Shown here piece after piece: positions 1-64,000 of a DNA stretch of 64,000 nucleotides; position 1 is the first letter of the stretch; each line of letters begins with the position of its first letter. The notes beneath the pieces are model-generated. The model was not told the origin of the DNA, did not search any database, and saw nothing but the letters and a program-made list of their open reading frames with translations. Source of the DNA: Fistulifera solaris. Its lineage: Eukaryota; Bacillariophyta; Bacillariophyceae; Naviculales; Stauroneidaceae. The stretch spans positions 186,001 through 250,000 of the forward strand of contig AP026131.1 of assembly GCA_030295235.1 (NCBI GenBank). The letters are read 5' to 3'. The position numbers and the translations under genes are program-made.

Positions 1-1803
1 GCCAATTCATCACCGCGAATCACAGGATGAACATAAAGAGCCATTTGAAGATGAAGTCGCGCTAAGGCAGTGTTGTTCAAAGCGCTGCAGTGCACGCGAA
101 GAGACTCATCATTTTGTTGCAATGATGCTTGCCGTTCAGTAGCATGATCCGAGAAGTCCAAATAACATTCGCCACGAGATGCGATCAGGAGCGGTTTATC
201 CGTATACAGTTGCTCATCTGTCAAGTCAACACAATGTGCAAGAGCTGCCACCGCTTCTGGGGAAGCAAAAACTTCACCGTCGTTGGCAACATCGGCAGCG
301 ATAGAGACCTGTCGAATTTTAGAGGTTTTAGCGTCTTGGTCCGGTTGCCTCATGTTCCTACAATCGAGCTACCTACCTGCTCGATTGGTTCGCCAAGGAT
401 AAGAAACTCCCTCCTCAACTCAATTGCATCCTCTTCCTCCTCGCCATCTTTAAAATCACCAACATGAAGCCCGGTCATTTTCCCTACGCCAACACCGCAG
501 TGCACATTCAACATAGCCTCGTTTTTGCTCGGTGACGCGGACGTGACATGAAAATCGCTGAACTTTGCGACAATGGAACACGCGCATTGGGCCGCCATCA
601 AAACACAAGTTGAGAGCTTGGGTACTTCGCCATCATCCCACATGAATTCATTCACTGATGCGAGAGACGCATTTAAATTTTCCAGAGGATTGCGTACATT
701 GAGACCGGATGCTCCGTCCTCGCTCACGACTCTCCATTCCGCAAAAATGCATCTCCGGCGAATTTTAAGATATCTCCACCATGTTGAATCACTTCAGTCA
801 CAATCATATCGAAGTAGGCATTGATTACTTTGGATAATGATTCCGCATCGAGCATAGTCGACAGTTTCGTAAAGCCGGACATGTCGACAAACAAAAGTGC
901 GCTCTCCCGCGGAACACTCTTGGGCAATTGCATAAAGGAATGATTTCCCTTGTCTTGCAATTTGATGAGGTTTTCCGACAATCGCTGGCCATCGAGGACG
1001 TCCGCCGAAGATGCCAAGTCATCCATGGAACTCACACTCGCAGCTTCGCCGCCTGTCTTTCTTCTCCCACCTCGTCGAGTTTGTCGAGACTTGACTGGCG
1101 TGCTGCTTCTCCAAACTTCCAGCTCGTGGGTAATCAAGTCTTCCATGACAGTCTTTGGTGTGTGAAACGAGAACCACACAACACTTTCGATGAGCTGTTC
1201 TTTTTTGAGCTTGAGGTGTGCATCTGTATCATTCCGGGCCATATTGGCGGTGGGTAGCGTCAAAGAAGACTGATGCATAAGGGCCACCATGGCTAGATTG
1301 GAAAGGTCTGCAGAGCTATGACCCACGCGAGGAGATTGCGACGTGGCATAAGAGGATGATTGCCCGAGCACACCCCCGAGACTCAAGGAAGCATCCGACA
1401 TATCCGACGAGTCATCCAGTGCACGCGACCTCCGAATATTGCCAGGAAGTACGGGTAAGCCAGTCTCCGTACTCTTGTGTCGATTGAGTTTGTTGCGTCC
1501 TCCATCTGTGCTGGAGTTCAAATAACGAGCAAGTCCCATTGTGCTATTCGCATTTGAAGTAGTATCACTTTCGCTTTCTTCGCTGTTATAACGGGCGGCC
1601 GGGCTTAAAATGACCGAGGTCCGGTAGGAATTAGCGAACGATTCAACACCGTCTACTGAGTTTCTTCGTTCTTCGCGACGACCGGGTCGTCGAGTAAGTC
1701 CAGTCATTAGTTGCTGATCAAATGAATTTGTACGCGAAGTTCCTCGACGCGGATCCATTTCCATGGATCGAGATCTTGCTGGTTTCATGGGACGAGGATC
1801 CAT
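1..1803 (-). CDS. soluble-type (class III) adenylyl cyclase, 3' end outside the window
   Basis: Probably makes cAMP from ATP. The N-terminal ~300 residues are serine- and arginine-rich and look disordered. The cyclase domain follows: FVDMSGFTKLS with the first metal aspartate near residue 307, then GGDILKFAGDAF with the second near 351, the spacing usual in class III cyclases. After the break come FAEWR, CVLMAAQCA and LNVHCGVGVGKM, which match bicarbonate-sensing sAC-type cyclases. The frame breaks at a five-base A run on the plus strand (743-747); six would join GDAF to FAEWR. A 53-bp intron (309-361) with gtagga/gacag ends precedes a last visible exon that starts VSIAADVANDGEVF and is open to base 1. 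The start is the first ATG of the frame. The family is clear; activity and regulation are inferred. Confidence 0.88.
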
Positions 1804-2854
1804 TTTGATGACTGATTTCTCTTATAAGGGCAATCTTTACTTATTTTCTCTTAAAGTAGCAACGAGAGACGGATTCAGCGTCTGATTGAAAGAATCGCTC
1901 AAAGGATCCAGAAGCCTAAAAGCTCGGCAGCAACTTTCTCGGCCCGTCCAGGTCAAAATTGGTCCCAACTTCCACTTGACTCACTCTCTTTCTTGGTGAG
2001 TCGCTAGAAGGTAAAGTTAAAGGATGTTGTTATCGCTATGCTGTCGTTGATTGTCAATGCTACCAGGTACGGCGAGAGAGTTATTACCTGGTATGTTTGT
2101 TGTTGCGCAACAAGGTGGTAAAAATCTGAACTTTATTGACAGGCCCATTGCGGTAACTTTTTACGTACAGAAGGCCACAGAACGGGTCACAATGAAACAA
2201 TGACTTTTAGGTCCCGCTATTTAGTCACGCATTAAACATCTGAGATGATTGTTGCTGGCGCCTGTATCTAGAAAAAATACGGGCGTAGCCGTATTTTTTC
2301 TAGCCTGTATGGCGGAGAAGTTTTACCGTCGTGATGATGATCCGACGCTGAAGTCGAAAGACCGTCAGTCTATTTTTGGCAATAAACGCTTTTGTTTTCT
2401 TGGAAATTGGAAAAATACAACGCTTCGAATGTCTACGTCGTTTCACGTAGCGCTCGTAGGGAAATTTATCGACAGAGGGAAGCCCGGATGTTAGTATGTA
2501 ACTTCGACAACACTATGTCTCGCGTCTTTTGAACACTAATGTCAACAATATTTTGCTTATCAGCGCTAATGTGAGCCAAGAAGCACTAATCGACGTTGAC
2601 TTGACAGTGAAAGATGAAACAGTACAAGATACAAAGCTTCCTGTGTCTACGCGCATATTACGTTGCCGCGGTAGGAATTTTATCGATGTTAAGCAGCAGA
2701 CTACAGTTTCCATTATAGTAGACTAGAGCAAGTGTTTACAAGAGGGACCATCAACCATCCACCATCCACGATAAAATTATCTAGAAATAACAGGTTGAAA
2801 GGCATTACCAACAACAAATGTTAGGTCGATGGCGTGGTTTCTAAGTTCCGCTAA
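1804..2854. other. intergenic, 1.05 kb, repeat motifs only
   Basis: No convincing gene. It holds two copies of the TACCTGGTA-type palindrome (2061-2070 and 2085-2093) and the perfect hairpin listed separately. An 81-codon frame at 2249-2494 starts with a non-ATG codon and runs through the hairpin, so it was not accepted. The region lies between the starts of one gene and the 3' end of the next, both on the minus strand. Confidence 0.6.
2261..2310. repeat. 36-nt perfect hairpin between 7-bp direct repeats
   Basis: The 15-nt arm CTAGAAAAAATACGG (2268-2282) is followed by a 6-nt loop GCGTAG and the exact reverse complement (2289-2303). CCTGTAT stands directly on both sides (2261-2267 and 2304-2310). 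A perfect inverted repeat framed by equal direct repeats is the signature left by a small inserted element with a target-site duplication. It may also act as a transcript hairpin. The structure is seen directly; insertion is inferred. Confidence 0.8.
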
Positions 2855-3865
2855 CTATTTCCGTCGCCGTAAACATTGTATCAAAGACGGCTGCTTTATG
2901 CTTTTGACAGGATCGCCTTGAAAATGAAAATCGCAGGATTCCAACTCAATATACTCACATTCGTAGTCTTCCCCGTATGCATAGGATCGTCCAGCCTCGC
3001 CACACAAGCGTCGTGGCATGACAAAGACAACAACTCGAGCTTCATACTCCTCCATAGCGTGATCGACAAATTCTTGTGCTAAATGAAACGGAGGATTTCC
3101 AATCACAATACAAGGTTCACTATCATCGATTCCAAAATCGCGCTTGCTACTAGAAAGAAAATCAGCAGCTATCCACTGAATCTGGCTCATGCTGGAATTC
3201 GTAGAATGCTTATGTCGACAATGCGAAACAGCTTCCGAATCAACATCAAGGCCCAAAATTTTCCACCCTGTTATCGATTGTTGGACTTCTTCGACCAAAG
3301 CTTCTATAATGATCCCGTGCCCACAGCTTGGCTCAATAATAACCCAATCGCTCACCTGATCCGTTATTAACCTTTCCATTAAAACTCTTGCCAAATGCTT
3401 CGCATTGTCTATACTACAAAAGTACTGCCCCAACTGCTTGGACTGCCGGCAGTCAATGTGATCACTTGGGCTGGAACAGAGATTCTCAGTGTCACATTGA
3501 CGTGAAAATAGACTCCACGCTTGAGCATGGTTCTTTCGAACTGTCAATAGAAAATGGTCCAAGATCTGCAAACTCTTTTTCATGTAAGGCTTCCAGCGAT
3601 CATCACTCCTCTTCTCGACTGCAGGGTCGGGTCGTTGCCATGGTGATTCTTGCGCTAATTGTCGAAAGGCTGCTTTCGGTAGAGGCACGGATGACTGTCG
3701 TGACAAGACCAAGAAATCCAGCTTTGATCTCCACCAACTCCCTGTTTCCAATCGAACCTTCCACGCCGGAAAACGCTTGCCGGATTTTTCGATCCATACT
3801 TGCTCGTATCCGCACTCGAGGATATACGGAGTAGTTGTATCTGTTGTTGTTAAAGCTTCTGTCAT
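2855..3865 (-). CDS. SAM-dependent methyltransferase with NPPF motif
   Basis: A 336-residue Rossmann-type methyltransferase. Residues ~178-184 (EPSCGHG) fit the SAM-binding motif I, LGLDVD near 206 the acidic loop, and GNPPF near 257 is motif IV of amino-group methyltransferases that act on adenine or on glutamine. QYFCSIDNAKHL just before motif I resembles the entry to rRNA adenine dimethylase-like folds, but the N-terminal half (WIEKSGKRFPAWKV) has no family I recognise. The start chosen is the first ATG; the open frame extends 21 codons upstream only from a TTG. Substrate unknown: rRNA adenine, DNA adenine or a protein glutamine are all possible. No frame break or intron is seen. Confidence 0.75.
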   Translation of the reverse strand: MTEALTTTDTTTPYILECGYEQVWIEKSGKRFPAWKVRLETGSWWRSKLDFLVLSRQSSVPLPKAAFRQLAQESPWQRPDPAVEKRSDDRWKPYMKKSLQILDHFLLTVRKNHAQAWSLFSRQCDTENLCSSPSDHIDCRQSKQLGQYFCSIDNAKHLARVLMERLITDQVSDWVIIEPSCGHGIIIEALVEEVQQSITGWKILGLDVDSEAVSHCRHKHSTNSSMSQIQWIAADFLSSSKRDFGIDDSEPCIVIGNPPFHLAQEFVDHAMEEYEARVVVFVMPRRLCGEAGRSYAYGEDYECEYIELESCDFHFQGDPVKSIKQPSLIQCLRRRK

Positions 3866-3933
3866 AGTTATCCAAAATAACGTTATGATGCACTGATCAT
3901 GTCGTCGAAAAATCCTGCTTGCAAGCAACCATC

Positions 3934-4207
3934 GACTACATTTCAGTCATGATCTTTGCCCCGAAAACAATTGAAACAATAAAGGCAACAAATATATCAA
4001 AGCATCATCAGTGTACGAAGTGAATAAATAAAAAATGAAAAGTCTTTACAAAGCACCAAAATTGTTCGAAACGCAACGGCGGGGACAATCGCAATACAGA
4101 TTTTCTGTTTGATCTGAGTCTCCACACTCAAATTTCTATGACACTCACTACCTGGTATATTTCCAAAGTGTAAATTACTTTTTCGACGACTAAATTTCAG
4201 TCACGAG
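3934..4207. repeat. pair of ATGACTG/CAGTCAT-family palindromes ~250 bp apart
   Basis: GACTACATTTCAGTCATGA near 3934 and GACTAAATTTCAGTCACGA near 4188 are degenerate members of the dispersed palindrome family seen at 17.6, 23.4, 40.8, 42.4 and 63.3 kb. As elsewhere, they occur as a pair separated by roughly one ~220-250 bp module. A TACCTGGTA palindrome lies between them at 4149. The rest of the 3866-4592 gap shows nothing I can name. Confidence 0.5.
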
Positions 4208-4592
4208 AAGTGAGACAATATACATGATGGATCGTAGAATGCGAAAACAGTACCGACGAGTACCGCTTAATGAGAAACGTCCTCCATGCGCCTCGTCGCT
4301 CTCTTACTTTATTTCTTTCGCATCAGGTCGCAGTCGTAGCCAACGACAAAATTTCGTCCGCATGCGTTTGACACCTGACGATGATCGATGCTTCATTCGA
4401 ATGAATACAAGTACATTGCGTCACAAAGCTGTAAGAGAATTATAGGACTTGTACATTAGTCAAGAATTTAAAAGGCAAGAAATTCTTCTACAATGAGTTT
4501 CCGAGCGACTGTGTAAATACTTTGTATATTTCCATTCTATTCTTCTGAAACAACATGCGGCAAACCTGGAAGCAATTGATCCTGAGCTCACT

Positions 4593-7500
4593 ATGCTGGG
4601 CGTTATCATCATCTTTTCATCTATCGCCTCAACCAGGAGGGATAGAACACAGAGAAATAATACGACACAAACCGCAATTTACAAGAATACAAAAGATCAT
4701 TTCACAAAGGTTCGACACCGAAAGACAGAATTATGGATGTCGAGTCAGTCATCGATTCATAAAAATGAAGGAAATGCCACACATGTTAAACGAAACACTA
4801 ATACAAATAAGGAAAAGATGCAAGACGATATCAGTCGGCGACTGGCCATGTCGAAAGATCGACCGTTGTCAGAGCATCCTCCACCCACAACTAGCGCGGA
4901 TGCGAAGAAAACCCTCAGCCATGAAGAATATTCAACCATTTTACTACCTCAGCAAAAACAGAAACAAAGCGATGCGGGAGGCGATCACAACTCGGAGAGG
5001 ATTCTTCGAAAACAGCGCGTGAGACTGAAACAGGCAAAGAAAAGGCCTCTTATCGACCGGAGATCACCGCAGCCCGTTCGAAAGACAATAACGGCGTCAA
5101 ATACACAGTCCGACCAACAGGGGACGAAACTGAAAACATATTCCTCTCTTCTTCCGCCTTTGACACCGGATTCCAGCGTGAACAGAGACTCTTGCGATGA
5201 ACTAGACGACGAAGATGATGAGAATGACCCTCTTTCGTCTGGTTTATCGTCGTGGGAAGAATTTTTAGGTGTGAACCCGTCAAAGCCTACTACCAGCACT
5301 CGGGCTGAATTGAAGAATGATGCGAAATACCCTAGAAAAGCGGAAGATACCCTAATAGGCGGTGATGGTATTGCGCAGCAACTACCTTCTATTCAAGATT
5401 TATTTCCTTCTACCATGCACTCTTTTCAAGCAGATGCTAAAAACCGACGGAGGATTACCGAAACAACGTCACGCTCGGCTCTTGATGGTGTACTGCCTGT
5501 ATCGGCTCTTTTCTATCGATCTTCGCAGCAACAAAAAACCGACGGAGCTCACGACGACGAAGACGAAGATGTTGACGATGAAGAGCTCCCTTTCTCGGCA
5601 GAACAGTCTGGATCTGTCAGCAGCGAAAATAACAAAGTCCGCATTCGTCGTAACCTGGCTTCGAAGCAAGTGCCGCCATCTAAACCGAAACGATCTTCTC
5701 GCGGTCGAAAACTTGTCCGACGAGGCATGGAGATGCTGGTGGGAGGGGTTCCAATCAACGCCGACCCTCCACAACGCGGTGTTGAGTTATATTACCAACC
5801 GGCGGCCATCGATTATCGCTTTGACTGGGCGAAAGTTGTATCGCTTAATACTCGAGTTTTTGGGCCTTTGCTCTACGCGGGTTTCATACCAAAGATGTCT
5901 CCAATTGAAAGAGGCCTGTTTTGCGAATATTGGACCAGCTCGGCATTGAAATGGGATATTTGTCCGAAAGATTTGCGCCAGATAGCCAGGGATCATTATT
6001 TGCAACAACAAATGTTCTCTTCAGAAAAGCCGAAACCGATTGACAAAAGAAAAGTCAAACAAAGTTCTAATGTTGAAAATACTCTAACTTACGAAGTCGA
6101 CGACAACCAAAGTTCGGACTCGAGCACGTCCCGGTCTGGAAACTCTTGCGCTATCAAGAAAGAAATTAGCCCGCTTGAGAACGGTGTGTTCGAAACGGAA
6201 GGCGAGTGTACCTTTGAAGTCGGCTTATCGCAAGATGAAATCGAATCCGCTTCCTACGAAATATTTGAGTCCGTTTTCAGTCGAGCCTTCACATCCGTTA
6301 TAGAAAAAGCTGTTCGTTCCTCTTCACCCGAAGCTGAAAGATACACAGTTGACATTCCGAGCATCAAGTTCGTCGAGACAGACGAGGGATACATTGACAT
6401 ACACGTCGGTTTCACGATAACGTTCAATGCGAACAGCCAAGAGAGTAAAGCAGCGATGGATACACAGAAACGAACCAAACGTATCAACGAAGCACTGCAA
6501 CAGGCCATGGATGATGGTGAAATTGCGTTAGAGTTAGCTCGAGCCGCGCAAGAAGAAAGTCGTTGGCCCGACGCCCTTCGTGACCGAATCGTCGAGGAAT
6601 GTTTGTTTCAAGACGACGCCGAACTCTTGAACGAAGCTGAGTATACACAGGCCAACGATACCATGCAGGAAGCGGAGAATAGTGATGCCAAACCCGATCG
6701 TAAAAAATCAGAGCCAAAGCGTCCACGGGAGAAGCGATCAACGTTGTACACCAGAGAAGATATGTTTTCTGGCGGAGGCACCGATGGTGTATTTTACAAT
6801 ATTTCGGCAGGTAATGCGCCGAATTCTCCTTACGGGGGACAAATCGGTCTGCGCTTAGTGGATGCTGTTGTGGAACGCGCGAAGCAACGCCAACCTCGAG
6901 TAATTGCCATTGGGGATGTACATGGCTGCATCGATGAATTGCAAGATTTATTGAGGGAGTGTGACTATCGGCCAGGGGACTTGGTTGTTTTTCTGGGTGA
7001 TTTGGTTTGCAAAGGCCCGGATAGTATTTCAGTCGTTCAAATGGCTCGTGAAATAGGCGCTATCGGGGTGAGAGGTAATCATGATTTTGAAGTCGTTCGG
7101 TGGCACCAGGCTATCATATCTGGAGTTGATCCCCCAGTGGTTCGATCAGAGCACTATCATATAGCGTCTTGTTTAAGCAAGGCCGACATGAAATGGATGT
7201 ATAGCCTACCTTGGTATATTTCCAGTCAAGACTTGAGTACTCTGTTTGTCCACGCTGGGTTCGTTTCCGGCATCCGTCTTGCAAAACAAAACCCTCGGCT
7301 TATGATGAACATGAGAAGTATTTTACCGGACGGTACCGTGACTTCCAAGTTCTTCAACAACTGGCCATGGGCACGTTTGTGGGACGGACCTCAGACTGTT
7401 TTATTTGGACACGGTACGTCTTCGTTGCACTGTTCGTTTGTTGTTGCTACATCGATACTTACTAATTCTGCGCTATTCTAGATGCCGACCGTGGTCTCCA

Positions 7501-7642
7501 GCAGTACGAACACGCCATAGGACTGGATACGGGGTGCGTGTACGGGGGCCGCTTAACAGCTTGTATTCTCCCCGAGAAGCGCCTCGTGAGTGTCAGCGCA
7601 CGACGAGAATATTTCAAGTACCGCCGGAAACATTACGATTAA
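4593..7642 (+). CDS. large ApaH-like (PPP-family) metallophosphatase
   Basis: Two exons encode about 993 residues. The C-terminal domain (~767-993) is a calcineurin-like phosphatase: AIGDVHG near 774, GDLVCKGP near 802, RGNHDFE near 827, and after the intron GHDADRGLQ and LDTGCVYGGRLTA, the closing signature of ApaH-like enzymes, which cleave dinucleoside polyphosphates or phosphoproteins. The intron is 7414-7481 (68 bp); reading through it gives a false end. The first ~750 residues are charged and mostly disordered, with one ordered patch near FDWAKVVSLNTRVFGPLLY and a helical stretch near 640. The N-terminus is uncertain: another frame starting at 4555 reads MRQTWKQLILSSLCWALSSS then FHLSP, a much better signal peptide with a diatom-like F. 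One missing base would join it and keep length in frame (1006 residues). Confidence 0.85.
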
Positions 7643-8350
7643 TAATTGTGCTGCCCTTGGTGTGCAAAAGCACCTAGCACAGCCGACACAGCAGACACCT
7701 GTAACTATCACTCAAAGCCATAGATCAATGATTGCTTTTGTACATTTCTGCTTTTGAAATTGCTCGAACAACGCGTTACTGGTACTTCTTTCGCTTTCGT
7801 TTCACAATACAATACACTTTTTCGGATGACAGGATAATGAAGTTTACATGATGGTGTACAGAAGGTTAAGTTTTATGTACTACGGGGGTAATTTACTTCT
7901 GCATGCACATCATAGACGACTCGTCGCCTTTCGCTCAAGACTGATTCGAAATATTTGAGACGTGTTTGATGCCGGCTTTTCGCGCGTTCGAATGTGGGAA
8001 GGCAACGCACGCGTCTACTTTCTGAGGCTATATAGATGACGTCGGCCCTCCTGTGCGTGTTCCGTCGAATTTCAAAAATTCTGACGATGAAACGTGACTC
8101 GCTGGATACTCCGATCTGGTAGCTTTTCTACAGAAAATTGGCTGGCGCGGTCGACGAATCCTGAGTCACGAAAGAATCTTTTGAGTTGACTTTTCTCCCA
8201 AGTTCGATTGTTCTTTCGCAAAATTTCAGTGCAAGTCGACACATCATCATCACATCATCGACGACAATTGACGTAATTTAGGACAACAACTCAAGAGAAC
8301 CCCTTTAAATTACTCTATATTTAACCGCACAAGACAATTGAACCCGAAAC
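7643..8350. promoter_or_regulatory. probable promoter region upstream of the 8351 gene
   Basis: This 0.7 kb holds no gene. It contains TGACGTCG at 8037-8044 right after a TATATA stretch, and a second TATA-like run (CTATATTTAA) about 30 bp before the ATG at 8351. TGACGT cores are known cAMP/CO2-response elements in diatom promoters. Only the motifs are seen; their use here is inferred. Confidence 0.35.
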
Positions 8351-9141
8351 ATGATGCAGTCAGTCGCTTTGACCGAGTTGAATTGCAACGACGATGAATT
8401 CGTCATTGTAGAAGCACCTCGCGGATTGACCGAATCGAATGTGTTCGGGGGCTCCTCGCATACGCTTTCGTCATTAGCAGACGACGATGATGCTTCGTAC
8501 GACTACTGCGACGACGGCTATTCTATGCCTCCTACCGGCTCTTCGCACTGGGAAGAAACATTCGCAACAACAGGACGTGATATTAACGAAGAATTTAACT
8601 TGCCGCCGAACTTAACCGACACAGACGTGGAAGATGCGATTGATTATTTGCAGACAGAAAAATTTCCTTCGCTAGAGCTCAGCGACACGAAGATGATGAA
8701 GCAACCATTTCAGAGCTCCTTTTGCCTCTCTCTTGACGGCGCAACGGCGTGTACGATCCTTGAAATGAACGGAGACCGAGCGTCCTATTCGTCTTTACCT
8801 TCTTCCGTCTCAGAAGAAACGAAAGATGATGCATCTACTGCCACGGAAGATGAATCAGCCACTCGTTTACCGAGTTCTTTATCGGCAGCTGGATCAGGCG
8901 CGTCGAGCGTATCTACCCTTACCCGTCTTTCGAACAAGAAGAGACGCAAGCAAGTATTACTTGCGAAAAAGCAGCCGCCGCAGCCGCAGCTGCAGCTAAA
9001 TTAGCCGAGGTATCCGCAAACGAAATATCTCATCCGTCTCCCACCGCTAGCAACACCAAAAAGATATCATCACTTCATAAAAAAACGAAAAAATCAGCCT
9101 TGGGTCGCAGCAAATCCAAGAAGCTTCGCAACTTTTCTTGA
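8351..9141 (+). CDS. acidic, serine-rich protein with basic Lys-rich C-terminus, unknown function
   Basis: About 263 residues if a one-base break is bridged. The first two thirds are acidic and serine/threonine-rich (DDDDASYDYCDDG, FNLPPNLTDTDVEDAIDYL). The C-terminal part is basic (LSNKKRRKQ), carries a run of nine alanines, then KKTKKSALGRSKSKKLRNFS and a stop. The frame breaks at a five-A run (8966-8970): with six A the frame passes from LLAK into the alanine run, otherwise it ends at 9004 in an unlikely Gln/Pro tail. Total length then is a multiple of three. I recognise no domain. The basic tail could be a nuclear localisation signal, and the acidic part could be an activator or interaction region. 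Confidence 0.65.
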
Positions 9142-9515
9142 ACATAGTGCCCACAACTTTCGGACGTATCTACAGTCCATCCATGTGAACGTCCACTTTG
9201 AACGTCAATGACACAAAAAATTTGCAGAAAAATAAATTGCCGACGACTCGTCTCTCCTTTTCCAAAAACGCAAAAACATTAACTACATTGCAGTCGCAGC
9301 TCGCATCAATGAATGGAATTTGAATGAATGTGTTCAAGTCTTTCGATAATAGTATATCTATAGTATCTTTTTACAACAAACTATAATCTGAAGAATCCAG
9401 TTACATAGTCTTGCTACAGCCGGAATGTGCTGAACGAAATAAAATAGCTGAATCTCTTCCTCCTGTCGTCGAGGTCGATGCCTTTACAGTTCACAGTAAC
9501 CTTCGTCAACAGCTC
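9142..9515. other. convergent intergenic gap, nothing recognised
   Basis: A 374-bp A+T-rich stretch between the 3' ends of two convergent genes. I see no repeat family member and no RNA gene. It probably holds the two 3' UTRs and polyadenylation signals. Confidence 0.5.
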
Positions 9516-10175
9516 TCAAGTACAGTTTCCAGCTTTCCTCCGTATAACAAATATGCCAAAAGTTGTTCCACGAAAGTTTTCTGGCATGAGATGATCTCCT
9601 AGTTTCTCGTAACGAAAGCCGCCTTTTGCTAAAAGGTCGAAAAATACGGCTTTCGTATCGGCCATGGTAACACCGAGAAGTACAATAGTCTTTGCCTTGA
9701 CAAAAAATTGGAGTGAAGCAATAAGGGGATCGTAAAGTTCTTCGCGGTAAGCAACATCCGAGCCAATAATGAGATCGAAATCTATCTTCGCCCACGCCTC
9801 ATTTTCTAGCGTTTCAAAATCTCCCCATTTGTGCTTGACAACGTAAACTTCGGAATTTTGTAGGATATGCTGATTTGCTTGCAGCGTTTTTCGAATCAGC
9901 TGTAAATGTTGATCGTCTAGATCTGTCACCACGAGCGATTGTACGGATCCCCACGCTGCTAAACAAACCGACAACAATCCATTGCCACTGCCTAATTCAA
10001 GGACCTTTAAAGGATCCAGCCGAGCTTGCTTCGCAGCGTGCTCTGTTTTGAAATAATGAGCTAATGCTAAACCTGTACTCCACAAACCTCCACCGATGCC
10101 GGTCGACCAGTCTTCTTGAAAATAGATGGGTTGATCTCGGATGGTCAAGAAAGGTGATGTCAGTTCCGATTCCAT
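9516..10175 (-). CDS. METTL21-like protein-lysine methyltransferase
   Basis: A 219-residue single-exon protein of the Methyltransf_16 type. GGGLWSTGLALAHYF at 28-42 is the W-x-x-x-L lead-in typical of the family. VLELGSGNGLLS at 58-69 is the SAM-binding motif I, VTDLD near 83 the acidic post-I motif, and IIGSDVAYREELYDPL near 135 replaces the usual DVIY motif. Members methylate lysines of chaperones, elongation factors or calmodulin; the substrate cannot be told. Length fits the family (200-250). The ATG is the first in frame. It is convergent with the 8351 gene. Confidence 0.85.
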   Translation of the reverse strand: MESELTSPFLTIRDQPIYFQEDWSTGIGGGLWSTGLALAHYFKTEHAAKQARLDPLKVLELGSGNGLLSVCLAAWGSVQSLVVTDLDDQHLQLIRKTLQANQHILQNSEVYVVKHKWGDFETLENEAWAKIDFDLIIGSDVAYREELYDPLIASLQFFVKAKTIVLLGVTMADTKAVFFDLLAKGGFRYEKLGDHLMPENFRGTTFGIFVIRRKAGNCT

Positions 10176-12881
10176 TGTTTTATTATTTCAAGCTTTCGCA
10201 ACACGTCTGCACAAATAGAATGTTTTATGTGCAAATACAATTCCTTTTACAACAAATATAAACGAAACAGCGAAGATAAATTCATTCATCGACCCTTTTG
10301 TCGCATCTTCTTCAAATAAATACAGTACTACTTCATCACGCCTCATAAATACTAAAGGGTTAAGGATATAATCGTGGTTTAGGGTGTGCGTTCTACTACC
10401 GGTACTCTAATAAGAAGCACTCTCTAAGTGCCTGTGTGACATCGGACGAAAAGGTGCGCCATGGCGCCAAACAACGCAACAACACACAACATGCGACGCA
10501 AAAAGCCAAGCACCGTAAACCTTACCAGTACATGGAAATCGACATGTCCCGTCTTCTTCTTGTAGAAAGTATTGAACGCTGTTGCTTTTAATATGTCTCA
10601 TCGATTGTGCGCCAAAGTCACCGTAAATGACAGTGAGTGTGGGGGAGAGAAAATACGACAAAAGAGGAAGTGCTAGTTTAATTCGAGTTCGCCCGCTGAT
10701 GCGAACCGACGATCAAGGCTTCGAGTGCATCTATCATCAGATCTCTTGAATAATCTCGATCGGCTTGTCTCAGTATTCTTCGACAGTGAGACTTGGTCGT
10801 CCTGATCTCAATCAAAGATGTGCGTAACGAACATTCTGTAGACACCGTGACGACATTGCATCATGGGATGCCAACAAGAAGAAGAGGCGCTTGCTTCATG
10901 TTTTTGCGAACCCTTGATACTCGACCCGACCACTGTTGTAATCCCTATACCATAGACTGAGCGCGATCGGTTCTGTTATAAAGGCGTCACTCGACGCTGA
11001 ATGTGGCGAAGAACGAGTCGGTCCTCCAAACATGCAACGCAAAATCGGGAAAAACAATCTGCTGAGAGCTGTGAGAGAGATTCCTCTATATTCTATATCA
11101 CAAACCTTACACAGTCATTGTCTTAAATGCTATCGGTCATTCGGTGCCTTAGAGTGAGGGAGAGATGAAAACACGAGTCTGGAGTCGCGATTCGGGCTAC
11201 AAGATTCATATGACAACGAAACTTCAAAGACTTCATGGAAAATGTGTAGAAGATAGTGGATTCATAACGCTCATAATCGTTGAAACCTGGTGGGTGGTGG
11301 CGCTTCGATGACGGGTGAACATGCATCGACAGCAAATTACGACCGCTTTGTTTGGTATTGAAGCATCATAAACAAGCAGACATTAGCACAGAAGCTAAAC
11401 TAGCAACATGTCACACCAGGGCGTCGGAGTCAAAGGAAAAGATAACCAAGATTAGGGGGCTATTTGAGATCGAGATCGCTTTCATCGATGCAATCAAAAG
11501 ATGATTAAAAATCGTAGCACTGCTTCTCTACAAACATTCTTGAAATTAGCTAATCGTGCTGCGCGTTCTTCGTCCCCATCCGTTACCTGGTATGATGTAT
11601 GATGTGTGATGTGTGATGTACGATGTACTCGTAAATTTCTCAGTACGAAATTCTTGTTTAAGGCAGTACATTTACTATCAATTGGACCTTAGACCTTAGA
11701 CCTTAAACAGCGTTTTCACGTTTTCACTTTTCACTTACAATGTTGCAATGTTACAATGTTACAATGTTGCGGATTACGAAGTCTTTGTCTTTGGTCTTTC
11801 TTCTTACGACTTAAGACTTGAAATCAATGACTGCACACTGCGCACGATCACGTCCTGGGTCCTGGGTCCTGGAGAATGGAGACTCTAAGACCTAAGACTC
11901 TAGAGTCTAGAGACTTCAGACGTCTAGAGAGACTAGAGACAGAGACTCTTTGTACCAGGTACCATGATGAATGCTGAATGCTGAATGCTCATGTTGTTTA
12001 CGGTTTGTTGTGGAGAGAAAGACGCCAGATGATGATCTTCGAACTTTATTTACAGTACTCTGCCTTCGATATTAGGTCAGAACCAGGAAAGGACGTTAAA
12101 ATTCTGCCTCTCAGTACAAATTTCTACGTAGAGCCTACGGCGAGGCAGAATTTTAACGTCGTTTCCAGTAGAGTCATTGGTCATTGGTGCATTGCTTTTT
12201 GCAAGGGGAAATCAGTTGCTCTTTACATCGAAGATCGAAGAAGCAGAACGCAGAACGCAGAACTCGAAGTTAGGTTGTCCAATTTCAAATAATACAAACA
12301 GTAAAATAGGCACTCTACGATGATAAGTAGTGACTTTCACCTGATGACCGCAAACCGCAAACCTAGTCTCTAGACTCTAGAGACTCTAGAGACTAAATCA
12401 TGCTTCTTCACTTTGTTGATGCGTTCTGTTCTTTATTTTCGCTGTAAGGGAACACACGCCAAACGTGCCATTATTTGTACTTGGGAATCGAGCCTCCAGC
12501 ATCCAACATCCACTATCGAATCTCTCTTAGAAACAAAGGTCTAATGAGTGTGCAATAGCAAGAAGCAGGACCCACAAACGTTGTCAAGTTCCCAGTTCCC
12601 GATCCATAACAAACAATTCGGTTGTACATTTTCATTACAAGATGCAGGATGTACGATGTAAGATACTGTAAATCAATTATCAATTTGTCGATGTGTGATT
12701 AACAGTTCGTCCAAAAGAACACACTCGACTTCGAAATGACTTGTGTCACTTGCCACCCACCATTCCGCAAGATCCGAACCATTGAACCTCTGCTCACATA
12801 AAAGCGAACTGATGCACATTCGACCAAAGAGACGGCGATCAACCACAAAATACTAACGTTATCAAATCGCAAACAAAGGAA
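10176..12881. other. 2.7-kb intergenic region with simple direct repeats
   Basis: No open frame here looks like a protein. Between 11580 and 12000 short words are repeated next to each other with small changes: GATGT units at 11590-11630, CCTTAGA at 11690-11705, ACAATGTT at 11738-11770, CCTGGGT at 11862-11878, CTAGAGT/AGACT words at 11884-11948 and GAATGCT at 11968-11990. This looks like repeated replication slippage. TACCTGGTA-type palindromes stand at 11584 and 11953. The 81-nt hairpin element is listed separately. Confidence 0.6.
12086..12166. repeat. 81-nt hairpin element, copy A
   Basis: Two 25-nt arms pair with one mismatch around the core GACGTTAAAATTCTGCCTC (12092-12110 and its complement 12142-12160). 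The ~31-nt loop contains the small palindrome CTACGTAG and a second short stem. A nearly identical copy lies 46 kb away at 58292-58372, in the same orientation and with the same loop. It is a candidate miniature inverted-repeat element or a structured RNA. No target-site duplication is evident at this copy. Confidence 0.85.
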
Positions 12882-13589
12882 ATGCTATCCTTTCAAGAAA
12901 ACCAAGCTGCGATCTATCAGCTCCTGTTGAGCGACATGAGTAAGACGGCGACGCTCACGCTACAGGAAGTCGAGAAGACACGCATCACGTCATATGAGTT
13001 CGACGATGAGCCCATTCCTTTGAATTGTTCTGACCTTTCTCTTTCCCTTGAGCCACAAACGTCTTGGACTGAGTCTCCTGCATCCGGTCGTCATCTTTTT
13101 CAGTCAAGTAATCATCAACGCGGTGAAAGCGTGATGTCTGAAGCTTCCAACGGAAATCACTGTAAAGTCAAAAGCATTGACGAGTTGTTCCCATTGTGTC
13201 GAAGAAGCTTGGCCACTGCATCAGCCTGTTGCGGTCCGAATGAACACGATATAGTGTGCTCTCGAGGAAAAGTCTTTTATAAACTTCCCGGTAATATTCG
13301 ATTTCGCGAAGCCATCCGAGCCTATATGCCCAAGTATATGAAGGCTACAAGTAAAATGGACAAGTCACTCATCATCGATAACATCCTTGACATTACAGTG
13401 ACCGTAGACGCCTTCGGCAGACCGTCTCGATTCTTGAAGTATCACTCACAAACCAGGTCATGGAGTGTCATGGGGCATGATCAAGTTCGCGATAAAGTGG
13501 GTCATGCACTTCGAGAGGCGGTGTACGATATGGAACGAGAAAGGAAGATGAAGGCCGTTATTGATGCGAGGAAAATGACACAATGGTAA
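12882..13589 (+). CDS. DUF6824-type diatom protein, paralogue 1
   Basis: A 235-residue single-exon protein. The C-terminal ~115 residues hold the conserved block GPNEHDIVCSRGKVF, LPGNIRFREAIRAYMPKY, SKMDKSLIIDNILD and HDQVRDKVGHALREAVYD. This is the domain I know as DUF6824, much expanded in diatoms and often beside transcription-factor-like regions; its biochemical role is unknown to me. The N-terminal half is Ser-rich and not conserved with paralogue 2. Paralogue 2 starts about 1.1 kb downstream on the same strand with the same block, which points to tandem duplication. An HSF-like nucleic-acid-binding role is only a guess. Confidence 0.85.
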   Translation: MLSFQENQAAIYQLLLSDMSKTATLTLQEVEKTRITSYEFDDEPIPLNCSDLSLSLEPQTSWTESPASGRHLFQSSNHQRGESVMSEASNGNHCKVKSIDELFPLCRRSLATASACCGPNEHDIVCSRGKVFYKLPGNIRFREAIRAYMPKYMKATSKMDKSLIIDNILDITVTVDAFGRPSRFLKYHSQTRSWSVMGHDQVRDKVGHALREAVYDMERERKMKAVIDARKMTQW

Positions 13590-13917
13590 GTAGAAACTTT
13601 CACGTTTCCTTGCTGTGAGCTGTGACTCTTCCGGCCAAATACTCGACAATTATATGTTCCCACGATAAAAATAATATGTGCTCTCTGTCATTGTAAGAAA
13701 TAAGTCTTTCGTAGTTCATCCCAATAACTTATTATTCGTACCCGAGTCCTCGCGGTGCAAACACTGATGATATATTTGCGTTCAGCAATGACGAAGATCA
13801 TCATCATCCATCAGCCATCAGTCATCTCAGTCATCAGTCATCAGTCATCAATCGTTATTACCAGTACCAGTACCAGTACGATGTAACAAGTCCAAGAACA
13901 ATAGAACAAGTATTTAT

Positions 13918-14309
13918 TTGGAATTACGGATTCCTGATCATACAGAAAATCTGCGGTGGTCCAGAATTCTGGACCAGTTGTTTCGATCCCACCGAGATGC
14001 TGTTTACATTACGAAACGCCCGGACACGTTGCTTGGGAGCATGACGAAAGAAAGTGCAAATCCTAAAAATTCAGGACACGATGTTTTGGATCATGACGAA
14101 AGAAAGTGCGAATTCCAGAAATTCTGGAATTTGGAATCACGTATTTCTGGTCATACAGAAAATCTGTTGTAGTCCAGAAATTCTGGACCAGTTGTTTCGA
14201 TCCCACCGAAATGCTGTTCACATTCCGAAACGTCCGGACACGTTGCTTGGGTTCATGACGAAAGAAAGTGCAAATTTCAAAAATTCAGGACACGATGTTT
14301 TGGATCATG
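13918..14309. repeat. 213-bp tandem repeat, two copies, with CCAGAATTCTGG palindromes
   Basis: TTGGAATYAC at 13918 and at 14131, and TCATACAGAAAATCTG at 13938 and 14151, give a period of 213 bp over 1.8 copies. Each unit carries TCCAGAA(A)TTCTGGACCAG, the palindrome that also founds the 210-bp array at 26.35 kb, plus the block GTCCGGACACGTTGCTTGG. The repeat fills the gap between the two DUF6824-type paralogues. Upstream at 13795-13875 lie simple CATCAGT and CCAGTA repeats. Confidence 0.8.
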
Positions 14310-14655
14310 AAAAGCGGGACAGTGGACAGTGAACAGTGACATAGGTCTTTGCTTCTTTGAGGCTAACCAGGAAAAAATTTGTACGATTTTGGTGTGTGCA
14401 ATGACTCAGCCAGGTCAACACGTATGGACTATAGTGTACACAAAGACTCGGAGAAATAGGATTTTTTCATGGAACGAAGTCTATCTGTTCTTCCCCTTCG
14501 GTTTGGTGTACTAAGTATCAAAGAAAATCGATGACGAATGCCCGAATTCCGAAATCCAAAGCCACACTGAGTTGACGCGGACTGATGTTCCAGAAAACGA
14601 AGAGTTCATTATTTTCCATGAAAGAAATTGGCTCAAACCGATAATCATTCTTTTA

Positions 14656-15446
14656 ATGCCTCCTTATCAAGAAACGATGCATTCCGCCCAAAGTAACGCG
14701 ACTTTCTTTCAACTGCGTTTGCTGAAGGTGATCAACAGCAAATCCTCGCTTTCCGACAACAGCACACTCTACTCCAGCGCTCCTCACGATCAGGTAGGAA
14801 ATAGAGATCTCCCATCACCAAATTGCTTTCCTTTTCGTTCATTCGAGACATTGGCAGTTCGTGCGGAGCAAACACCCATTGCCGGTTCACCTTTTTCGTC
14901 CACGAACCAATATTTCACCCCTTCAAAAGAAAGCAAGGCGTTCAACACGTTCGACGAGTCCACGTTGCTTGGATCAATAATGAAAAATTATACCAGCGAG
15001 GTCAGAGCGAGTGAAATGCCGAAGCGAGCCAGTTCGTTGCATCAACCCTCGGCAGTCGCTACCACAAGTTCCTCATCGTCGGCATCCTTTCCTTACGGTC
15101 CGAACGAACATGATGTCGTGTGCTCTCGAGGAAAAGTTTTTACAGTCTCCCTGGTAACGTTCGCTTTCGAAACACGATCCGCTGTTATATTCCTGTATAT
15201 CTGGCCGCATCAAGTAAGATGGACAAGTCGGCCGTCATTGATAAAATTGTCGACAACGCCTTGAATGCTACCAACGCTCCTACTCGTTTCATGAAATATC
15301 ACTCCCGAACTTGCACGTGGAGCATTATGGGACACGATCAAGTTCGCGATAAGGTGGGGCATGCCCTTCGAGAAGCGATTTATGAAATGGAACGGAACAA
15401 CAAGTCAAAGAATATCAGCGCACGGAAAAAACTAGCCAAGTGGTAA
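14656..15446 (+). CDS. DUF6824-type diatom protein, paralogue 2
   Basis: About 263 residues when a one-base break is bridged. The N-terminal ~160 residues are Ser/Thr-rich. The domain follows: GPNEHDVVCSRGKVF, then in the next frame YSLPGNVRFRNTIRCYIP, SKMDKSAVIDKIVD and HDQVRDKVGHALREAIYE, ending KKLAKW against KMTQW in paralogue 1. The break is at a five-T run (15137-15141); six T restores GKVFYSLPGN exactly as in the paralogue, and total length becomes a multiple of three. The start is the first ATG; 28 further codons exist only from a TTG, and the ATG at 14677 is also possible. Confidence 0.8.
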
Positions 15447-15863
15447 ATGCACCTGATTCCTTCCCAATTTTAATGATCCCTTTGAGACTATAAAGTTCAT
15501 AGCACTTTGAAGATATATTTCATAAATCGAAGATGATACTACGAGTTGTTGATGCATAGAAGCATGAAGCGTGCAACAACGACAATAAAAAATACGTACA
15601 ATAACCTTACCTGGTACCAGGTACAGTACAAAGCAAACCGAACAGCGGAAAAAAGAAGTTCGGTTAAGGTTTGGGAATAGCCGTTAACCTTAGAGAAACT
15701 TCTTGCACCTTTTTTGCGTTGCATTAGTCTATTTATTTGCGTTTTTATTATTTGCGGTCGCCACTGTCACAATTGATTGACAATGACAATCAAATAAATA
15801 CTCCGTAAACGATAATCTACTTGTAAGTCCCTCTTCTACATTGGGACTTCTTCGACGTATACA
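15447..15863. other. intergenic, overlapping TACCTGGTACCAGGTA palindromes
   Basis: A 417-bp gap. TACCTGGTACCAGGTA at 15608-15623 is a perfect 16-nt palindrome made of two overlapping copies of the window's recurrent motif. ATACTCCGTA, another recurrent word, stands at 15798-15807, about 60 bp before the aminoacylase start. No gene seen. Confidence 0.55.
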
Positions 15864-17324
15864 ATGTCGACCGACAAGCTTTCAGCTGTTGCAAAAGAAG
15901 CCGCAATTCAATCCTTTGTAGAATTCATTCGCTTCCCCACAGTCTCTTCAACCGGCCCGGAAACCGGATCTTACCGCGATTGCGCCAACTGGCTCAAAGA
16001 CCGTTTGCAATTCTTGGATGAAGTCTTTTTCTTGGAGGACGCTCCGGATCATTCTCCCGTAGTCGTCGCACGCTGGAAAGGTCGAGACGATACTCTGCCC
16101 GTGTTGCTCCTCAATTCACATTATGACGTGGTCCCCGCAGAACCGAGCGATTGGTCGGTTCCTCCCTTTGAAGGCCTACGGAAAGAGAAAATGGGGTCTC
16201 CAGTGATCTACGGAAGAGGTACACAGGTACGATCGCTATTGCAAAGAAGCTGAGATTTAGAATCTATTCCGCCTCTCAGTATTCTCTCTTTTCGCGTAGG
16301 ACATGAAATGCGTGTGTATTCAATACATCGAAGCAGTTGCCCATCTAAAAGCCGAAGGATTACAACCAGCACGTGACGTTTATTTGACATTTGTGCCAGA
16401 TGAAGGTATGTCGCTTTACCCACGAAATTGTACGCGTTGTCGATCATTCTTCTCACTTTTTCTTTCGAAACAGAAATCGGAGGCTCTGGCATGGCCGCTT
16501 TTCTAGATTCAGCGCTCTACAAATCATTACCAGGCATTGCATTAGCATTAGATGAAGGATTGGCTAGTACGACAGATGTATTTTCTGTATTTTACGGTGA
16601 ACGATTGCCGTGGTGGGTGGAGGTAACGGCTCGTGGCCCTACCGGACATGGGAGTCGTTTCATTGAGAACACGGCGGTTGGTCAGTTACTGGAGTTTGCA
16701 CAAAAGGCGATGGAATTTCGTTCGGGTCAAAGATCGCTGCTCGGTTTAGATGAGCATTCCAACTGCGCCCATGCGGCAGCGAAAAAGACGCTAGGGGATG
16801 TAACATCCCTTAACATTACAACATTGCAGGCGGGAGTCAAGGCGGGAAATTCGTATGCTTACAATTGCGTTCCACCGGTGGCTACATGCAGTTTAGATAT
16901 CCGCATTTCGCCGCACATGGATCCTCAATCAATGGGCTCGTTACTCGATCAATGGTGCTTGGAATGTGGAACTGTAGAATGGAACTATATCGGCGGCCAA
17001 GGCAATCAATCGACAACACACGCTGTTACGTCGACTGTTTCAAATCCATGGTATGATGTGTTTGCTAGCAGTTTGCAGAAAAGAGGCTACCAGGTGGAAC
17101 CGTCTGTCTTTCCCGCAGCAACTGACTCGCGCTTCTTGCGTGCGCTCGGCATCCGCGCGTTGGGTTTCTCTCCTATGCGAAACACTGAAATCAAACTGCA
17201 CGAGGTCGATGAGTATATTCCTGAACATGCCTTTTTGGAAGGCATTGAAGTGTTTATAGGTCTCCTTCGAGACTTGATGTCTCAGGGCAAGGATATGGAG
17301 GAAAAGATCAAGGAATCTCCATGA
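15864..17324 (+). CDS. ACY1: aminoacylase-1 (N-acyl-L-amino-acid amidohydrolase, M20 family)
   Basis: Hydrolyses N-acyl, mainly N-acetyl, amino acids in the cytosol. Three exons (15864-16226, 16300-16405, 16474-17324) with introns of 73 and 68 bp keep phase and give 439 residues; the animal enzyme has about 408. [11 protein letters not shown] carries the first zinc histidine and its aspartate. [18 protein letters not shown] across intron 1 holds the bridging aspartate, and FVPDE|IGG across intron 2 has the catalytic glutamate. TGHGSRF is the dimerisation-domain histidine region. [17 protein letters not shown] and LHEVDEYI match the ACY1 C-terminus including the last zinc histidine. No signal peptide is seen. 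A complete, apparently intact gene. Confidence 0.95.
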
Positions 17325-17602
17325 TCGCTGTCTGCGAACGCTGCTCTCGAACTATACCGTTAAACCACTTGCTATCGACTTAAAGCCGGATAAATCGATC
17401 GTTCCTCGCCCAAACTTAATCTCTCGCTACACTTAAATCTTTTCCGTACAGGAAATTACCATTATTTCGGAGTCATACGAATATCATTATTTCGTCATGG
17501 TACCTGGTAGTCGTGCTTTTATCACCGTGGGGGTCAATTCCAGAATAGATGCGTTACCAGCAAATCTGGTTGTGGGGTGTGGCAATTACGTTTTGATTCA
17601 TA

Positions 17603-18064
17603 ACTCATGACTGAAATGCAGTCGTGGTCTCCCTGAACCATCACTTTGGGTCCATAGTAAATATGGACAACAGCGTTTCGCAAGGCTCTTTAACGAAAAA
17701 TTTATTGGCGTGTAATGCAAACGCTGCTAAAGCCTTTTGCAATGGAACAGTTACAAACGGAGCTCAAGAAAACTTGCTGAACCACGAATTGTCGGTAACA
17801 TTGTCGCTTGGAGAATATTAATTCATTTTTGAATACCAATTGTGGCGAGATACGGACAACACTATAGTCTATAGTGAAACGTGGAGGACAAAGGTTTGCA
17901 AGCTTTTCGATGTAAAATTAACAATACGTGTGATGGAAACGCTACCAAAGCCTATCTTATTGTAGCAGAGACAAATGGAGCTTAAGAAATCGGGCGAACG
18001 AACAACTGGTAGGCAGCATTGTCGCTCGAAAGAATATTTATCCATGACTGAATTGCGGTCTTGG
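17603..18064 (+). repeat. two tandem ~220-bp modules of the ATGACTG palindrome family
   Basis: The module starts with the palindrome ACTCATGACTGAAATGCAGT (from 17603), followed by CACTTTGG-GTCCATAGTAAAT, a body with GCAAACGCTGCTAAAGCC, CAAACGGAGCTCAAGAAA and AACATTGTCGCTTGGAGAAT. A second, diverged body follows at 17860-18030 (GGAAACGCTACCAAAGCC, GCATTGTCGCTCGAAAGAAT) and ends with a second palindrome at 18041. The reverse complement of this unit forms the 23.4-kb repeat. The remaining 17325-18355 holds TACCTGGTA at 17501 and ATACTCCGTA at 18239. Confidence 0.8.
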
Positions 18065-18355
18065 ATAAGTTGGGGTTTACATGCGAGGCAGACGGAATTG
18101 CTGAATGATTGTCTTGGAGTGTGTGGTGATTTCACGTTCCCTGAAAATCTGGTTCTTTGTTGTTTCTCACGCAATCAGGGGATGCGGAGCTTTTTCACCT
18201 TCACTATCTATCGTCCACTCATTTGAGAATAAAATAATATACTCCGTAACAATTACGAAGCAATTCAGTAAACGTAACAATAAACGTCAATTGAATCAGG
18301 CAATAAAAACCGGCGCAATAAGGGCAGTAAACAACTTTTGACGCATTGATTTCCG

Positions 18356-20080
18356 ATGAACGCCGACTCCTCGGCTCATTCTTTCTCCGCTAAATCTGCC
18401 TCGCAAACGCTGGCAAAATCACACCGAGGGCCTAAACCACGCTCTCAAAGAAATCGGAAACGTACTCGTCCAGATGTGAACGAGGAAGCCATGCAAAATC
18501 TTCGGTTTGAAGTCGAGCACCTTTCCGGCAAGCAGTGGCTTTTACATCTCCGTCCTTACCCCTACACATTCGAAAGCTTTGCAAAGTCACGCTGGGTAGG
18601 CCGCACAATATTAGACGTCTACACCGATGAATTTAAGAGTTATCCGCGCTCGTATTACAAGGAAGCGATACAACAGGGTCGTATTCAGATCATTCACAAA
18701 GATTGCCCCAGTCCAGTGACCGTTACTTGCGATTACGAAATCCAAGGGTCAGATGTCCTCGCACACACGGTGCATCGACATGAGCCATCCATTATGATTC
18801 ACAACAATCAAAGTCCCTTCATTTCTATAGTTGGCGAGACAGAGGACATCTTGGCAGTCGATAAGCCCGCCACTCTACCGGTCCATCCTTGCGGGGGATA
18901 TCATCAGAACTCGCTGATTCCGTTACTGGAAAGGACGTTGTACAATGAGAAAGACGACAACAAAAATTTATTCACTATTCACCGACTCGATCGGCTCACC
19001 AGCGGTTTGGTTATATTGGCAAAGAGAAGTCAAGTGGCTCGAACATGGACCCAGGCAATCTTAAAGCGCGAGGCGTGTACGAAATTGTATCTGGCCAGAG
19101 TTAAAGGAAGGTTTCCTTCAAACTTGAATCTTCCGAGAATAACTACCGATCCTCCAGTGAACGGAGAGTGGATGTCGCATGTATGCGATGGATCCGTTCA
19201 ATCGCTACGCAAGCGCTTTGCGCACAGCTATTGGATTACTTTACAATCGTCGAATACAGAAAAGTGTACTGCTCTGAGTGACATGTCGCTGGATGAGTTT
19301 TGTGTTACATCGAATGACGTAGAAAGCTGGCTAGCGTTCCTCTCGTGCTCGGATTCATCGTCGGATAGCACCCGCAAGATGCCTTGGCTTCACGTGGCCT
19401 GTCCAGTACGTGTTGTCAATTTCAAGGACGGAGGATGCGAAAGCGGGACATTCGATCATGTGGAAGACGATCTATACCGTCGTAATGTCAAACCCGCACA
19501 AACATCGTTTGCGGTGATTCGCTACGATGCCGAATCGGATTCGACGATTGTTCTTTGTCGTCCCAGTACGGGACGAACGCATCAGATTCGATTACATTTA
19601 CAAGCCACCGGGCATCCGATTGCCAACGACCCGAACTATGGTGGTGAAATATGGTACGGGAATCCCGAAGGCAAGAAGTTGTGCGATATGGCACAAAAGG
19701 AACTCGATGAAGCTGGTATAACAGCACTAGACGAACCGTTGGACTCGGACGAAGCGTTTCAAAACAGTGACGCAAGCAACACACTTTATCAAACAAAATG
19801 CCTTTCCACCAAAGACGTCCCCGCAACGGACGTGGAAGTAGAAGAAATGGCCCGTGCAGTACCTCGTGACGAAATGAACGAATCTTTAGAAGAATTCATG
19901 AAGAGAACGTGCGTTTGGTGTGCGCGATGTCGGGGACAGTCACTTACGAAACGATCTCGCCTCGAGTTTCTGGTACGTAGTCAAGGGATCTGGCTCCATG
20001 CTTTGCAGTATGAGATTCGAATCGAAGGCGTAGCAACCGCATTTCGCACACAAGTCCCTTCCTGGTGTCTTTTTACATAG
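18356..20080 (+). CDS. RluA-family RNA pseudouridine synthase (PUS9/RIB2-like)
   Basis: A 574-residue single-exon enzyme that isomerises uridine in RNA, probably tRNA position 32. An S4-like N-terminal part with RPYPYTFESFAKSRWVGRTI and YYKEAIQQGRI is characteristic of the eukaryotic Pus8/Pus9/RPUSD2 branch. The catalytic domain has VDKPATLPVHPCGGYH, HRLDRLTSG with the catalytic aspartate at about 212, KLYLARVKG, and RPSTGRTHQIRLHLQATGHP. The C-terminus has a Cys pair (CVWCARC) and is unlike bacterial RluA. A gene shift or intron is not needed. Mitochondrial or cytosolic location cannot be told. Confidence 0.92.
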   Translation: MNADSSAHSFSAKSASQTLAKSHRGPKPRSQRNRKRTRPDVNEEAMQNLRFEVEHLSGKQWLLHLRPYPYTFESFAKSRWVGRTILDVYTDEFKSYPRSYYKEAIQQGRIQIIHKDCPSPVTVTCDYEIQGSDVLAHTVHRHEPSIMIHNNQSPFISIVGETEDILAVDKPATLPVHPCGGYHQNSLIPLLERTLYNEKDDNKNLFTIHRLDRLTSGLVILAKRSQVARTWTQAILKREACTKLYLARVKGRFPSNLNLPRITTDPPVNGEWMSHVCDGSVQSLRKRFAHSYWITLQSSNTEKCTALSDMSLDEFCVTSNDVESWLAFLSCSDSSSDSTRKMPWLHVACPVRVVNFKDGGCESGTFDHVEDDLYRRNVKPAQTSFAVIRYDAESDSTIVLCRPSTGRTHQIRLHLQATGHPIANDPNYGGEIWYGNPEGKKLCDMAQKELDEAGITALDEPLDSDEAFQNSDASNTLYQTKCLSTKDVPATDVEVEEMARAVPRDEMNESLEEFMKRTCVWCARCRGQSLTKRSRLEFLVRSQGIWLHALQYEIRIEGVATAFRTQVPSWCLFT

Positions 20081-20350
20081 ATTCTTTGATAAATGTGGTG
20101 CGGGTCTGTCGCAAGAGGCTGTGCTAAAACAAATTAGAAGAGACGACTTGATCATGGTAAAGACTAAAGCTATTTATGATTATATTTATTTATATACATT
20201 TCTATTAAAGAGGAATCGATCATCGATTCAAGATAACCGAAGGTACTTGAATCATCGCGGAACCTCGCGAGGAGAGTCAAAATACGAATGTGAAGTATGA
20301 TAAAATGCACGATGCTTGTGACGAACAAGCCATTTCAAAAAGAACAGTCT

Positions 20351-20698
20351 CTACAGTTCCAAATCAAAGATACCATCGTAATCTTCTTCGTATGTGTGAG
20401 CGTGAAGAACTCTTCTTTGGGTGGCTAATGATTGGAAGGCTCTTCTTGAATCCTTCGAATGCAAAGGCTCTCTCCAAGACCCATCGTACGATCCTTGGCT
20501 CTTGTACAAAGGCTTATAATGTATAGGGAATCTTCGTGACGAATAGATACGATGGTACATTTCCAGATCGCGTAACTCTGCCATGGCTTCTCCTTGCAAC
20601 ATTTGCTGCTGACGAGCAAAGTCGTCACTGGAGATTCGATTTCTATTCCCAGGAATACGAACTTTTGGAGATCGGGGTGAAGCGTAACTAGACGTCAT
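20351..20698 (-). CDS. small conserved-looking hypothetical protein
   Basis: A 115-residue protein starting MTSSYASPRSPKVRIPG. The central part (SSDDFARQQQMLQGEAMAEL, then RDLEMYHRIYSSR) looks helical and amphipathic, and the C-terminus is acidic (EEDYDGIFDLEL). No known domain recognised. The start is the first ATG; the open frame extends 13 codons upstream only from a TTG. Composition is protein-like and it is convergent with the pseudouridine synthase, so I take it as real. Confidence 0.6.
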   Translation of the reverse strand: MTSSYASPRSPKVRIPGNRNRISSDDFARQQQMLQGEAMAELRDLEMYHRIYSSRRFPIHYKPLYKSQGSYDGSWREPLHSKDSRRAFQSLATQRRVLHAHTYEEDYDGIFDLEL

Positions 20699-21645
20699 TG
20701 TGCGATTGACTGATTGCTTTTCTGGTTTGCTTTGCAACGTTGATGGTAATGTGAAGATTATAAAACATTAACGACGTTGTTGAAACATGAACGATGGCAA
20801 TTGATATCCTGTTTTTATGTTTTGGAATGGCCGAGACCCGCGATCTGCGTGCTTGAAAGAACATCGAGCCGAGAGGCGTTCCGTTTTGACTGGAACTCAC
20901 CGTTGTGTCTTCCAATGAGTACAATCCGTGATGGCCATGACGTATGCGAGGTGCGTGATTCGCACGAATCTTTGTCGGTCGGAGTGACCGTTTGAGGTTC
21001 GAAGGAATTCATATAGGAATTAAAGTACGAGGGAAGATTCTTTAGGAATTGATTGTATTGGTCGCCACGTGGCGTGCATTATGTGTCACTACAGCATGAA
21101 CCGTGAAGAACACCTCGCTAAAGTGAGTCGTGGAATAAACTCATCTCATGATTCATGATTCATGACTCATGAATGTCTAGATCGTGTATCTTTGACTAAG
21201 ATTATTATTTGATGATGATTCGTCTACAAACTACAAAGCAACGGATCTGGGAGCGATAAATTGTCAATCTCACACTCCCAACTAATCGTTAAATGCTCCC
21301 AAGCAAAAGGCAATAACAATAAATCAATTATAAGATCCGTCAACAAATGAGCGGTCACTCTAGAAAAATAGAACCGATAGGTGCTTCTCAAGTTCATTAA
21401 ATTTAATAAGTTGACTTTAAAACAATCCATTGGCAAAGAGAATGTGATTCATCGTTTCGATTCGCGCTGTCCAAGTCGTGATTCGGCGAATCTTTCCCAT
21501 TTTACCAAGCTGATGATTCGTCTCGTGGACTTGCAAATACAGGCGTCGAAGAAATGAGAAGCAACATTGTGCGGACATTGTGCGGTTAATAGCGGCCGTT
21601 CTCAAAGTATAATTGTGAGTATGTGCTCAGTTGCTGAAAGGTGCT
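20699..21645. other. intergenic, 0.95 kb, short direct repeats
   Basis: No frame looks coding. TCATGATTCATGATTCATGA-like words repeat at about 21144-21175. A+T-rich stretches follow up to the 3' end of the transporter. Nothing else recognised. Confidence 0.5.
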
Positions 21646-23146
21646 TCATACAAACAACGGTCCAAATTTTTCTACACCTTGCTGAAGTATCAGAACAGTC
21701 GCTACACTCAGAATAGCAGCAACGGAAACTTTCCCTCCCGGAACAAGAGGTGGAGTCGCCAACGGAGTGTTGCGCTGGTAGCGTTCTTGCCAAATCAACA
21801 ACGGGGGCAAAACAAGAAACAATGTACTGACGCCAAATGCTCCACCGTAGTCGAGTGCTTGAAAGAAAATGGCTGGATTGAACAAGGACAAAAGTGTCGG
21901 CGGGACGTAAATCAACGCGAATAATGCCAACTTGTTTGATGGTTTCAACTGATCCACACGCCACTGCAGCACATCCGTCCATGCATCGAGTAGACCGTAC
22001 GTGAATCCAATGATACTGGTCAACAACGCGAGCGTTGAAAATGTGGTGACGAGCGGTCCCAAAACTCCCATATTCTGATCTTGCTGCAACAGTGCTAGCG
22101 GATCGACATCCATAACACCCTGGGGAACATTGGCCAACACAACCGCGTTCCACGCGATAAACATGATGAGCGGGATGATAGTACCCGTTGTCAAAGCCAG
22201 AGTAATCTTTCTACGGTCACCCTCCAGCTGTTGCACTACCGTAGGAACGATGTTTTGGTATACCAAAGCCAGCAGAAGAATGGGGAAACAGGAGAGAACG
22301 GCCGATGGGTTCGCTTGCGTGACAAGAAGACTCCAGTCGGCACTATTCGCTCCCACAGCAACAATGGCTACAAAAGCAGCCGCCACGCCGAGCACCATAA
22401 TATTGTTGGTTTGTTCAATGATACTGGAGGAAGCCAAGAACAAACCACTAGACGTGAGTGCTGCGAATACGACCGGCCCGCTCACGTTCTCCGGCAGCAA
22501 GAAGTCGACGTTAACACCGCCCTGGGCAATGTAGGCTACCATCATGGCATAATGCAAGAAGAAATAAGCAGCACTACCGATCGTTTTCCATGGATTTCCC
22601 AAACTGTCGAACAATTCCAGTAGTCCCAAGCCCGGCTTTCCGGTCGTAACCCATCGATTGAGGGTTAATTCAGCAATGAATAATCCGCTCGCGGTCATGA
22701 TGACCCACGCGACTAACAAAGCCGTCGTTGAAGGAAGGAATCCTGCCGAAACGGTTGCCGCTGGTAAAGCCAAAACACCCGCTCCTACGGTAGTACCGGC
22801 GACAAGTGCGGCAGAGCCCCATACACTCCCCCTCGTTTCGTCTCATTTGATTGGCTTGAGGAGAGTATTCGAGAGCGCTCAACAGTCGTTCGGGAGATGA
22901 TTCAGCATCTATAAACAAGAATCGACTGGAATCAATGTTCGAATCAATCCATGAATTTGATTGAATTACTGTAGAAACATCGGTAGATTGTTCTTTCTCG
23001 CTCGTGACTTCTTCGGTCGATGACGCTCGTCTTTGAAACAAATTACTCTGACAACAGCAACGAGCTGCCGCTCTCGGAATAAGCAAGCTTTTTACATGTA
23101 TTAATATAGTTGTCGTTGCTAGCAATAGAGAGTGAATTATTCGCAT
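21646..23146 (-). CDS. aromatic amino acid (tyrosine/tryptophan permease-like) transporter
   Basis: About 499 residues after bridging one break. The N-terminus MRIIHSLLLATTTILIHVKS is a signal peptide or anchor, followed by ~90 acidic, Ser-rich residues. The membrane domain starts WGSAALVAGTTVGAGVLALP, the first helix of the Trp/Tyr permease (HAAAP) family with its glycine-rich unwound stretch, and continues with about ten more hydrophobic segments to FGPLFV. Plants have chloroplast members of this family, so an organelle or ER-derived membrane is plausible. The break is at a five-C run on the plus strand (22828-22832); four would join RRNEG to SVWGSAAL, and length becomes 500 codons. Transport is expected to be proton-coupled by family; the exact substrate is inferred. 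Confidence 0.85.
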
Positions 23147-23266
23147 GCTTTTCGTTCTTCCTTTCGAAACTCACTCAAAACATTACAAGTGCATTGCAAC
23201 TTGCAACTTTCTTGCAACGCGAGGCGAAGTGTTCTTTTCTTTTTTTCGCCTCGCCGACGCAGAGGT

Positions 23267-23274
23267 TGACGTCA
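23267..23274. promoter_or_regulatory. perfect CRE-type palindrome TGACGTCA
   Basis: TGACGTCA stands about 120 bp upstream of the transporter start on the minus strand. It is the binding site of bZIP factors. Diatom bZIP proteins use TGACGT elements in CO2/cAMP responses. Position and sequence are seen; function is inferred. Confidence 0.4.
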
Positions 23275-23339
23275 GCAAAAGTTCTTTGTATAGGACGCAA
23301 AGTGAGTGGGAATAACAGAGTTACAGATTTTCCGACTGA

Positions 23340-23803
23340 TTCGAGATAAGAATAACGTATTTACTATAGTCCAAAGTGTTGTCCGTGTTTCGCACGACTG
23401 CACTTCAGTCATGAATCAATACCTTTTGAGCGACAATGCTTCCTACAATTCGTTCTTTCGCCAATTATCCTGAGCTCCACTGGTTGCTGTTGCAATTAAA
23501 TAGGCTTTAGCAGCGTTTGCATTACACACCTTCATATGTGCACGTCAAGGCCAACGTGTTGGTTTGAAGAGACCACGATTGCATTTCAGTCATGAGTCAT
23601 GTATCGCTATTTTTTGTTAACACCTCACCGCAACAATTTCCTTTTGCTAGTACTGTACGAATAACATGATTCACCTCTTCTACATTCATTTTTGTGCCGC
23701 AGAAGGCGCTAGCCAAGAATCTTTGACATAGGAGGTTGATGGCAGCAACAGCAAAGTATAGAGAAAGCAGCCACATGACCCATGACTGGATTTAGTCATG
23801 AGT
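23340..23803 (-). repeat. inverted ~220-bp modules of the ATGACTG palindrome family
   Basis: Palindromes at 23393, 23573 and 23780 (for example ACGACTGCACTTCAGTCAT) bound two modules of about 180 and 207 bp. Between them, ATTTACTATAGTCCAAAGTG (23359) and GGCTTTAGCAGCGTTTGCAT are the reverse complements of the 17.6-kb repeat, so this is the same element in the other orientation. It fills most of the gap between the transporter and the SGNH protein, which are divergent. Confidence 0.8.
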
Positions 23804-23975
23804 GCATTATCTCTCTCTATCTTCTCTCTCGTTTATTTTCCGACCAATGACATCAACAAACTCGACGACTAAAACATAAAACGAAAAGACTTTAGACTAT
23901 AGATTACGCAAAATGAAGTTCTACATGTCTTTTGCTCGTTATTATGCTGAATAAGTAAAAGGAGGTAGCTCGACT

Positions 23976-25116
23976 ATGGAAGAAGAGGAGAAAAAGACCG
24001 ACGAATGTTTCGAATGGACATCTACGAACGATTTAAAGGGTTTTGTACCAAATCGACCCACCCCGATCTTGACCCCAATTATCAAACCTCTCAAACCTCA
24101 ACAAGTATCACCCGCGAAAACGACGAAACGCTCGAGTATTGCCGTGGCTTTGATTCTATTCGTTCTGCTGTGGTTCGGTATGCAATGGGTGTTTGCGGGT
24201 CCGCGAAATTTTCGAGCAACACCAAAGGGTCACGTAAAAGACAACAGCGTCTACACTCTTTGTGAAAACAATACGAGAGACTATAATAGGAACAATACAC
24301 GATTCATGATCGGCTCCTGGCAAGCCAACACGTGGATACCACCCGATGGCTGGGAGTACATCAGTCTTACCACGATGCAGCAGCTGTACACCAACAAAAC
24401 CATTGTGTGGCTCGGTGACAGTCTCAGTCGCCGCACTGCCTTGACATGGCACTCGTTGCTGACGACTTCCGATCCGCAAGATGCTTCCCTCTTTTCGTTA
24501 TACAGTTCCACGATCATTGATGTGACCAAAGAGGAGGATGAGTACGAGTGTCCTCTGTACAAAAAAAGCAAACCATCGACCGAAAATCTGTCGCCTCAAC
24601 TCGACGTATCCGTTTCTACAAGTCCGGGAGAATTGCTGGAGACATGTGTTGCAATTCCTTCACGACGAAAACAAAAAACCCGTTACCATGTCGCATGATC
24701 CGGATTTGATAGTGGTAGCCGTCGGCACTTGGGATATCGATGTCAAAATGACGTGCCGACTTGACGATCATTATCCTTTGACCATGATTGTCGAGAAAAC
24801 GGTTGTTGCATTGAACCGTGTTGCTTCGAATCAAACACGAGTGGTGGTGCGGACGGCGGCCTATTCCGATTGGGGTGAAGAAAGGGCAATCGAGATCGAT
24901 GAATTGAATGAAGTTGTCATGGACCAGATTGACCAAATGAAGAATCCTTATCTGACGTATATACACTGGGGTGGTGCCATGAAACCTCGGGCCTTGTATC
25001 CCAATCGTATTACTGGAGATAATCGAGCCCATTTTGGAGTGGAGGGACGTCTTGTCTTAATTCACATGCTGACGAATCACTTACTGGATGTCGCTTTCTT
25101 TGACTCCGACGTCTGA
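23976..25116 (+). CDS. type II membrane SGNH/PC-esterase-like protein
   Basis: About 379 residues after bridging one break. A ~50-residue cytosolic tail is followed by one membrane helix (SSIAVALILFVLLWFGMQWV), then a lumenal domain with FMIGSWQANTW, TIVWLGDSLSRR (nucleophile serine of the GDS motif), DPDLIVVAVGTWD and, near the end, TGDNRAHFGVEGR with the D-x-x-H pair. This pattern is that of PC-esterase/trichome-birefringence-like O-acyltransferases that act on glycans in the Golgi. The break is at a seven-A run (24561-24567); six joins CPLYKK to ANHRPKICRL and NCWRHVLQFL and gives 380 codons. The glycan substrate is unknown. Confidence 0.78.
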
Positions 25117-25592
25117 AATTCGCGCAGGCTAAGTTTCCTTGTTCCGCACCATGGTCATTTAGAAAATCCTTTATCTTGAGAGTAATAAGGGCGATCGGTG
25201 ATCGTCGTAAAGGTTCGCCTCATTCCGGTAGACTTGTTAATCGCAGAAGATGAATTGGTGCTAACTCAGACTATCACGATTGACAGGTTCTTAAAGGTTT
25301 CACCGTTAACTGATGAACCAAATTGAGTGATAGGTGATGTGATAGTGCACATTTTGCTACGGATAACGATGAAAAACGTGTAGACTACGAATGTACGGAG
25401 TACCAGAATTTATCATTACCTGGTTCGGAAAGATTATTTGTTTCACTTATCCGCGCGTACTTTGTTTTTGACCGAAACTAAGATACGATCCTGTTGAGCT
25501 CTTAGAAAACTAGCGACCCTTCTCAGCAGAGATGCATTCGAAAAGAGAAAAAATGCCTCTTTCTCGTTAACCATGACTTTGCATTCCTTTCT
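25117..25592. other. convergent intergenic gap, nothing recognised
   Basis: 476 bp between two convergent genes. It contains a degenerate TTACCTGGTT and TACGGAGTAC (the complement of the recurrent ATACTCCGTA word) near 25394-25425, but no gene. Confidence 0.5.
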
Positions 25593-25997
25593 TTAAGCAC
25601 TATTCGCTGGCCGGCATCTCCAGCGAATTCCCCGATTTTCCAAGTCTTCTTCCACGTCTCGATCAAGTTGTCCTGTAACAGTAATAGCATAAACTCCGGG
25701 TAAATAATTATCGACTCGAATCCATTTCGCAGCCCAACTTTCACCCGGATCCATGACAGCAGCGGTTCCCTCGAAAAATGCCGTTGTGCAACTATTCACT
25801 CGCTCCACATTGTCAGTCATTTCCAAGAAGGGACAGTTTTCACAGCCTTCGTCGTAGAACTGTCCTTGTGTTTTCAGTAGCCCACATCGTTTGCAAGCGC
25901 GGACGGTTTTGAGGTTCAAAGGGACACTAGCGCTAGCTAGATCGGCGACTTGTTGAGGAACTTCGTCGTCGTATCGCTCGTCTTCTTCGTCGCTCAT
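25593..25997 (-). CDS. SPT4: transcription elongation factor SPT4
   Basis: A 134-residue protein matching SPT4 over its length, the zinc-finger partner of SPT5 (DSIF) that holds RNA polymerase II on its template. RACKRCGLLKTQGQF and EGCENCPF provide the four zinc cysteines. NSCTTAFFEGTAAVMDPGES and WAAKWIRVDNYLPGVYAI, then VTGQL, are the family core that pairs with the SPT5 NGN domain. An acidic ~25-residue N-terminal extension (MSDEEDERYDDE) precedes it. Single exon, no break, nuclear by function. Confidence 0.95.
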   Translation of the reverse strand: MSDEEDERYDDEVPQQVADLASASVPLNLKTVRACKRCGLLKTQGQFYDEGCENCPFLEMTDNVERVNSCTTAFFEGTAAVMDPGESWAAKWIRVDNYLPGVYAITVTGQLDRDVEEDLENRGIRWRCRPANSA

Positions 25998-26352
25998 TTT
26001 TTCATTGAATATTGAGGGAGATTGTTATGTTAAGAAAGGAAAGAAGACTGCGAAATAACCAAGAGAGTCCCTGCAATAGGTTTTGCGTTTATTTGTGCTT
26101 TTCACTACACTCGCGGCGCCTTGGTCGTATCTCGTCGCTTTGCGGTTGAACAAAGGACGTTTCTTGCCTCTCTCGTACCGGTACTCTCCAGAAAACAAGG
26201 CTTTTATAACCGAAACGATGCAACACGTAACTGCGACTACGTAACCTCGTCAACAAACATATCAAATAACAATGTCTTTCACTTATTAAACCCCTGCTAC
26301 ATTTATGGAAAAAGTGTAGCTCGCATGTCAAAACGTCTGATCTAGATTCATC

Positions 26353-26887
26353 ACCTATCTGTGAGATAAAAACACCTGGTCCAGAATTTCTGGACCAGTC
26401 AAACAGAATTTCTGTTATAACAAGATGACTACTTCCAGATTTTCTGGAATTCACGCAGAAACGCTGCTCGCCGAAAAACGCCGTCTCCTGATCTTATGAA
26501 AGCAATACATCATTGCTGTATGATCCATACCACCGTCTCCCAGATTTCCTGGAACCAGCACGAACCTATCTGTGAGATAAAAACACCTGGTCCAGAATTT
26601 CTGGACCAGTCAAACAGAATTTCTGTATGACAAGATGACTATTTCCACATTTTCTGGAATTCACGCAGAAACGCTGCTCGCCGAAAAACGCCGTCTCCTG
26701 ATCTTATGAAAGCAATACATCATTGCTGTATGATCCATACCACCGTCTCCCAGATTTCCTGGAACCAGCACGAACCTATCTGTGAGATAAAAAACACCTG
26801 GTCCAGAATTTCTGGACCAGTCAAACAGAATTTCTGTATGACAAGATGACTACTTCCAGATTTTCTGGAATTTACGCAGAAACGCTG
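26353..26887. repeat. 210-bp tandem repeat, 2.5 copies, rich in palindromes
   Basis: ACCTATCTGTGAGATAAAAA recurs at 26353, 26564 and 26774 (periods 211 and 210). The copies are almost identical, so the array is young. Each unit carries GGTCCAGAATTTCTGGACC, CAGAATTTCTG, CCAGATTTTCTGG and CCCAGATTTCCTGG, all variants of one palindrome. The same palindrome founds the 213-bp repeat at 13.9 kb. Degenerate copies trail off to about 27150 (AAATTCCAAAAATTCAGG). Gap 25998-26352 holds only a TACCGGTACT palindrome, and 26888-27380 nothing further that I can name. Confidence 0.9.
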
Positions 26888-27380
26888 AATAGACTACCTT
26901 TTACTGTATTGGCTATGTTTCACTCATGACTCATGAGTCAAGATCGATTATTGCTGCCAAAAATTTAGGTCATGGTGCATTTGATCATACGTAAAAATTT
27001 GTGTACGTAACTAAAAATCGCGATAGGGTGCATTATTATTTGATCATACCAGAACAGCCAAGGTACAGCCATTCTGTGTAAATTCCAAAAATTCAGGAGT
27101 CAATGCGATTCGTCACACAGAAATGCTTTGTACTAGTTTTAGAAATTCTGGATAATCGGTGTCTAATGTTTGTTGAGAGTCTTCGAACTCCCATTATTTC
27201 TGTCAGTATCGTTTAAGTCAAGCACTTTGATTCATATGTTGTTGATTTGTTGAGAGGTTTAAAGTAGCCTATCTTCATTTCATACCTCCTTGAAAAGTGT
27301 AAAACATAGATATGGCGCAAATTAAAAGTGTAGTTTTTTCATCCTTTTAATGAAGATTATGTCAGGCATCACTACACAGT

Positions 27381-28726
27381 CTACTTCTTTTGCAATTTGG
27401 GGCAGAGGCTCTTGTGAGGTACACCTATGCCCGAATACCCCTTCCAATCCTTCCGTTGGCAATCTCGCGAGCAATACCAAACGACTTTGCAGTCTGAACA
27501 ACACATGGTTGCCGGTTTATAGCAAGCTCTGCACGAATGCTTTTTTGCCTCGTCAAGCACCTTCGACGTTAGCAGTATCTTCCAGAAATGGACACCGATC
27601 ACATCGTCGTAAGGAAACGCAACAAATTTTTCTCTGAACGATACATCGCGGGAATAAGCCATCGCTCTGTTTAAAGCCACAATCTTAGACGGGTTGTGTT
27701 TTTTCATACCCGGGGCTAGACCAAATTCGGGCGTTGCAGTACCCGGCATGAGTTCAACGTTGGACGTAAGCCCCAAAAATTCGTTCGTGTTTTTCATGTG
27801 TACCATAATGTTGCCTTTCTGAAGCAACTGAAAAGAATTTCACCGTCATCATTTGGCTTTTCACCACCTAACTGTCGCTGGTCACGAAACCACTCAATAA
27901 TACCCGGTGTTCGTTCCCAAACTGGTTTGCATTCCAACACGATGCTCGTCGCTTCCTCCAATCCGCCCGGGGGTACATGCGTCGGCTCTTCGGGTAGGGG
28001 CAAATCCCCAAGAAGTAAGAGAGGCACGTAGTTGTTGTGCTGAAGGGCACGTGCCAGCGTCTCTTGTAAATCCATTTCTGTGCATTCGCCGGCCTTGAAT
28101 CTCAAAAAGTCAATAAGAACGAAACCATAATGAACAAACGCTTCTGTACTGTTTCTTCCGTTCGCGTGTTTCTCTGCAACCTGCTCGGCTTGTTGATATT
28201 CGCCCATTTGAATCAATGTTTCGAAGAGAATTTGCCGCGCGCCTTGATTGTCGTTGGGGTTGACTTTGAGCAAGAACTGAAACTTTTCGACGGCTTCTCG
28301 GTGTTTGCCCAGCTCCTTCTGAATCACACCAAGTCCGTGATAAGTCCGAAGCAACGGACGGTGCTCGAGATGTCCCCACTCGATCTTTTCCTGATTTTCG
28401 AGGTTCGGCCAGAGTAATCGAGCCGACGTCAACGCCATTTGATACGTTGTTTCTGCTTTCTCAAGTTCCGGCGGATCGAATGCGACACGATAGAGATTCG
28501 CCCATGCATTCAGAGCGTCAACGGAAAAGGGAAATATGCGAAGAGCTTGACTCAAGAGTGCGAACTTCTGTGGCACAGATTCAGCGTCCCAAGCGTCATA
28601 TACAAAATTCTGGGCCTCTTCATCAGCGTCATATCGTACGATTGGGGATAGAAAATCGGGTGGCGATGAACTGTATTTCCGAAGCTCTGAAGCCGGCGGC
28701 AGCGTTGGAAGCGGAGGAATGCTCAT
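27381..28726 (-). CDS. TPR protein with C-terminal MYND zinc finger
   Basis: About 448 residues after bridging one break. The middle part has TPR-like helix pairs (LSQALRIFPFSVDALNAWAN, LRTYHGLGVIQKELGKHREA, VEKFQFLLKVNPND). The C-terminus is a MYND finger: CRACYKPATMCCSDCKVVWY, then C-x3-C with CQRKDWK and H-x3-C, a protein-interaction domain often found with TPRs in transcription regulators or chaperone-like factors. The break is at an A4 run on the plus strand (27831-27834); one more base joins GEILF to QLLQKGN and gives 449 codons. The chosen ATG (MSIPPLPTL) follows a non-conserved 14-codon extension. Partners unknown. Confidence 0.82.
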
Positions 28727-29240
28727 CTTTATTAACCAGGTGGAACGTGACTTAGAGAAATGACACACTTTTGTGCTTTCGTTGACGTATACGGGACGTC
28801 GCTAAGTATCGGAGACTCCCGTCACGTTGATGTTTAATTTTTCTCAATTTTACAACGAGGAGTTGCGTCAACGCTGTAAACCGTGCGATTTAGATGTCGC
28901 TAATTAGATCTAAAGAGGTATGTAAAACTACAACCTTTTCAAATTGCAGAATCATTCAACACAATAATGGAGGCGACACGGACATGCGATGAAACGCAAT
29001 AACAAATAAAAAGATTTTTTCGCATGAGGCATGACGCTTGACTGACGACTGACTCAAATCTCAGTCGTGAAAAAAGTCGTCTACACATTTGGGTTATAGT
29101 AGTTTGGCTAAGACAACAAACGCCATAAAGAAGCAAGAAGCGTGTTATGATTGATGCTGATAGTAATCACAATCTAAAATGTCACCACTTCCTCATCTTT
29201 GTCGCCTTGTGATGAAATATCAGAATAAATACATAAGTCC
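28727..29240. other. intergenic, one degenerate palindrome
   Basis: 514 bp with GACGACTGACTCAAATCTCA/GTCGTGA near 29043, a diverged member of the ATGACTG family. No gene seen; the small frames here lack any protein character. Confidence 0.5.
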
Positions 29241-30370
29241 TTAGTAAATGGCAGTCCAACTCGGTTGACTCCTTGGTGACGTCGCAACATTCGACCAAGA
29301 CGGAGAAACCGAAGAGACGGATGCGATTGATGTTCTTAGAGCTAAAGCTTCGATGCGAGCAACAATATCTTGTGTTCGTTCGGCGATGGACAAGTGGCCG
29401 CCTGGAATGCGATCCGTACGGACTTGTGGATAGAATGGCTGGAGACGTTGCCGAGCCAAATTGATTTGGCGATGCTCAAATGGGTCTTCATTGCTACCAA
29501 CGATTTCAAACGTGATACTTTGATTCTGTGACTGTAAATTTGTCAGAATATTGTATAGATTCCAGCGGTCAGAGTATTTTTGATGCTCTCGCACAAAACC
29601 AGCTGCCACCGGTAGGACCGAAGTCCCTTTGTGGCGACGGATCGTTTTTCGTATTTCACGGAGTTCACGGCGCTGAGCTTGTTTGGAGCGATACGATTTG
29701 CTGTGTAAGGGACGTAGCATCGTATTCAACATCCAATTTGAATGTTGTGCAATGCGTGATCCGAACCGACCGACGCGAGTTTGCAAAGAGGCGTCGTATT
29801 CCACGGATGCGAATGTCCGTCGGCAAACAAGCCACCATTCAGAATCAAAACGTGTTCAATATAAGTAGAAGAGAACGAACGCTCCATTTGCCGACGCAAC
29901 AATTCCATCAACACCAATGAAGAAAAATCGAATGTAACGACAACCGTCTTTCTTATACCATTCGCGCGCCATTGAGCTTCGACAAGATCCGCGCGCTCCA
30001 TCGTACTGTACGCGTAGTTGACCGGCTTGTCAGAGTCTCCCTGTCCGACATATTCCACGTAAAGTCGTGGAATTTGGCGAACCATGGAGTTCGGGGAATC
30101 TTCGAGGAGTTGGTCCACTTTAGCGAAACCATAACTTCCGTCAGGAAAACCTGGTAGAAATGTCATCCATCGAGAAGGTGTAGTCGATGCGTTGACCGGA
30201 TAAACAACTCGTTGGAAAACATTGACAGTGTTCGCATTCGACGATGACACTATTCGTTTTTGCTGAGGATCGAAGGGGACACGACGACCGCCCGCAAACC
30301 ATTCTTCGGCCGTGATAAGACTCGCTTCAGAGGAGTCATTTCTGGAAAAGGAAGCTGCTGGATGAAGCAT
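29241..30370 (-). CDS. alpha/beta-hydrolase-fold protein
   Basis: About 376 residues after bridging one break. WMTFLPGFPDGSYGFAKV, YVEYVGQGDSDKP and ERADLVEAQWRANGIRKTVV follow the order of the haloalkane-dehalogenase/epoxide-hydrolase branch, and PGGHLSIAERTQDI supplies the C-terminal catalytic histidine. The nucleophile elbow reads VVVTFDFSSLVLMEL instead of a G-x-S/D-x-G turn, so catalysis is uncertain. The break is at AAA on the plus strand (29785-29787); one more base joins HPWNTTPL to LQTRVGRFGSRIAQ and gives 377 codons. There is a Ser/Thr-rich tail and no clear signal peptide. Substrate unknown. Confidence 0.75.
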
Positions 30371-30746
30371 TTGTCTTGAAAAGATTTGTTGTGTTTCGAA
30401 GGTAATAAGATAAAAATGTGAATGATGGCGAGTTTCGCAAGCGAGAATTCAAACGAATGAGGTGAGAAAAATCTTTGAATCGTGCTTCTTGACTGTTCCT
30501 TGAATGGATAATCACGCTTCGAATTCGCGTTTGTTCGTCGGATAGGCCTTTCTTCCTTTCTGACGTTTGGCCTTCTCAGTCACGACCTAGCAAGACCAGA
30601 TATGGACTCGCCCTCTCCCGCATCAAAAATTTCGCTGGCACCAAAAGTTGAATGCATCCATCTTCTTTCATAATTGATTTTGATGATAAATATCTTTGCT
30701 TTGATTCCCTGGCCCTATCTTATTAATACAGTCGACCACCGCAACC
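30371..30746. promoter_or_regulatory. divergent promoter region
   Basis: 376 bp shared by the hydrolase (minus) and the rhomboid gene (plus). It must hold both promoters. I see no named motif beyond A+T-rich runs near 30690-30725. Confidence 0.4.
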
Positions 30747-31848
30747 ATGAAAAATCAGAGCGTTAGCCGACAAGCGTCGTTACTGATTTTCTTTTGCATA
30801 ATACAATCTACACTGGGCTTCCGTCCTTCCTATCGTTTGCGTGCAAAGCACATCACTCGCAATTCTCCTTTCATCGCGTTAAGCAGTCCATTCAATCAAT
30901 TAAAGAAGACCGATTCTTTGCTTATTTTTTATTCCAGAAAGAAGAGCTATTGGGACGGCGATGATGTGAGATGGAGATCCAAGTGGATTCGACGCTTACA
31001 GCGGTCTTTAGACGACAGTTCTGCGCTACCCGCGCGCAACACAATTGTGGCGGCCTGTGTTTTGGGGTTCATTTATCAGTCCTTCGATACCCTCCTGACA
31101 CTCAAACGAAGATTTCCTTCGTATTGGCCGCAGCAAGCATTTTCGATGTTTGTTGATACGTTAATTGGATCCACCGTTAATCAAGGATCTTTTACGACAA
31201 ATTGGATCTTTCATCCAATCATGGCACGGGCCCAACCGCATCGCTACATCACAGCTGGATTTTTTACACGGTGGTATTGTTCACCTTCTTCTCAATATGG
31301 ATTCTATTCGAAGAATGCCAGACTGGCTGGAAACAGGGTTAGGGGCAGGTTTATACTTATCGACATTTCTGACGAGCATCGTGACCGGTCATATCAGTCA
31401 CACTTATTTTGATGATTTCAAATCGGCTTGCTTGGGTGCTAGTGGTGGAATTATGGGTTTATATGGTCTCATGTATGTGTGCTTGGTTCGAATGGGGAAT
31501 TCACGTGCGGCGTGGCTCGTTTTGCGGGGATTGGCGTGGTTGCTCGTGTATGGCTTTGCGCTGGGAGGAATCAGTAATGCCGCACATTTTGGCGGCTTTC
31601 TCGGTGGTGTCGTCATGGGCATTTTATTTGGTCCTCGATATCGATCGAGTTACGCGTTGCTCCGGAAAAATAGTCTTGAAGTGGACAACAGTCCTCGAGA
31701 TTATCGATCTGTCATGGGTCTAGGAACTAAAGCAACCAGTGGGATATTCCCACTTTCCGTCTTCTGGGCTGTTTGTGTCCTATCGCTGTTGTCGCAACCA
31801 AGATTACGAAGCGCTCCATTGATGGCCTTACGAGGGCTCGGATTGTAA
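30747..31848 (+). CDS. rhomboid intramembrane serine protease, probably plastid-targeted
   Basis: About 366 residues after bridging one break. The N-terminus (SLLIFFCIIQSTLG then FRPSYRLRAK) is a signal peptide followed by F, the bipartite presequence pattern of diatom plastid proteins. The rhomboid core has HRYITAGFLHGGIVHLLLNM, six or more hydrophobic segments, LGASGGIMGLYGL with the catalytic serine, and NAAHFGGFLGGVVMG with the catalytic histidine. The break is in a six-T run (31260-31265); five gives TAGFLHGGIVH, a near-invariant rhomboid motif, and 367 codons. Plant plastid rhomboids take part in import and development; the substrate here is unknown. Confidence 0.88.
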
Positions 31849-32747
31849 GCTACACATTGTACACTGCCAAGCCGATTCCACAACACATTGCTTCAGCATT
31901 TAGCAACGCCAACGTTCGTTATTACTCGAAGAGTTATGAACATTTCTTCCAGTCAGTAAAGGAATTTTGACTTAGGACTATTTATTGAGCGTCGACAAAA
32001 ACATGTCTCAAAAATGTCGCAACGAAGTTGACCACAGCGGTCAATATAGATCGGCGCGGTTACAAAGAGTTAATGAATGAATGCCTTAGATCCTACTACG
32101 CTATTTTGACTCTCGAGTCTCGAACTGAAATCCTGTTGCACCTGAGTAGATCAGCTTCATGCTCCACTCTACATTTATCCAATAACATTCACAGAGTGTA
32201 GAACCGATTGAATTGTCTACCAACCGCCTACCCCTGGTGCTGCTGAAACGCAAAGCAAAAGTCCATTCAATGACTATCTTTTTCTTGGAGTCATCAACGC
32301 ATGAAAATCCAGTCGAGGACGACTCGGCACGACCTTCTTGTCATTGGCTTTGATTAGGTCTCGAAAACACGAAATACGGCCTTCTTATAAACTTATTGTC
32401 GGTTTATATTTTTGTTTTGACTTTCAATACTTTTAAAGCAGCATGCACGTTGCACTAGCACCTTAGTTTTTCCTTTCGCCTTCAACGAAACGAATGCATC
32501 CGAATGCTTCTCTCTATTTAGTATCATCCCTAGTGAAGATCGGTGGCGTCTGATGTACACTTTTGGACTATAGCTATGAGCCTCCATCTGGTTTCTGTTG
32601 AACATGATGTACGCAACTTCCGCGCCGGAGCGAGGACACCAAAAAGAAAAAAAGCCATCAACCCATCAACCCATCAACCACCATCAACATAATCTTTATT
32701 ATTGCAATTATTGTCGTGAAACCCCCTCATCAAAATCCTAATTTACC
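31849..32747. other. intergenic, 0.9 kb
   Basis: No coding frame with protein character. A short CATCAACC direct repeat lies at about 32656-32690, some 60 bp before the PAS gene start. Nothing else recognised. Confidence 0.5.
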
Positions 32748-33468
32748 ATGTTTCTCTCATCATCAGCAAAGCCTCGAGGCTACAGGATTTTCGACAAGTT
32801 AGCTCGAAGTCTGAGCACTCGCCTAAGCGCGGCAGACGTCCAGCTACCAAGACCGCCAGAAAGATTCACTTTGACAGAGAAACAGCACGAAAACGCGTGG
32901 AATGATCTCGTCTACTGCATATCCATGGCGCCGGATACCACTGACTTTCACAAAAATTTCGAAAAGATTTTCAGCAAACCTACAGCGATTATGAAGGAAC
33001 AGCTTTCGCACACGGTCCGAACGTTTGTCGATAACCGGCCTCTTCCCACTACTCTGGATGATGCCCTTCGCCCCACTCGACGTGCCATAGTTATCACCGA
33101 AGCAAAGGCGCCTTTTAAAATTTTTAATGTAAATGAAGCTTGGGAGGAACTTTGTGGTTACAAGTATGTTGAGTGTTACGGAAAAACTCTTGGGTCGATG
33201 GTAAAGGTCAGTAGTTCACCGGTGGCTCGTTTTGAGATATTCTCTTCGTACTCACACATCGATGACAGGTCCTGACACCGATACAAGTGCTGCCACTGGT
33301 CTGATAAGTCAGTTGTTGCAAGGAAATGAAGCGGGAGCTACAATCACAAACTATACGAAACAGGGCCGACGTTTCCGAAATCGCGTCCGCGTCGGCACCT
33401 TGAAGAACGCCGACGGAGAGGTCACACATTTCGTTGGAGTTCTACAGGAGGTCAAGGACGGAATGTAA
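32748..33468 (+). CDS. small PAS-domain protein (LOV-like fold without the LOV cysteine)
   Basis: About 219 residues from two exons. The C-terminal half is a PAS domain: AIVITEAKAPFKIFNVNEAW, ELCGYKYVECYGKTL, then GPDTDTSATGL-like text (GPDTDTSAATGLISQLL), ITNYTKQGRRFRNRVRVGTL and HFVGVLQEV. The order copies LOV domains, but the site of the flavin-binding cysteine (NCRFLQ) reads TLGSMVK, so it is unlikely to be a photoactive LOV domain. An intron of ~62 bp (33207-33268, gtcagt/gacag) separates the halves, but the exon phases miss by one base; an extra G at either splice site restores GPDTD and 220 codons. Ligand and partner unknown. Confidence 0.75.
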
Positions 33469-35415
33469 CTAAGCAATGTATAAATTTAAAATTCAAGTTC
33501 ATGTACGCATTTGTACTTTCAGCGTTCATTATAACTTGCTTGTTCATATAAGAAGGAAAACGAAAACAAAATCCACAAGTAGTAACAACCTGTAAGTGCT
33601 CGATCAATGCTCGCTTCAGTTGCAAAGGGTTCCCTATTTCATTTCGTAGTTGAGAGTGTTTGAAGGTTATTGCTTGTCGATTAAAATCAGCGGAGAACTG
33701 GATGGAGCGACGAGATGCATTACGACAGAAAAGTCCACAATCTTCGTTCACACCAACTCTCAGATGCACTCACGTGCAAATCGAGTCTAGTTTCGCTGCT
33801 ATCTTCAAATAAGCAACTCATGTAGCTATGTAGCTATCCCGCAACCTATTCCAATCGCTTCTTTTGAAACTACACAATGTTTCCGCTGAAATGGCAGCAA
33901 CGAATTTTACAATCCGCAACACAGCAGCCTTGCATGATTTCCCTGTCGAAAGATTGATCAAAGTATATTTAGGAGGGCTATGAACCAATGTGCTGCCAAA
34001 CTGCTCGGCGAATTCTAGTTGAAAAGCCTGCAAGAGGAAAAGCCTCCATCTGTTCTTCTTGACCAGATGTTGCGTGCCCATTCGCTATAGCACATCGGAT
34101 CGGGACGAACATCTCACTCGGGCTGAGCTTCATCAAAGTATGCTTGTGATCCGATCCTTCGGAGTAGCAACTCTATCTTAGTGAATCCATTCGAAGTTTG
34201 ACATGATCACTTGTGGTTTGGTCGTCGAAGACTGCGTTTCTGTAGAAAAGCGTGTAGTCTGGTATAAACATCCTAAAAGATAGTATCGCGCCTCCGGCAC
34301 GTGCAGGTCGCTGTACGGCACGATTGTTGCTTTCGCCGACTTCGCAGGACTTTCATCACCTCGCCGTCCCTTGAGCCTTAAGAGGTGGAGGTCTTCTTTA
34401 ACTCTGATGACGACGACTATATTTGTTGTATGTTGTATTGTGGCAAGGACAGTGCATGCACTCTTTCATCGTGCTGCAAGCACGCATTCGACTGAATCCA
34501 TCCTCACTTTTTCTCCTAAAACATGAAGACAGTTTTGTTGAAGAACTCGATGTCGAGGTTCGAGCGTCCGTTGTTGATTGTTGTTGTGTGACTGTGTGAC
34601 AATCCGTACTCTTGGCATCAAGAAGAAAGAAGAAATAATGAAAGAAATTACTCCGGATCGTTGTGACTATCAAGCAGGAAGTAAGCAGTTCCTGTTTCTG
34701 GGCTTCTTTCCGGTGACGTGGGTGACGCGTGACCAATAAGTGGCATTCATTTTTCGGAGTGACGAACGAAGGAACAAGAAGTTGCGCAAGTAGTAATTCT
34801 TGTTTCAACTTTCTTGCCAATCGAAACGCATAAAGTTCCGCTACGCGAAAGAAGCTTGATGGGCGTGATGCTCTCAGTTTGACGTTCGAACTGCCACGTT
34901 ATTGAAGCACCAAGATTTGGGCTGAAGGCTGAAGCAAATTCGTAGACGAGACTCCGTGGCTTACAGTATTGTCCATTGTCCTCCACCATCGTCACGTATT
35001 GTCGTACTTTAACACTAGACGGAAAAGGTAGACTATGGAGAGTTGTGTGCAGGAAGCCAGTGTTGAAGATGGTATCATGTATCACCATTGCGGTGGACTA
35101 CTGATTTCTATCCCCTGACATGGCTGAGATGTGACGCCCGGAATTACGTGGGCGAAATTTCAATCTGTACTATGGCATTTTAAGTAGTTATGTGGCCGAA
35201 GGCTGACGATGGGTTCTCGTAGAAAAAAGTGAGTCATTTGCATCGAACTGACGACCGTGCGGAGAGTGGAGCGAAAAGTACAACTACCTCTCCATTCAGA
35301 TTTCCTTCAACCCAATCAAAGAGCTCCAAACGAAACCTTTCTAACCTCGTCATTCCGCACGCTTTTCCATCCTTTCAGAAAAAATCACGGCTCAATTATT
35401 TTCTTTAACCTCGCA
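33469..35415. other. 1.9-kb intergenic region upstream of the cyclin
   Basis: I found no gene I can defend. Three minus-strand frames of 87-140 codons (33818-34081, 34398-34820, 34747-35088) overlap poorly and show no domain. Close to the cyclin side, TGACGTGG near 34715 and a CCAAT box near 34732 could be promoter elements, 0.7 kb before the cyclin ATG. Confidence 0.4.
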
Positions 35416-36362
35416 ATGAAAATGCTGCAGGAAGACGATGTATTGATTCTCGAATCAAGAGACAGCGTTCACAAGATGCTCGCTCTTGAAGCATCAATGA
35501 AGTGCGGCGATGGAGAAGAAACCGCGGCTTCAAATGGAGGCGTCAACTCGCTCTGGAGGCAAAAGTTGCTCTCTGGTGCTATCAAGTTGTCGATCATCTC
35601 GAAGAAGAGCGTTCAACCGTTTATGTCGCAATGAGTATTCTTGATCGCTTTTGCTCTGCCTTGCATAGGCGAGCTGAAATGGATGAACACGCTTACGAAG
35701 TTGCCTCGATGACAGCTCTTTTCTTGGCTGTGCGTATTGCCGGGTCTGGCAATCTTGAGATGTCAGAACTGTTACCCATGAGTCGAAAAGGTATTTCATC
35801 ACACGATATTATGCTGACGGGTACATCGATCATCGAAACGCTCGACCTTTCGAAACGCATCCTTACGCCATTCGACTTTATTGCATCTTTGGTGGATCAC
35901 CTTCCGCTATCTCTCAAGGCAAATGCCTCGCGACTTCGTGATTCTGCCTGCTACCTTGCAGAAATGGCTGTATGTGACACTGTCTTGTCTTCCTGCAAAG
36001 CGTCTGAAGTCGCCTTTGTTGCTTTGGTAAATTCCATCGAGGAAATGGTGTCCAAATCGGAAGCCAATGTGTTTGGCTCTTTTGTTGCGAAGGCAACCGA
36101 CATTGTACCCTCTTCTAGCGAAACTGCTCTTATCAGTCGTCGCCTTCGCGGAATCTACCAAAAACAAAGACAGGATTCTCGCCCTCCGAGTGCACAGCAA
36201 GCACAACCTGTGGTTGCGCACGCGCAATCACCTCTGGTCCGCGTAGTATCGGTTGACGACTTACAAGAGTATTCCAAGCAACACTCCGGAATGAAGCGAT
36301 GCCAAAGCGAATACAGCCTGGATGAAGACTATCAAATGAAGCGCTCAAGATACCATGACTAA
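35416..36362 (+). CDS. diatom-specific cyclin (dsCYC-type)
   Basis: About 315 residues after bridging one break. Cyclin box: SLWRQKLLS joined to WCYQVVDHL, STVYVAMSILDRFCSAL, YEVASMTALFLAVRIAGSG, then MLTGTSIIETLDLSKRILTP and a second fold with HLPLSLKANASRLRDSACYL. The WCYQVVD and AMSxLDRF signatures are those of the dsCYC group, which couples cell cycle entry to light or nutrients and binds CDKs. The break is near 35574; a second T joins KLLS to WCYQVVD and gives 316 codons. The C-terminus is Gln/Ser-rich with KRCQSEYSLDEDYQMKRSR, possibly a phosphorylation region. The start is the ATG of MKMLQEDDVL; the open frame continues upstream without a better start. Confidence 0.87.
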
Positions 36363-37141
36363 ATCCCCATCACCATGGATCATGTACATACAAGAGCGAC
36401 CCTTTTCCTCTCTTTTAGAAGATTTTCCTTCACATCAACAGAATCAACCCTTACTGCCTATACTGGGTTATCAATCGATGCCTTCCAAAACCATGACGTC
36501 CAAATTACACTTATTTCGGACGGAAGGCACGTTTAACACTCTCCCCAACTAGAACAACTTGTACAGCAAATAACTTTAAATCACTGTTTCTCAGGAACTT
36601 TCCGGTATATCTTCACGCAAAAAAACTCCTTTGCTCATTTAAAAGGCTATAGAAAGAGACAGCCGTATGCCCATGAAGCCTTAGTTTATCACGGTGCGGA
36701 TAGAGTTCGTGATAGGTGCATACTTGTAGGTGTGACATTCCGGTGTGATTGTGATGTGTTCGATGATGAGAACAGCTCACGATGCGAAACTCCTCTTCTC
36801 TCTAGAGATCGCCGCAACCCGCAACTTCAATGTTCTCTTGTACCGATATGACATTATCAGTTTCCGTTCATCTTATTGTCGCACCGCAAAACCATTGACC
36901 ATTGTGCACCGCACACACGGCCAGATGCATCACCACGTGGAAGTTTCAAAAAGTGATTGCTGGAACTCGCTCGCAAACTTTTGTGCGTCTTTTGCTTTTG
37001 CGAACATCCGACTTGCCCATCAAAACGATCAGATTGATTATTTGACGTACCAACAAGTTCCATTCTTGTACAGTTTAAGAAAGAAAGGCACCGCGGTTGA
37101 CATAGACTTGACTTTGTCATTGAGCGTATTCAAAACAGATC
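36363..37141. other. intergenic, 0.78 kb
   Basis: Frames of up to 184 codons overlap the start of the next gene in another phase and have no protein character. No repeat family member seen. Confidence 0.5.
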
Positions 37142-39484
37142 ATGAGGCTCGAAAAACGATTGCTGGTAGCATTTCTTGCGTCGGCTTGCTCCAACCACGC
37201 TTTGTGGGCCACGGCATCGGCTGGAGGCAACCCGGGAGGCTACGGTTATCAGCCACACAACTACATGCAGCAGCAAGGTTCGAATTGGGGGTCAAATGAA
37301 GTCTCGTATAGTCAACCGACCGATCGCGCTGCCCCATCTCCTCTCCCTGCTGGATGGTCCGAGCATTTCGATCCTTCCTCGGGTCAGCCGTATTATTATA
37401 ACGCAGCTGACGGTACGACAACATGGGATCGTCCACAAGTAACAGTAACAGAAGATAACAACGAATCGAAGGAAGAGGCCGCTTCAGAATATTCAAACTT
37501 TTCTGCAGAGGAATCGCGCCCCTTGCTCGATACCGATGCATCGAATGAGGCGGAGGTAACCGAAGAAAAATTGGCTCAAGAGACCGAGAATGAGCCAACC
37601 TTTCGCGACTACGGTATAGGAGGTGCCAGAGAGGGACAAACTAGCGATTCGGGCAGCGGAGAACAGTCAGTTAGCGAGCAGAAACAAGATGAGACGCAAC
37701 AATCACTCCAAAGATCGTGGGGTGTTCCTCAAGGAAACCAACAGCCGTCAACTGAAGAACAAAATCAAGATTCTGATCACTCGTCTTTTGATGCGTCGCG
37801 TGCAAATCAATTTCAGAATAACAATGCTTACCAGACTGGACAAGAGCAGTTTGCTAACCGTCGTCCTGAACCGCGTCCTTTTCAACCATCGGGGCTGTCA
37901 ACACAGGAATCACAAGGCGATGTTCGAGTCAAACCTTTCGGTCAGGGACCAGGAGAGATGCATGACCAGCGTCCTCAGCAGAGGGATAATTACCACTCGG
38001 TGCACCAGGGAAGTCATTCAGCTCCAGGTAGGCCAAGCTTTCAAGAGGAAACCCGTCCGAAGGAGGAAAAGAAAAGAATCAGATGTTTTGCCGCGTTCGT
38101 TCACACAAAGACCTCCACAACAACACTCAGAATCAGAGTCGATCTCCCAGCGACCGTTGCAGCCGCAACCCGTTGCATCTGCGAATATAACGCAGACAGA
38201 GACACCCAGATATCCGCAAACCTCTGGCCCAGCGTTCGTGCCTAGACAGCCTGTTCCGGGAGCACCATTGCGGCCGCAGCCTACGGCTTTTCAGAGAGAT
38301 TCAGGTTACCCAAGCGGTGGGCAACACCAGGGAGAACGGGTAAACAACGAACAGCTCCAACGAACTACTCCGCCTCCGCAACAGCAGCGGCCGCAACTTC
38401 CTCCTTCCAATACTCAGTCTTCTACACAGCAAAGTCCGTACAATCCGCCACAATACGCGCAAAGGCCTCCATCGGCACATCAGTACGCACCTGGATCGCC
38501 ACAGGGTCAGTATGGCTACGGGCAACAGAATGCCGCAGGTCAAAATCCGTACGGACAGTATCCGAGAGAAAATCCGCAAGCACAGTATGGACAGTACGGA
38601 CAATACGGTCAATACGGACAGTATTCTCAGCAATATGGAGGCCCTTCCCATCAAGGAGGGTCAGGCCAGCTCGTTTCTCAGGAAGAAACAGTGGGCGGAG
38701 CTTTGCGAGGGCCTTCGGAAGTGCCTGGCAAGGACTAGTTGGTTTTGGTAATCGAACCATGACGGCGGTAGAAAGTGCCAAGAATACTGTTGTGTCGGGT
38801 GCCCGAGAAGCCACGCAAACAATTTCATCAACAAGCTCAAGTAAGTAAATCGTGAACGACTCCATTGATAAGCCTTGCACATTCTCATAATATTCTGCAG
38901 ATTTGCTGACCCACGCGAAGGGAACGTTGAGTTCTGTTTTCGAAGGGGGAAGTGATTCAGCGGCTGATCAATACTCGTTGACTGGTCGTTATGGAACTCC
39001 TCCTGCATCGGGTTATGGTGCACAGTCACAGGGTCAGCCCTATTCAGGCTACCCTTATCAGCAGCAACCACGACCACAAGGTCAAGGCTACCCGCCTCAA
39101 GGACAATATCCACCGCAGGGCCAGTATCCTCCGCAGGGTAACTATCCTCCTTCGGGAAAATACCCTCCTACCGGTCAATACCCTCCTGGATACAACCCAC
39201 CGCAACCCCGTGATGACCCCCCTTACCCTCAAGCGCAGCAAGAACAACGGCCGCCCCACGGACGCCCTATGCAAAATCAATGGCAGCAGCCTCCTGGGTA
39301 TCCTGGTCAGCAAACTGGCGAATCACGGCAGCAGCCCCCTTTGCAGCAACGAGGTGTTCCGTATCCCCAACAGCGCCGCAATCCTGGTCCCGGCGACCGG
39401 CCACCCCAACAGCAACAACAACCACAAGGACAACAAGCCCAGGATCCTTGGCAACATCCTGGCTTAGGCCCAGATGGGTTTTAA
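37142..39484 (+). CDS. secreted or ER WW-domain protein, Gln/Pro/Tyr-rich
   Basis: About 760 residues after bridging two breaks. A signal peptide (MRLEKRLLVAFLASACSNHA) precedes one WW domain: LPAGWSEHFDPSSGQPYYYN then TTTWDRP. A long Gln/Glu/Ser region follows, then Pro/Gln-rich text with a QYGQYGQYGQYGQ run, a short ordered segment (GLVGFGNRTMTAVESAK, TLSSVFEGGSDSAADQY), and tandem YPPQGQYPPQG units to the end. An intron of 60 bp is at 38841-38900. Breaks: an extra A in the GAAAAGAAAAG run near 38067-38075, and a missing G near 38693. After correction the length is 761 codons. WW domains bind proline motifs, so self-interaction with the tail is conceivable. Function unknown. Confidence 0.75.
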
Positions 39485-39526
39485 AGTTGAACTATAGCGA
39501 GATTAATTCCAAAGTGCTCTATAATA

Positions 39527-40740
39527 CTACAGTTGGGAAATTATAAGTACCAAAGCTTTCTCCGAAGCTTTTGTCATATCCGATTCTAGTTCGAATGTCT
39601 TTGTGAATTTAGAAGGGTTGCTACGAACTGTGTCTTCCATAGAGGATGAATGCAGACTGGGTATGTATGCATGGGAACAAGCCATTGCCATTTCAATGTC
39701 ATTGTCGTCATCGCAAATACAAACGGTGTCGGAGAGCAGCTCGTTTTCGCTAGTAGGAGCAGGATATACATTTTTAGCCAGATATTCACAGCTGCATGCA
39801 TAATACTTAGTAAGCGATCAAAATATAAATAGACGAGATGCTTGTGATACTCTTACCAGTTCTTCTTGCCAGAAGCGGCAGGATAAAAGTCGATGGCACC
39901 TAAATTGGTACTCGTGGCAAGACCGGGCGGGCAGGAAATCTTCCCGTTCAATAAGTCATCGAAAAAATTTTGTCCTTGTTTGTTTTGCTGGCTCTTATGT
40001 ATCCTAAAGCATGTTGAATAGCTGTTGCAATCAATCACCAGACCTTTACGCTCCAAGCTTGCTGCAAATTCCCATAACAACCCAGATCGTTGAGAGATGG
40101 GGACGGGATCTTCGGTTTGTTCGTAAGCCAGTTCATTACCGATAAAACCCTCTTTACCAGCAGCGCTTTCGTCTTCCCAACGTTTGCGCCATTCCAAATC
40201 TTCTTGCAAACCAAAATTCTCCAACATTTCGGCCCCTTCATATTGCACAGGTTCACATGTAAATTGCCCGTTGACAGGAGATACGCGATAGAAGATACGT
40301 CCTCCAGCTTCTGTGCAGTAAGCGTCTGCTACCGGTAAAAAAGAGAGTCGACTGATCAAAGTGGAAGTGCGCATGCCACTGATCAGCACCAATTTGACAC
40401 CTCGATTGCGGAGTTCTTGGGCGTACAACAAGGTTCGCGCCGATATGACGCCTCTCGTCCCCGTCGCACTCGGCGGTAAGTGCAGAATAGATTCCGAGTG
40501 TTCACGTGCATAGTGCTCAGGATCTTTCGGATAATGAATAAGCGTTCCGTCTAGATCACTGAAGACAATGCGAATGCGTGGCTTTACGACATTGGGGTTG
40601 CTGTAGCTTGTCGTCATTTTGTGAATTGTTGAAAGCTGTTCGGTGATGCTGCTGGCAGCGGCCAATCGGCTGATAAGACTATTAGAAACAAGAAATAAGC
40701 AGAAGAATAGCATTCTCCTGCAGGAATAGTATCTATTCAT
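39527..40740 (-). CDS. HAD-superfamily phosphatase (sucrose-phosphatase/Cof-like)
   Basis: Two exons give 382 residues. A membrane or signal segment (MLFFCLFLVSNSLISRLAAA) precedes the HAD core: IVFSDLDGTLIHYPKDP with nucleophile D62 and D64, LVLISGMRTSTLISRL (motif II), and a cap with CTEAGGRIFYRV. A reading that stops at 39853 loses motif IV. An intron at 39792-39856 (gtaagag/catgcag, 65 bp) joins GKKN to a second exon with CEYLAKNVYPAP and TVCICDDDNDIEMAMACSHA, the missing magnesium-binding motif. Phase and length (383 codons) agree. It ends 42 bp from the convergent WW gene. The sugar- or nucleotide-phosphate substrate is unknown; a secretory or plastid location is possible. Confidence 0.88.
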
Positions 40741-40848
40741 TCATAGACTAGACTACGTCGTTCTTGTGTTTGCCTTGAAATGGAAACAAAAAGATGTTTT
40801 TATGAAGGTCCAAATTTTACTGTAGAACCAAAAGTAGCCGACCTTTTT

Positions 40849-41089
40849 CACGACTGCAATTCAGTCATGAGTTAAGATTATACCGAGACGGGCTGCTGCC
40901 TCATTTCGCATCTTTCCGCGAACTTATTATTCTTCCATTGTCGCGCTTGGCATAACGCGATCTTCTGCAGCGGTTTTAATGCAAACAGTGATTATTTTCG
41001 TCGATACGGCTCGAGAAGCGTTGTTTGCCGAATTTACTATAGCTCGAAGTGTTGGTTCTAGGAAGCCACGACTGCAATCCAGTCATAAA
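40849..41089 (-). repeat. one ~220-bp module bounded by ATGACTG-family palindromes
   Basis: ACGACTGCAATTCAGTCATG at 40850 and ACGACTGCAATCCAGTCAT at 41068 bound a 218-bp body that contains TTTACTATAGCTCGAAGTGT at 41034, the same inner word as in the 23.4-kb copy. The body otherwise is diverged. The 40741-41326 gap holds nothing else I recognise. Confidence 0.7.
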
Positions 41090-41326
41090 CCAAAAAGATC
41101 ATGATGATTCAATTAATGATAAATTCTTACGTCTAATGGGACTAAATTCAATTCAGCCCAGCTTCAACCAAGAATCTAATTCACATTTACAATCGAAACT
41201 GTTGATAGCTCCTATCGCTTTTGTAAGAGCATGCTGCAGTTGAAAATTGAGAGGATTCGATGGGACCTTCATATAAAAAAGAGCCACTCAATGGACCAGC
41301 ATTCTAAACAAAATATGAAACGGATC

Positions 41327-41951
41327 TCAAGCTAAATTTGTGTCGAGAAGAAGACAGAGTCGACAGGCTGGCGCGCAATTCGGAAGCATGAACAACCGGT
41401 TCGTTTCACATTCTCCTATAATATCAGAGAAAGAGTTAGTCGATAGAGAATTACTACATTAGCCATGCTAGCGTACGAACCTATATGCGTCCAAAAAGCG
41501 CAGAGCTCATTACGATTGCGACTGGAAATAAGTTAAGAGTTACTGTCAGGCAAAAATTGCGGCTCATAATTTACAGCTCCTAATCATCACAGACGTACCA
41601 ATATTGACGCACTTCGCGGTATTCCGGGTTAGACAGCACTTCTCCGTAATAATAAGCATCCATAGCATTCAGCACCTTCTGGATGCCCCTTCGTTCGAGT
41701 TCCGTTCCATCTACTCGTTGCGGAAGTCCAGTATCCATTTCTTGATATGTGTCGGGGTCAAAGTGCTTTCTCACATCCATGGGATCATCCGAGCAGATAT
41801 AGGAGGTTGGCGATGTATCGACGCAATAACGGGCGTCCTGTGGAATGACATGCGCATGTTCCAGCGCTTTATTACGCTCTTCGCGAGCGGTGACATGCAC
41901 GTTGAACAAAGTCAACAGAAGTGTTGTTTTTAGTATTTTTATCGGGGTCAT
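41327..41951 (-). CDS. secreted protein with C-terminal ShK-type six-cysteine domain
   Basis: Three exons (41599-41951, 41481-41521, 41327-41415) with introns of 77 and 65 bp keep phase and give 160 residues. A signal peptide (ILKTTLLLTLFNVHVTA) is followed by a region with DVRKHFDPDTYQEMDTGLPQ and a helix (RRGIQKVLNAMDAYYYGEVL). Splicing then builds YCRNRNELCAFWTHIGECET and MLPNCAPACRLC, which is the cysteine order of ShK domains as found at the end of many secreted algal proteins, often with prolyl 4-hydroxylases. The middle exon has only 41 nt. The intron 2 donor is GTTCGT, as in one phosphoglucomutase intron. Secreted or wall role inferred; no enzyme domain is present. Confidence 0.82.
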
Positions 41952-42034
41952 TTTTGACAAATCATTTATCTGTAATCCCTGCGATGATTTATACTGAATC
42001 GCACTGAAGCTAGTTATAAGCTCTAGAATGGCGA

Positions 42035-42259
42035 TCAGTTTTGGAAACAAGGATATTGGTAGCAATAACAAGAAAAGCTTAATGCAAGTTTATCATGACG
42101 GTGTTTATTGCGATTGACGATACTTGCGATCAAAATGTTTTTCAATAACTCAATATCCGGGTCTTCCTTCAGCGATAATTTTCCTACGGGGGCAACGTAT
42201 TTCAGGCGTAGAACTTCAAACCATTGCAACTTGTCTCTTTCCCATTGCTTTGACGACAT
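42035..42259 (-). CDS. possible small hypothetical protein
   Basis: A 74-residue frame starting MSSKQWERDKLQWFEVLRLK and containing KEDPDIELLKNILIASIV. The first 55 residues look like a soluble helical protein; the last 18 (SFSCYCYQYPCFQN) do not, so a splice or break near NRNKHRHD is possible. It lies 83 bp upstream of the ShK-domain gene on the same strand. No known family. It could also be chance. Confidence 0.35.
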   Translation of the reverse strand: MSSKQWERDKLQWFEVLRLKYVAPVGKLSLKEDPDIELLKNILIASIVNRNKHRHDKLALSFSCYCYQYPCFQN

Positions 42260-42379
42260 CACGACCTCGGTTCTGGTTTATGGGTATGCCCCATCTACTT
42301 CGATGACATCAAGAGTATCGTTCGAGGCAAAATGGACTTAGTAATGTGTGGTCGATGTTTTCATACTCCTACACTTAAG

Positions 42380-42405
42380 ACTCATGACTGAATTCCAGTC
42401 GTGAC
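42380..42405. repeat. single ATGACTG-family palindrome
   Basis: CTCATGACTGAATTCCAGTC at 42381 followed by GTG is a well-kept member of the family, here without a clear partner. The surrounding gap 42263-42654 also has TACCTGGTG near 42512. Confidence 0.6.
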
Positions 42406-42654
42406 GAATTTCAGCAATTTTTCAATCATCTAGACTTATATCGTTTGCAACTACTTTCAAGGATGAATGCGAATGAGCTGACCAGGCATAACAGTTATGG
42501 CCGCAATAGTATACCTGGTGCAGTTTCATATATCCAATGCGCTAAAATGAAATTTACATTCAGCCAACGTTGCCAGCCGAACATTATTTACTTTTAGCTT
42601 TACAAAAGAACCACAAACATTAGAATTGCTCAGACAACAAATCCTGGAATTAAA

Positions 42655-43261
42655 TTACCATTTACGAAAGTGTTTCTTGTTTACTTGATAGTTTTTGTCC
42701 ATGAGCTCGGGCGGGATACCAAATCGACTGAAAATCTTCACGGAAAAATGTCGGAAATAGGCATGTCGACCAAAGATAGTCCCCACAAAGACGAGCAAAG
42801 TAGCATAGACGGGAGAAATGATGATAAAGGTACAAATTCGGTACGACCAGGGGCCCTCAAGCATACTTCCTTTGATACCCAAGCCATCACTCACCGCAGG
42901 ACGAACGAGCTGACAAAGTAATACGGTCGAGACGTCACGGGCGTGAGTTTGGAGAAAAAGGTGACTTCAAGTATGCTATACCATCTTGTAGCTTGCTTAC
43001 CATCATAGTCGATGATCCTGTGATTCCAAACACTGCGCATATTAACGCCATCTCACGATACCAAGCAAAGGTTCCACGCTGTGGCATCTCTTTGGGAGCT
43101 ATATATCTTTGCCACATAGATAACGGCGTTTTACTGCTGTTGTTTGAGTCACTGGCCGGTGTGTTAAAACGGCGTCTCCATAAACTTTTATTCACCAAAT
43201 TCCCGCGATGCAGACAGCTGAGCGTGCGAGGTAGAAGAGTTCGCTGAAACAATGTGGTCAT
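42655..43261 (-). CDS. DUF6787-type membrane protein
   Basis: Two exons (43001-43261, 42655-42909) with a 91-bp intron (gtaagc/tgtcag) give 171 residues. The N-terminus is rich in Arg and Ser and may be a mitochondrial presequence (MTTLFQRTLLPRTL, LWRRRFNTPAS). The core reads WYREMALICAVFGITGSSTM, joined by splicing to MLVRPAV, then GPWSYRICTFIIISPVYATL, GTIFGRHAYFRHFSVKIFSR and FGIPPELMD. Two membrane helices are likely. The pattern is one I know as DUF6787, conserved in diatoms and other eukaryotes; its biochemical role is unknown. A mitochondrial inner membrane location is inferred only from the presequence. Confidence 0.85.
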
Positions 43262-43469
43262 AATTTTTTGGCCTGCGAAATAATGATACGCTAAAGAGAA
43301 AACTCTGAATTGAATCTAATCTTTCTTTTAGAATGTGTTTGACTAAAAAAAGAGGTCTACAATAGATTGTCAACACCGATCAACTTCATCGCATCATCGC
43401 AAATGTTTTCGTTTTCTCCACTTTTCTTATATAAGGGAACATATATTAATGATAGTTAGTTTGGTATAG

Positions 43470-43583
43470 GAACGACCATACTACGATGACAGCACCGCTT
43501 CCCGTCTGCTCAGCGAAGTTAAGCATCGTCAGGCCCGGTTAGTACTACGGTGGGGGACCACGTTGGAATCCCGGGTGTTGTTC
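43470..43583 (+). rRNA. 5S ribosomal RNA
   Basis: About 114 nt that match eukaryotic 5S rRNA: CCATACTACG near the 5' end, CGAAGTTAAGCATCGTCAGG (helix II/III loop and internal control region), GGTTAGTACTACGGTGGGGG, and CCCGGGTGTTGTTC closing helix I against GAACGAC at the start. A T-rich run (TTCTTTTGTTTCTTTT) directly after is a pol III terminator. It stands alone between protein genes, not in an rDNA array. Exact ends may differ by a few bases. Confidence 0.93.
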
Positions 43584-43888
43584 TTTTGTTTCTTTTGAAA
43601 CTCAGCTCTTTTCTCAGCTCGAATCTATTGGCAATTGGAGCTAGTGACTACTCGATGGTTTTGTTCGAGGCAAAGACGGCACTTAATTGATCGCTTGGCT
43701 GCAGCTAATCCATCTAAACTATCCCAGTTGAGTTTACTGCTTTTTAGTGAGATTGAATATACGTGCTCTATAAAAGTTGTCTTTAGTGTCTACTGCGTGT
43801 CGCTTTTTGTTTCCAGAAAATGTTTGATGGTATACATAGGATGATATGAAATAAATTGCATGTCACAACATGCGTCATTTGCGTTCAG
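43584..43888. other. 5S downstream flank
   Basis: 305 bp after the 5S gene. Apart from the T-rich terminator at its start, no gene or repeat is recognised; a 69-codon plus-strand frame at 43635 lacks protein character. Confidence 0.5.
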
Positions 43889-44266
43889 TCATTGCCAATT
43901 CCGCTCAATCGACTGGACCCGTTGAATACCTAAAAAGGCAAGGACATCAAAATTCTCCATTACCGGGTCAATTTTGTAATGATCGGGTATTAAACAATCT
44001 TCACAGTCTTCTCCACAATCAGCGCTGGTTTCTTCTAAAGAGAAAAACGACGATGTTTCTCCTTTCCATTCGGTGAAGTCGTCGTCTTGATGACTATTCG
44101 TCATCGCGCGGAGAAAGGTTGTCGTATCTTTTGATCGATGATAGTTCAGTCGCACAAATCCCCATCCGAGCATGAGCCTGCTTTCGAGTAGTGACATCAG
44201 CATTAGTAATTGCATTATTCGTTTATTGTTACTTGTAATTGCTGTCATTGTATTCAAGGCATGCAT
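43889..44266 (-). CDS. small hypothetical protein with N-terminal signal
   Basis: 125 residues from the first ATG, or 108 from the ATG at 44215, which gives a better signal peptide (MQLLMLMSLLESRLMLGWG then FVRLN) with the F of plastid-type presequences. The mature part is acidic: DDDFTEWKGETSSFFSLEET, then a Cys cluster (CGEDCEDC) and FDVLAFLGIQRVQSI. No domain recognised. The composition and the order signal-acidic-hydrophobic make it more likely real than chance. Plastid targeting is a guess. Confidence 0.55.
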   Translation of the reverse strand: MHALNTMTAITSNNKRIMQLLMLMSLLESRLMLGWGFVRLNYHRSKDTTTFLRAMTNSHQDDDFTEWKGETSSFFSLEETSADCGEDCEDCLIPDHYKIDPVMENFDVLAFLGIQRVQSIERNWQ

Positions 44267-44595
44267 TGGTTATGTTTTGTTTCGAGTAGTTGCTTCGGTT
44301 TTGTGCGTTTGCGTTTTGCGTCGACGTGGTGAACTCGTTTTTGCGAAGGTTCGTTCCGGAAGTGGAGGGAGTGCTGTCCGTCGCCGTGACAGCGAAGAAC
44401 CCAAAGAATGACACTGTGCATTAAAGAGTTGACTAACTTATAAGCGAATTGTATAACCTGTACGACACTAGATGGATGTGACGTACCAGGCACTTGTACG
44501 ACGACGCGACGGTCCTCTTGGTTCAAAAAAATATTTCGATGTTTGTGAAGATCGGATTTTTCGCAGCCCAAACTGCAACACACCCATTTCTTCAT
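44229..44595 (-). CDS. possible small spliced gene divergent from phosphoglucomutase
   Basis: An exon starting MKKWVCCSLGCEKSDLHKHR ends RRVVVQVP at a strong donor (GTACGT, 44486). A 73-bp intron with a TGCACAG acceptor leads to a second exon (44229-44413) with SFFGFFAVTATDSTPSTSG and an Asn/Thr-rich tail. Phase and total (98 codons) agree. The unspliced reading gives a different, basic C-terminus. Its end overlaps the start of the 43889-44266 frame, which argues against one of the two. No known family. Confidence 0.35.
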
Positions 44596-44649
44596 CGCCC
44601 TAGAGGAAAAGGACGTTACGCATAGATCCGTCGGCAAAAAACTCTGGGA

Positions 44650-46841
<2,192 letters not shown>

Positions 46842-46878
46842 ATGCAATATTGTTACAAATCGGATGTGTTCTATAGAG

Positions 46879-48465
46879 TTATGAACTTTCTTGTTTCTCC
46901 ATGTCGCGAGATTCTTCGGCTGTTTCAGGAAGGTTGCTTTGTTTCACTACATGACTTGCCGCATCGACAACTTCCTTCCGTTTCTCTTCACTGTCACGCT
47001 CCACAAGCGCACACGCCTCGTCGTAGTCTCCCATGAAAAATGTGCAAAACACAGAAAACAAACAGAATACGCAGACAACCATAATCGACCATTTCCTGTC
47101 AAAATCATTTTCATTCATCAAAGTAACAATGAGGGTTGGCGCCCAGCCCTAAAACTTGATTAACGAATGTAAAGAGCCCCATCATTTCGGTCTCTTGACC
47201 TTTCGGGATCAGCGAGCACTGCAGTACACGCTGACTCGGATACGCCCATCCTAGACCGATTCCCCACAAAGATGCAAAGCCGTAGACGGATGACTTTCGT
47301 TCCGGACCAGTAAACACAAAGACGCTCAATCCAAAGAAAAAACCAAGCCATGAAAGACCAAGGCGATAGGAATTTAATGGATTCATGAAACGGTTTGCCG
47401 CCTTCGATAACAAGGAACCGACCGCTGTGGAAGCCATCAAAATAAGACTCGCTTTGGCAATGTCGACAGCGGCAAACATCATTTCCACGGTGAGAAAAGT
47501 GATTGTAATAGATAGTACAACGCCGGCACCGGCTTCCGGACTCCACAACATGGAAAACATAAAGACGCGTAGCGCATGGTATTTGACGTAATCTTGGACG
47601 CCGTGCGGCCAAGTTGCACAAATCCACATGTGATAAGATTTGATCCTTCTGGTACCTTGGATAAAGCCGGACGCTGTCGGAAGAGAAAAGTCCAGGAATA
47701 ACCAATGAGGAGACATCCGAGCGCAAAGGCCCATATGGTTGCATCACGAGCTGTTTGAACAGTTGCATCCAAAGTCGCCTTTTCGTAATTTCCACGCGAT
47801 TTTGTCATGATAACTACCATCGCGACAAAACCGAAATGCACAACGTACTGTTTGAAATTAAAACGAGAGGTGTAATGTGACAATACCTCTTGATCGGTTG
47901 TGAGATCTGGTAAATACGCCAAAGCAGCACAATAGTGTACGAGGAGAGCAAAGGTCTGGAGCGTATCAATGACGAGAATGAAGAACCAGTTGTTTTTCTC
48001 GGCGCTGATGCTAATTTGCACGCCAATGAAACCGACCGCAAAAATACCCGACACAATTCCAAAAATCCGCCGATGCGGAGTATGATCGACGATGGCCCCC
48101 GCAATCGGCATGAGCAGAGCGGCAACGACACCGATGACGGATGACATCAATGTTAAGAGAGATGACGGCTTCAATCCCCACTTGATGGGATTGTCCGGTC
48201 CTCCAGCTTCCTGTATGGCTAGACGCAGAATGGCGGTACCAACGTAACTCCCTACGAGATTTAAAGGCCCTCTACCGGCGGAATCCATTGCCCATCCTGT
48301 AGCTTCTGGAAGTATCCTATTTGTAACAGGATCTGCTACTTGAAATGGTCTCTCGAACCACGATATCCATGACGGTGCATTTGTATGCCCTGAGCCATCT
48401 CCTTCAACGGCTTCGGAGATGGATATCGTGCGATTAAGTGTAGTAGGTGCTCCTGTTTCCCCCAT
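46879..48465 (-). CDS. Atg22/UMF1-like MFS transporter
   Basis: About 528 residues after bridging two breaks, with 12 or so hydrophobic segments. EATGWAMDSAGRGPLNLVGS opens the transporter, then LMPIAGAIVDHTPHRRI (the loop 2-3 region), YLPDLTTDQEVLSHY, the second half with WSPEAGAGVVLSITITFL, and GLGWAYPSQRVLQCSLIPKG. The tail is acidic (ERDSEEKRKEVVDAA). The pattern fits the UMF1/Atg22 type of MFS, whose yeast member exports amino acids from the vacuole. Breaks: near 47600 a missing base joins LGRT to GVQDYVKYHALRVF, and near 47147 an extra base joins QVLG to WAPTLIVTLM. Together they leave 529 codons. The start is the first ATG, four codons after a TTG. Convergent with PGM, 37 bp apart. Confidence 0.8.
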
Positions 48466-49061
48466 TTCGCAATCCAATCGTCTATTTTTCTAAGCAAAAT
48501 TATAAGAAATGCGTATGCGAATGAGCTTGAAGGATAAGAAGTAACGACATGATGAATAATAAATAACTAAGTGTAATGGCAAATGGCGGTCTCGTCTTGT
48601 CACGAAAATCGCGTGCCTTTTCTTTCGGCTTTCACAAAAATACTGGTAATGGGAAGTTGTAGTCGTCATAGTGCTAAATGTACTGTTTAATACGTAGGAA
48701 AGACAACGCAGAAGAACTCTGGGCACGTTCTGCGACACGTGACACTACAGTAAAGCTGATACATATCCCACCCGGCCCATTGTGAACTTTATGGTTGTAC
48801 GTAAGAATGACCTAATGACTAGCATTTCACACTGTACAGCAATGACCGATTTTAAAAGATGATGACGAATGACGAGGCTTCTGCATTCTGCAATCTGCGG
48901 ATTATCCAGTTCCTTAATGTGAAAGCATTCGTCTTGAAGTTTTGCGGGTTAAAAATTCCATGTCGCAGACGCAGAAAAAACAAAACGCGCGTCGTCGAGA
49001 GATGAAATCGTCAACTGTTCCTATTATTTCCTCTGCTTTGTTTAATTAACAAAGAACAGAA
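48466..49061. promoter_or_regulatory. divergent promoter region, 0.6 kb
   Basis: Region between the divergent MFS and GNAT genes. No gene seen and no repeat member. Both promoters should lie here; I can name no element with confidence. Confidence 0.4.
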
Positions 49062-50666
49062 ATGCATACGGCTCCTACTGATAATGCGGAACGCGCCTTG
49101 CGAAGAAGAGTGACGAGAAGGCGGAATTTCGACGCAGCATCGAGAAAGGAAGCGTCTCTTGACAAACGATCCGCTGTTCGGTATTCTAGCAGAGCATTCG
49201 GTCTTCTCCTCAGTATTCTTTTCATTCCGACTTGTGCGAGCTTTGGAATATTCACTCCGGTTGGCCGTTCGTGTTCTCGTAGAATCCACACTTCCATGGC
49301 GACTGTCGAAGAAATCACTACAAAGGATGAACAAATACAAATTCTTCGAAATCTTACTGCATCGAGAGAATTTACTGATACAAAAATTGTGAATGATTCA
49401 ACAGATGACACAGCCTTAGAGGAAAAGGAGCATCCTGAAAGCCAAGACGACGCCGACGATGCAACACAGCAAGCTAGCAGCGGCGACACTAGTGCCGATG
49501 CACGTTCGGAAGATAATGAAATGGAGACACGGCGAAAGGAATTGGTGAAAGCAAATCTCCTCGGTCGAGGAAGTTCTACTTCGCGCTCCAAAAATCAATA
49601 CAAGGATACGAGTGTCGGGGCAAGGCGGATCGGGAGTGCTACAAAGGCACGTCAAAGTGCCACTGCTCCTAGCAGAGTCATGGATTCGCTTTGGAAAACA
49701 GCATCAGCCAAATCGAAAAATAAACAAGAGGAAACATCAACTGATGACAGAACTACGGATGGCACTACTCTGAGTTCTTCTGCAAATTCCGTGCAATCGC
49801 TGACTCGCTCCGCTATCATGAACGCGGTAGAGGAAGCGCTTTCGGATCGCAAACCGAAACGCGTAAATGGGCCCGTGCTCGTCAAGTCGAACCTGACCGC
49901 TGCTGATTTCACGCTTGCATACGAGCGTCCCATGGGGTTAGTAGTGGAGGATAAGGAAAACGACCGGCGAAGTGCAACCTTCGATTGTCCGGGTGCCATT
50001 GTTGCTCGCCCGACTTTAAACAACAATCTACTGGTGCGAATTGCCACTCCCACTGATGACTTTCAAATAGCTGCCCTGCGGCTATCCGTCTTCTCTGACT
50101 TTACTGCAGAACAACAGGGAAAATTCTGCGAACGTTCTTGCCAGGCAATCTCCAGTAGACGACTCCGGGGAGCACGTTGTCTGATTGCCGCTCATCAAAA
50201 TGACACAGAAACAGTTTTAGGAAGTGCCGAATGCAGTTATCATGAATTCTTTGGGACACGTCTTGGGCAACGAAGACAACAGTTTTCCATACTGTACGTT
50301 ACTGAAGTTGCAGTCGACATTGATGCCCGAGGACAAGGAATTGGGAAGAAGCTTATGGATGCTGTCGATATTTATGCAAAGTCTCGTAATATAGAGACCA
50401 TTTACCTTCATGTGGATGTCGAAAACAAAGCAGCTCTTTCTCTTTACGCCAAATCGGGATATGAACGCGTGAATGGTGAAGAAGACTCGATGTATTTGGA
50501 ATTTACTACTTCACTTCATTTACATCCTGGTGCTACCAAAGGAAGGGATCACTATTTAATGTACAAAAATCTCATACCAGACCCTGTTTGGCTCGAGCCT
50601 AAGGAACTGTCAATGAATCAGGGGGTCGAAACGAAAGGGAAACTGGGTTTCGAAGTCTCTCTGTAG
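49062..50666 (+). CDS. GNAT-family N-acetyltransferase, probably plastid-targeted
   Basis: A 534-residue single-exon protein. A basic start is followed by a hydrophobic segment (FGLLLSILFIPTCAS then FGIFTP), a signal-anchor or presequence with F after AS as in diatom plastid proteins. Residues ~90-310 are charged and disordered. The GNAT domain lies at ~325-500: LVRIATPTDDFQIAALRLSV, YVTEVAVDIDARGQGIGKKL with the acetyl-CoA loop RGQGIG near 422, and YLHVDVENKAALSLYAKSGY. ARGQGIGKKLM and LYxKxGYE are standard GNAT features. Plastid GNATs acetylate N-termini and lysines of photosystem proteins; the substrate here is inferred at most. Confidence 0.87.
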   Translation: MHTAPTDNAERALRRRVTRRRNFDAASRKEASLDKRSAVRYSSRAFGLLLSILFIPTCASFGIFTPVGRSCSRRIHTSMATVEEITTKDEQIQILRNLTASREFTDTKIVNDSTDDTALEEKEHPESQDDADDATQQASSGDTSADARSEDNEMETRRKELVKANLLGRGSSTSRSKNQYKDTSVGARRIGSATKARQSATAPSRVMDSLWKTASAKSKNKQEETSTDDRTTDGTTLSSSANSVQSLTRSAIMNAVEEALSDRKPKRVNGPVLVKSNLTAADFTLAYERPMGLVVEDKENDRRSATFDCPGAIVARPTLNNNLLVRIATPTDDFQIAALRLSVFSDFTAEQQGKFCERSCQAISSRRLRGARCLIAAHQNDTETVLGSAECSYHEFFGTRLGQRRQQFSILYVTEVAVDIDARGQGIGKKLMDAVDIYAKSRNIETIYLHVDVENKAALSLYAKSGYERVNGEEDSMYLEFTTSLHLHPGATKGRDHYLMYKNLIPDPVWLEPKELSMNQGVETKGKLGFEVSL

Positions 50667-51062
50667 TCTATGTTATCATCGTCTTTCTAGCACAAACGAG
50701 CAACTTAACTTGTATTTTAAGTTTGAATTTATCCATTGTTTCGGTCATCATTCATAATGTGAAAATGGTCGACCTAGCTAAAAGCTAAAAGTATCGAGCG
50801 ACCGTCTGTGCGACGTCCGTTCTTACACGTAGCACGTAGCGTAATGCTTCGTGGAGGAGACTACTCATTGAACGATAGTTGCGTACTGGTTTCCCGCGCT
50901 CAGTTCTTTTCTTGTTGGAGAACGGAGCGCGCCGTGTTCTGTCGGTCCATCCTGCAAAGCAAGACATCCGTCATTTCCTTCAACAAAACGAACAAAATAC
51001 GACCTTATACAAAGGAAACGCCTATCTATCACTTGAATTCACAACATTAATTTATTTAAATC
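50667..51062. other. intergenic, nothing recognised
   Basis: 396 bp between two genes on the plus strand. Small frames at 50808-51070 have no protein character. It probably holds the promoter and 5' UTR of the CNOT4 gene. Confidence 0.45.
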
Positions 51063-53426
51063 ATGGATGATGTAAGTAGAGATGAAACGGCTGGGAAAGG
51101 AACGCCGCCTAAAAGGTTTTTGGGGGTTTTCGTGCTAGTCCTCCGTGCACCCGTCGAAGCGTGAAAAAACACTTGATTTAATCTCTCTCACAAATTCAAT
51201 CTTTTCTTACTTCCTCTTTAATTATAAATAGGCCGATCACGTATGCCCTCTTTGTTGCGAGGAGTTAGATTTATCCGATCGCGAGTTTTATCCTTGCAAA
51301 TGCGGCTATCAAGTATGTATGTGGTGCTGGCACCGCATTCGGGAGTCCGAGTCAGGTCTTTGCCCTGCGTGCCGGACACCTTACGGAGAGGATCCGCATC
51401 AGTTCTCAGCTGTCGATGTTGAAGATGTTTTGAAGGCGAATAAGGCGAGAGATGCGGCTTTGAAGCGACAAAAACAGCAAGAAGGAGGAATGTTATCGGC
51501 GAGTCAACACGATGGGGTACCGAACAGTATTGTCACCGAGGATGGATCGAATGTGGCAATGGAAGTACCAAAGGATAGAAGTCAGCTAGCAAACATGCGT
51601 GTCATTCGGCGAAATTTGGTGTATGCGGTCGGACTGCCAGCAAGTATTGCAAGTGAGGACGTTTTGCGTAAACCCGAGTATTTTGGCCAGTACGGGAAGA
51701 TTGCCAAGATTGTTATAAACCGTGCTATTTCAGGTGAGCCTGGACGACGCGCATCTGCGAGTGCTTACGTTACTTTTGTGCATAAAGAGGATACGTTGGC
51801 TTGCATTCTAGCATTGGATGGGTTTTATCTTGACAATCGAAACATCCGTGCATCATATGGTACTTCCAAATACTGCTCGGCCTTTATTAAGAGCGTACGA
51901 TGTAATAACCCAGAATGTACTTACTTGCACGAGATGGGAGCAGCAGAAGATACGTTCACAAAACAGGAAATCCAGGCTGGCTATGTGACGAGCGGCCGCG
52001 ATGTTTTGGCTCGCCAGCAGCAGATTGTCTCTGAACAGTTGCGTCTTAACGCTACAAGTGCGGTTCCTCGTAAGCGTGTTGGCGGTGGCGGGCCGTCTGG
52101 AACAGGGCGGGCATCCTCTTCTCCCGTTTTCCCTCCTCCTGAATTCGACGAGGCGCCCAAGCCGAATCCCGTCCTTTACCTCCTCCTTCAGGAGGAGTGG
52201 CACGTGCTGCCACGGCTGGTACTTTCAGCTTGAATCCTTCAAATATTTCAGCCAAACTCGGGAGGTCTGCTTCTACTGGAAATCCTAGTCCCACGTTGGG
52301 AGCAACTGCGGTGCCTGCGAGCGCCGCTGCTGTAGTAGTGCCGCGGGTCAACAAGTCTGCCGCAGCTGTTGTTGCAGGTGTCCACACAGTCAAAGTGGAA
52401 GATTCCCCGCTTCACACTACGCTTACACCGCTCACGCCTTTGAAGCGCGCACCGAAGCCAACGAAAAGTACCGCGAATGCGCCTGTGCCTGATGATCCGA
52501 AGCTTCCCTCGATGCGTGTCGGCAAGACGAAAGGAAACGGTATCCGCAATGCTGTGTTTGGTGGCTCAGCTAATTCGTCGGTGACAAACGAAGAGGTCGA
52601 GCTTTCAACTGGGCCAGCCTCAATTGGCGGCGATGTAATTGCTGTCGGTAGTATACAGGCGGCACTACTCCCAGGCACTGTGCAGCTGAATAGTTCTACT
52701 GGCTTAGGTGGCGCCGAAGGAGGTTTGACGAGTGCTTTAGGCGGAGAAGTGTTTACCGGACCGCTAGCCAACAAGCCCATTAGCCGCGCAACGTCGGTAG
52801 ATAAGTGGAACTCTAATCAAATTCCCGGGGCGCCGGTGTACCCTGCTGCATCCGATCTTTGGAGCGGGATGAACGCCGGACCGGCTAATAGTAGTTCGGC
52901 ATTGGCATCGATCTTGGGCGTCGATCTCCCTACTGGTTCAGGATCACTTCGGGAGAATGCGAATATTTGGCCGTCGTCCAACCTTACTGGCCCCTCGTCT
53001 TTGTCGGCGCTCAACAGCAATAGTTCGGTTGGTGCAGCGTCAGGCAATGCTATTGGAGGCATTCCAATGAACATGAATAGCACATCGCTGATTGGAGGGG
53101 TCCCTATCGGAGGTGGCTCGATGGGTGGACAAGGTCACATAGGTGGCTTGTTGGGCTCATCTGCTCCCGGAAGCGGAAGCTATGGTGGCAAAAGCGACAT
53201 TGCTCTCCTCCAAAGCTTGTTGCCCGGCGTTCATATCACCAGCGGTAGCGAAGGGATGAATACCAGCGCTGGGGTTAACGGGTGGAATCAAGGCGGATCT
53301 AGTACACTTGGCGGCGATACCCTACTTGGATGGAACAGTGGCGCCGCTCCCAATCAACGTTCCTCCGTTGGTGCTATAGGACAAGGCAATGGGTCCCAAA
53401 CTCAGCGCCAGGGTCAGATTTGGTAG
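51063..53426 (+). CDS. CNOT4: CCR4-NOT subunit 4 (RING E3 ubiquitin ligase)
   Basis: A first exon of three codons (MDD) and a 160-bp intron (51072-51231) precede the main exon; about 734 residues after bridging one break. RING of the C4C4 type: CPLCCEELDLSDREFYPCKC, then YQVCMWCWHRI and GLCPACRTPYGEDP. An RRM follows (NLVYAVGLPASIASEDVLRK, YGKIAKIVINR, SASAYVTFV) and a CCCH finger (KYCSAFIKSVRCNNPECTYL, then H). This trio defines NOT4, which ubiquitinates stalled-ribosome proteins and links to mRNA decay. The C-terminal half is Gly/Ser/Asn-rich, low complexity. The break is at CCC 52156-52158; a fourth C leads from EFDEAP into QAESRPLPPPSGG, and gives 735 codons. Cytosolic. Confidence 0.93.
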
Positions 53427-53582
53427 ACAATAGTTACTGTCGCAAATTGGTAGTATGGAGGACAGAGAAACGAGTATGGGTGGTTTTCATTGACACTTTG
53501 ACAAGCGGTGAAATTTGGGTAGTTCGGACTTGACGGAATAGGTTGTAAACAGCGTAAGGGAAGTGGAATGATAATCCATGAA

Positions 53583-53662
53583 GAATGGATATGGCAATGG
53601 AAGGGTTTAGATGGAAATGGATATGGCAATGGATATGGCAATGGAAGGGCTTGGATGGAATG
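53583..53662. repeat. short tandem repeat of ATGGCAATGG-type units
   Basis: GGATATGGCAATGGA repeats with small changes three or four times in 80 bp, inside the 328-bp convergent gap between CNOT4 and NOC3. Likely slippage; no gene. Confidence 0.7.
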
Positions 53663-53754
53663 GAGAGATACGATGCTGCAGCATGAGTTTACAATTAAAT
53701 CACTAACTATTCTAGCAAAACAAATATTTGAATCGGCGGAGCTAATTGCTTTTA

Positions 53755-55544
53755 TTACAAGTCCCCTGTCACCAGTCGAGCCCGTTTACTTCTCGGGGTA
53801 ATGAACCGAGCATTGGCTCTCCCTTTTTTGCTGTTGGATTGTCCAAGTGGGTGTTTCTTTTTAACCCTAGCAAACTCGATCACCAAATTAGCTTGGTCGT
53901 AGTACTTCTCTGCTTTCAGTCGTTCTGGTCCTTCAGCAGGTAACTGGAGCATTTTCAATGTTGCGGCTGCTAGCGCTTGGTGGCTGACATCTTGCCGAAA
54001 ATGGAATTTCAATAGCGCCAACTCCCACGCAGAAGTTGAGAACGGATTACTATTTTCGGGGTCTAGAGCAAGAGGGTCGTATTCTCCAGCTGCAATGACA
54101 AAGTCTTCATCGTTTTCCAACAGTGGTTGTATAGCTGTATATCGCTGGAGCAGATTTCTGGCAAATGCAATGAGTGGTATCGATGATGCGGGGGTAAATG
54201 CAAAGCAACAGATGTGATTTGCTTGAAAAACGCGGCTACTCGAGCTGCAGAAAATTCCCGGCGCTTACAAAGCGCCGTATCCAGACATTTTAAGGTCAAA
54301 TCCAAAACATTTTGCGACCCTTCCTCATCAGTATCATGGAAAAAGCAAAGTCTTGGAAGTTGCGTGTACAATGGAAGAATGTATTCTTTGAGATCAATTT
54401 TGAGTTCCTTCCCTGGTCCTTGTAAAGTCTGAAATGCCGTCAGTATACAGTTCAAAGACGCGTCGAGAGGCAGAGTATCGACTTCTCGTAAAAGATCTTT
54501 CAGCACGGCCAACAGGTCCATCACGGTCTCCATGTTAATGAGATGCGCGAATTTCGCCAGCCCTTCTAAAGCAGCGCACAAAATATCATCCCTAGTAGAT
54601 TTTCGCGCCGAACTATTCGCACAACTTTTCAAGATTCGAAAGTAAGCCAAAATGACAACTTCTAAAGTCTGCGCTTGGCTTCTGGCAAGAACGGCTTTGT
54701 CAACAGTCGCTTCGCTCTCTTTCAATTCCGCCTCAATCGCTGCCGTCTCTTTATCCTTTTTCTTGTGACGTTTGCGAGACTGCTGTAACAGTTTCGCAGC
54801 GGTTGCTTCATCCGCATGCACTTTCAAAGGCAGCGCTGCAAACGATCGCACAACACGAGGACGAACAATGGGAGCGTTCTGAATGACCTTTGCCACCATT
54901 CGTGCGGCCTCTTCTGCTACCTGACCTTGCGCATCTTCTCGAAAGACAGTCTCGACGGCCTTGCAACACGCTTCTGCTACTACCGAGGAGATTCCTGTAT
55001 TCATATGTCTTACTACAGCAGCCAGCAAGTTCGAACGAAAATTGAACGTGTATGCCGTCGATAATAGCTCGCACAAGCTCAACATGCACGTGACTTGCAA
55101 CGAAGAAGGCGGACTCTGCGTAGACTGATTCCACTTCTTTTCCAAAACCTGCAGGTATTGCTGATAATGACTGAGTAAATTTCGTTCATACTCCCACGTC
55201 TGTTTGGTTTCCTTCGAAACAAGAACAGCACTCTCTTGTTCGGTCGGTAATCGGATGCGATAAGCTGGCAAAATATCTTTGAAGAGAGCCAGCAGTGAAA
55301 CGACCGCCAACTTTGCAACATATTCATCTTTGTGCTGCGTCAACGATAATAACTGGCTCATCTTTGAGGGACCCGCTGACGACCCGAAAGCTCCTTGTGG
55401 ATTTTCGAGAATTGATTCACTGAGTTCGGCAATCAAATCGCATATTTGAGCAACAGTCAGTTGATCCGGATTTCGGTAAGCTGGTTCAGCCTTTGTGGCT
55501 GGCGAGTTAGCTTCCTTGTCTTTGTTCCGTGATCGTCTGCCCAT
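53755..55544 (-). CDS. NOC3: nucleolar complex protein 3 (NOC3)
   Basis: About 596 residues after bridging one break. NOC3 acts with NOC2 in 60S pre-ribosome export, and in replication licensing in yeast. Residues ~30-130 carry the NOC3 N-terminal region (LTVAQICDLIAELSESILEN, DEYVAKLAVVSLLALFKDIL, PAYRIRLPT), then helical repeats and the C-terminal CBF/Mak21-type domain (LPLYTQLPRLCFFHDTDEEG and, after the break, ASSIPLIAFARNLLQRY, NPFSTSAWELALLKFH). The break is in a five-G run on the plus strand (54190-54194); six gives LPPASSIPL and 597 codons. It is shorter than most NOC3 proteins, which have a longer basic N-terminus. KRHKKKDK is a likely nuclear signal. Confidence 0.9.
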
Positions 55545-55728
55545 GATCTTAGTAATTGTGGGGAATATACGAGTATCGTTTGATGATGGCGACTGTTGTT
55601 GTTTTGAGAAAAATGATAGTCATGGTTCATGGTCGCTTTTTTTCATTGGTGGAAGGACGAGATACTGACTGATGGAGGCCAGACGTTTTCTCAATACTGT
55701 AATCCACACTAAAATATTACTCCGGGGT

Positions 55729-56640
55729 ACTCCGTTTCATAGTGAATATTCAAGCTGTCGATCCTCGGATTTTCGACGTGCAAAATAAAAGAAACTCTTA
55801 GCAAGTACTTCAGAATCATCATTGTTGCGACTTTGTTTACCCGTAATTATAGTTATTTTCGCAGTTGAATGACAAGGGACGGATGCGAGAGACGCAAAAC
55901 GGAACCCTTTGTTGTTCGGTTCATGACTCATGACTACTGTACATTCCAGTCTTGGCTGGCGTAAACTGACACTCCGTTTCATAGTGGAAATTCGAGGTGT
56001 CGATCCTCGGATTTGCGACGTGAAAATAAAAAGAAACTCTTAGCAAGTACTTCAGAATCATCATTGTTGCGACTTTGTTTACCCGTAATTATAGTTATTT
56101 TCGCAGTTGAATGACAAGGGACGGATGCGAGAGACGCAAAACGGAACCCTTTGTTGTTCGGTTCATGACTCATGACTACTGTACATTCCAGTCTTGGCTG
56201 GCGTAAACTAACACTCCGTTTCATAGTGGAAATTCGAGGTGTCGATCCTCGGATTTGCGACGTAAAAATAAAAAGAAACTCTTAGCAAGTACTTCAGAAT
56301 CATCATTGTTGCGACTTAATTTACCCGTAATTATAATTATTTTCGCAGTTGAATGACAATGGACGGACGCGCGACGCCAAACGAAGCTCTTTGTTGTTCA
56401 GTTCATGACTACTGTATTATCAAGTCTTGGCTGGCGTAAACCAACACTCTCTTTTATAGTGAAAATTCGAGGTGTCGATCCTCGGATTTGCGACGTGAAA
56501 ATAAAAGAAACTCTTAACAAGTAGTACAGAATCATCATTGTTGCGACTTAATTTACCCGTTGTTATGATTATATTCGCAGTTGAATGACAATGGACGGAT
56601 GTGAGAGACGCAAAACGCGGAGTGCGGAACACACATAGTC
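55729..56640. repeat. 242-bp tandem repeat, ~3.8 copies
   Basis: ACTCCGTTTCATAGTG-like anchors at 55729, 55971, 56213 and 56446 give periods of 242, 242 and 233. Copies 1 and 2 are almost identical; 3 and 4 diverge. Each unit contains CTTAGCAAGTACTTCAGAAT, GACTTTGTTTACCCGTAATT, TTCATGACTCATGACTACTG and CAGTCTTGGCTGGCGTAAAC. The inner CATAGTG-GAAATTCGAGG resembles the CCATAGTAAAT word of the 220-bp family, so the families may be related. An ~81-codon frame repeats with the unit and is a by-product. An inverted copy lies beyond Rab5 at 58069. The rest of 55545-56876 has nothing named. Confidence 0.9.
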
Positions 56641-56876
56641 CGGCTACAGACAGACTCCATGGAGATTAAAGCTAAGGTAAAACCAAAACTAAAAAGTAAA
56701 TAAGTAAATTTTCTTCAATAATGGTGACTACGAATATCATCCTCCCCATTCCCCTGTTTCGTCATCGAAGCCTAGTCTGGATCTCTACCCACATGACTCA
56801 CCATAGTAGCTTCATGCTCACCTCAACACAATGCAGAAACAGTTAGCGGCAAACACCCACGCGAAAGAAAAGTTAT

Positions 56877-57746
<870 letters not shown>

Positions 57747-58068
57747 ATTAATAAAGTATCACTTAAGAAATTGAGTTGGATTGCTCGTTCGTAAGGTCGT
57801 TGCAAATAAGTTCTGTTTTATTGTTGACGGCGAGAACAAAAACTGCATGACTTCGAAAGAGCGCGTTCTTTTTTCGTTTTGCTGCATCGCCCAAGGAAAA
57901 ACGAGCTGGCGTTGCGAACACGCAGCAGTGCCAGTTGATGATTAGTATCTGTTGCGAAGTAGTCTCGTTAATTTACATTTAGCGAGTGAGAACCGTCACG
58001 ACAGCGAATTTACTATGACGATTCTGTAGGCAACACTTGTCTGTCTTGTGATAAGTGGATACTCCGTA

Positions 58069-58192
58069 TTAGTTTACGCCAGCCAAGACTGGATCGTACA
58101 GTAGTCATGAGTCATGAACCGAACAACAAAGGGTTCCGTTTTGCTTCTCTCGCATCCGTCCATTGTCATTCAACTGCGAAAATAACTATGAT
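58069..58192 (-). repeat. inverted partial copy of the 242-bp repeat
   Basis: AGTTTACGCCAGCCAAGACT, CAGTAGTCATGAGTCATGAA and GTCATTCAACTGCGAAAATA are reverse complements of parts of the 55.7-kb unit. With that array it frames the Rab5 gene. ATACTCCGTA directly precedes it at 58059-58068 and may be the element's end. Confidence 0.85.
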
Positions 58193-58283
58193 GATTACGA
58201 AAGCTTTGATTGCCAAAAGAGATTGTCTTTTGCATCGGATCATCATCACGACGGTATACTTTTCCGCCATACCTGGTACAGGC

Positions 58284-58380
58284 GTGAGCGGGGAGAGGAC
58301 GTTAAAATTCTACCTCTCAGTACAAATTTCTACGTAGCGCCTACGGCGAGGCAGAATTTTAACGTCGTTTCCGGTGAGCG
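58284..58380. repeat. 81-nt hairpin element, copy B, with 7-bp direct repeats
   Basis: Arms 58292-58316 and 58348-58372 pair like copy A at 12086, with only a few changes (for example GGAGAGG for GGAAAGG, CTACCTC for CTGCCTC). GTGAGCG stands on both sides (58284-58290 and 58374-58380) and looks like a target-site duplication. TACCTGGTA is at 58270. The element lies about 210 bp before the SWIRM gene start. Confidence 0.85.
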
Positions 58381-58588
58381 ACCGACGCGATGCGACCCGA
58401 CCAATCTCTCCATGTCGTCTGTCTGTAGCCGGACGTTGTTTGTTGTTTGTTCCGCACTATCCGCGCACGACGATGCGACTGCCGCATGATGCATTGATTT
58501 CCTATCTTTGCAACGTTTTATTTATTGATTCAAAACAGATTTCCTAACAAATTACATACTATATTTAATGACTTACTAATTGGACGAA

Positions 58589-60403
58589 ATGTCAGCCAAA
58601 CGTGCCGCTGAAATTCTCGAGGACTCGGAAGATGGTAATGTGAAGCGCAACAAGTCGAGCGTAAATAACACGAACCATCCACTGCGGAGAGATCTTTCTG
58701 CGGGCATGAATCCAGTTACTTTGCTGACGGGCTATTACGGAGCGAGAGGCGAACGTATCCGCCACGTAGTGCATGAAGGTGCTCTAAGGCTGCCTCAAGA
58801 TGCATTAGACATTTGTGCGCAAGCGCCTCCCTCAGGAAAGGAGTTCACTCTGCCGGAGCTCGATTCGGTGACTCGGCCTACAGTAGATTCTCAGCGGAAA
58901 AGTGTTCTGGTGACCGACTTAACCGTAGAAACGGTGGACGGAGAGCCTGATGGGAAACTAGTGTTGAAAACTGTCGCGAAGAATCGAATGATACACCTTG
59001 AGGAGGATCCGATGCGAATTCGAGGAGGAGGAGGAGGCGACGATACCACCGATGTGGATGCGAAAGACGTTGCTGACCCACCGAAAGCGACTGGTTCGCT
59101 TCCGGACGCAGCGCCTAGTGTTTTTAATGCTCCAATGTCCGTTCCCGCTGTAAACACGGCTAGCGAGAATGCTGCAACCGCTCCTTCGCCTACTCCAGTT
59201 GTCGAGGCAGCGTCGCAGATGCCTGCTCAAGCGGCTGTAATTAGCAATTCAGTCGAACAACAACCGATCGAACATGCCGAGGTGGTGCCGAACGCCACTA
59301 TTACTTCGAATGACACCACAGTTCAGGTTTTCCAGAGTGGTACACCGGCTCTAACCAGTGCAGCAGAAGTTGCAGCTCCGGCTCCTCAAGTAATAGGACT
59401 TCCGAAGCAACCCACTCCTGCCAGGGAACAGTATATGCCTGGTCCTAATGACGAAATGACGATCGATCCAAGTAGTGCATCCCCCAAACCCGAATGGTTT
59501 AACCTAAGTAAAGCATCTTCTCTTGAACGATCTTTGCTACCGGAATGGTTTGACGGCAGTTCACCTCACCGAACCGAACAATCTTACTTACAAACTCGAG
59601 GTAAACTCATGGAAATGTCAGAGAAACTTGGCACCCGCTATCTTACCGCAACGATGGCAAGAAGATCAGTTCCTGGCGATGCGGGGAGTTTGATGCGTTT
59701 GCACGCTTTCCTTTGTTCCTATAATTTGATCAATGAACACTCCCTTAACGATTCGGCTCCCCTCCCTGTTTCTATGCAAGAGCCGACTGAGGTGAAAAGG
59801 GGTTGGGATGAACCATTGAAAGAAAAATTATTGGAAGCCATTGTGAAGGAATCGCGGGAGAATCATTCAGGTCCAATCAATTGGGGAAACGTCTCCAAAC
59901 TAGTTGGCCAGGGTAAAAAAGCCAGTCGAGTGCGAACAGCATTTTTGTCGATGCAGATCCCGGAAGAAACCGTCGATGGTTTGCTGGAGCGATCCATTAC
60001 ACCCGATGCTACTAGTATGAAAGAGCGTTCGCTTGATGCGGACTTGGATGCGGCAACATTATCAAAGGTCTTGCAGCAGCTCGTAGAGAAGACCGACTCC
60101 AATGTTCTCCACAGTGTCACTACTGCTGCACTCATTTCCACGCGAAATGATTTGAGCAAAACACAACAAGCGGTAGCTGTTGGCCTTGCTATTAGTCAAG
60201 CCGAAAAAACTGCTGAGGAGCATGAGGCACGAGTTGGAGCGATTCTTTCCCAAGTGGTGGAACTGCGAATGCAGAAACTTGAAAATCGACTGGCTTTGCT
60301 GGATGATGTAGAGGGCATGTTGGAAGCTGAGAGGGCCGCCCTAGAGCTAGAAAGACGTGATCTATACACCGCAAGATGCCGACATTGGTTTCAGGGTCCC
60401 TAG
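58589..60403 (+). CDS. SWI3/SMARCC-like SWIRM-domain chromatin remodelling subunit
   Basis: A 604-residue single-exon protein; the start is the first ATG (a TTG lies three codons upstream). The N-terminal part includes LRRDLSAGMNPVTLLTGYYG and RKSVLVTDLTVETVDGEP, then a long Ala/Pro/Ser-rich linker. The SWIRM domain is at ~315-400: LLPEWFDGSSPHRTEQSYLQ, RYLTATMARRSVPGDAGSLM and RLHAFLCSYNLIN. A weak SANT-like segment follows (GINWGNVSKLVG-like: GPINWGNVSKLVGQGKKASR). A C-terminal coiled coil (VVELRMQKLENRLALLDDVE) ends the protein. This order is that of SWI3/BAF155 scaffolds of SWI/SNF complexes. The SANT part is degenerate, so a paralogue or divergent subunit is possible. Nuclear. Confidence 0.82.
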   Translation: MSAKRAAEILEDSEDGNVKRNKSSVNNTNHPLRRDLSAGMNPVTLLTGYYGARGERIRHVVHEGALRLPQDALDICAQAPPSGKEFTLPELDSVTRPTVDSQRKSVLVTDLTVETVDGEPDGKLVLKTVAKNRMIHLEEDPMRIRGGGGGDDTTDVDAKDVADPPKATGSLPDAAPSVFNAPMSVPAVNTASENAATAPSPTPVVEAASQMPAQAAVISNSVEQQPIEHAEVVPNATITSNDTTVQVFQSGTPALTSAAEVAAPAPQVIGLPKQPTPAREQYMPGPNDEMTIDPSSASPKPEWFNLSKASSLERSLLPEWFDGSSPHRTEQSYLQTRGKLMEMSEKLGTRYLTATMARRSVPGDAGSLMRLHAFLCSYNLINEHSLNDSAPLPVSMQEPTEVKRGWDEPLKEKLLEAIVKESRENHSGPINWGNVSKLVGQGKKASRVRTAFLSMQIPEETVDGLLERSITPDATSMKERSLDADLDAATLSKVLQQLVEKTDSNVLHSVTTAALISTRNDLSKTQQAVAVGLAISQAEKTAEEHEARVGAILSQVVELRMQKLENRLALLDDVEGMLEAERAALELERRDLYTARCRHWFQGP

Positions 60404-61363
60404 AGAGCCGTCAGAAAGGGGATAGATTATGCGTTTATAGTCGGATGTAATTGCTATACTTGATAAAACGCTTTTCATCAGGTATTTTCGTGCAAGCCTT
60501 AGTGTTGGTACCGGTACCGCTACGAAGCGCGAATAATGAAGTTCCGCCGTCGTTTGTCGTTTGACGTTTGACGACGAAAGAGAACGAAGAACAAAAAATA
60601 GGCCGATCCTTTTGCGCTTACCAGTAGCCTCATCTCTAAGAAGTCATGGTCGGTCATAGTGTCTTTTCGCTCAAGAAAGAAGCGTGTTAAAATTGGGCCC
60701 GATGTCTGACTGCTGACGGCAGACAGATTATGTACGTAGAAATCCTACGGACGCAGAATACTCCGTGACGTGTGATAAAGATCTCCACATTCACGAGTAC
60801 AAAAACGTCCGTAGATCAAACGAAGGAGATCATCGCGACGATCTCCGCCCCGATCGCACCTCTGTTTGCGATGTGTCTCGCCCTGCCACAGTTTTCATCC
60901 TTCGCTGAGCAGTTTAGCAACGACGAGGTTTCTGTTAACATTACTCTACTATATAACAGAGCTAGCATGAGTACTCCACATTCAGTAATTCATGCTCGAT
61001 CTTATGTTGAAGAGGTAGAGAAAAAGCCAGACGATGCAAAGGATGCGAAGAAGAAAGGAGTGGTGAGTGATTGATCGGTCATTCATTGTGTCTCCCCCCA
61101 AATGTGTCTTTTTGCCTTGAACGCCCTGTTAGAGTTTCGGCTTGGCTGTCTGTGTGCCGTAGTCTTGATTAGCTGATAATTTCGGAATGATTAGCGCAGT
61201 CGTATCGCAGCAGAAGATGAAGAATCGGTAGTTAGTAGTTGGTCGCTGTTGTCGTGGTGGAAGTTAGGAGCGCCGAGTCGTCACACAAACCGTATCTGCA
61301 TCTTTTTCTGAGTCCATTTATCTCACTTCAACATGTGCTTAAACGCTTTTGCATTCAAATCAG
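60404..61363. other. intergenic with possible 5' exon of the PP2C gene
   Basis: Near 60508 TACCGGTACCG is a palindrome, and ATACTCCGTG is at 60758. At 60967-61062 an ATG-started, phase-0 exon (MSTPHSVIHARSYVEEVEKK, then PDDAKDAKKKGV) ends at a GTGAGT donor. The matching acceptor (AAATCAG) directly precedes the PP2C ATG at 61364, so this may be a first coding exon with a 301-bp intron, or a 5' UTR exon. Confidence 0.45.
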
Positions 61364-62398
61364 ATGGGCGCCATCGGAAAGCCGTTTCAAAAGATGCGCC
61401 GTCGTTTGACGGTAACGGGCAGCACGGGGAATAGCGAGGATATTGACGGCCGCATGAACTCAAAGGAATCGTTGCCGGAAATGGCAGAACACGTTTCAAA
61501 AGTAAGAACGCCGCCTCCAAAACTCAAGTATCCTCGCTGCGCCGTGACGGAATACTCGGGGGTCTCCAAGAAAGGTCACGCGCCATACAATCCTCGTAAG
61601 AAGAACCAGGATTCGATTATTATGGCGGATTGCAGTGAAACCAACACACTCATCTTGTGCGTGTTGGATGGGCACGGTGAGCACGGGGATGGTGCGTCGC
61701 AGACGTTCCGAGATCAGCTCGTCACGGAAATGTTGAACCATCCATCGTGGTTCAAAGATGTCAAGCAGGCTTCCAAGGATGCTATCGCCAAGGTCGAGCG
61801 TAACTTGCTCCGCAACTATCGGATCGATAGCGAATTCAGTGGAACTACTCTGTCGATGGCGATCGTCCGTGGTAACAAAGTCACGGGTGTGAATATCGGT
61901 GACTCGAGAGTCATTCTCGGCAAGCAAGAAGGAGGAAACCTCACGTACCAGGAAATCACCTACGACCACAAGCCCGACTCTCCGGCAGAAAAAGAGCGCA
62001 TTCTCGCGTGCGGGGGTCGTGTCTTTGCCGTCGAATACGATGATGGCATTGACGGTCCTCCTCGTGTCTGGCTGGGCAACATGGACATTCCAGGACTGGC
62101 GATGAGTCGCTCATTGGGGGATGTTGTGGCCCATTCGGCGGGTGTGATCTCCGATCCCGAGTTCACGGAGTTTGAGCTCAATCCTGAGACCGACAAGTTC
62201 CTCGTCGTCGCCACCGATGGTCTATGGGAGTTTGTGGATAATCAAGAAACGGTGGAATTCGTGGACGCCCAGCCCGGACCTACAGATGCGGTCGACGTCT
62301 TGGTGACCGAAGCCGCGACAAGGTGGATGCACGAGGAGCAAGTTATCGACGATACAACTATCATTGTCGCCAACTTGTTTGGCTACAAGTCAAGCTAA
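61364..62398 (+). CDS. PP2C-type (PPM) protein serine/threonine phosphatase
   Basis: A 344-residue metal-dependent phosphatase. NQDSIIMADCSE and LCVLDGHGEHGDGASQTF (near 102) hold the metal aspartates. SGTTLSMAIVRGN, GVNIGDSRVILGK near 180, LAMSRSLGDVVAHSAG near 247 and VVATDGLWEFVDNQE near 283 complete the PP2C motif set. The domain is complete and no break is seen. The chosen start gives MGAIGKPFQK, a fair N-myristoylation signal, so membrane attachment is possible. If the upstream exon at 60967 is used, the protein gains 32 residues and loses this signal. Substrates unknown. VTEAATRWMHEEQVIDDTTI closes the domain. Confidence 0.92.
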   Translation: MGAIGKPFQKMRRRLTVTGSTGNSEDIDGRMNSKESLPEMAEHVSKVRTPPPKLKYPRCAVTEYSGVSKKGHAPYNPRKKNQDSIIMADCSETNTLILCVLDGHGEHGDGASQTFRDQLVTEMLNHPSWFKDVKQASKDAIAKVERNLLRNYRIDSEFSGTTLSMAIVRGNKVTGVNIGDSRVILGKQEGGNLTYQEITYDHKPDSPAEKERILACGGRVFAVEYDDGIDGPPRVWLGNMDIPGLAMSRSLGDVVAHSAGVISDPEFTEFELNPETDKFLVVATDGLWEFVDNQETVEFVDAQPGPTDAVDVLVTEAATRWMHEEQVIDDTTIIVANLFGYKSS

Positions 62399-62570
62399 AG
62401 ATTTCTCTCTTGTTTATAATAAGAAGAACGAAACGGGTACATTTGACAGAAGGAGTGGCTCCTTCCGATAAAATCGACACGAGCTGTCATTATAACAAAA
62501 ACATTAAAAAATTAATGAAACCAATCATGAAATAATATATTGGACCTGGTTCTAGTTTATCTTGACTATT

Positions 62571-62876
62571 CTATGACTTTCTTTCTTGTTTATATCCCTT
62601 GGGTAAATCGGCTCTGACTTGATTCTTCAAATAGCTGTCATCGTCACTAGCATACCAATCTCGCTTGTCGATTTGATTGTCTTTACGTTCGTATTCTTCC
62701 TTAATTTTCTCTTGAACGTCTTGAAAGTACGTTGAATCCATTGTTGGGTGATGCAGACGACCCCTCCAAACGTTCTTACTAATCTGATACGTTTGAAAGC
62801 CAAAGAACGAGAAGAGTCCGAGTACAAGTCCTTTGTGGGCCACGTTAGCCACTTGAGAGAAAGCTGATGTCGACAT
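62571..62876 (-). CDS. small single-pass membrane protein, hypothetical
   Basis: 101 residues from the ATG of MSTSAFSQVANVAHKG. One hydrophobic helix (LVLGLFSFFGFQTYQISKNV) is followed by a charged C-terminal domain (DVQEKIKEEYERKDNQIDKR, DWYASDDDSYLKNQVRADLP). The open frame extends 12 codons upstream (MYSFFKVYRIRT). Size and layout resemble small mitochondrial inner-membrane proteins such as respiratory accessory subunits, but I recognise no family. Convergent with PP2C. Confidence 0.7.
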   Translation of the reverse strand: MSTSAFSQVANVAHKGLVLGLFSFFGFQTYQISKNVWRGRLHHPTMDSTYFQDVQEKIKEEYERKDNQIDKRDWYASDDDSYLKNQVRADLPKGYKQERKS

Positions 62877-62940
62877 GGTTCTTATTCTATAGACTTTAAA
62901 AAAAGAATACATTCATTCAAAAGCTCGAACTATTTTCGCA

Positions 62941-63063
62941 ATGTTTTCTGTTCGGATTGTGATTGTGCACCTTCTTTATTTCGCCTTTTGTTGTGCGCTG
63001 GCAACGGTCGTCGGATTATTTTTCCGAGTCCGAGCGAAGTACGGACGCACCTACTACAAGTGA
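62941..63063 (+). CDS. 40-residue membrane micropeptide candidate
   Basis: An ATG-started frame reads MFSVRIVIVHLLYFAFCCAL, then a hydrophobic stretch and FFRVRAKYGRTYYK before TGA. It is one membrane helix with a positively charged end, the layout of real small membrane subunits. It is divergent from the 62571-62876 gene with only 64 bp between the starts, so the two could share a promoter. No family recognised. The short length leaves chance possible. Confidence 0.45.
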   Translation: MFSVRIVIVHLLYFAFCCALATVVGLFFRVRAKYGRTYYK

Positions 63064-63285
63064 AACCGGCACCAATAAAATTGTTACGAGGCCCACGTGA
63101 AATCCACGTAGACTTTGAAGCGTTGCATCGTTAATACAATTTACGTTTCAAGGATGCAATTATGACGAGTATCGCTAATGGTTCCGATCGGTTCGTGAAA
63201 GCAAAAGATGGCTTTTAGCTTCATTTGAAAAAGTAGTGGCACAAAGGTTGTACAAACGGAAAAGATAGACGTTTTTGTCACGAGC

Positions 63286-63534
63286 CTCATGATTGAAATC
63301 CAGTCATGGAGAAAGGTCGCTTACATTTTGGAAGTATAGTGAACATAGCAGTCAACGATCCAGATGGATTTTCAACGTGAAAGATCTTAGGGTGGACCGT
63401 ATTTGCAAAGCGACCTTACATATTCCTTTGACCAAGAAACTTGCCAACTTTTTTTTTAATTTAAGGAATAAGTGCCACACTCGCGAAAGAGAGAGAATTA
63501 TGGCTCTTGTCTCGTGACTGAAATCTAGTCGTGG
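63286..63534 (+). repeat. ~225-bp module bounded by ATGACTG-family palindromes
   Basis: CTCATGATTGAAATCCAGTC (63288) and CTCGTGACTGAAATCTAGTC (63511) bound one module, followed at 63553 by CAACATTCCGGGCCATAGTG, the inner word of the family. Orientation is the same as at 17.6 kb. Nothing else recognised in 63064-63759. Confidence 0.75.
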
Positions 63535-63759
63535 GGTAGTCTCCATAAGTCAACATTCCGGGCCATAGTGAATTTGAGCAAAGAAATGCAATGCGCGCAT
63601 TGATGCGACGAGGCAAACTGCAAAATGCATTTCAACTCCAATGCGAGTCGTTCTGGTAAAGCGATCTTCTGTATTCGAATCGAAATCACGTAAAAGCTTC
63701 GTTCGCGCTCAACTAAAGCTCTACTTGGCGACAACTCTCCAAAGGAAGCTTGAAGCAAA

Positions 63760-64000
63760 ATGGATCGAACGGCGTTTTTGGCAAGTATGCCATTCTTGCT
63801 GCCAACATGCCTTGACGATTTCCCTCGAAACGTTGATTACTCAGTTGAAATTCTTCTCAAAGAAACAATTTTTCTTTCGATCGAACCCTCATCGTGTAAG
63901 GGTCCGGCTTATTTTGCTGTGGAAGAGAGGTCTGATCCAAGTGTATGCCCTGTTGAATTGGCCTTTTTCTATCGACGCGCTTTGAACGACGACGATGCAA
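63760..64000 (+). CDS. hypothetical protein, open at the right edge
   Basis: An ATG-started frame stays open for 80 codons to the last base. It begins MDRTAFLASMPFLLPTCLDD and contains VDYSVEILLKETIFL, CKGPAYFAVEERSDP and VELAFFYRRALNDDD. The text looks like a folded cytosolic protein (alternating hydrophobic and charged residues, no low complexity). No family recognised from this part. It has no stop in the window, which is why it is easy to miss. Confidence 0.6.
   Translation, partial: MDRTAFLASMPFLLPTCLDDFPRNVDYSVEILLKETIFLSIEPSSCKGPAYFAVEERSDPSVCPVELAFFYRRALNDDDA

Follow-up and report, generated by a model that had tools for sequence, protein, structure and literature searches.

Two hairpin sequences of 81 nt, 46 kb apart, lie in a 64,000-nt stretch of DNA (hereafter the window) from Fistulifera solaris, an oil-rich allodiploid diatom, and raise the question of whether they are mobile elements, structured RNAs or a chance resemblance. 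Both near-palindromes were found where the original prediction had placed them and in the same orientation (copies A and B, Table 1). Their arms consist of GACGTTAAAATTCTGCCTC and its reverse complement, the left arm of copy B differing at one position, and their loops are near-identical. In both copies the inverted arms span 31 nt with 19 nt between them, and they are complementary at 90% (A) and 84% (B) of positions. The pair is far beyond chance, since a 19-nt arm matches 643 times in the 51.7-Mb genome at up to one mismatch and its backwards control not once; the 46-kb spacing has no meaning in itself.

The genome holds hundreds of copies of the 81-nt unit and not just these two. Among the places scored with copy A as query, the other 39 on its strand are 94-100% identical, and counts of the loop, again allowing one mismatch, separate an A type (109) from a B type (103). 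Standard length is kept in 93 of the 97 copies read with their flanks, and the flanks are unrelated from copy to copy. With 81 non-coding base pairs and 31-nt arms the unit has the make-up of a miniature inverted-repeat transposable element (MITE), too small to encode a transposase. Viral contigs contain no match to it, and among work on diatom MITEs or Fistulifera repeats no title or displayed abstract describes this 81-bp element. The hairpins are very probably copies of a non-coding MITE-like DNA transposon family that spread separately in both parental lineages. The mobile miniature element of the original prediction is supported by the copy number, an end-anchored target duplication and a clean paralogous empty site.

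Table 1. Positions in the window of the two elements and the features around them
Feature	Position	Strand	Basis
Copy A, 81-bp palindromic MITE-like element, subfamily A	12086..12166	+	same-strand relatives at least 94% identical; fold
Copy A, left target triplet CAG, duplicated base A at 12085	12084..12086	.	sequence and family-wide statistics
Copy A, right target triplet CAG, duplicated base A at 12167	12166..12168	.	sequence and family-wide statistics
Copy A, left inverted arm, 31 nt	12086..12116	+	
Copy A, right inverted arm, 31 nt	12136..12166	-	
Copy B, second 81-bp element, subfamily A by loop	58292..58372	+	A-type loop at C9:244317
Copy B (L039), left target side, C then GG	58289..58291	.	
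Copy B, right target triplet CGG	58372..58374	.	
Copy B, left inverted arm, 31 nt	58292..58322	+	
Copy B, right inverted arm, 31 nt	58342..58372	-	
GTGAGCG left of copy B, read as half of a split 7-bp tandem pair	58284..58290	+	
GTGAGCG right of copy B, other half of the tandem pair	58374..58380	+	
Empty site: unoccupied paralogue (83%) of the repeat holding the element at C5:1754825 (L107)	2581..2684	+	

Target site and duplicated base

The copies are laid out as C N [G...C] N G, mostly at C-N-G triplets, with N duplicated. One base is duplicated at the ends of 70 of the 93 copies, against a mean of 25.9 and a maximum of 48 in 20,000 shuffles; the identity of N is missing in the remaining 23, and of the 55 copies with standard ends 49 have the same N left and right. 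C-N-G stands on both sides of 48 of the 70 duplicated copies (window background 0.051), and CNG-style triplets are identical in 47 of the 93 (shuffled mean 14.3, maximum 25 in 5,000 shuffles). Among pairs of left and right positions in the first 55 copies only -1/+1 is clear (z 8.6; next best 3.4). The middle base is free: A27, T18, G13 and C12 among the 70. At copy B the left side carries one G beyond the C-N-element rule, and the duplicated base is only trivially shown there. A clean empty site is provided by a copy on C7 (L102) and its C14 paralogue (L069), in which CCAAG-CAG-AGG becomes CAG-element-CAG; this comparison is the one clean case among the nine repeat comparisons listed for empty sites. 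At another place (L068) there is an apparent second insertion at the C-C-G formed by the right end of a first copy.

The anchored duplication is one base long, or three bases long if read as CNG. Copies that lack the outer C or G have mostly retained the C or G on the element side (11/14 and 11/13), which is a poor fit to a plain 3-bp duplication and is what a 1-bp duplication predicts. It is conceivable, albeit doubtful, that the transposase truly duplicates a single base, the central one of a palindromic C-N-G target; the near-complete palindrome would then be the minimal substrate of a transposase with a 1-bp stagger. We know of no described DNA transposon with a single-base stagger. On the 1-bp reading the element starts with GGG in subfamily B and GGA in subfamily A, and on the 3-bp reading with GGA and GAA, respectively. 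Variation in the outermost 6+6 bases (0.068 in subfamily A, 0.100 in B) exceeds that in the arms and the loop, unlike what is expected of ends bound by a transposase.

The element is unlikely to be a MITE from a superfamily outside the PHIS group (PIF/Harbinger-ISL2EU-Spy) with duplications of 2-4 bp, for example CACTA. CACTA ends start with CACT(A/G), unlike those of the element, which start with GGA or GGG. The available text of PMC4482050 does ascribe 2-4 bp duplications to the CMC group, which includes CACTA, and the superfamily placement of our element is drawn solely from target and ends; yet that same text gives ANT, CWG and TNA as targets, palindromic triplets whose middle base is free, which is the PHIS pattern.

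The sequence GTGAGCG was indeed present on both sides of copy B, and a 7-bp target duplication had been predicted from it. This duplication length was rejected: identical anchored words of 7 occur in only 2 of the 93 copies and of 8 in one, copy A has no GTGAGCG-like frame, and the frame is not a family feature. Shared words of at least 7 within the 15+15 flanking bases are found in 7 of the 93 copies, a real excess over the shuffled mean of 0.84 and maximum of 4 (300 shuffles). By eye, three of the seven are rich in GTACC and a fourth in A/G, and the other three (copy B, L116 and L123) have the appearance of 7-bp tandem pairs that were split. As the surrounding DNA is rich in such pairs (52 in the window versus 2.8 expected; 18 in 45 kb at C2 loci versus 1.4 expected), the GTGAGCG frame is not a target duplication. 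An inversion driven by copy B was also rejected, longer inverted repeats flanking the Rab-like gene on both sides. That gene, which lies beside copy B, is inverted relative to C10.

Constraint on the hairpin and mode of spread

The original prediction had offered a structured RNA under constraint as its other reading; it is very improbable that selection maintains the hairpin at many sites as a structured non-coding RNA or a regulatory element, and neither the changes from copy to copy nor Rfam support this. The fold itself is strong: copy A with short flanks gives -27.4 kcal/mol as DNA against a shuffled mean of -8.1 (z -8.8), and copy B with short flanks reaches z -4.4 as RNA. The arms are also highly alike across copies, with mismatch rates of 0.011 (A) and 0.016 (B), below the 0.043 and 0.031 of the loop, but these arm figures are too favourable because the arms served as the search key. 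From the rows of C1 and C3, where both arms are exact in 5 of 15 and 6 of 14 copies, we estimate by hand about 3% change per base in the arms, like the loop. The end change from A to B is matched on both sides (GGA/TCC to GGG/CCC), whereas GCC in the right arm of B breaks a pair kept in A. Overall, 143 changes at paired positions are one-sided, 94 of them pair-breaking, against only 5 two-sided cells among 2,496 (4 still paired), which falls short of a compensatory pattern. No Rfam family covers copy A or B, the only hit at gathering scores in the whole window being 5S rRNA at 43468-43586, and in the homoeologous stretches read for the two copies, which align poorly, the element is absent.

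Also very improbable is passive spread by recombination, gene conversion or segmental duplication with no transposase involved, for which a few tandem or nested copies lacking clean ends (L115, L131, L055) and the pair L016 and L107, at the same place in the same repeat in opposite orientation, might speak, yet the flanks vary between copies while the end-adjacent base is still duplicated in three-quarters of them.

Subgenome sorting and source of the transposase

The two loop types sort almost completely: 99 of the 100 A-type loops listed lie on one contig set and 99 of the 100 B-type loops listed on the other, nearly disjoint set, and homoeologues fall in opposite sets wherever tested. Both published apt homoeologue 23-mers have one match each, on C38 and C39, as expected of F. 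solaris or a very close relative, and the diatom host assumed in the original prediction is right. With the loop types on near-disjoint sets and homoeologues opposite, the family can mark subgenomes, and the near absence of copies on the other set suggests little movement since hybridization. The predicted recency accordingly stands in part. Most copies, 29 of 39 in subfamily A and 39 of 54 in B, are 0-3 changes from the subfamily majority sequence, a count biased to young copies because copies were gathered by similarity; against it, almost none is on the other contig set.

Copies on the wrong set were considered as proof of jumps after hybridization and rejected as such. L014, on C1, has a private GGAG ending in common with a B-like copy at C19:359137, which may place both in a third, older lineage. 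The B-type loop at C13:977388 has flanks that show no relation to those of the B copy nearest in coordinate on C14, which rules out a simple local exchange between these two. The exceptional A-type loop on the B-side set is at C6:1353365.

In the transposon reading, a DDE transposase supplied in trans would have moved the element into CNG by cut and paste after recognising its terminal inverted repeats, with a 3-bp stagger, the usual PHIS-group reading, or a 1-bp stagger. Separate spread in the two parental lineages would have left subfamily A on one chromosome set and B on the other, with little movement presumably following hybridization. The source transposase may have been lost, or missed in the search. 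A search among 26 arms with altered continuation gave no full-length relative sharing these ends; just one pair of them faced each other closely, and its spacing is that of an 81-bp copy. DDE_Tnp_4 has 24 matches in the genome; the four loci read (about 3.5 kb each) contain no element ends, the best match having 9-10 mismatches in 25. About 530 bp separate the arm at C7:119222 from a DDE_Tnp_4 relic (C7:118268-118693), toward which it is oriented. A classical Harbinger occupies the locus at C10:214 kb, and its ends are different.

Comparison with known systems

Tourist-type MITEs of PIF/Harbinger duplicate TWA, a palindromic 3-bp target that also follows the PHIS pattern. Our element is like them short, non-coding and of high copy number, with inverted repeats and a palindromic 3-bp target, but differs in targeting CNG instead of TWA, in its length of only 81 bp and in self-pairing over almost its whole length. 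The available text of PMC12595863 describes plant MITE duplications as A-T rich and 2-9 bp long.

The element is closest to NuwaI, whose members target CWG and are relatives of PIF/Harbinger; this putative placement is made on target and ends. In the available text of PMC4482050, NuwaI, a PHIS member, duplicates CWG and has inverted repeats of 12-61 bp that usually start with GGG. The duplicated CNG target, the 31-nt arms and, on the 1-bp reading, the GGG start of subfamily B resemble this; N can be any base (C or G in 25 of 70, outside CWG), subfamily A starts with GGA on that reading, neither a transposase nor a Myb gene accompanies the element, and NuwaI is, in that text, found in animals only. 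For NuwaII, also PHIS, the same text leaves 3-bp and 5-bp duplication undecided because neighbouring bases are fixed, an ambiguity similar to ours between 1 and 3 bp, although its target is C|TNA|G and not CNG. If the placement holds, the CNG target would bring diatoms into the range of PHIS-like target sites.

In a 2018 paper (PMC5935921) the subgenomes of F. solaris were assigned indirectly, from GC ratio and codon usage; its available part reports an exchange on chromosome 10, based on GC ratio, and discusses transposon relics as another strategy, one needing a precise long-read assembly. The 81-bp family looks like such a subgenome-marking relic: reading one 31-base loop gives the contig set of that copy, and the rare exceptions point to exchange, movement between subgenomes or older lineages. 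In this it resembles the diagnostic relics of allopolyploids, in which repeats from before hybridization mark the parental origin of chromosomes (PMC10235133, as far as available), Xenopus laevis being the case cited in the available part of PMC5935921; unlike the relics described there, it is a single 81-bp family with two loop types, in a diatom.

Hairpin element and its copies

Two 81-bp hairpin copies, copy A and copy B, are present as described in the original prediction, each a nearly full-length palindrome. Searching the genome (51.7 Mb, 61 contigs) with the 19-nt arm sequence, allowing at most one mismatch, returned 308 and 335 matches on the two strands (643 altogether) and 0 on either strand for the backwards arm used as control, revealing hundreds of copies rather than two. 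As one copy can contribute two arm matches, we infer a total of about 300-500 copies. These divide by loop type into subfamilies A and B, with copies A and B both belonging to subfamily A, and 60 of 81 positions in each subfamily majority sequence equal their own reverse complement. The window corresponds to C9:186001-250000, and its GC content (0.43-0.49 per 4 kb) agrees with the 45% reported for chromosome 1 in PMC5935921.

The suggestion of a structured RNA under constraint was not supported, since changes at paired positions are mostly one-sided and pair-breaking and Rfam gave no match over copy A or B. Across 2,496 cells of paired positions, 143 changed on one side (94 pair-breaking) against 5 two-sided changes, of which 4 keep the pair. 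The apparent excess of conservation in the arms over the loop stems mainly from the use of the arms as search key.

Ends and target site

From the hundreds of copies, 97 were read with their flanks, and exclusion of four of differing length left 93 (39 A, 54 B); these were picked by similarity to the arms or the whole element, so that worn copies are under-represented. An identical base lies immediately outside both ends in 70 of the 93 (shuffled mean 25.9, maximum 48, 20,000 shuffles), where N is A in 27, T in 18, G in 13 and C in 12, and 48 of these 70 have the complete form C-N-element-N-G; CNG makes up a 0.051 share of window triplets. Such an arrangement has two readings: an 81-bp element that prefers CNG and duplicates a single base (N), or a 79-bp element flanked on each side by a duplicated 3-bp CNG. 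Under the 3-bp reading, triplets are equal on both sides in 47/93 copies versus 14.3 in shuffles (maximum 25, 5,000 shuffles). The off-target copies lean towards the 1-bp duplication around an 81-bp element, because the inner base is mostly kept where the outer one is absent (inner C in 11 of the 14/70 copies without outer C; inner G in 11 of the 13/70 without outer G). A point against a simple picture of the ends is that the outermost 6+6 bases are the most variable part, above arms or loop (0.068 in subfamily A, 0.100 in B). Copy A, flanked CAG...CAG, shows the textbook form; in copy B, which carries an additional G at its left side, the duplication is evident only in a trivial sense.

The GTGAGCG frame of copy B did not hold as a 7-bp duplication and is better read, from its sequence context, as one 7-bp tandem pair probably split by the insertion; an end duplication does stand, at 1 or 3 bp. 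Exact 7-bp tandem pairs number 52 in the window versus 2.8 in Markov shuffles (period 8, 8 vs 0.6; period 6, 34 vs 13.4), with 2/52 inside long ORFs and 50/52 starting outside, long ORFs being 44% of the window. Excesses also occur in loci from C1 (45 kb; 17 vs 2.4) and from C2 (45 kb; 18 vs 1.4), and the counts together lead us to propose a sharp period-7 duplication process.

Nine comparisons were listed for the joined flanks of the 97 copies against the fetched loci and the window. Filled locus L102 against its empty paralogue L069 is clean (CCAAG-CAG-AGG becoming CAG-element-CAG), and L107 fits an empty window repeat with one substitution (CTG when empty, CAG on both sides when filled). 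L003 matches its own tandem array twice and a related window repeat once, fitting on the left with bases lost on the right; L128 is imprecise, L115 is a copy inside another copy without clean duplication, and L011 is an uninformative self-alignment. L016 (C1:1632652) has ragged ends and lies, in opposite orientation, exactly where L107 (C5:1754825) sits in its member of that repeat family; this may reflect either a hot target or flipping of the palindrome. Copies A and B are absent from the homoeologous C10 stretches (fewest arm mismatches 6/19), where alignments are poor.

Features of the window and related loci, with the contig sets of the two loop types
Feature	Location	Remark
Copy A	window 12086-12166	
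Copy B	window 58292-58372	
7-bp tandem duplications	window 11590-12672	clustered here, otherwise dispersed
Empty site for L107	window 2581-2684	
5S rRNA gene, single	window 43468-43586	Rfam search, 101.6 bits
Rab5-like GTPase gene (by eye)	window 56718-57927	inverted relative to C10:263012-264232
127-bp repeat copies	window 55846-56447, 58066-58192	81-96% alike; opposite orientation either side of Rab5-like gene
Parts of dispersed, locally tandem repeat	window 55846-56618, 58066-58192	spacing ~240 bp
PIF/Harbinger-type insertion	L084 1521-3595 (C10:213.5-215.6 kb)	DDE_Tnp_4 gene; GGGCCTTTATTATCG-like ends beside TTA/TAA
Arm with different continuation	C7:119222-119242	
DDE_Tnp_4 relic	C7:118268-118693	
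A set	contigs 1, 3, 5, 7, 9, 11, 13, 15, 17, 19, 21, 23, 25, 27, 30, 32, 34, 36, 40, 42, 45	99/100 listed A places
B set	contigs 2, 4, 6, 8, 10, 12, 14, 16, 18, 20, 22, 24, 26, 29, 31, 33, 35, 37, 39, 43, 44	99/100 listed B places

Subfamilies and homoeologous contigs

A loop-only search (at most one mismatch) found type A at 109 places and type B at 103, with 100 of each listed and tallied by contig by hand. Among the matches listed, each type occupies 22 contigs, and only C6 (the remaining A place) and C13 (the remaining B place) are common to both; the contig sets are defined from those very lists. C9/C10 and C1/C2 are homoeologous (~81-93% identity in the main matched stretches), pointing to an allodiploid layout, and in both pairs, tested by similarity, the members belong to opposite sets. 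The two F. solaris apt homoeologue 23-mers published in PMC13276009 occur once each, on C38 (which has an A copy) and C39 (B loop), again opposite types. The host is accordingly F. solaris itself or a very near relative. Because C1/C2, C9/C10 and C38/C39 fall in opposite sets, the sets are tied to the subgenomes. The sole B-type copy on an A-set contig among the 93, L014 (C1), is absent at the homoeologous place on C2 and may represent an old third lineage, since its private ending is shared with a B-like copy on C19. On the simplest reading, the family would have spread in each parent lineage, with hardly any movement since the lineages met.

Separately, recombination between the 127-bp repeat copies may have flipped the Rab5-like gene. 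The dispersed ~240-bp-spaced repeat has 301 matches, most of those listed being on A-set contigs.

Transposase source and nearest known group

The genome holds 24 matches to the transposase domain DDE_Tnp_4, and hairpin ends were not found at the four of these loci fetched (~1.5 kb each side). One of the four, at C10:214 kb, represents a classical Harbinger whose GGGCC ends adjoin TTA/TAA; on the window's chromosome, where the corresponding interval falls between 13724 and 14485 of the window, this insertion is missing. A genome search for arms with a different continuation gave 26, among which the only near facing pair (C11) is spaced as an 81-bp copy, leaving no full-length relative. One of the 26, on C7, faces a DDE_Tnp_4 relic ~530 bp away; a single change in an ordinary copy may explain it, as three of the 26 (C7:722988, C31:180333, C40:463064) fall in stretches read as ordinary copies.

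We describe a MITE-like element that works like a MITE of the PIF/Harbinger-ISL2EU-Spy (PHIS) superfamily, membership of which is unproven. NuwaI, a PHIS group, has a CWG target and a GGG start according to PMC4482050. Although the hairpin family departs from the strict CWG rule and has no transposase linked to it, its CNG target, 31-nt arms and GG(G/A) start resemble NuwaI, making this the nearest known group.
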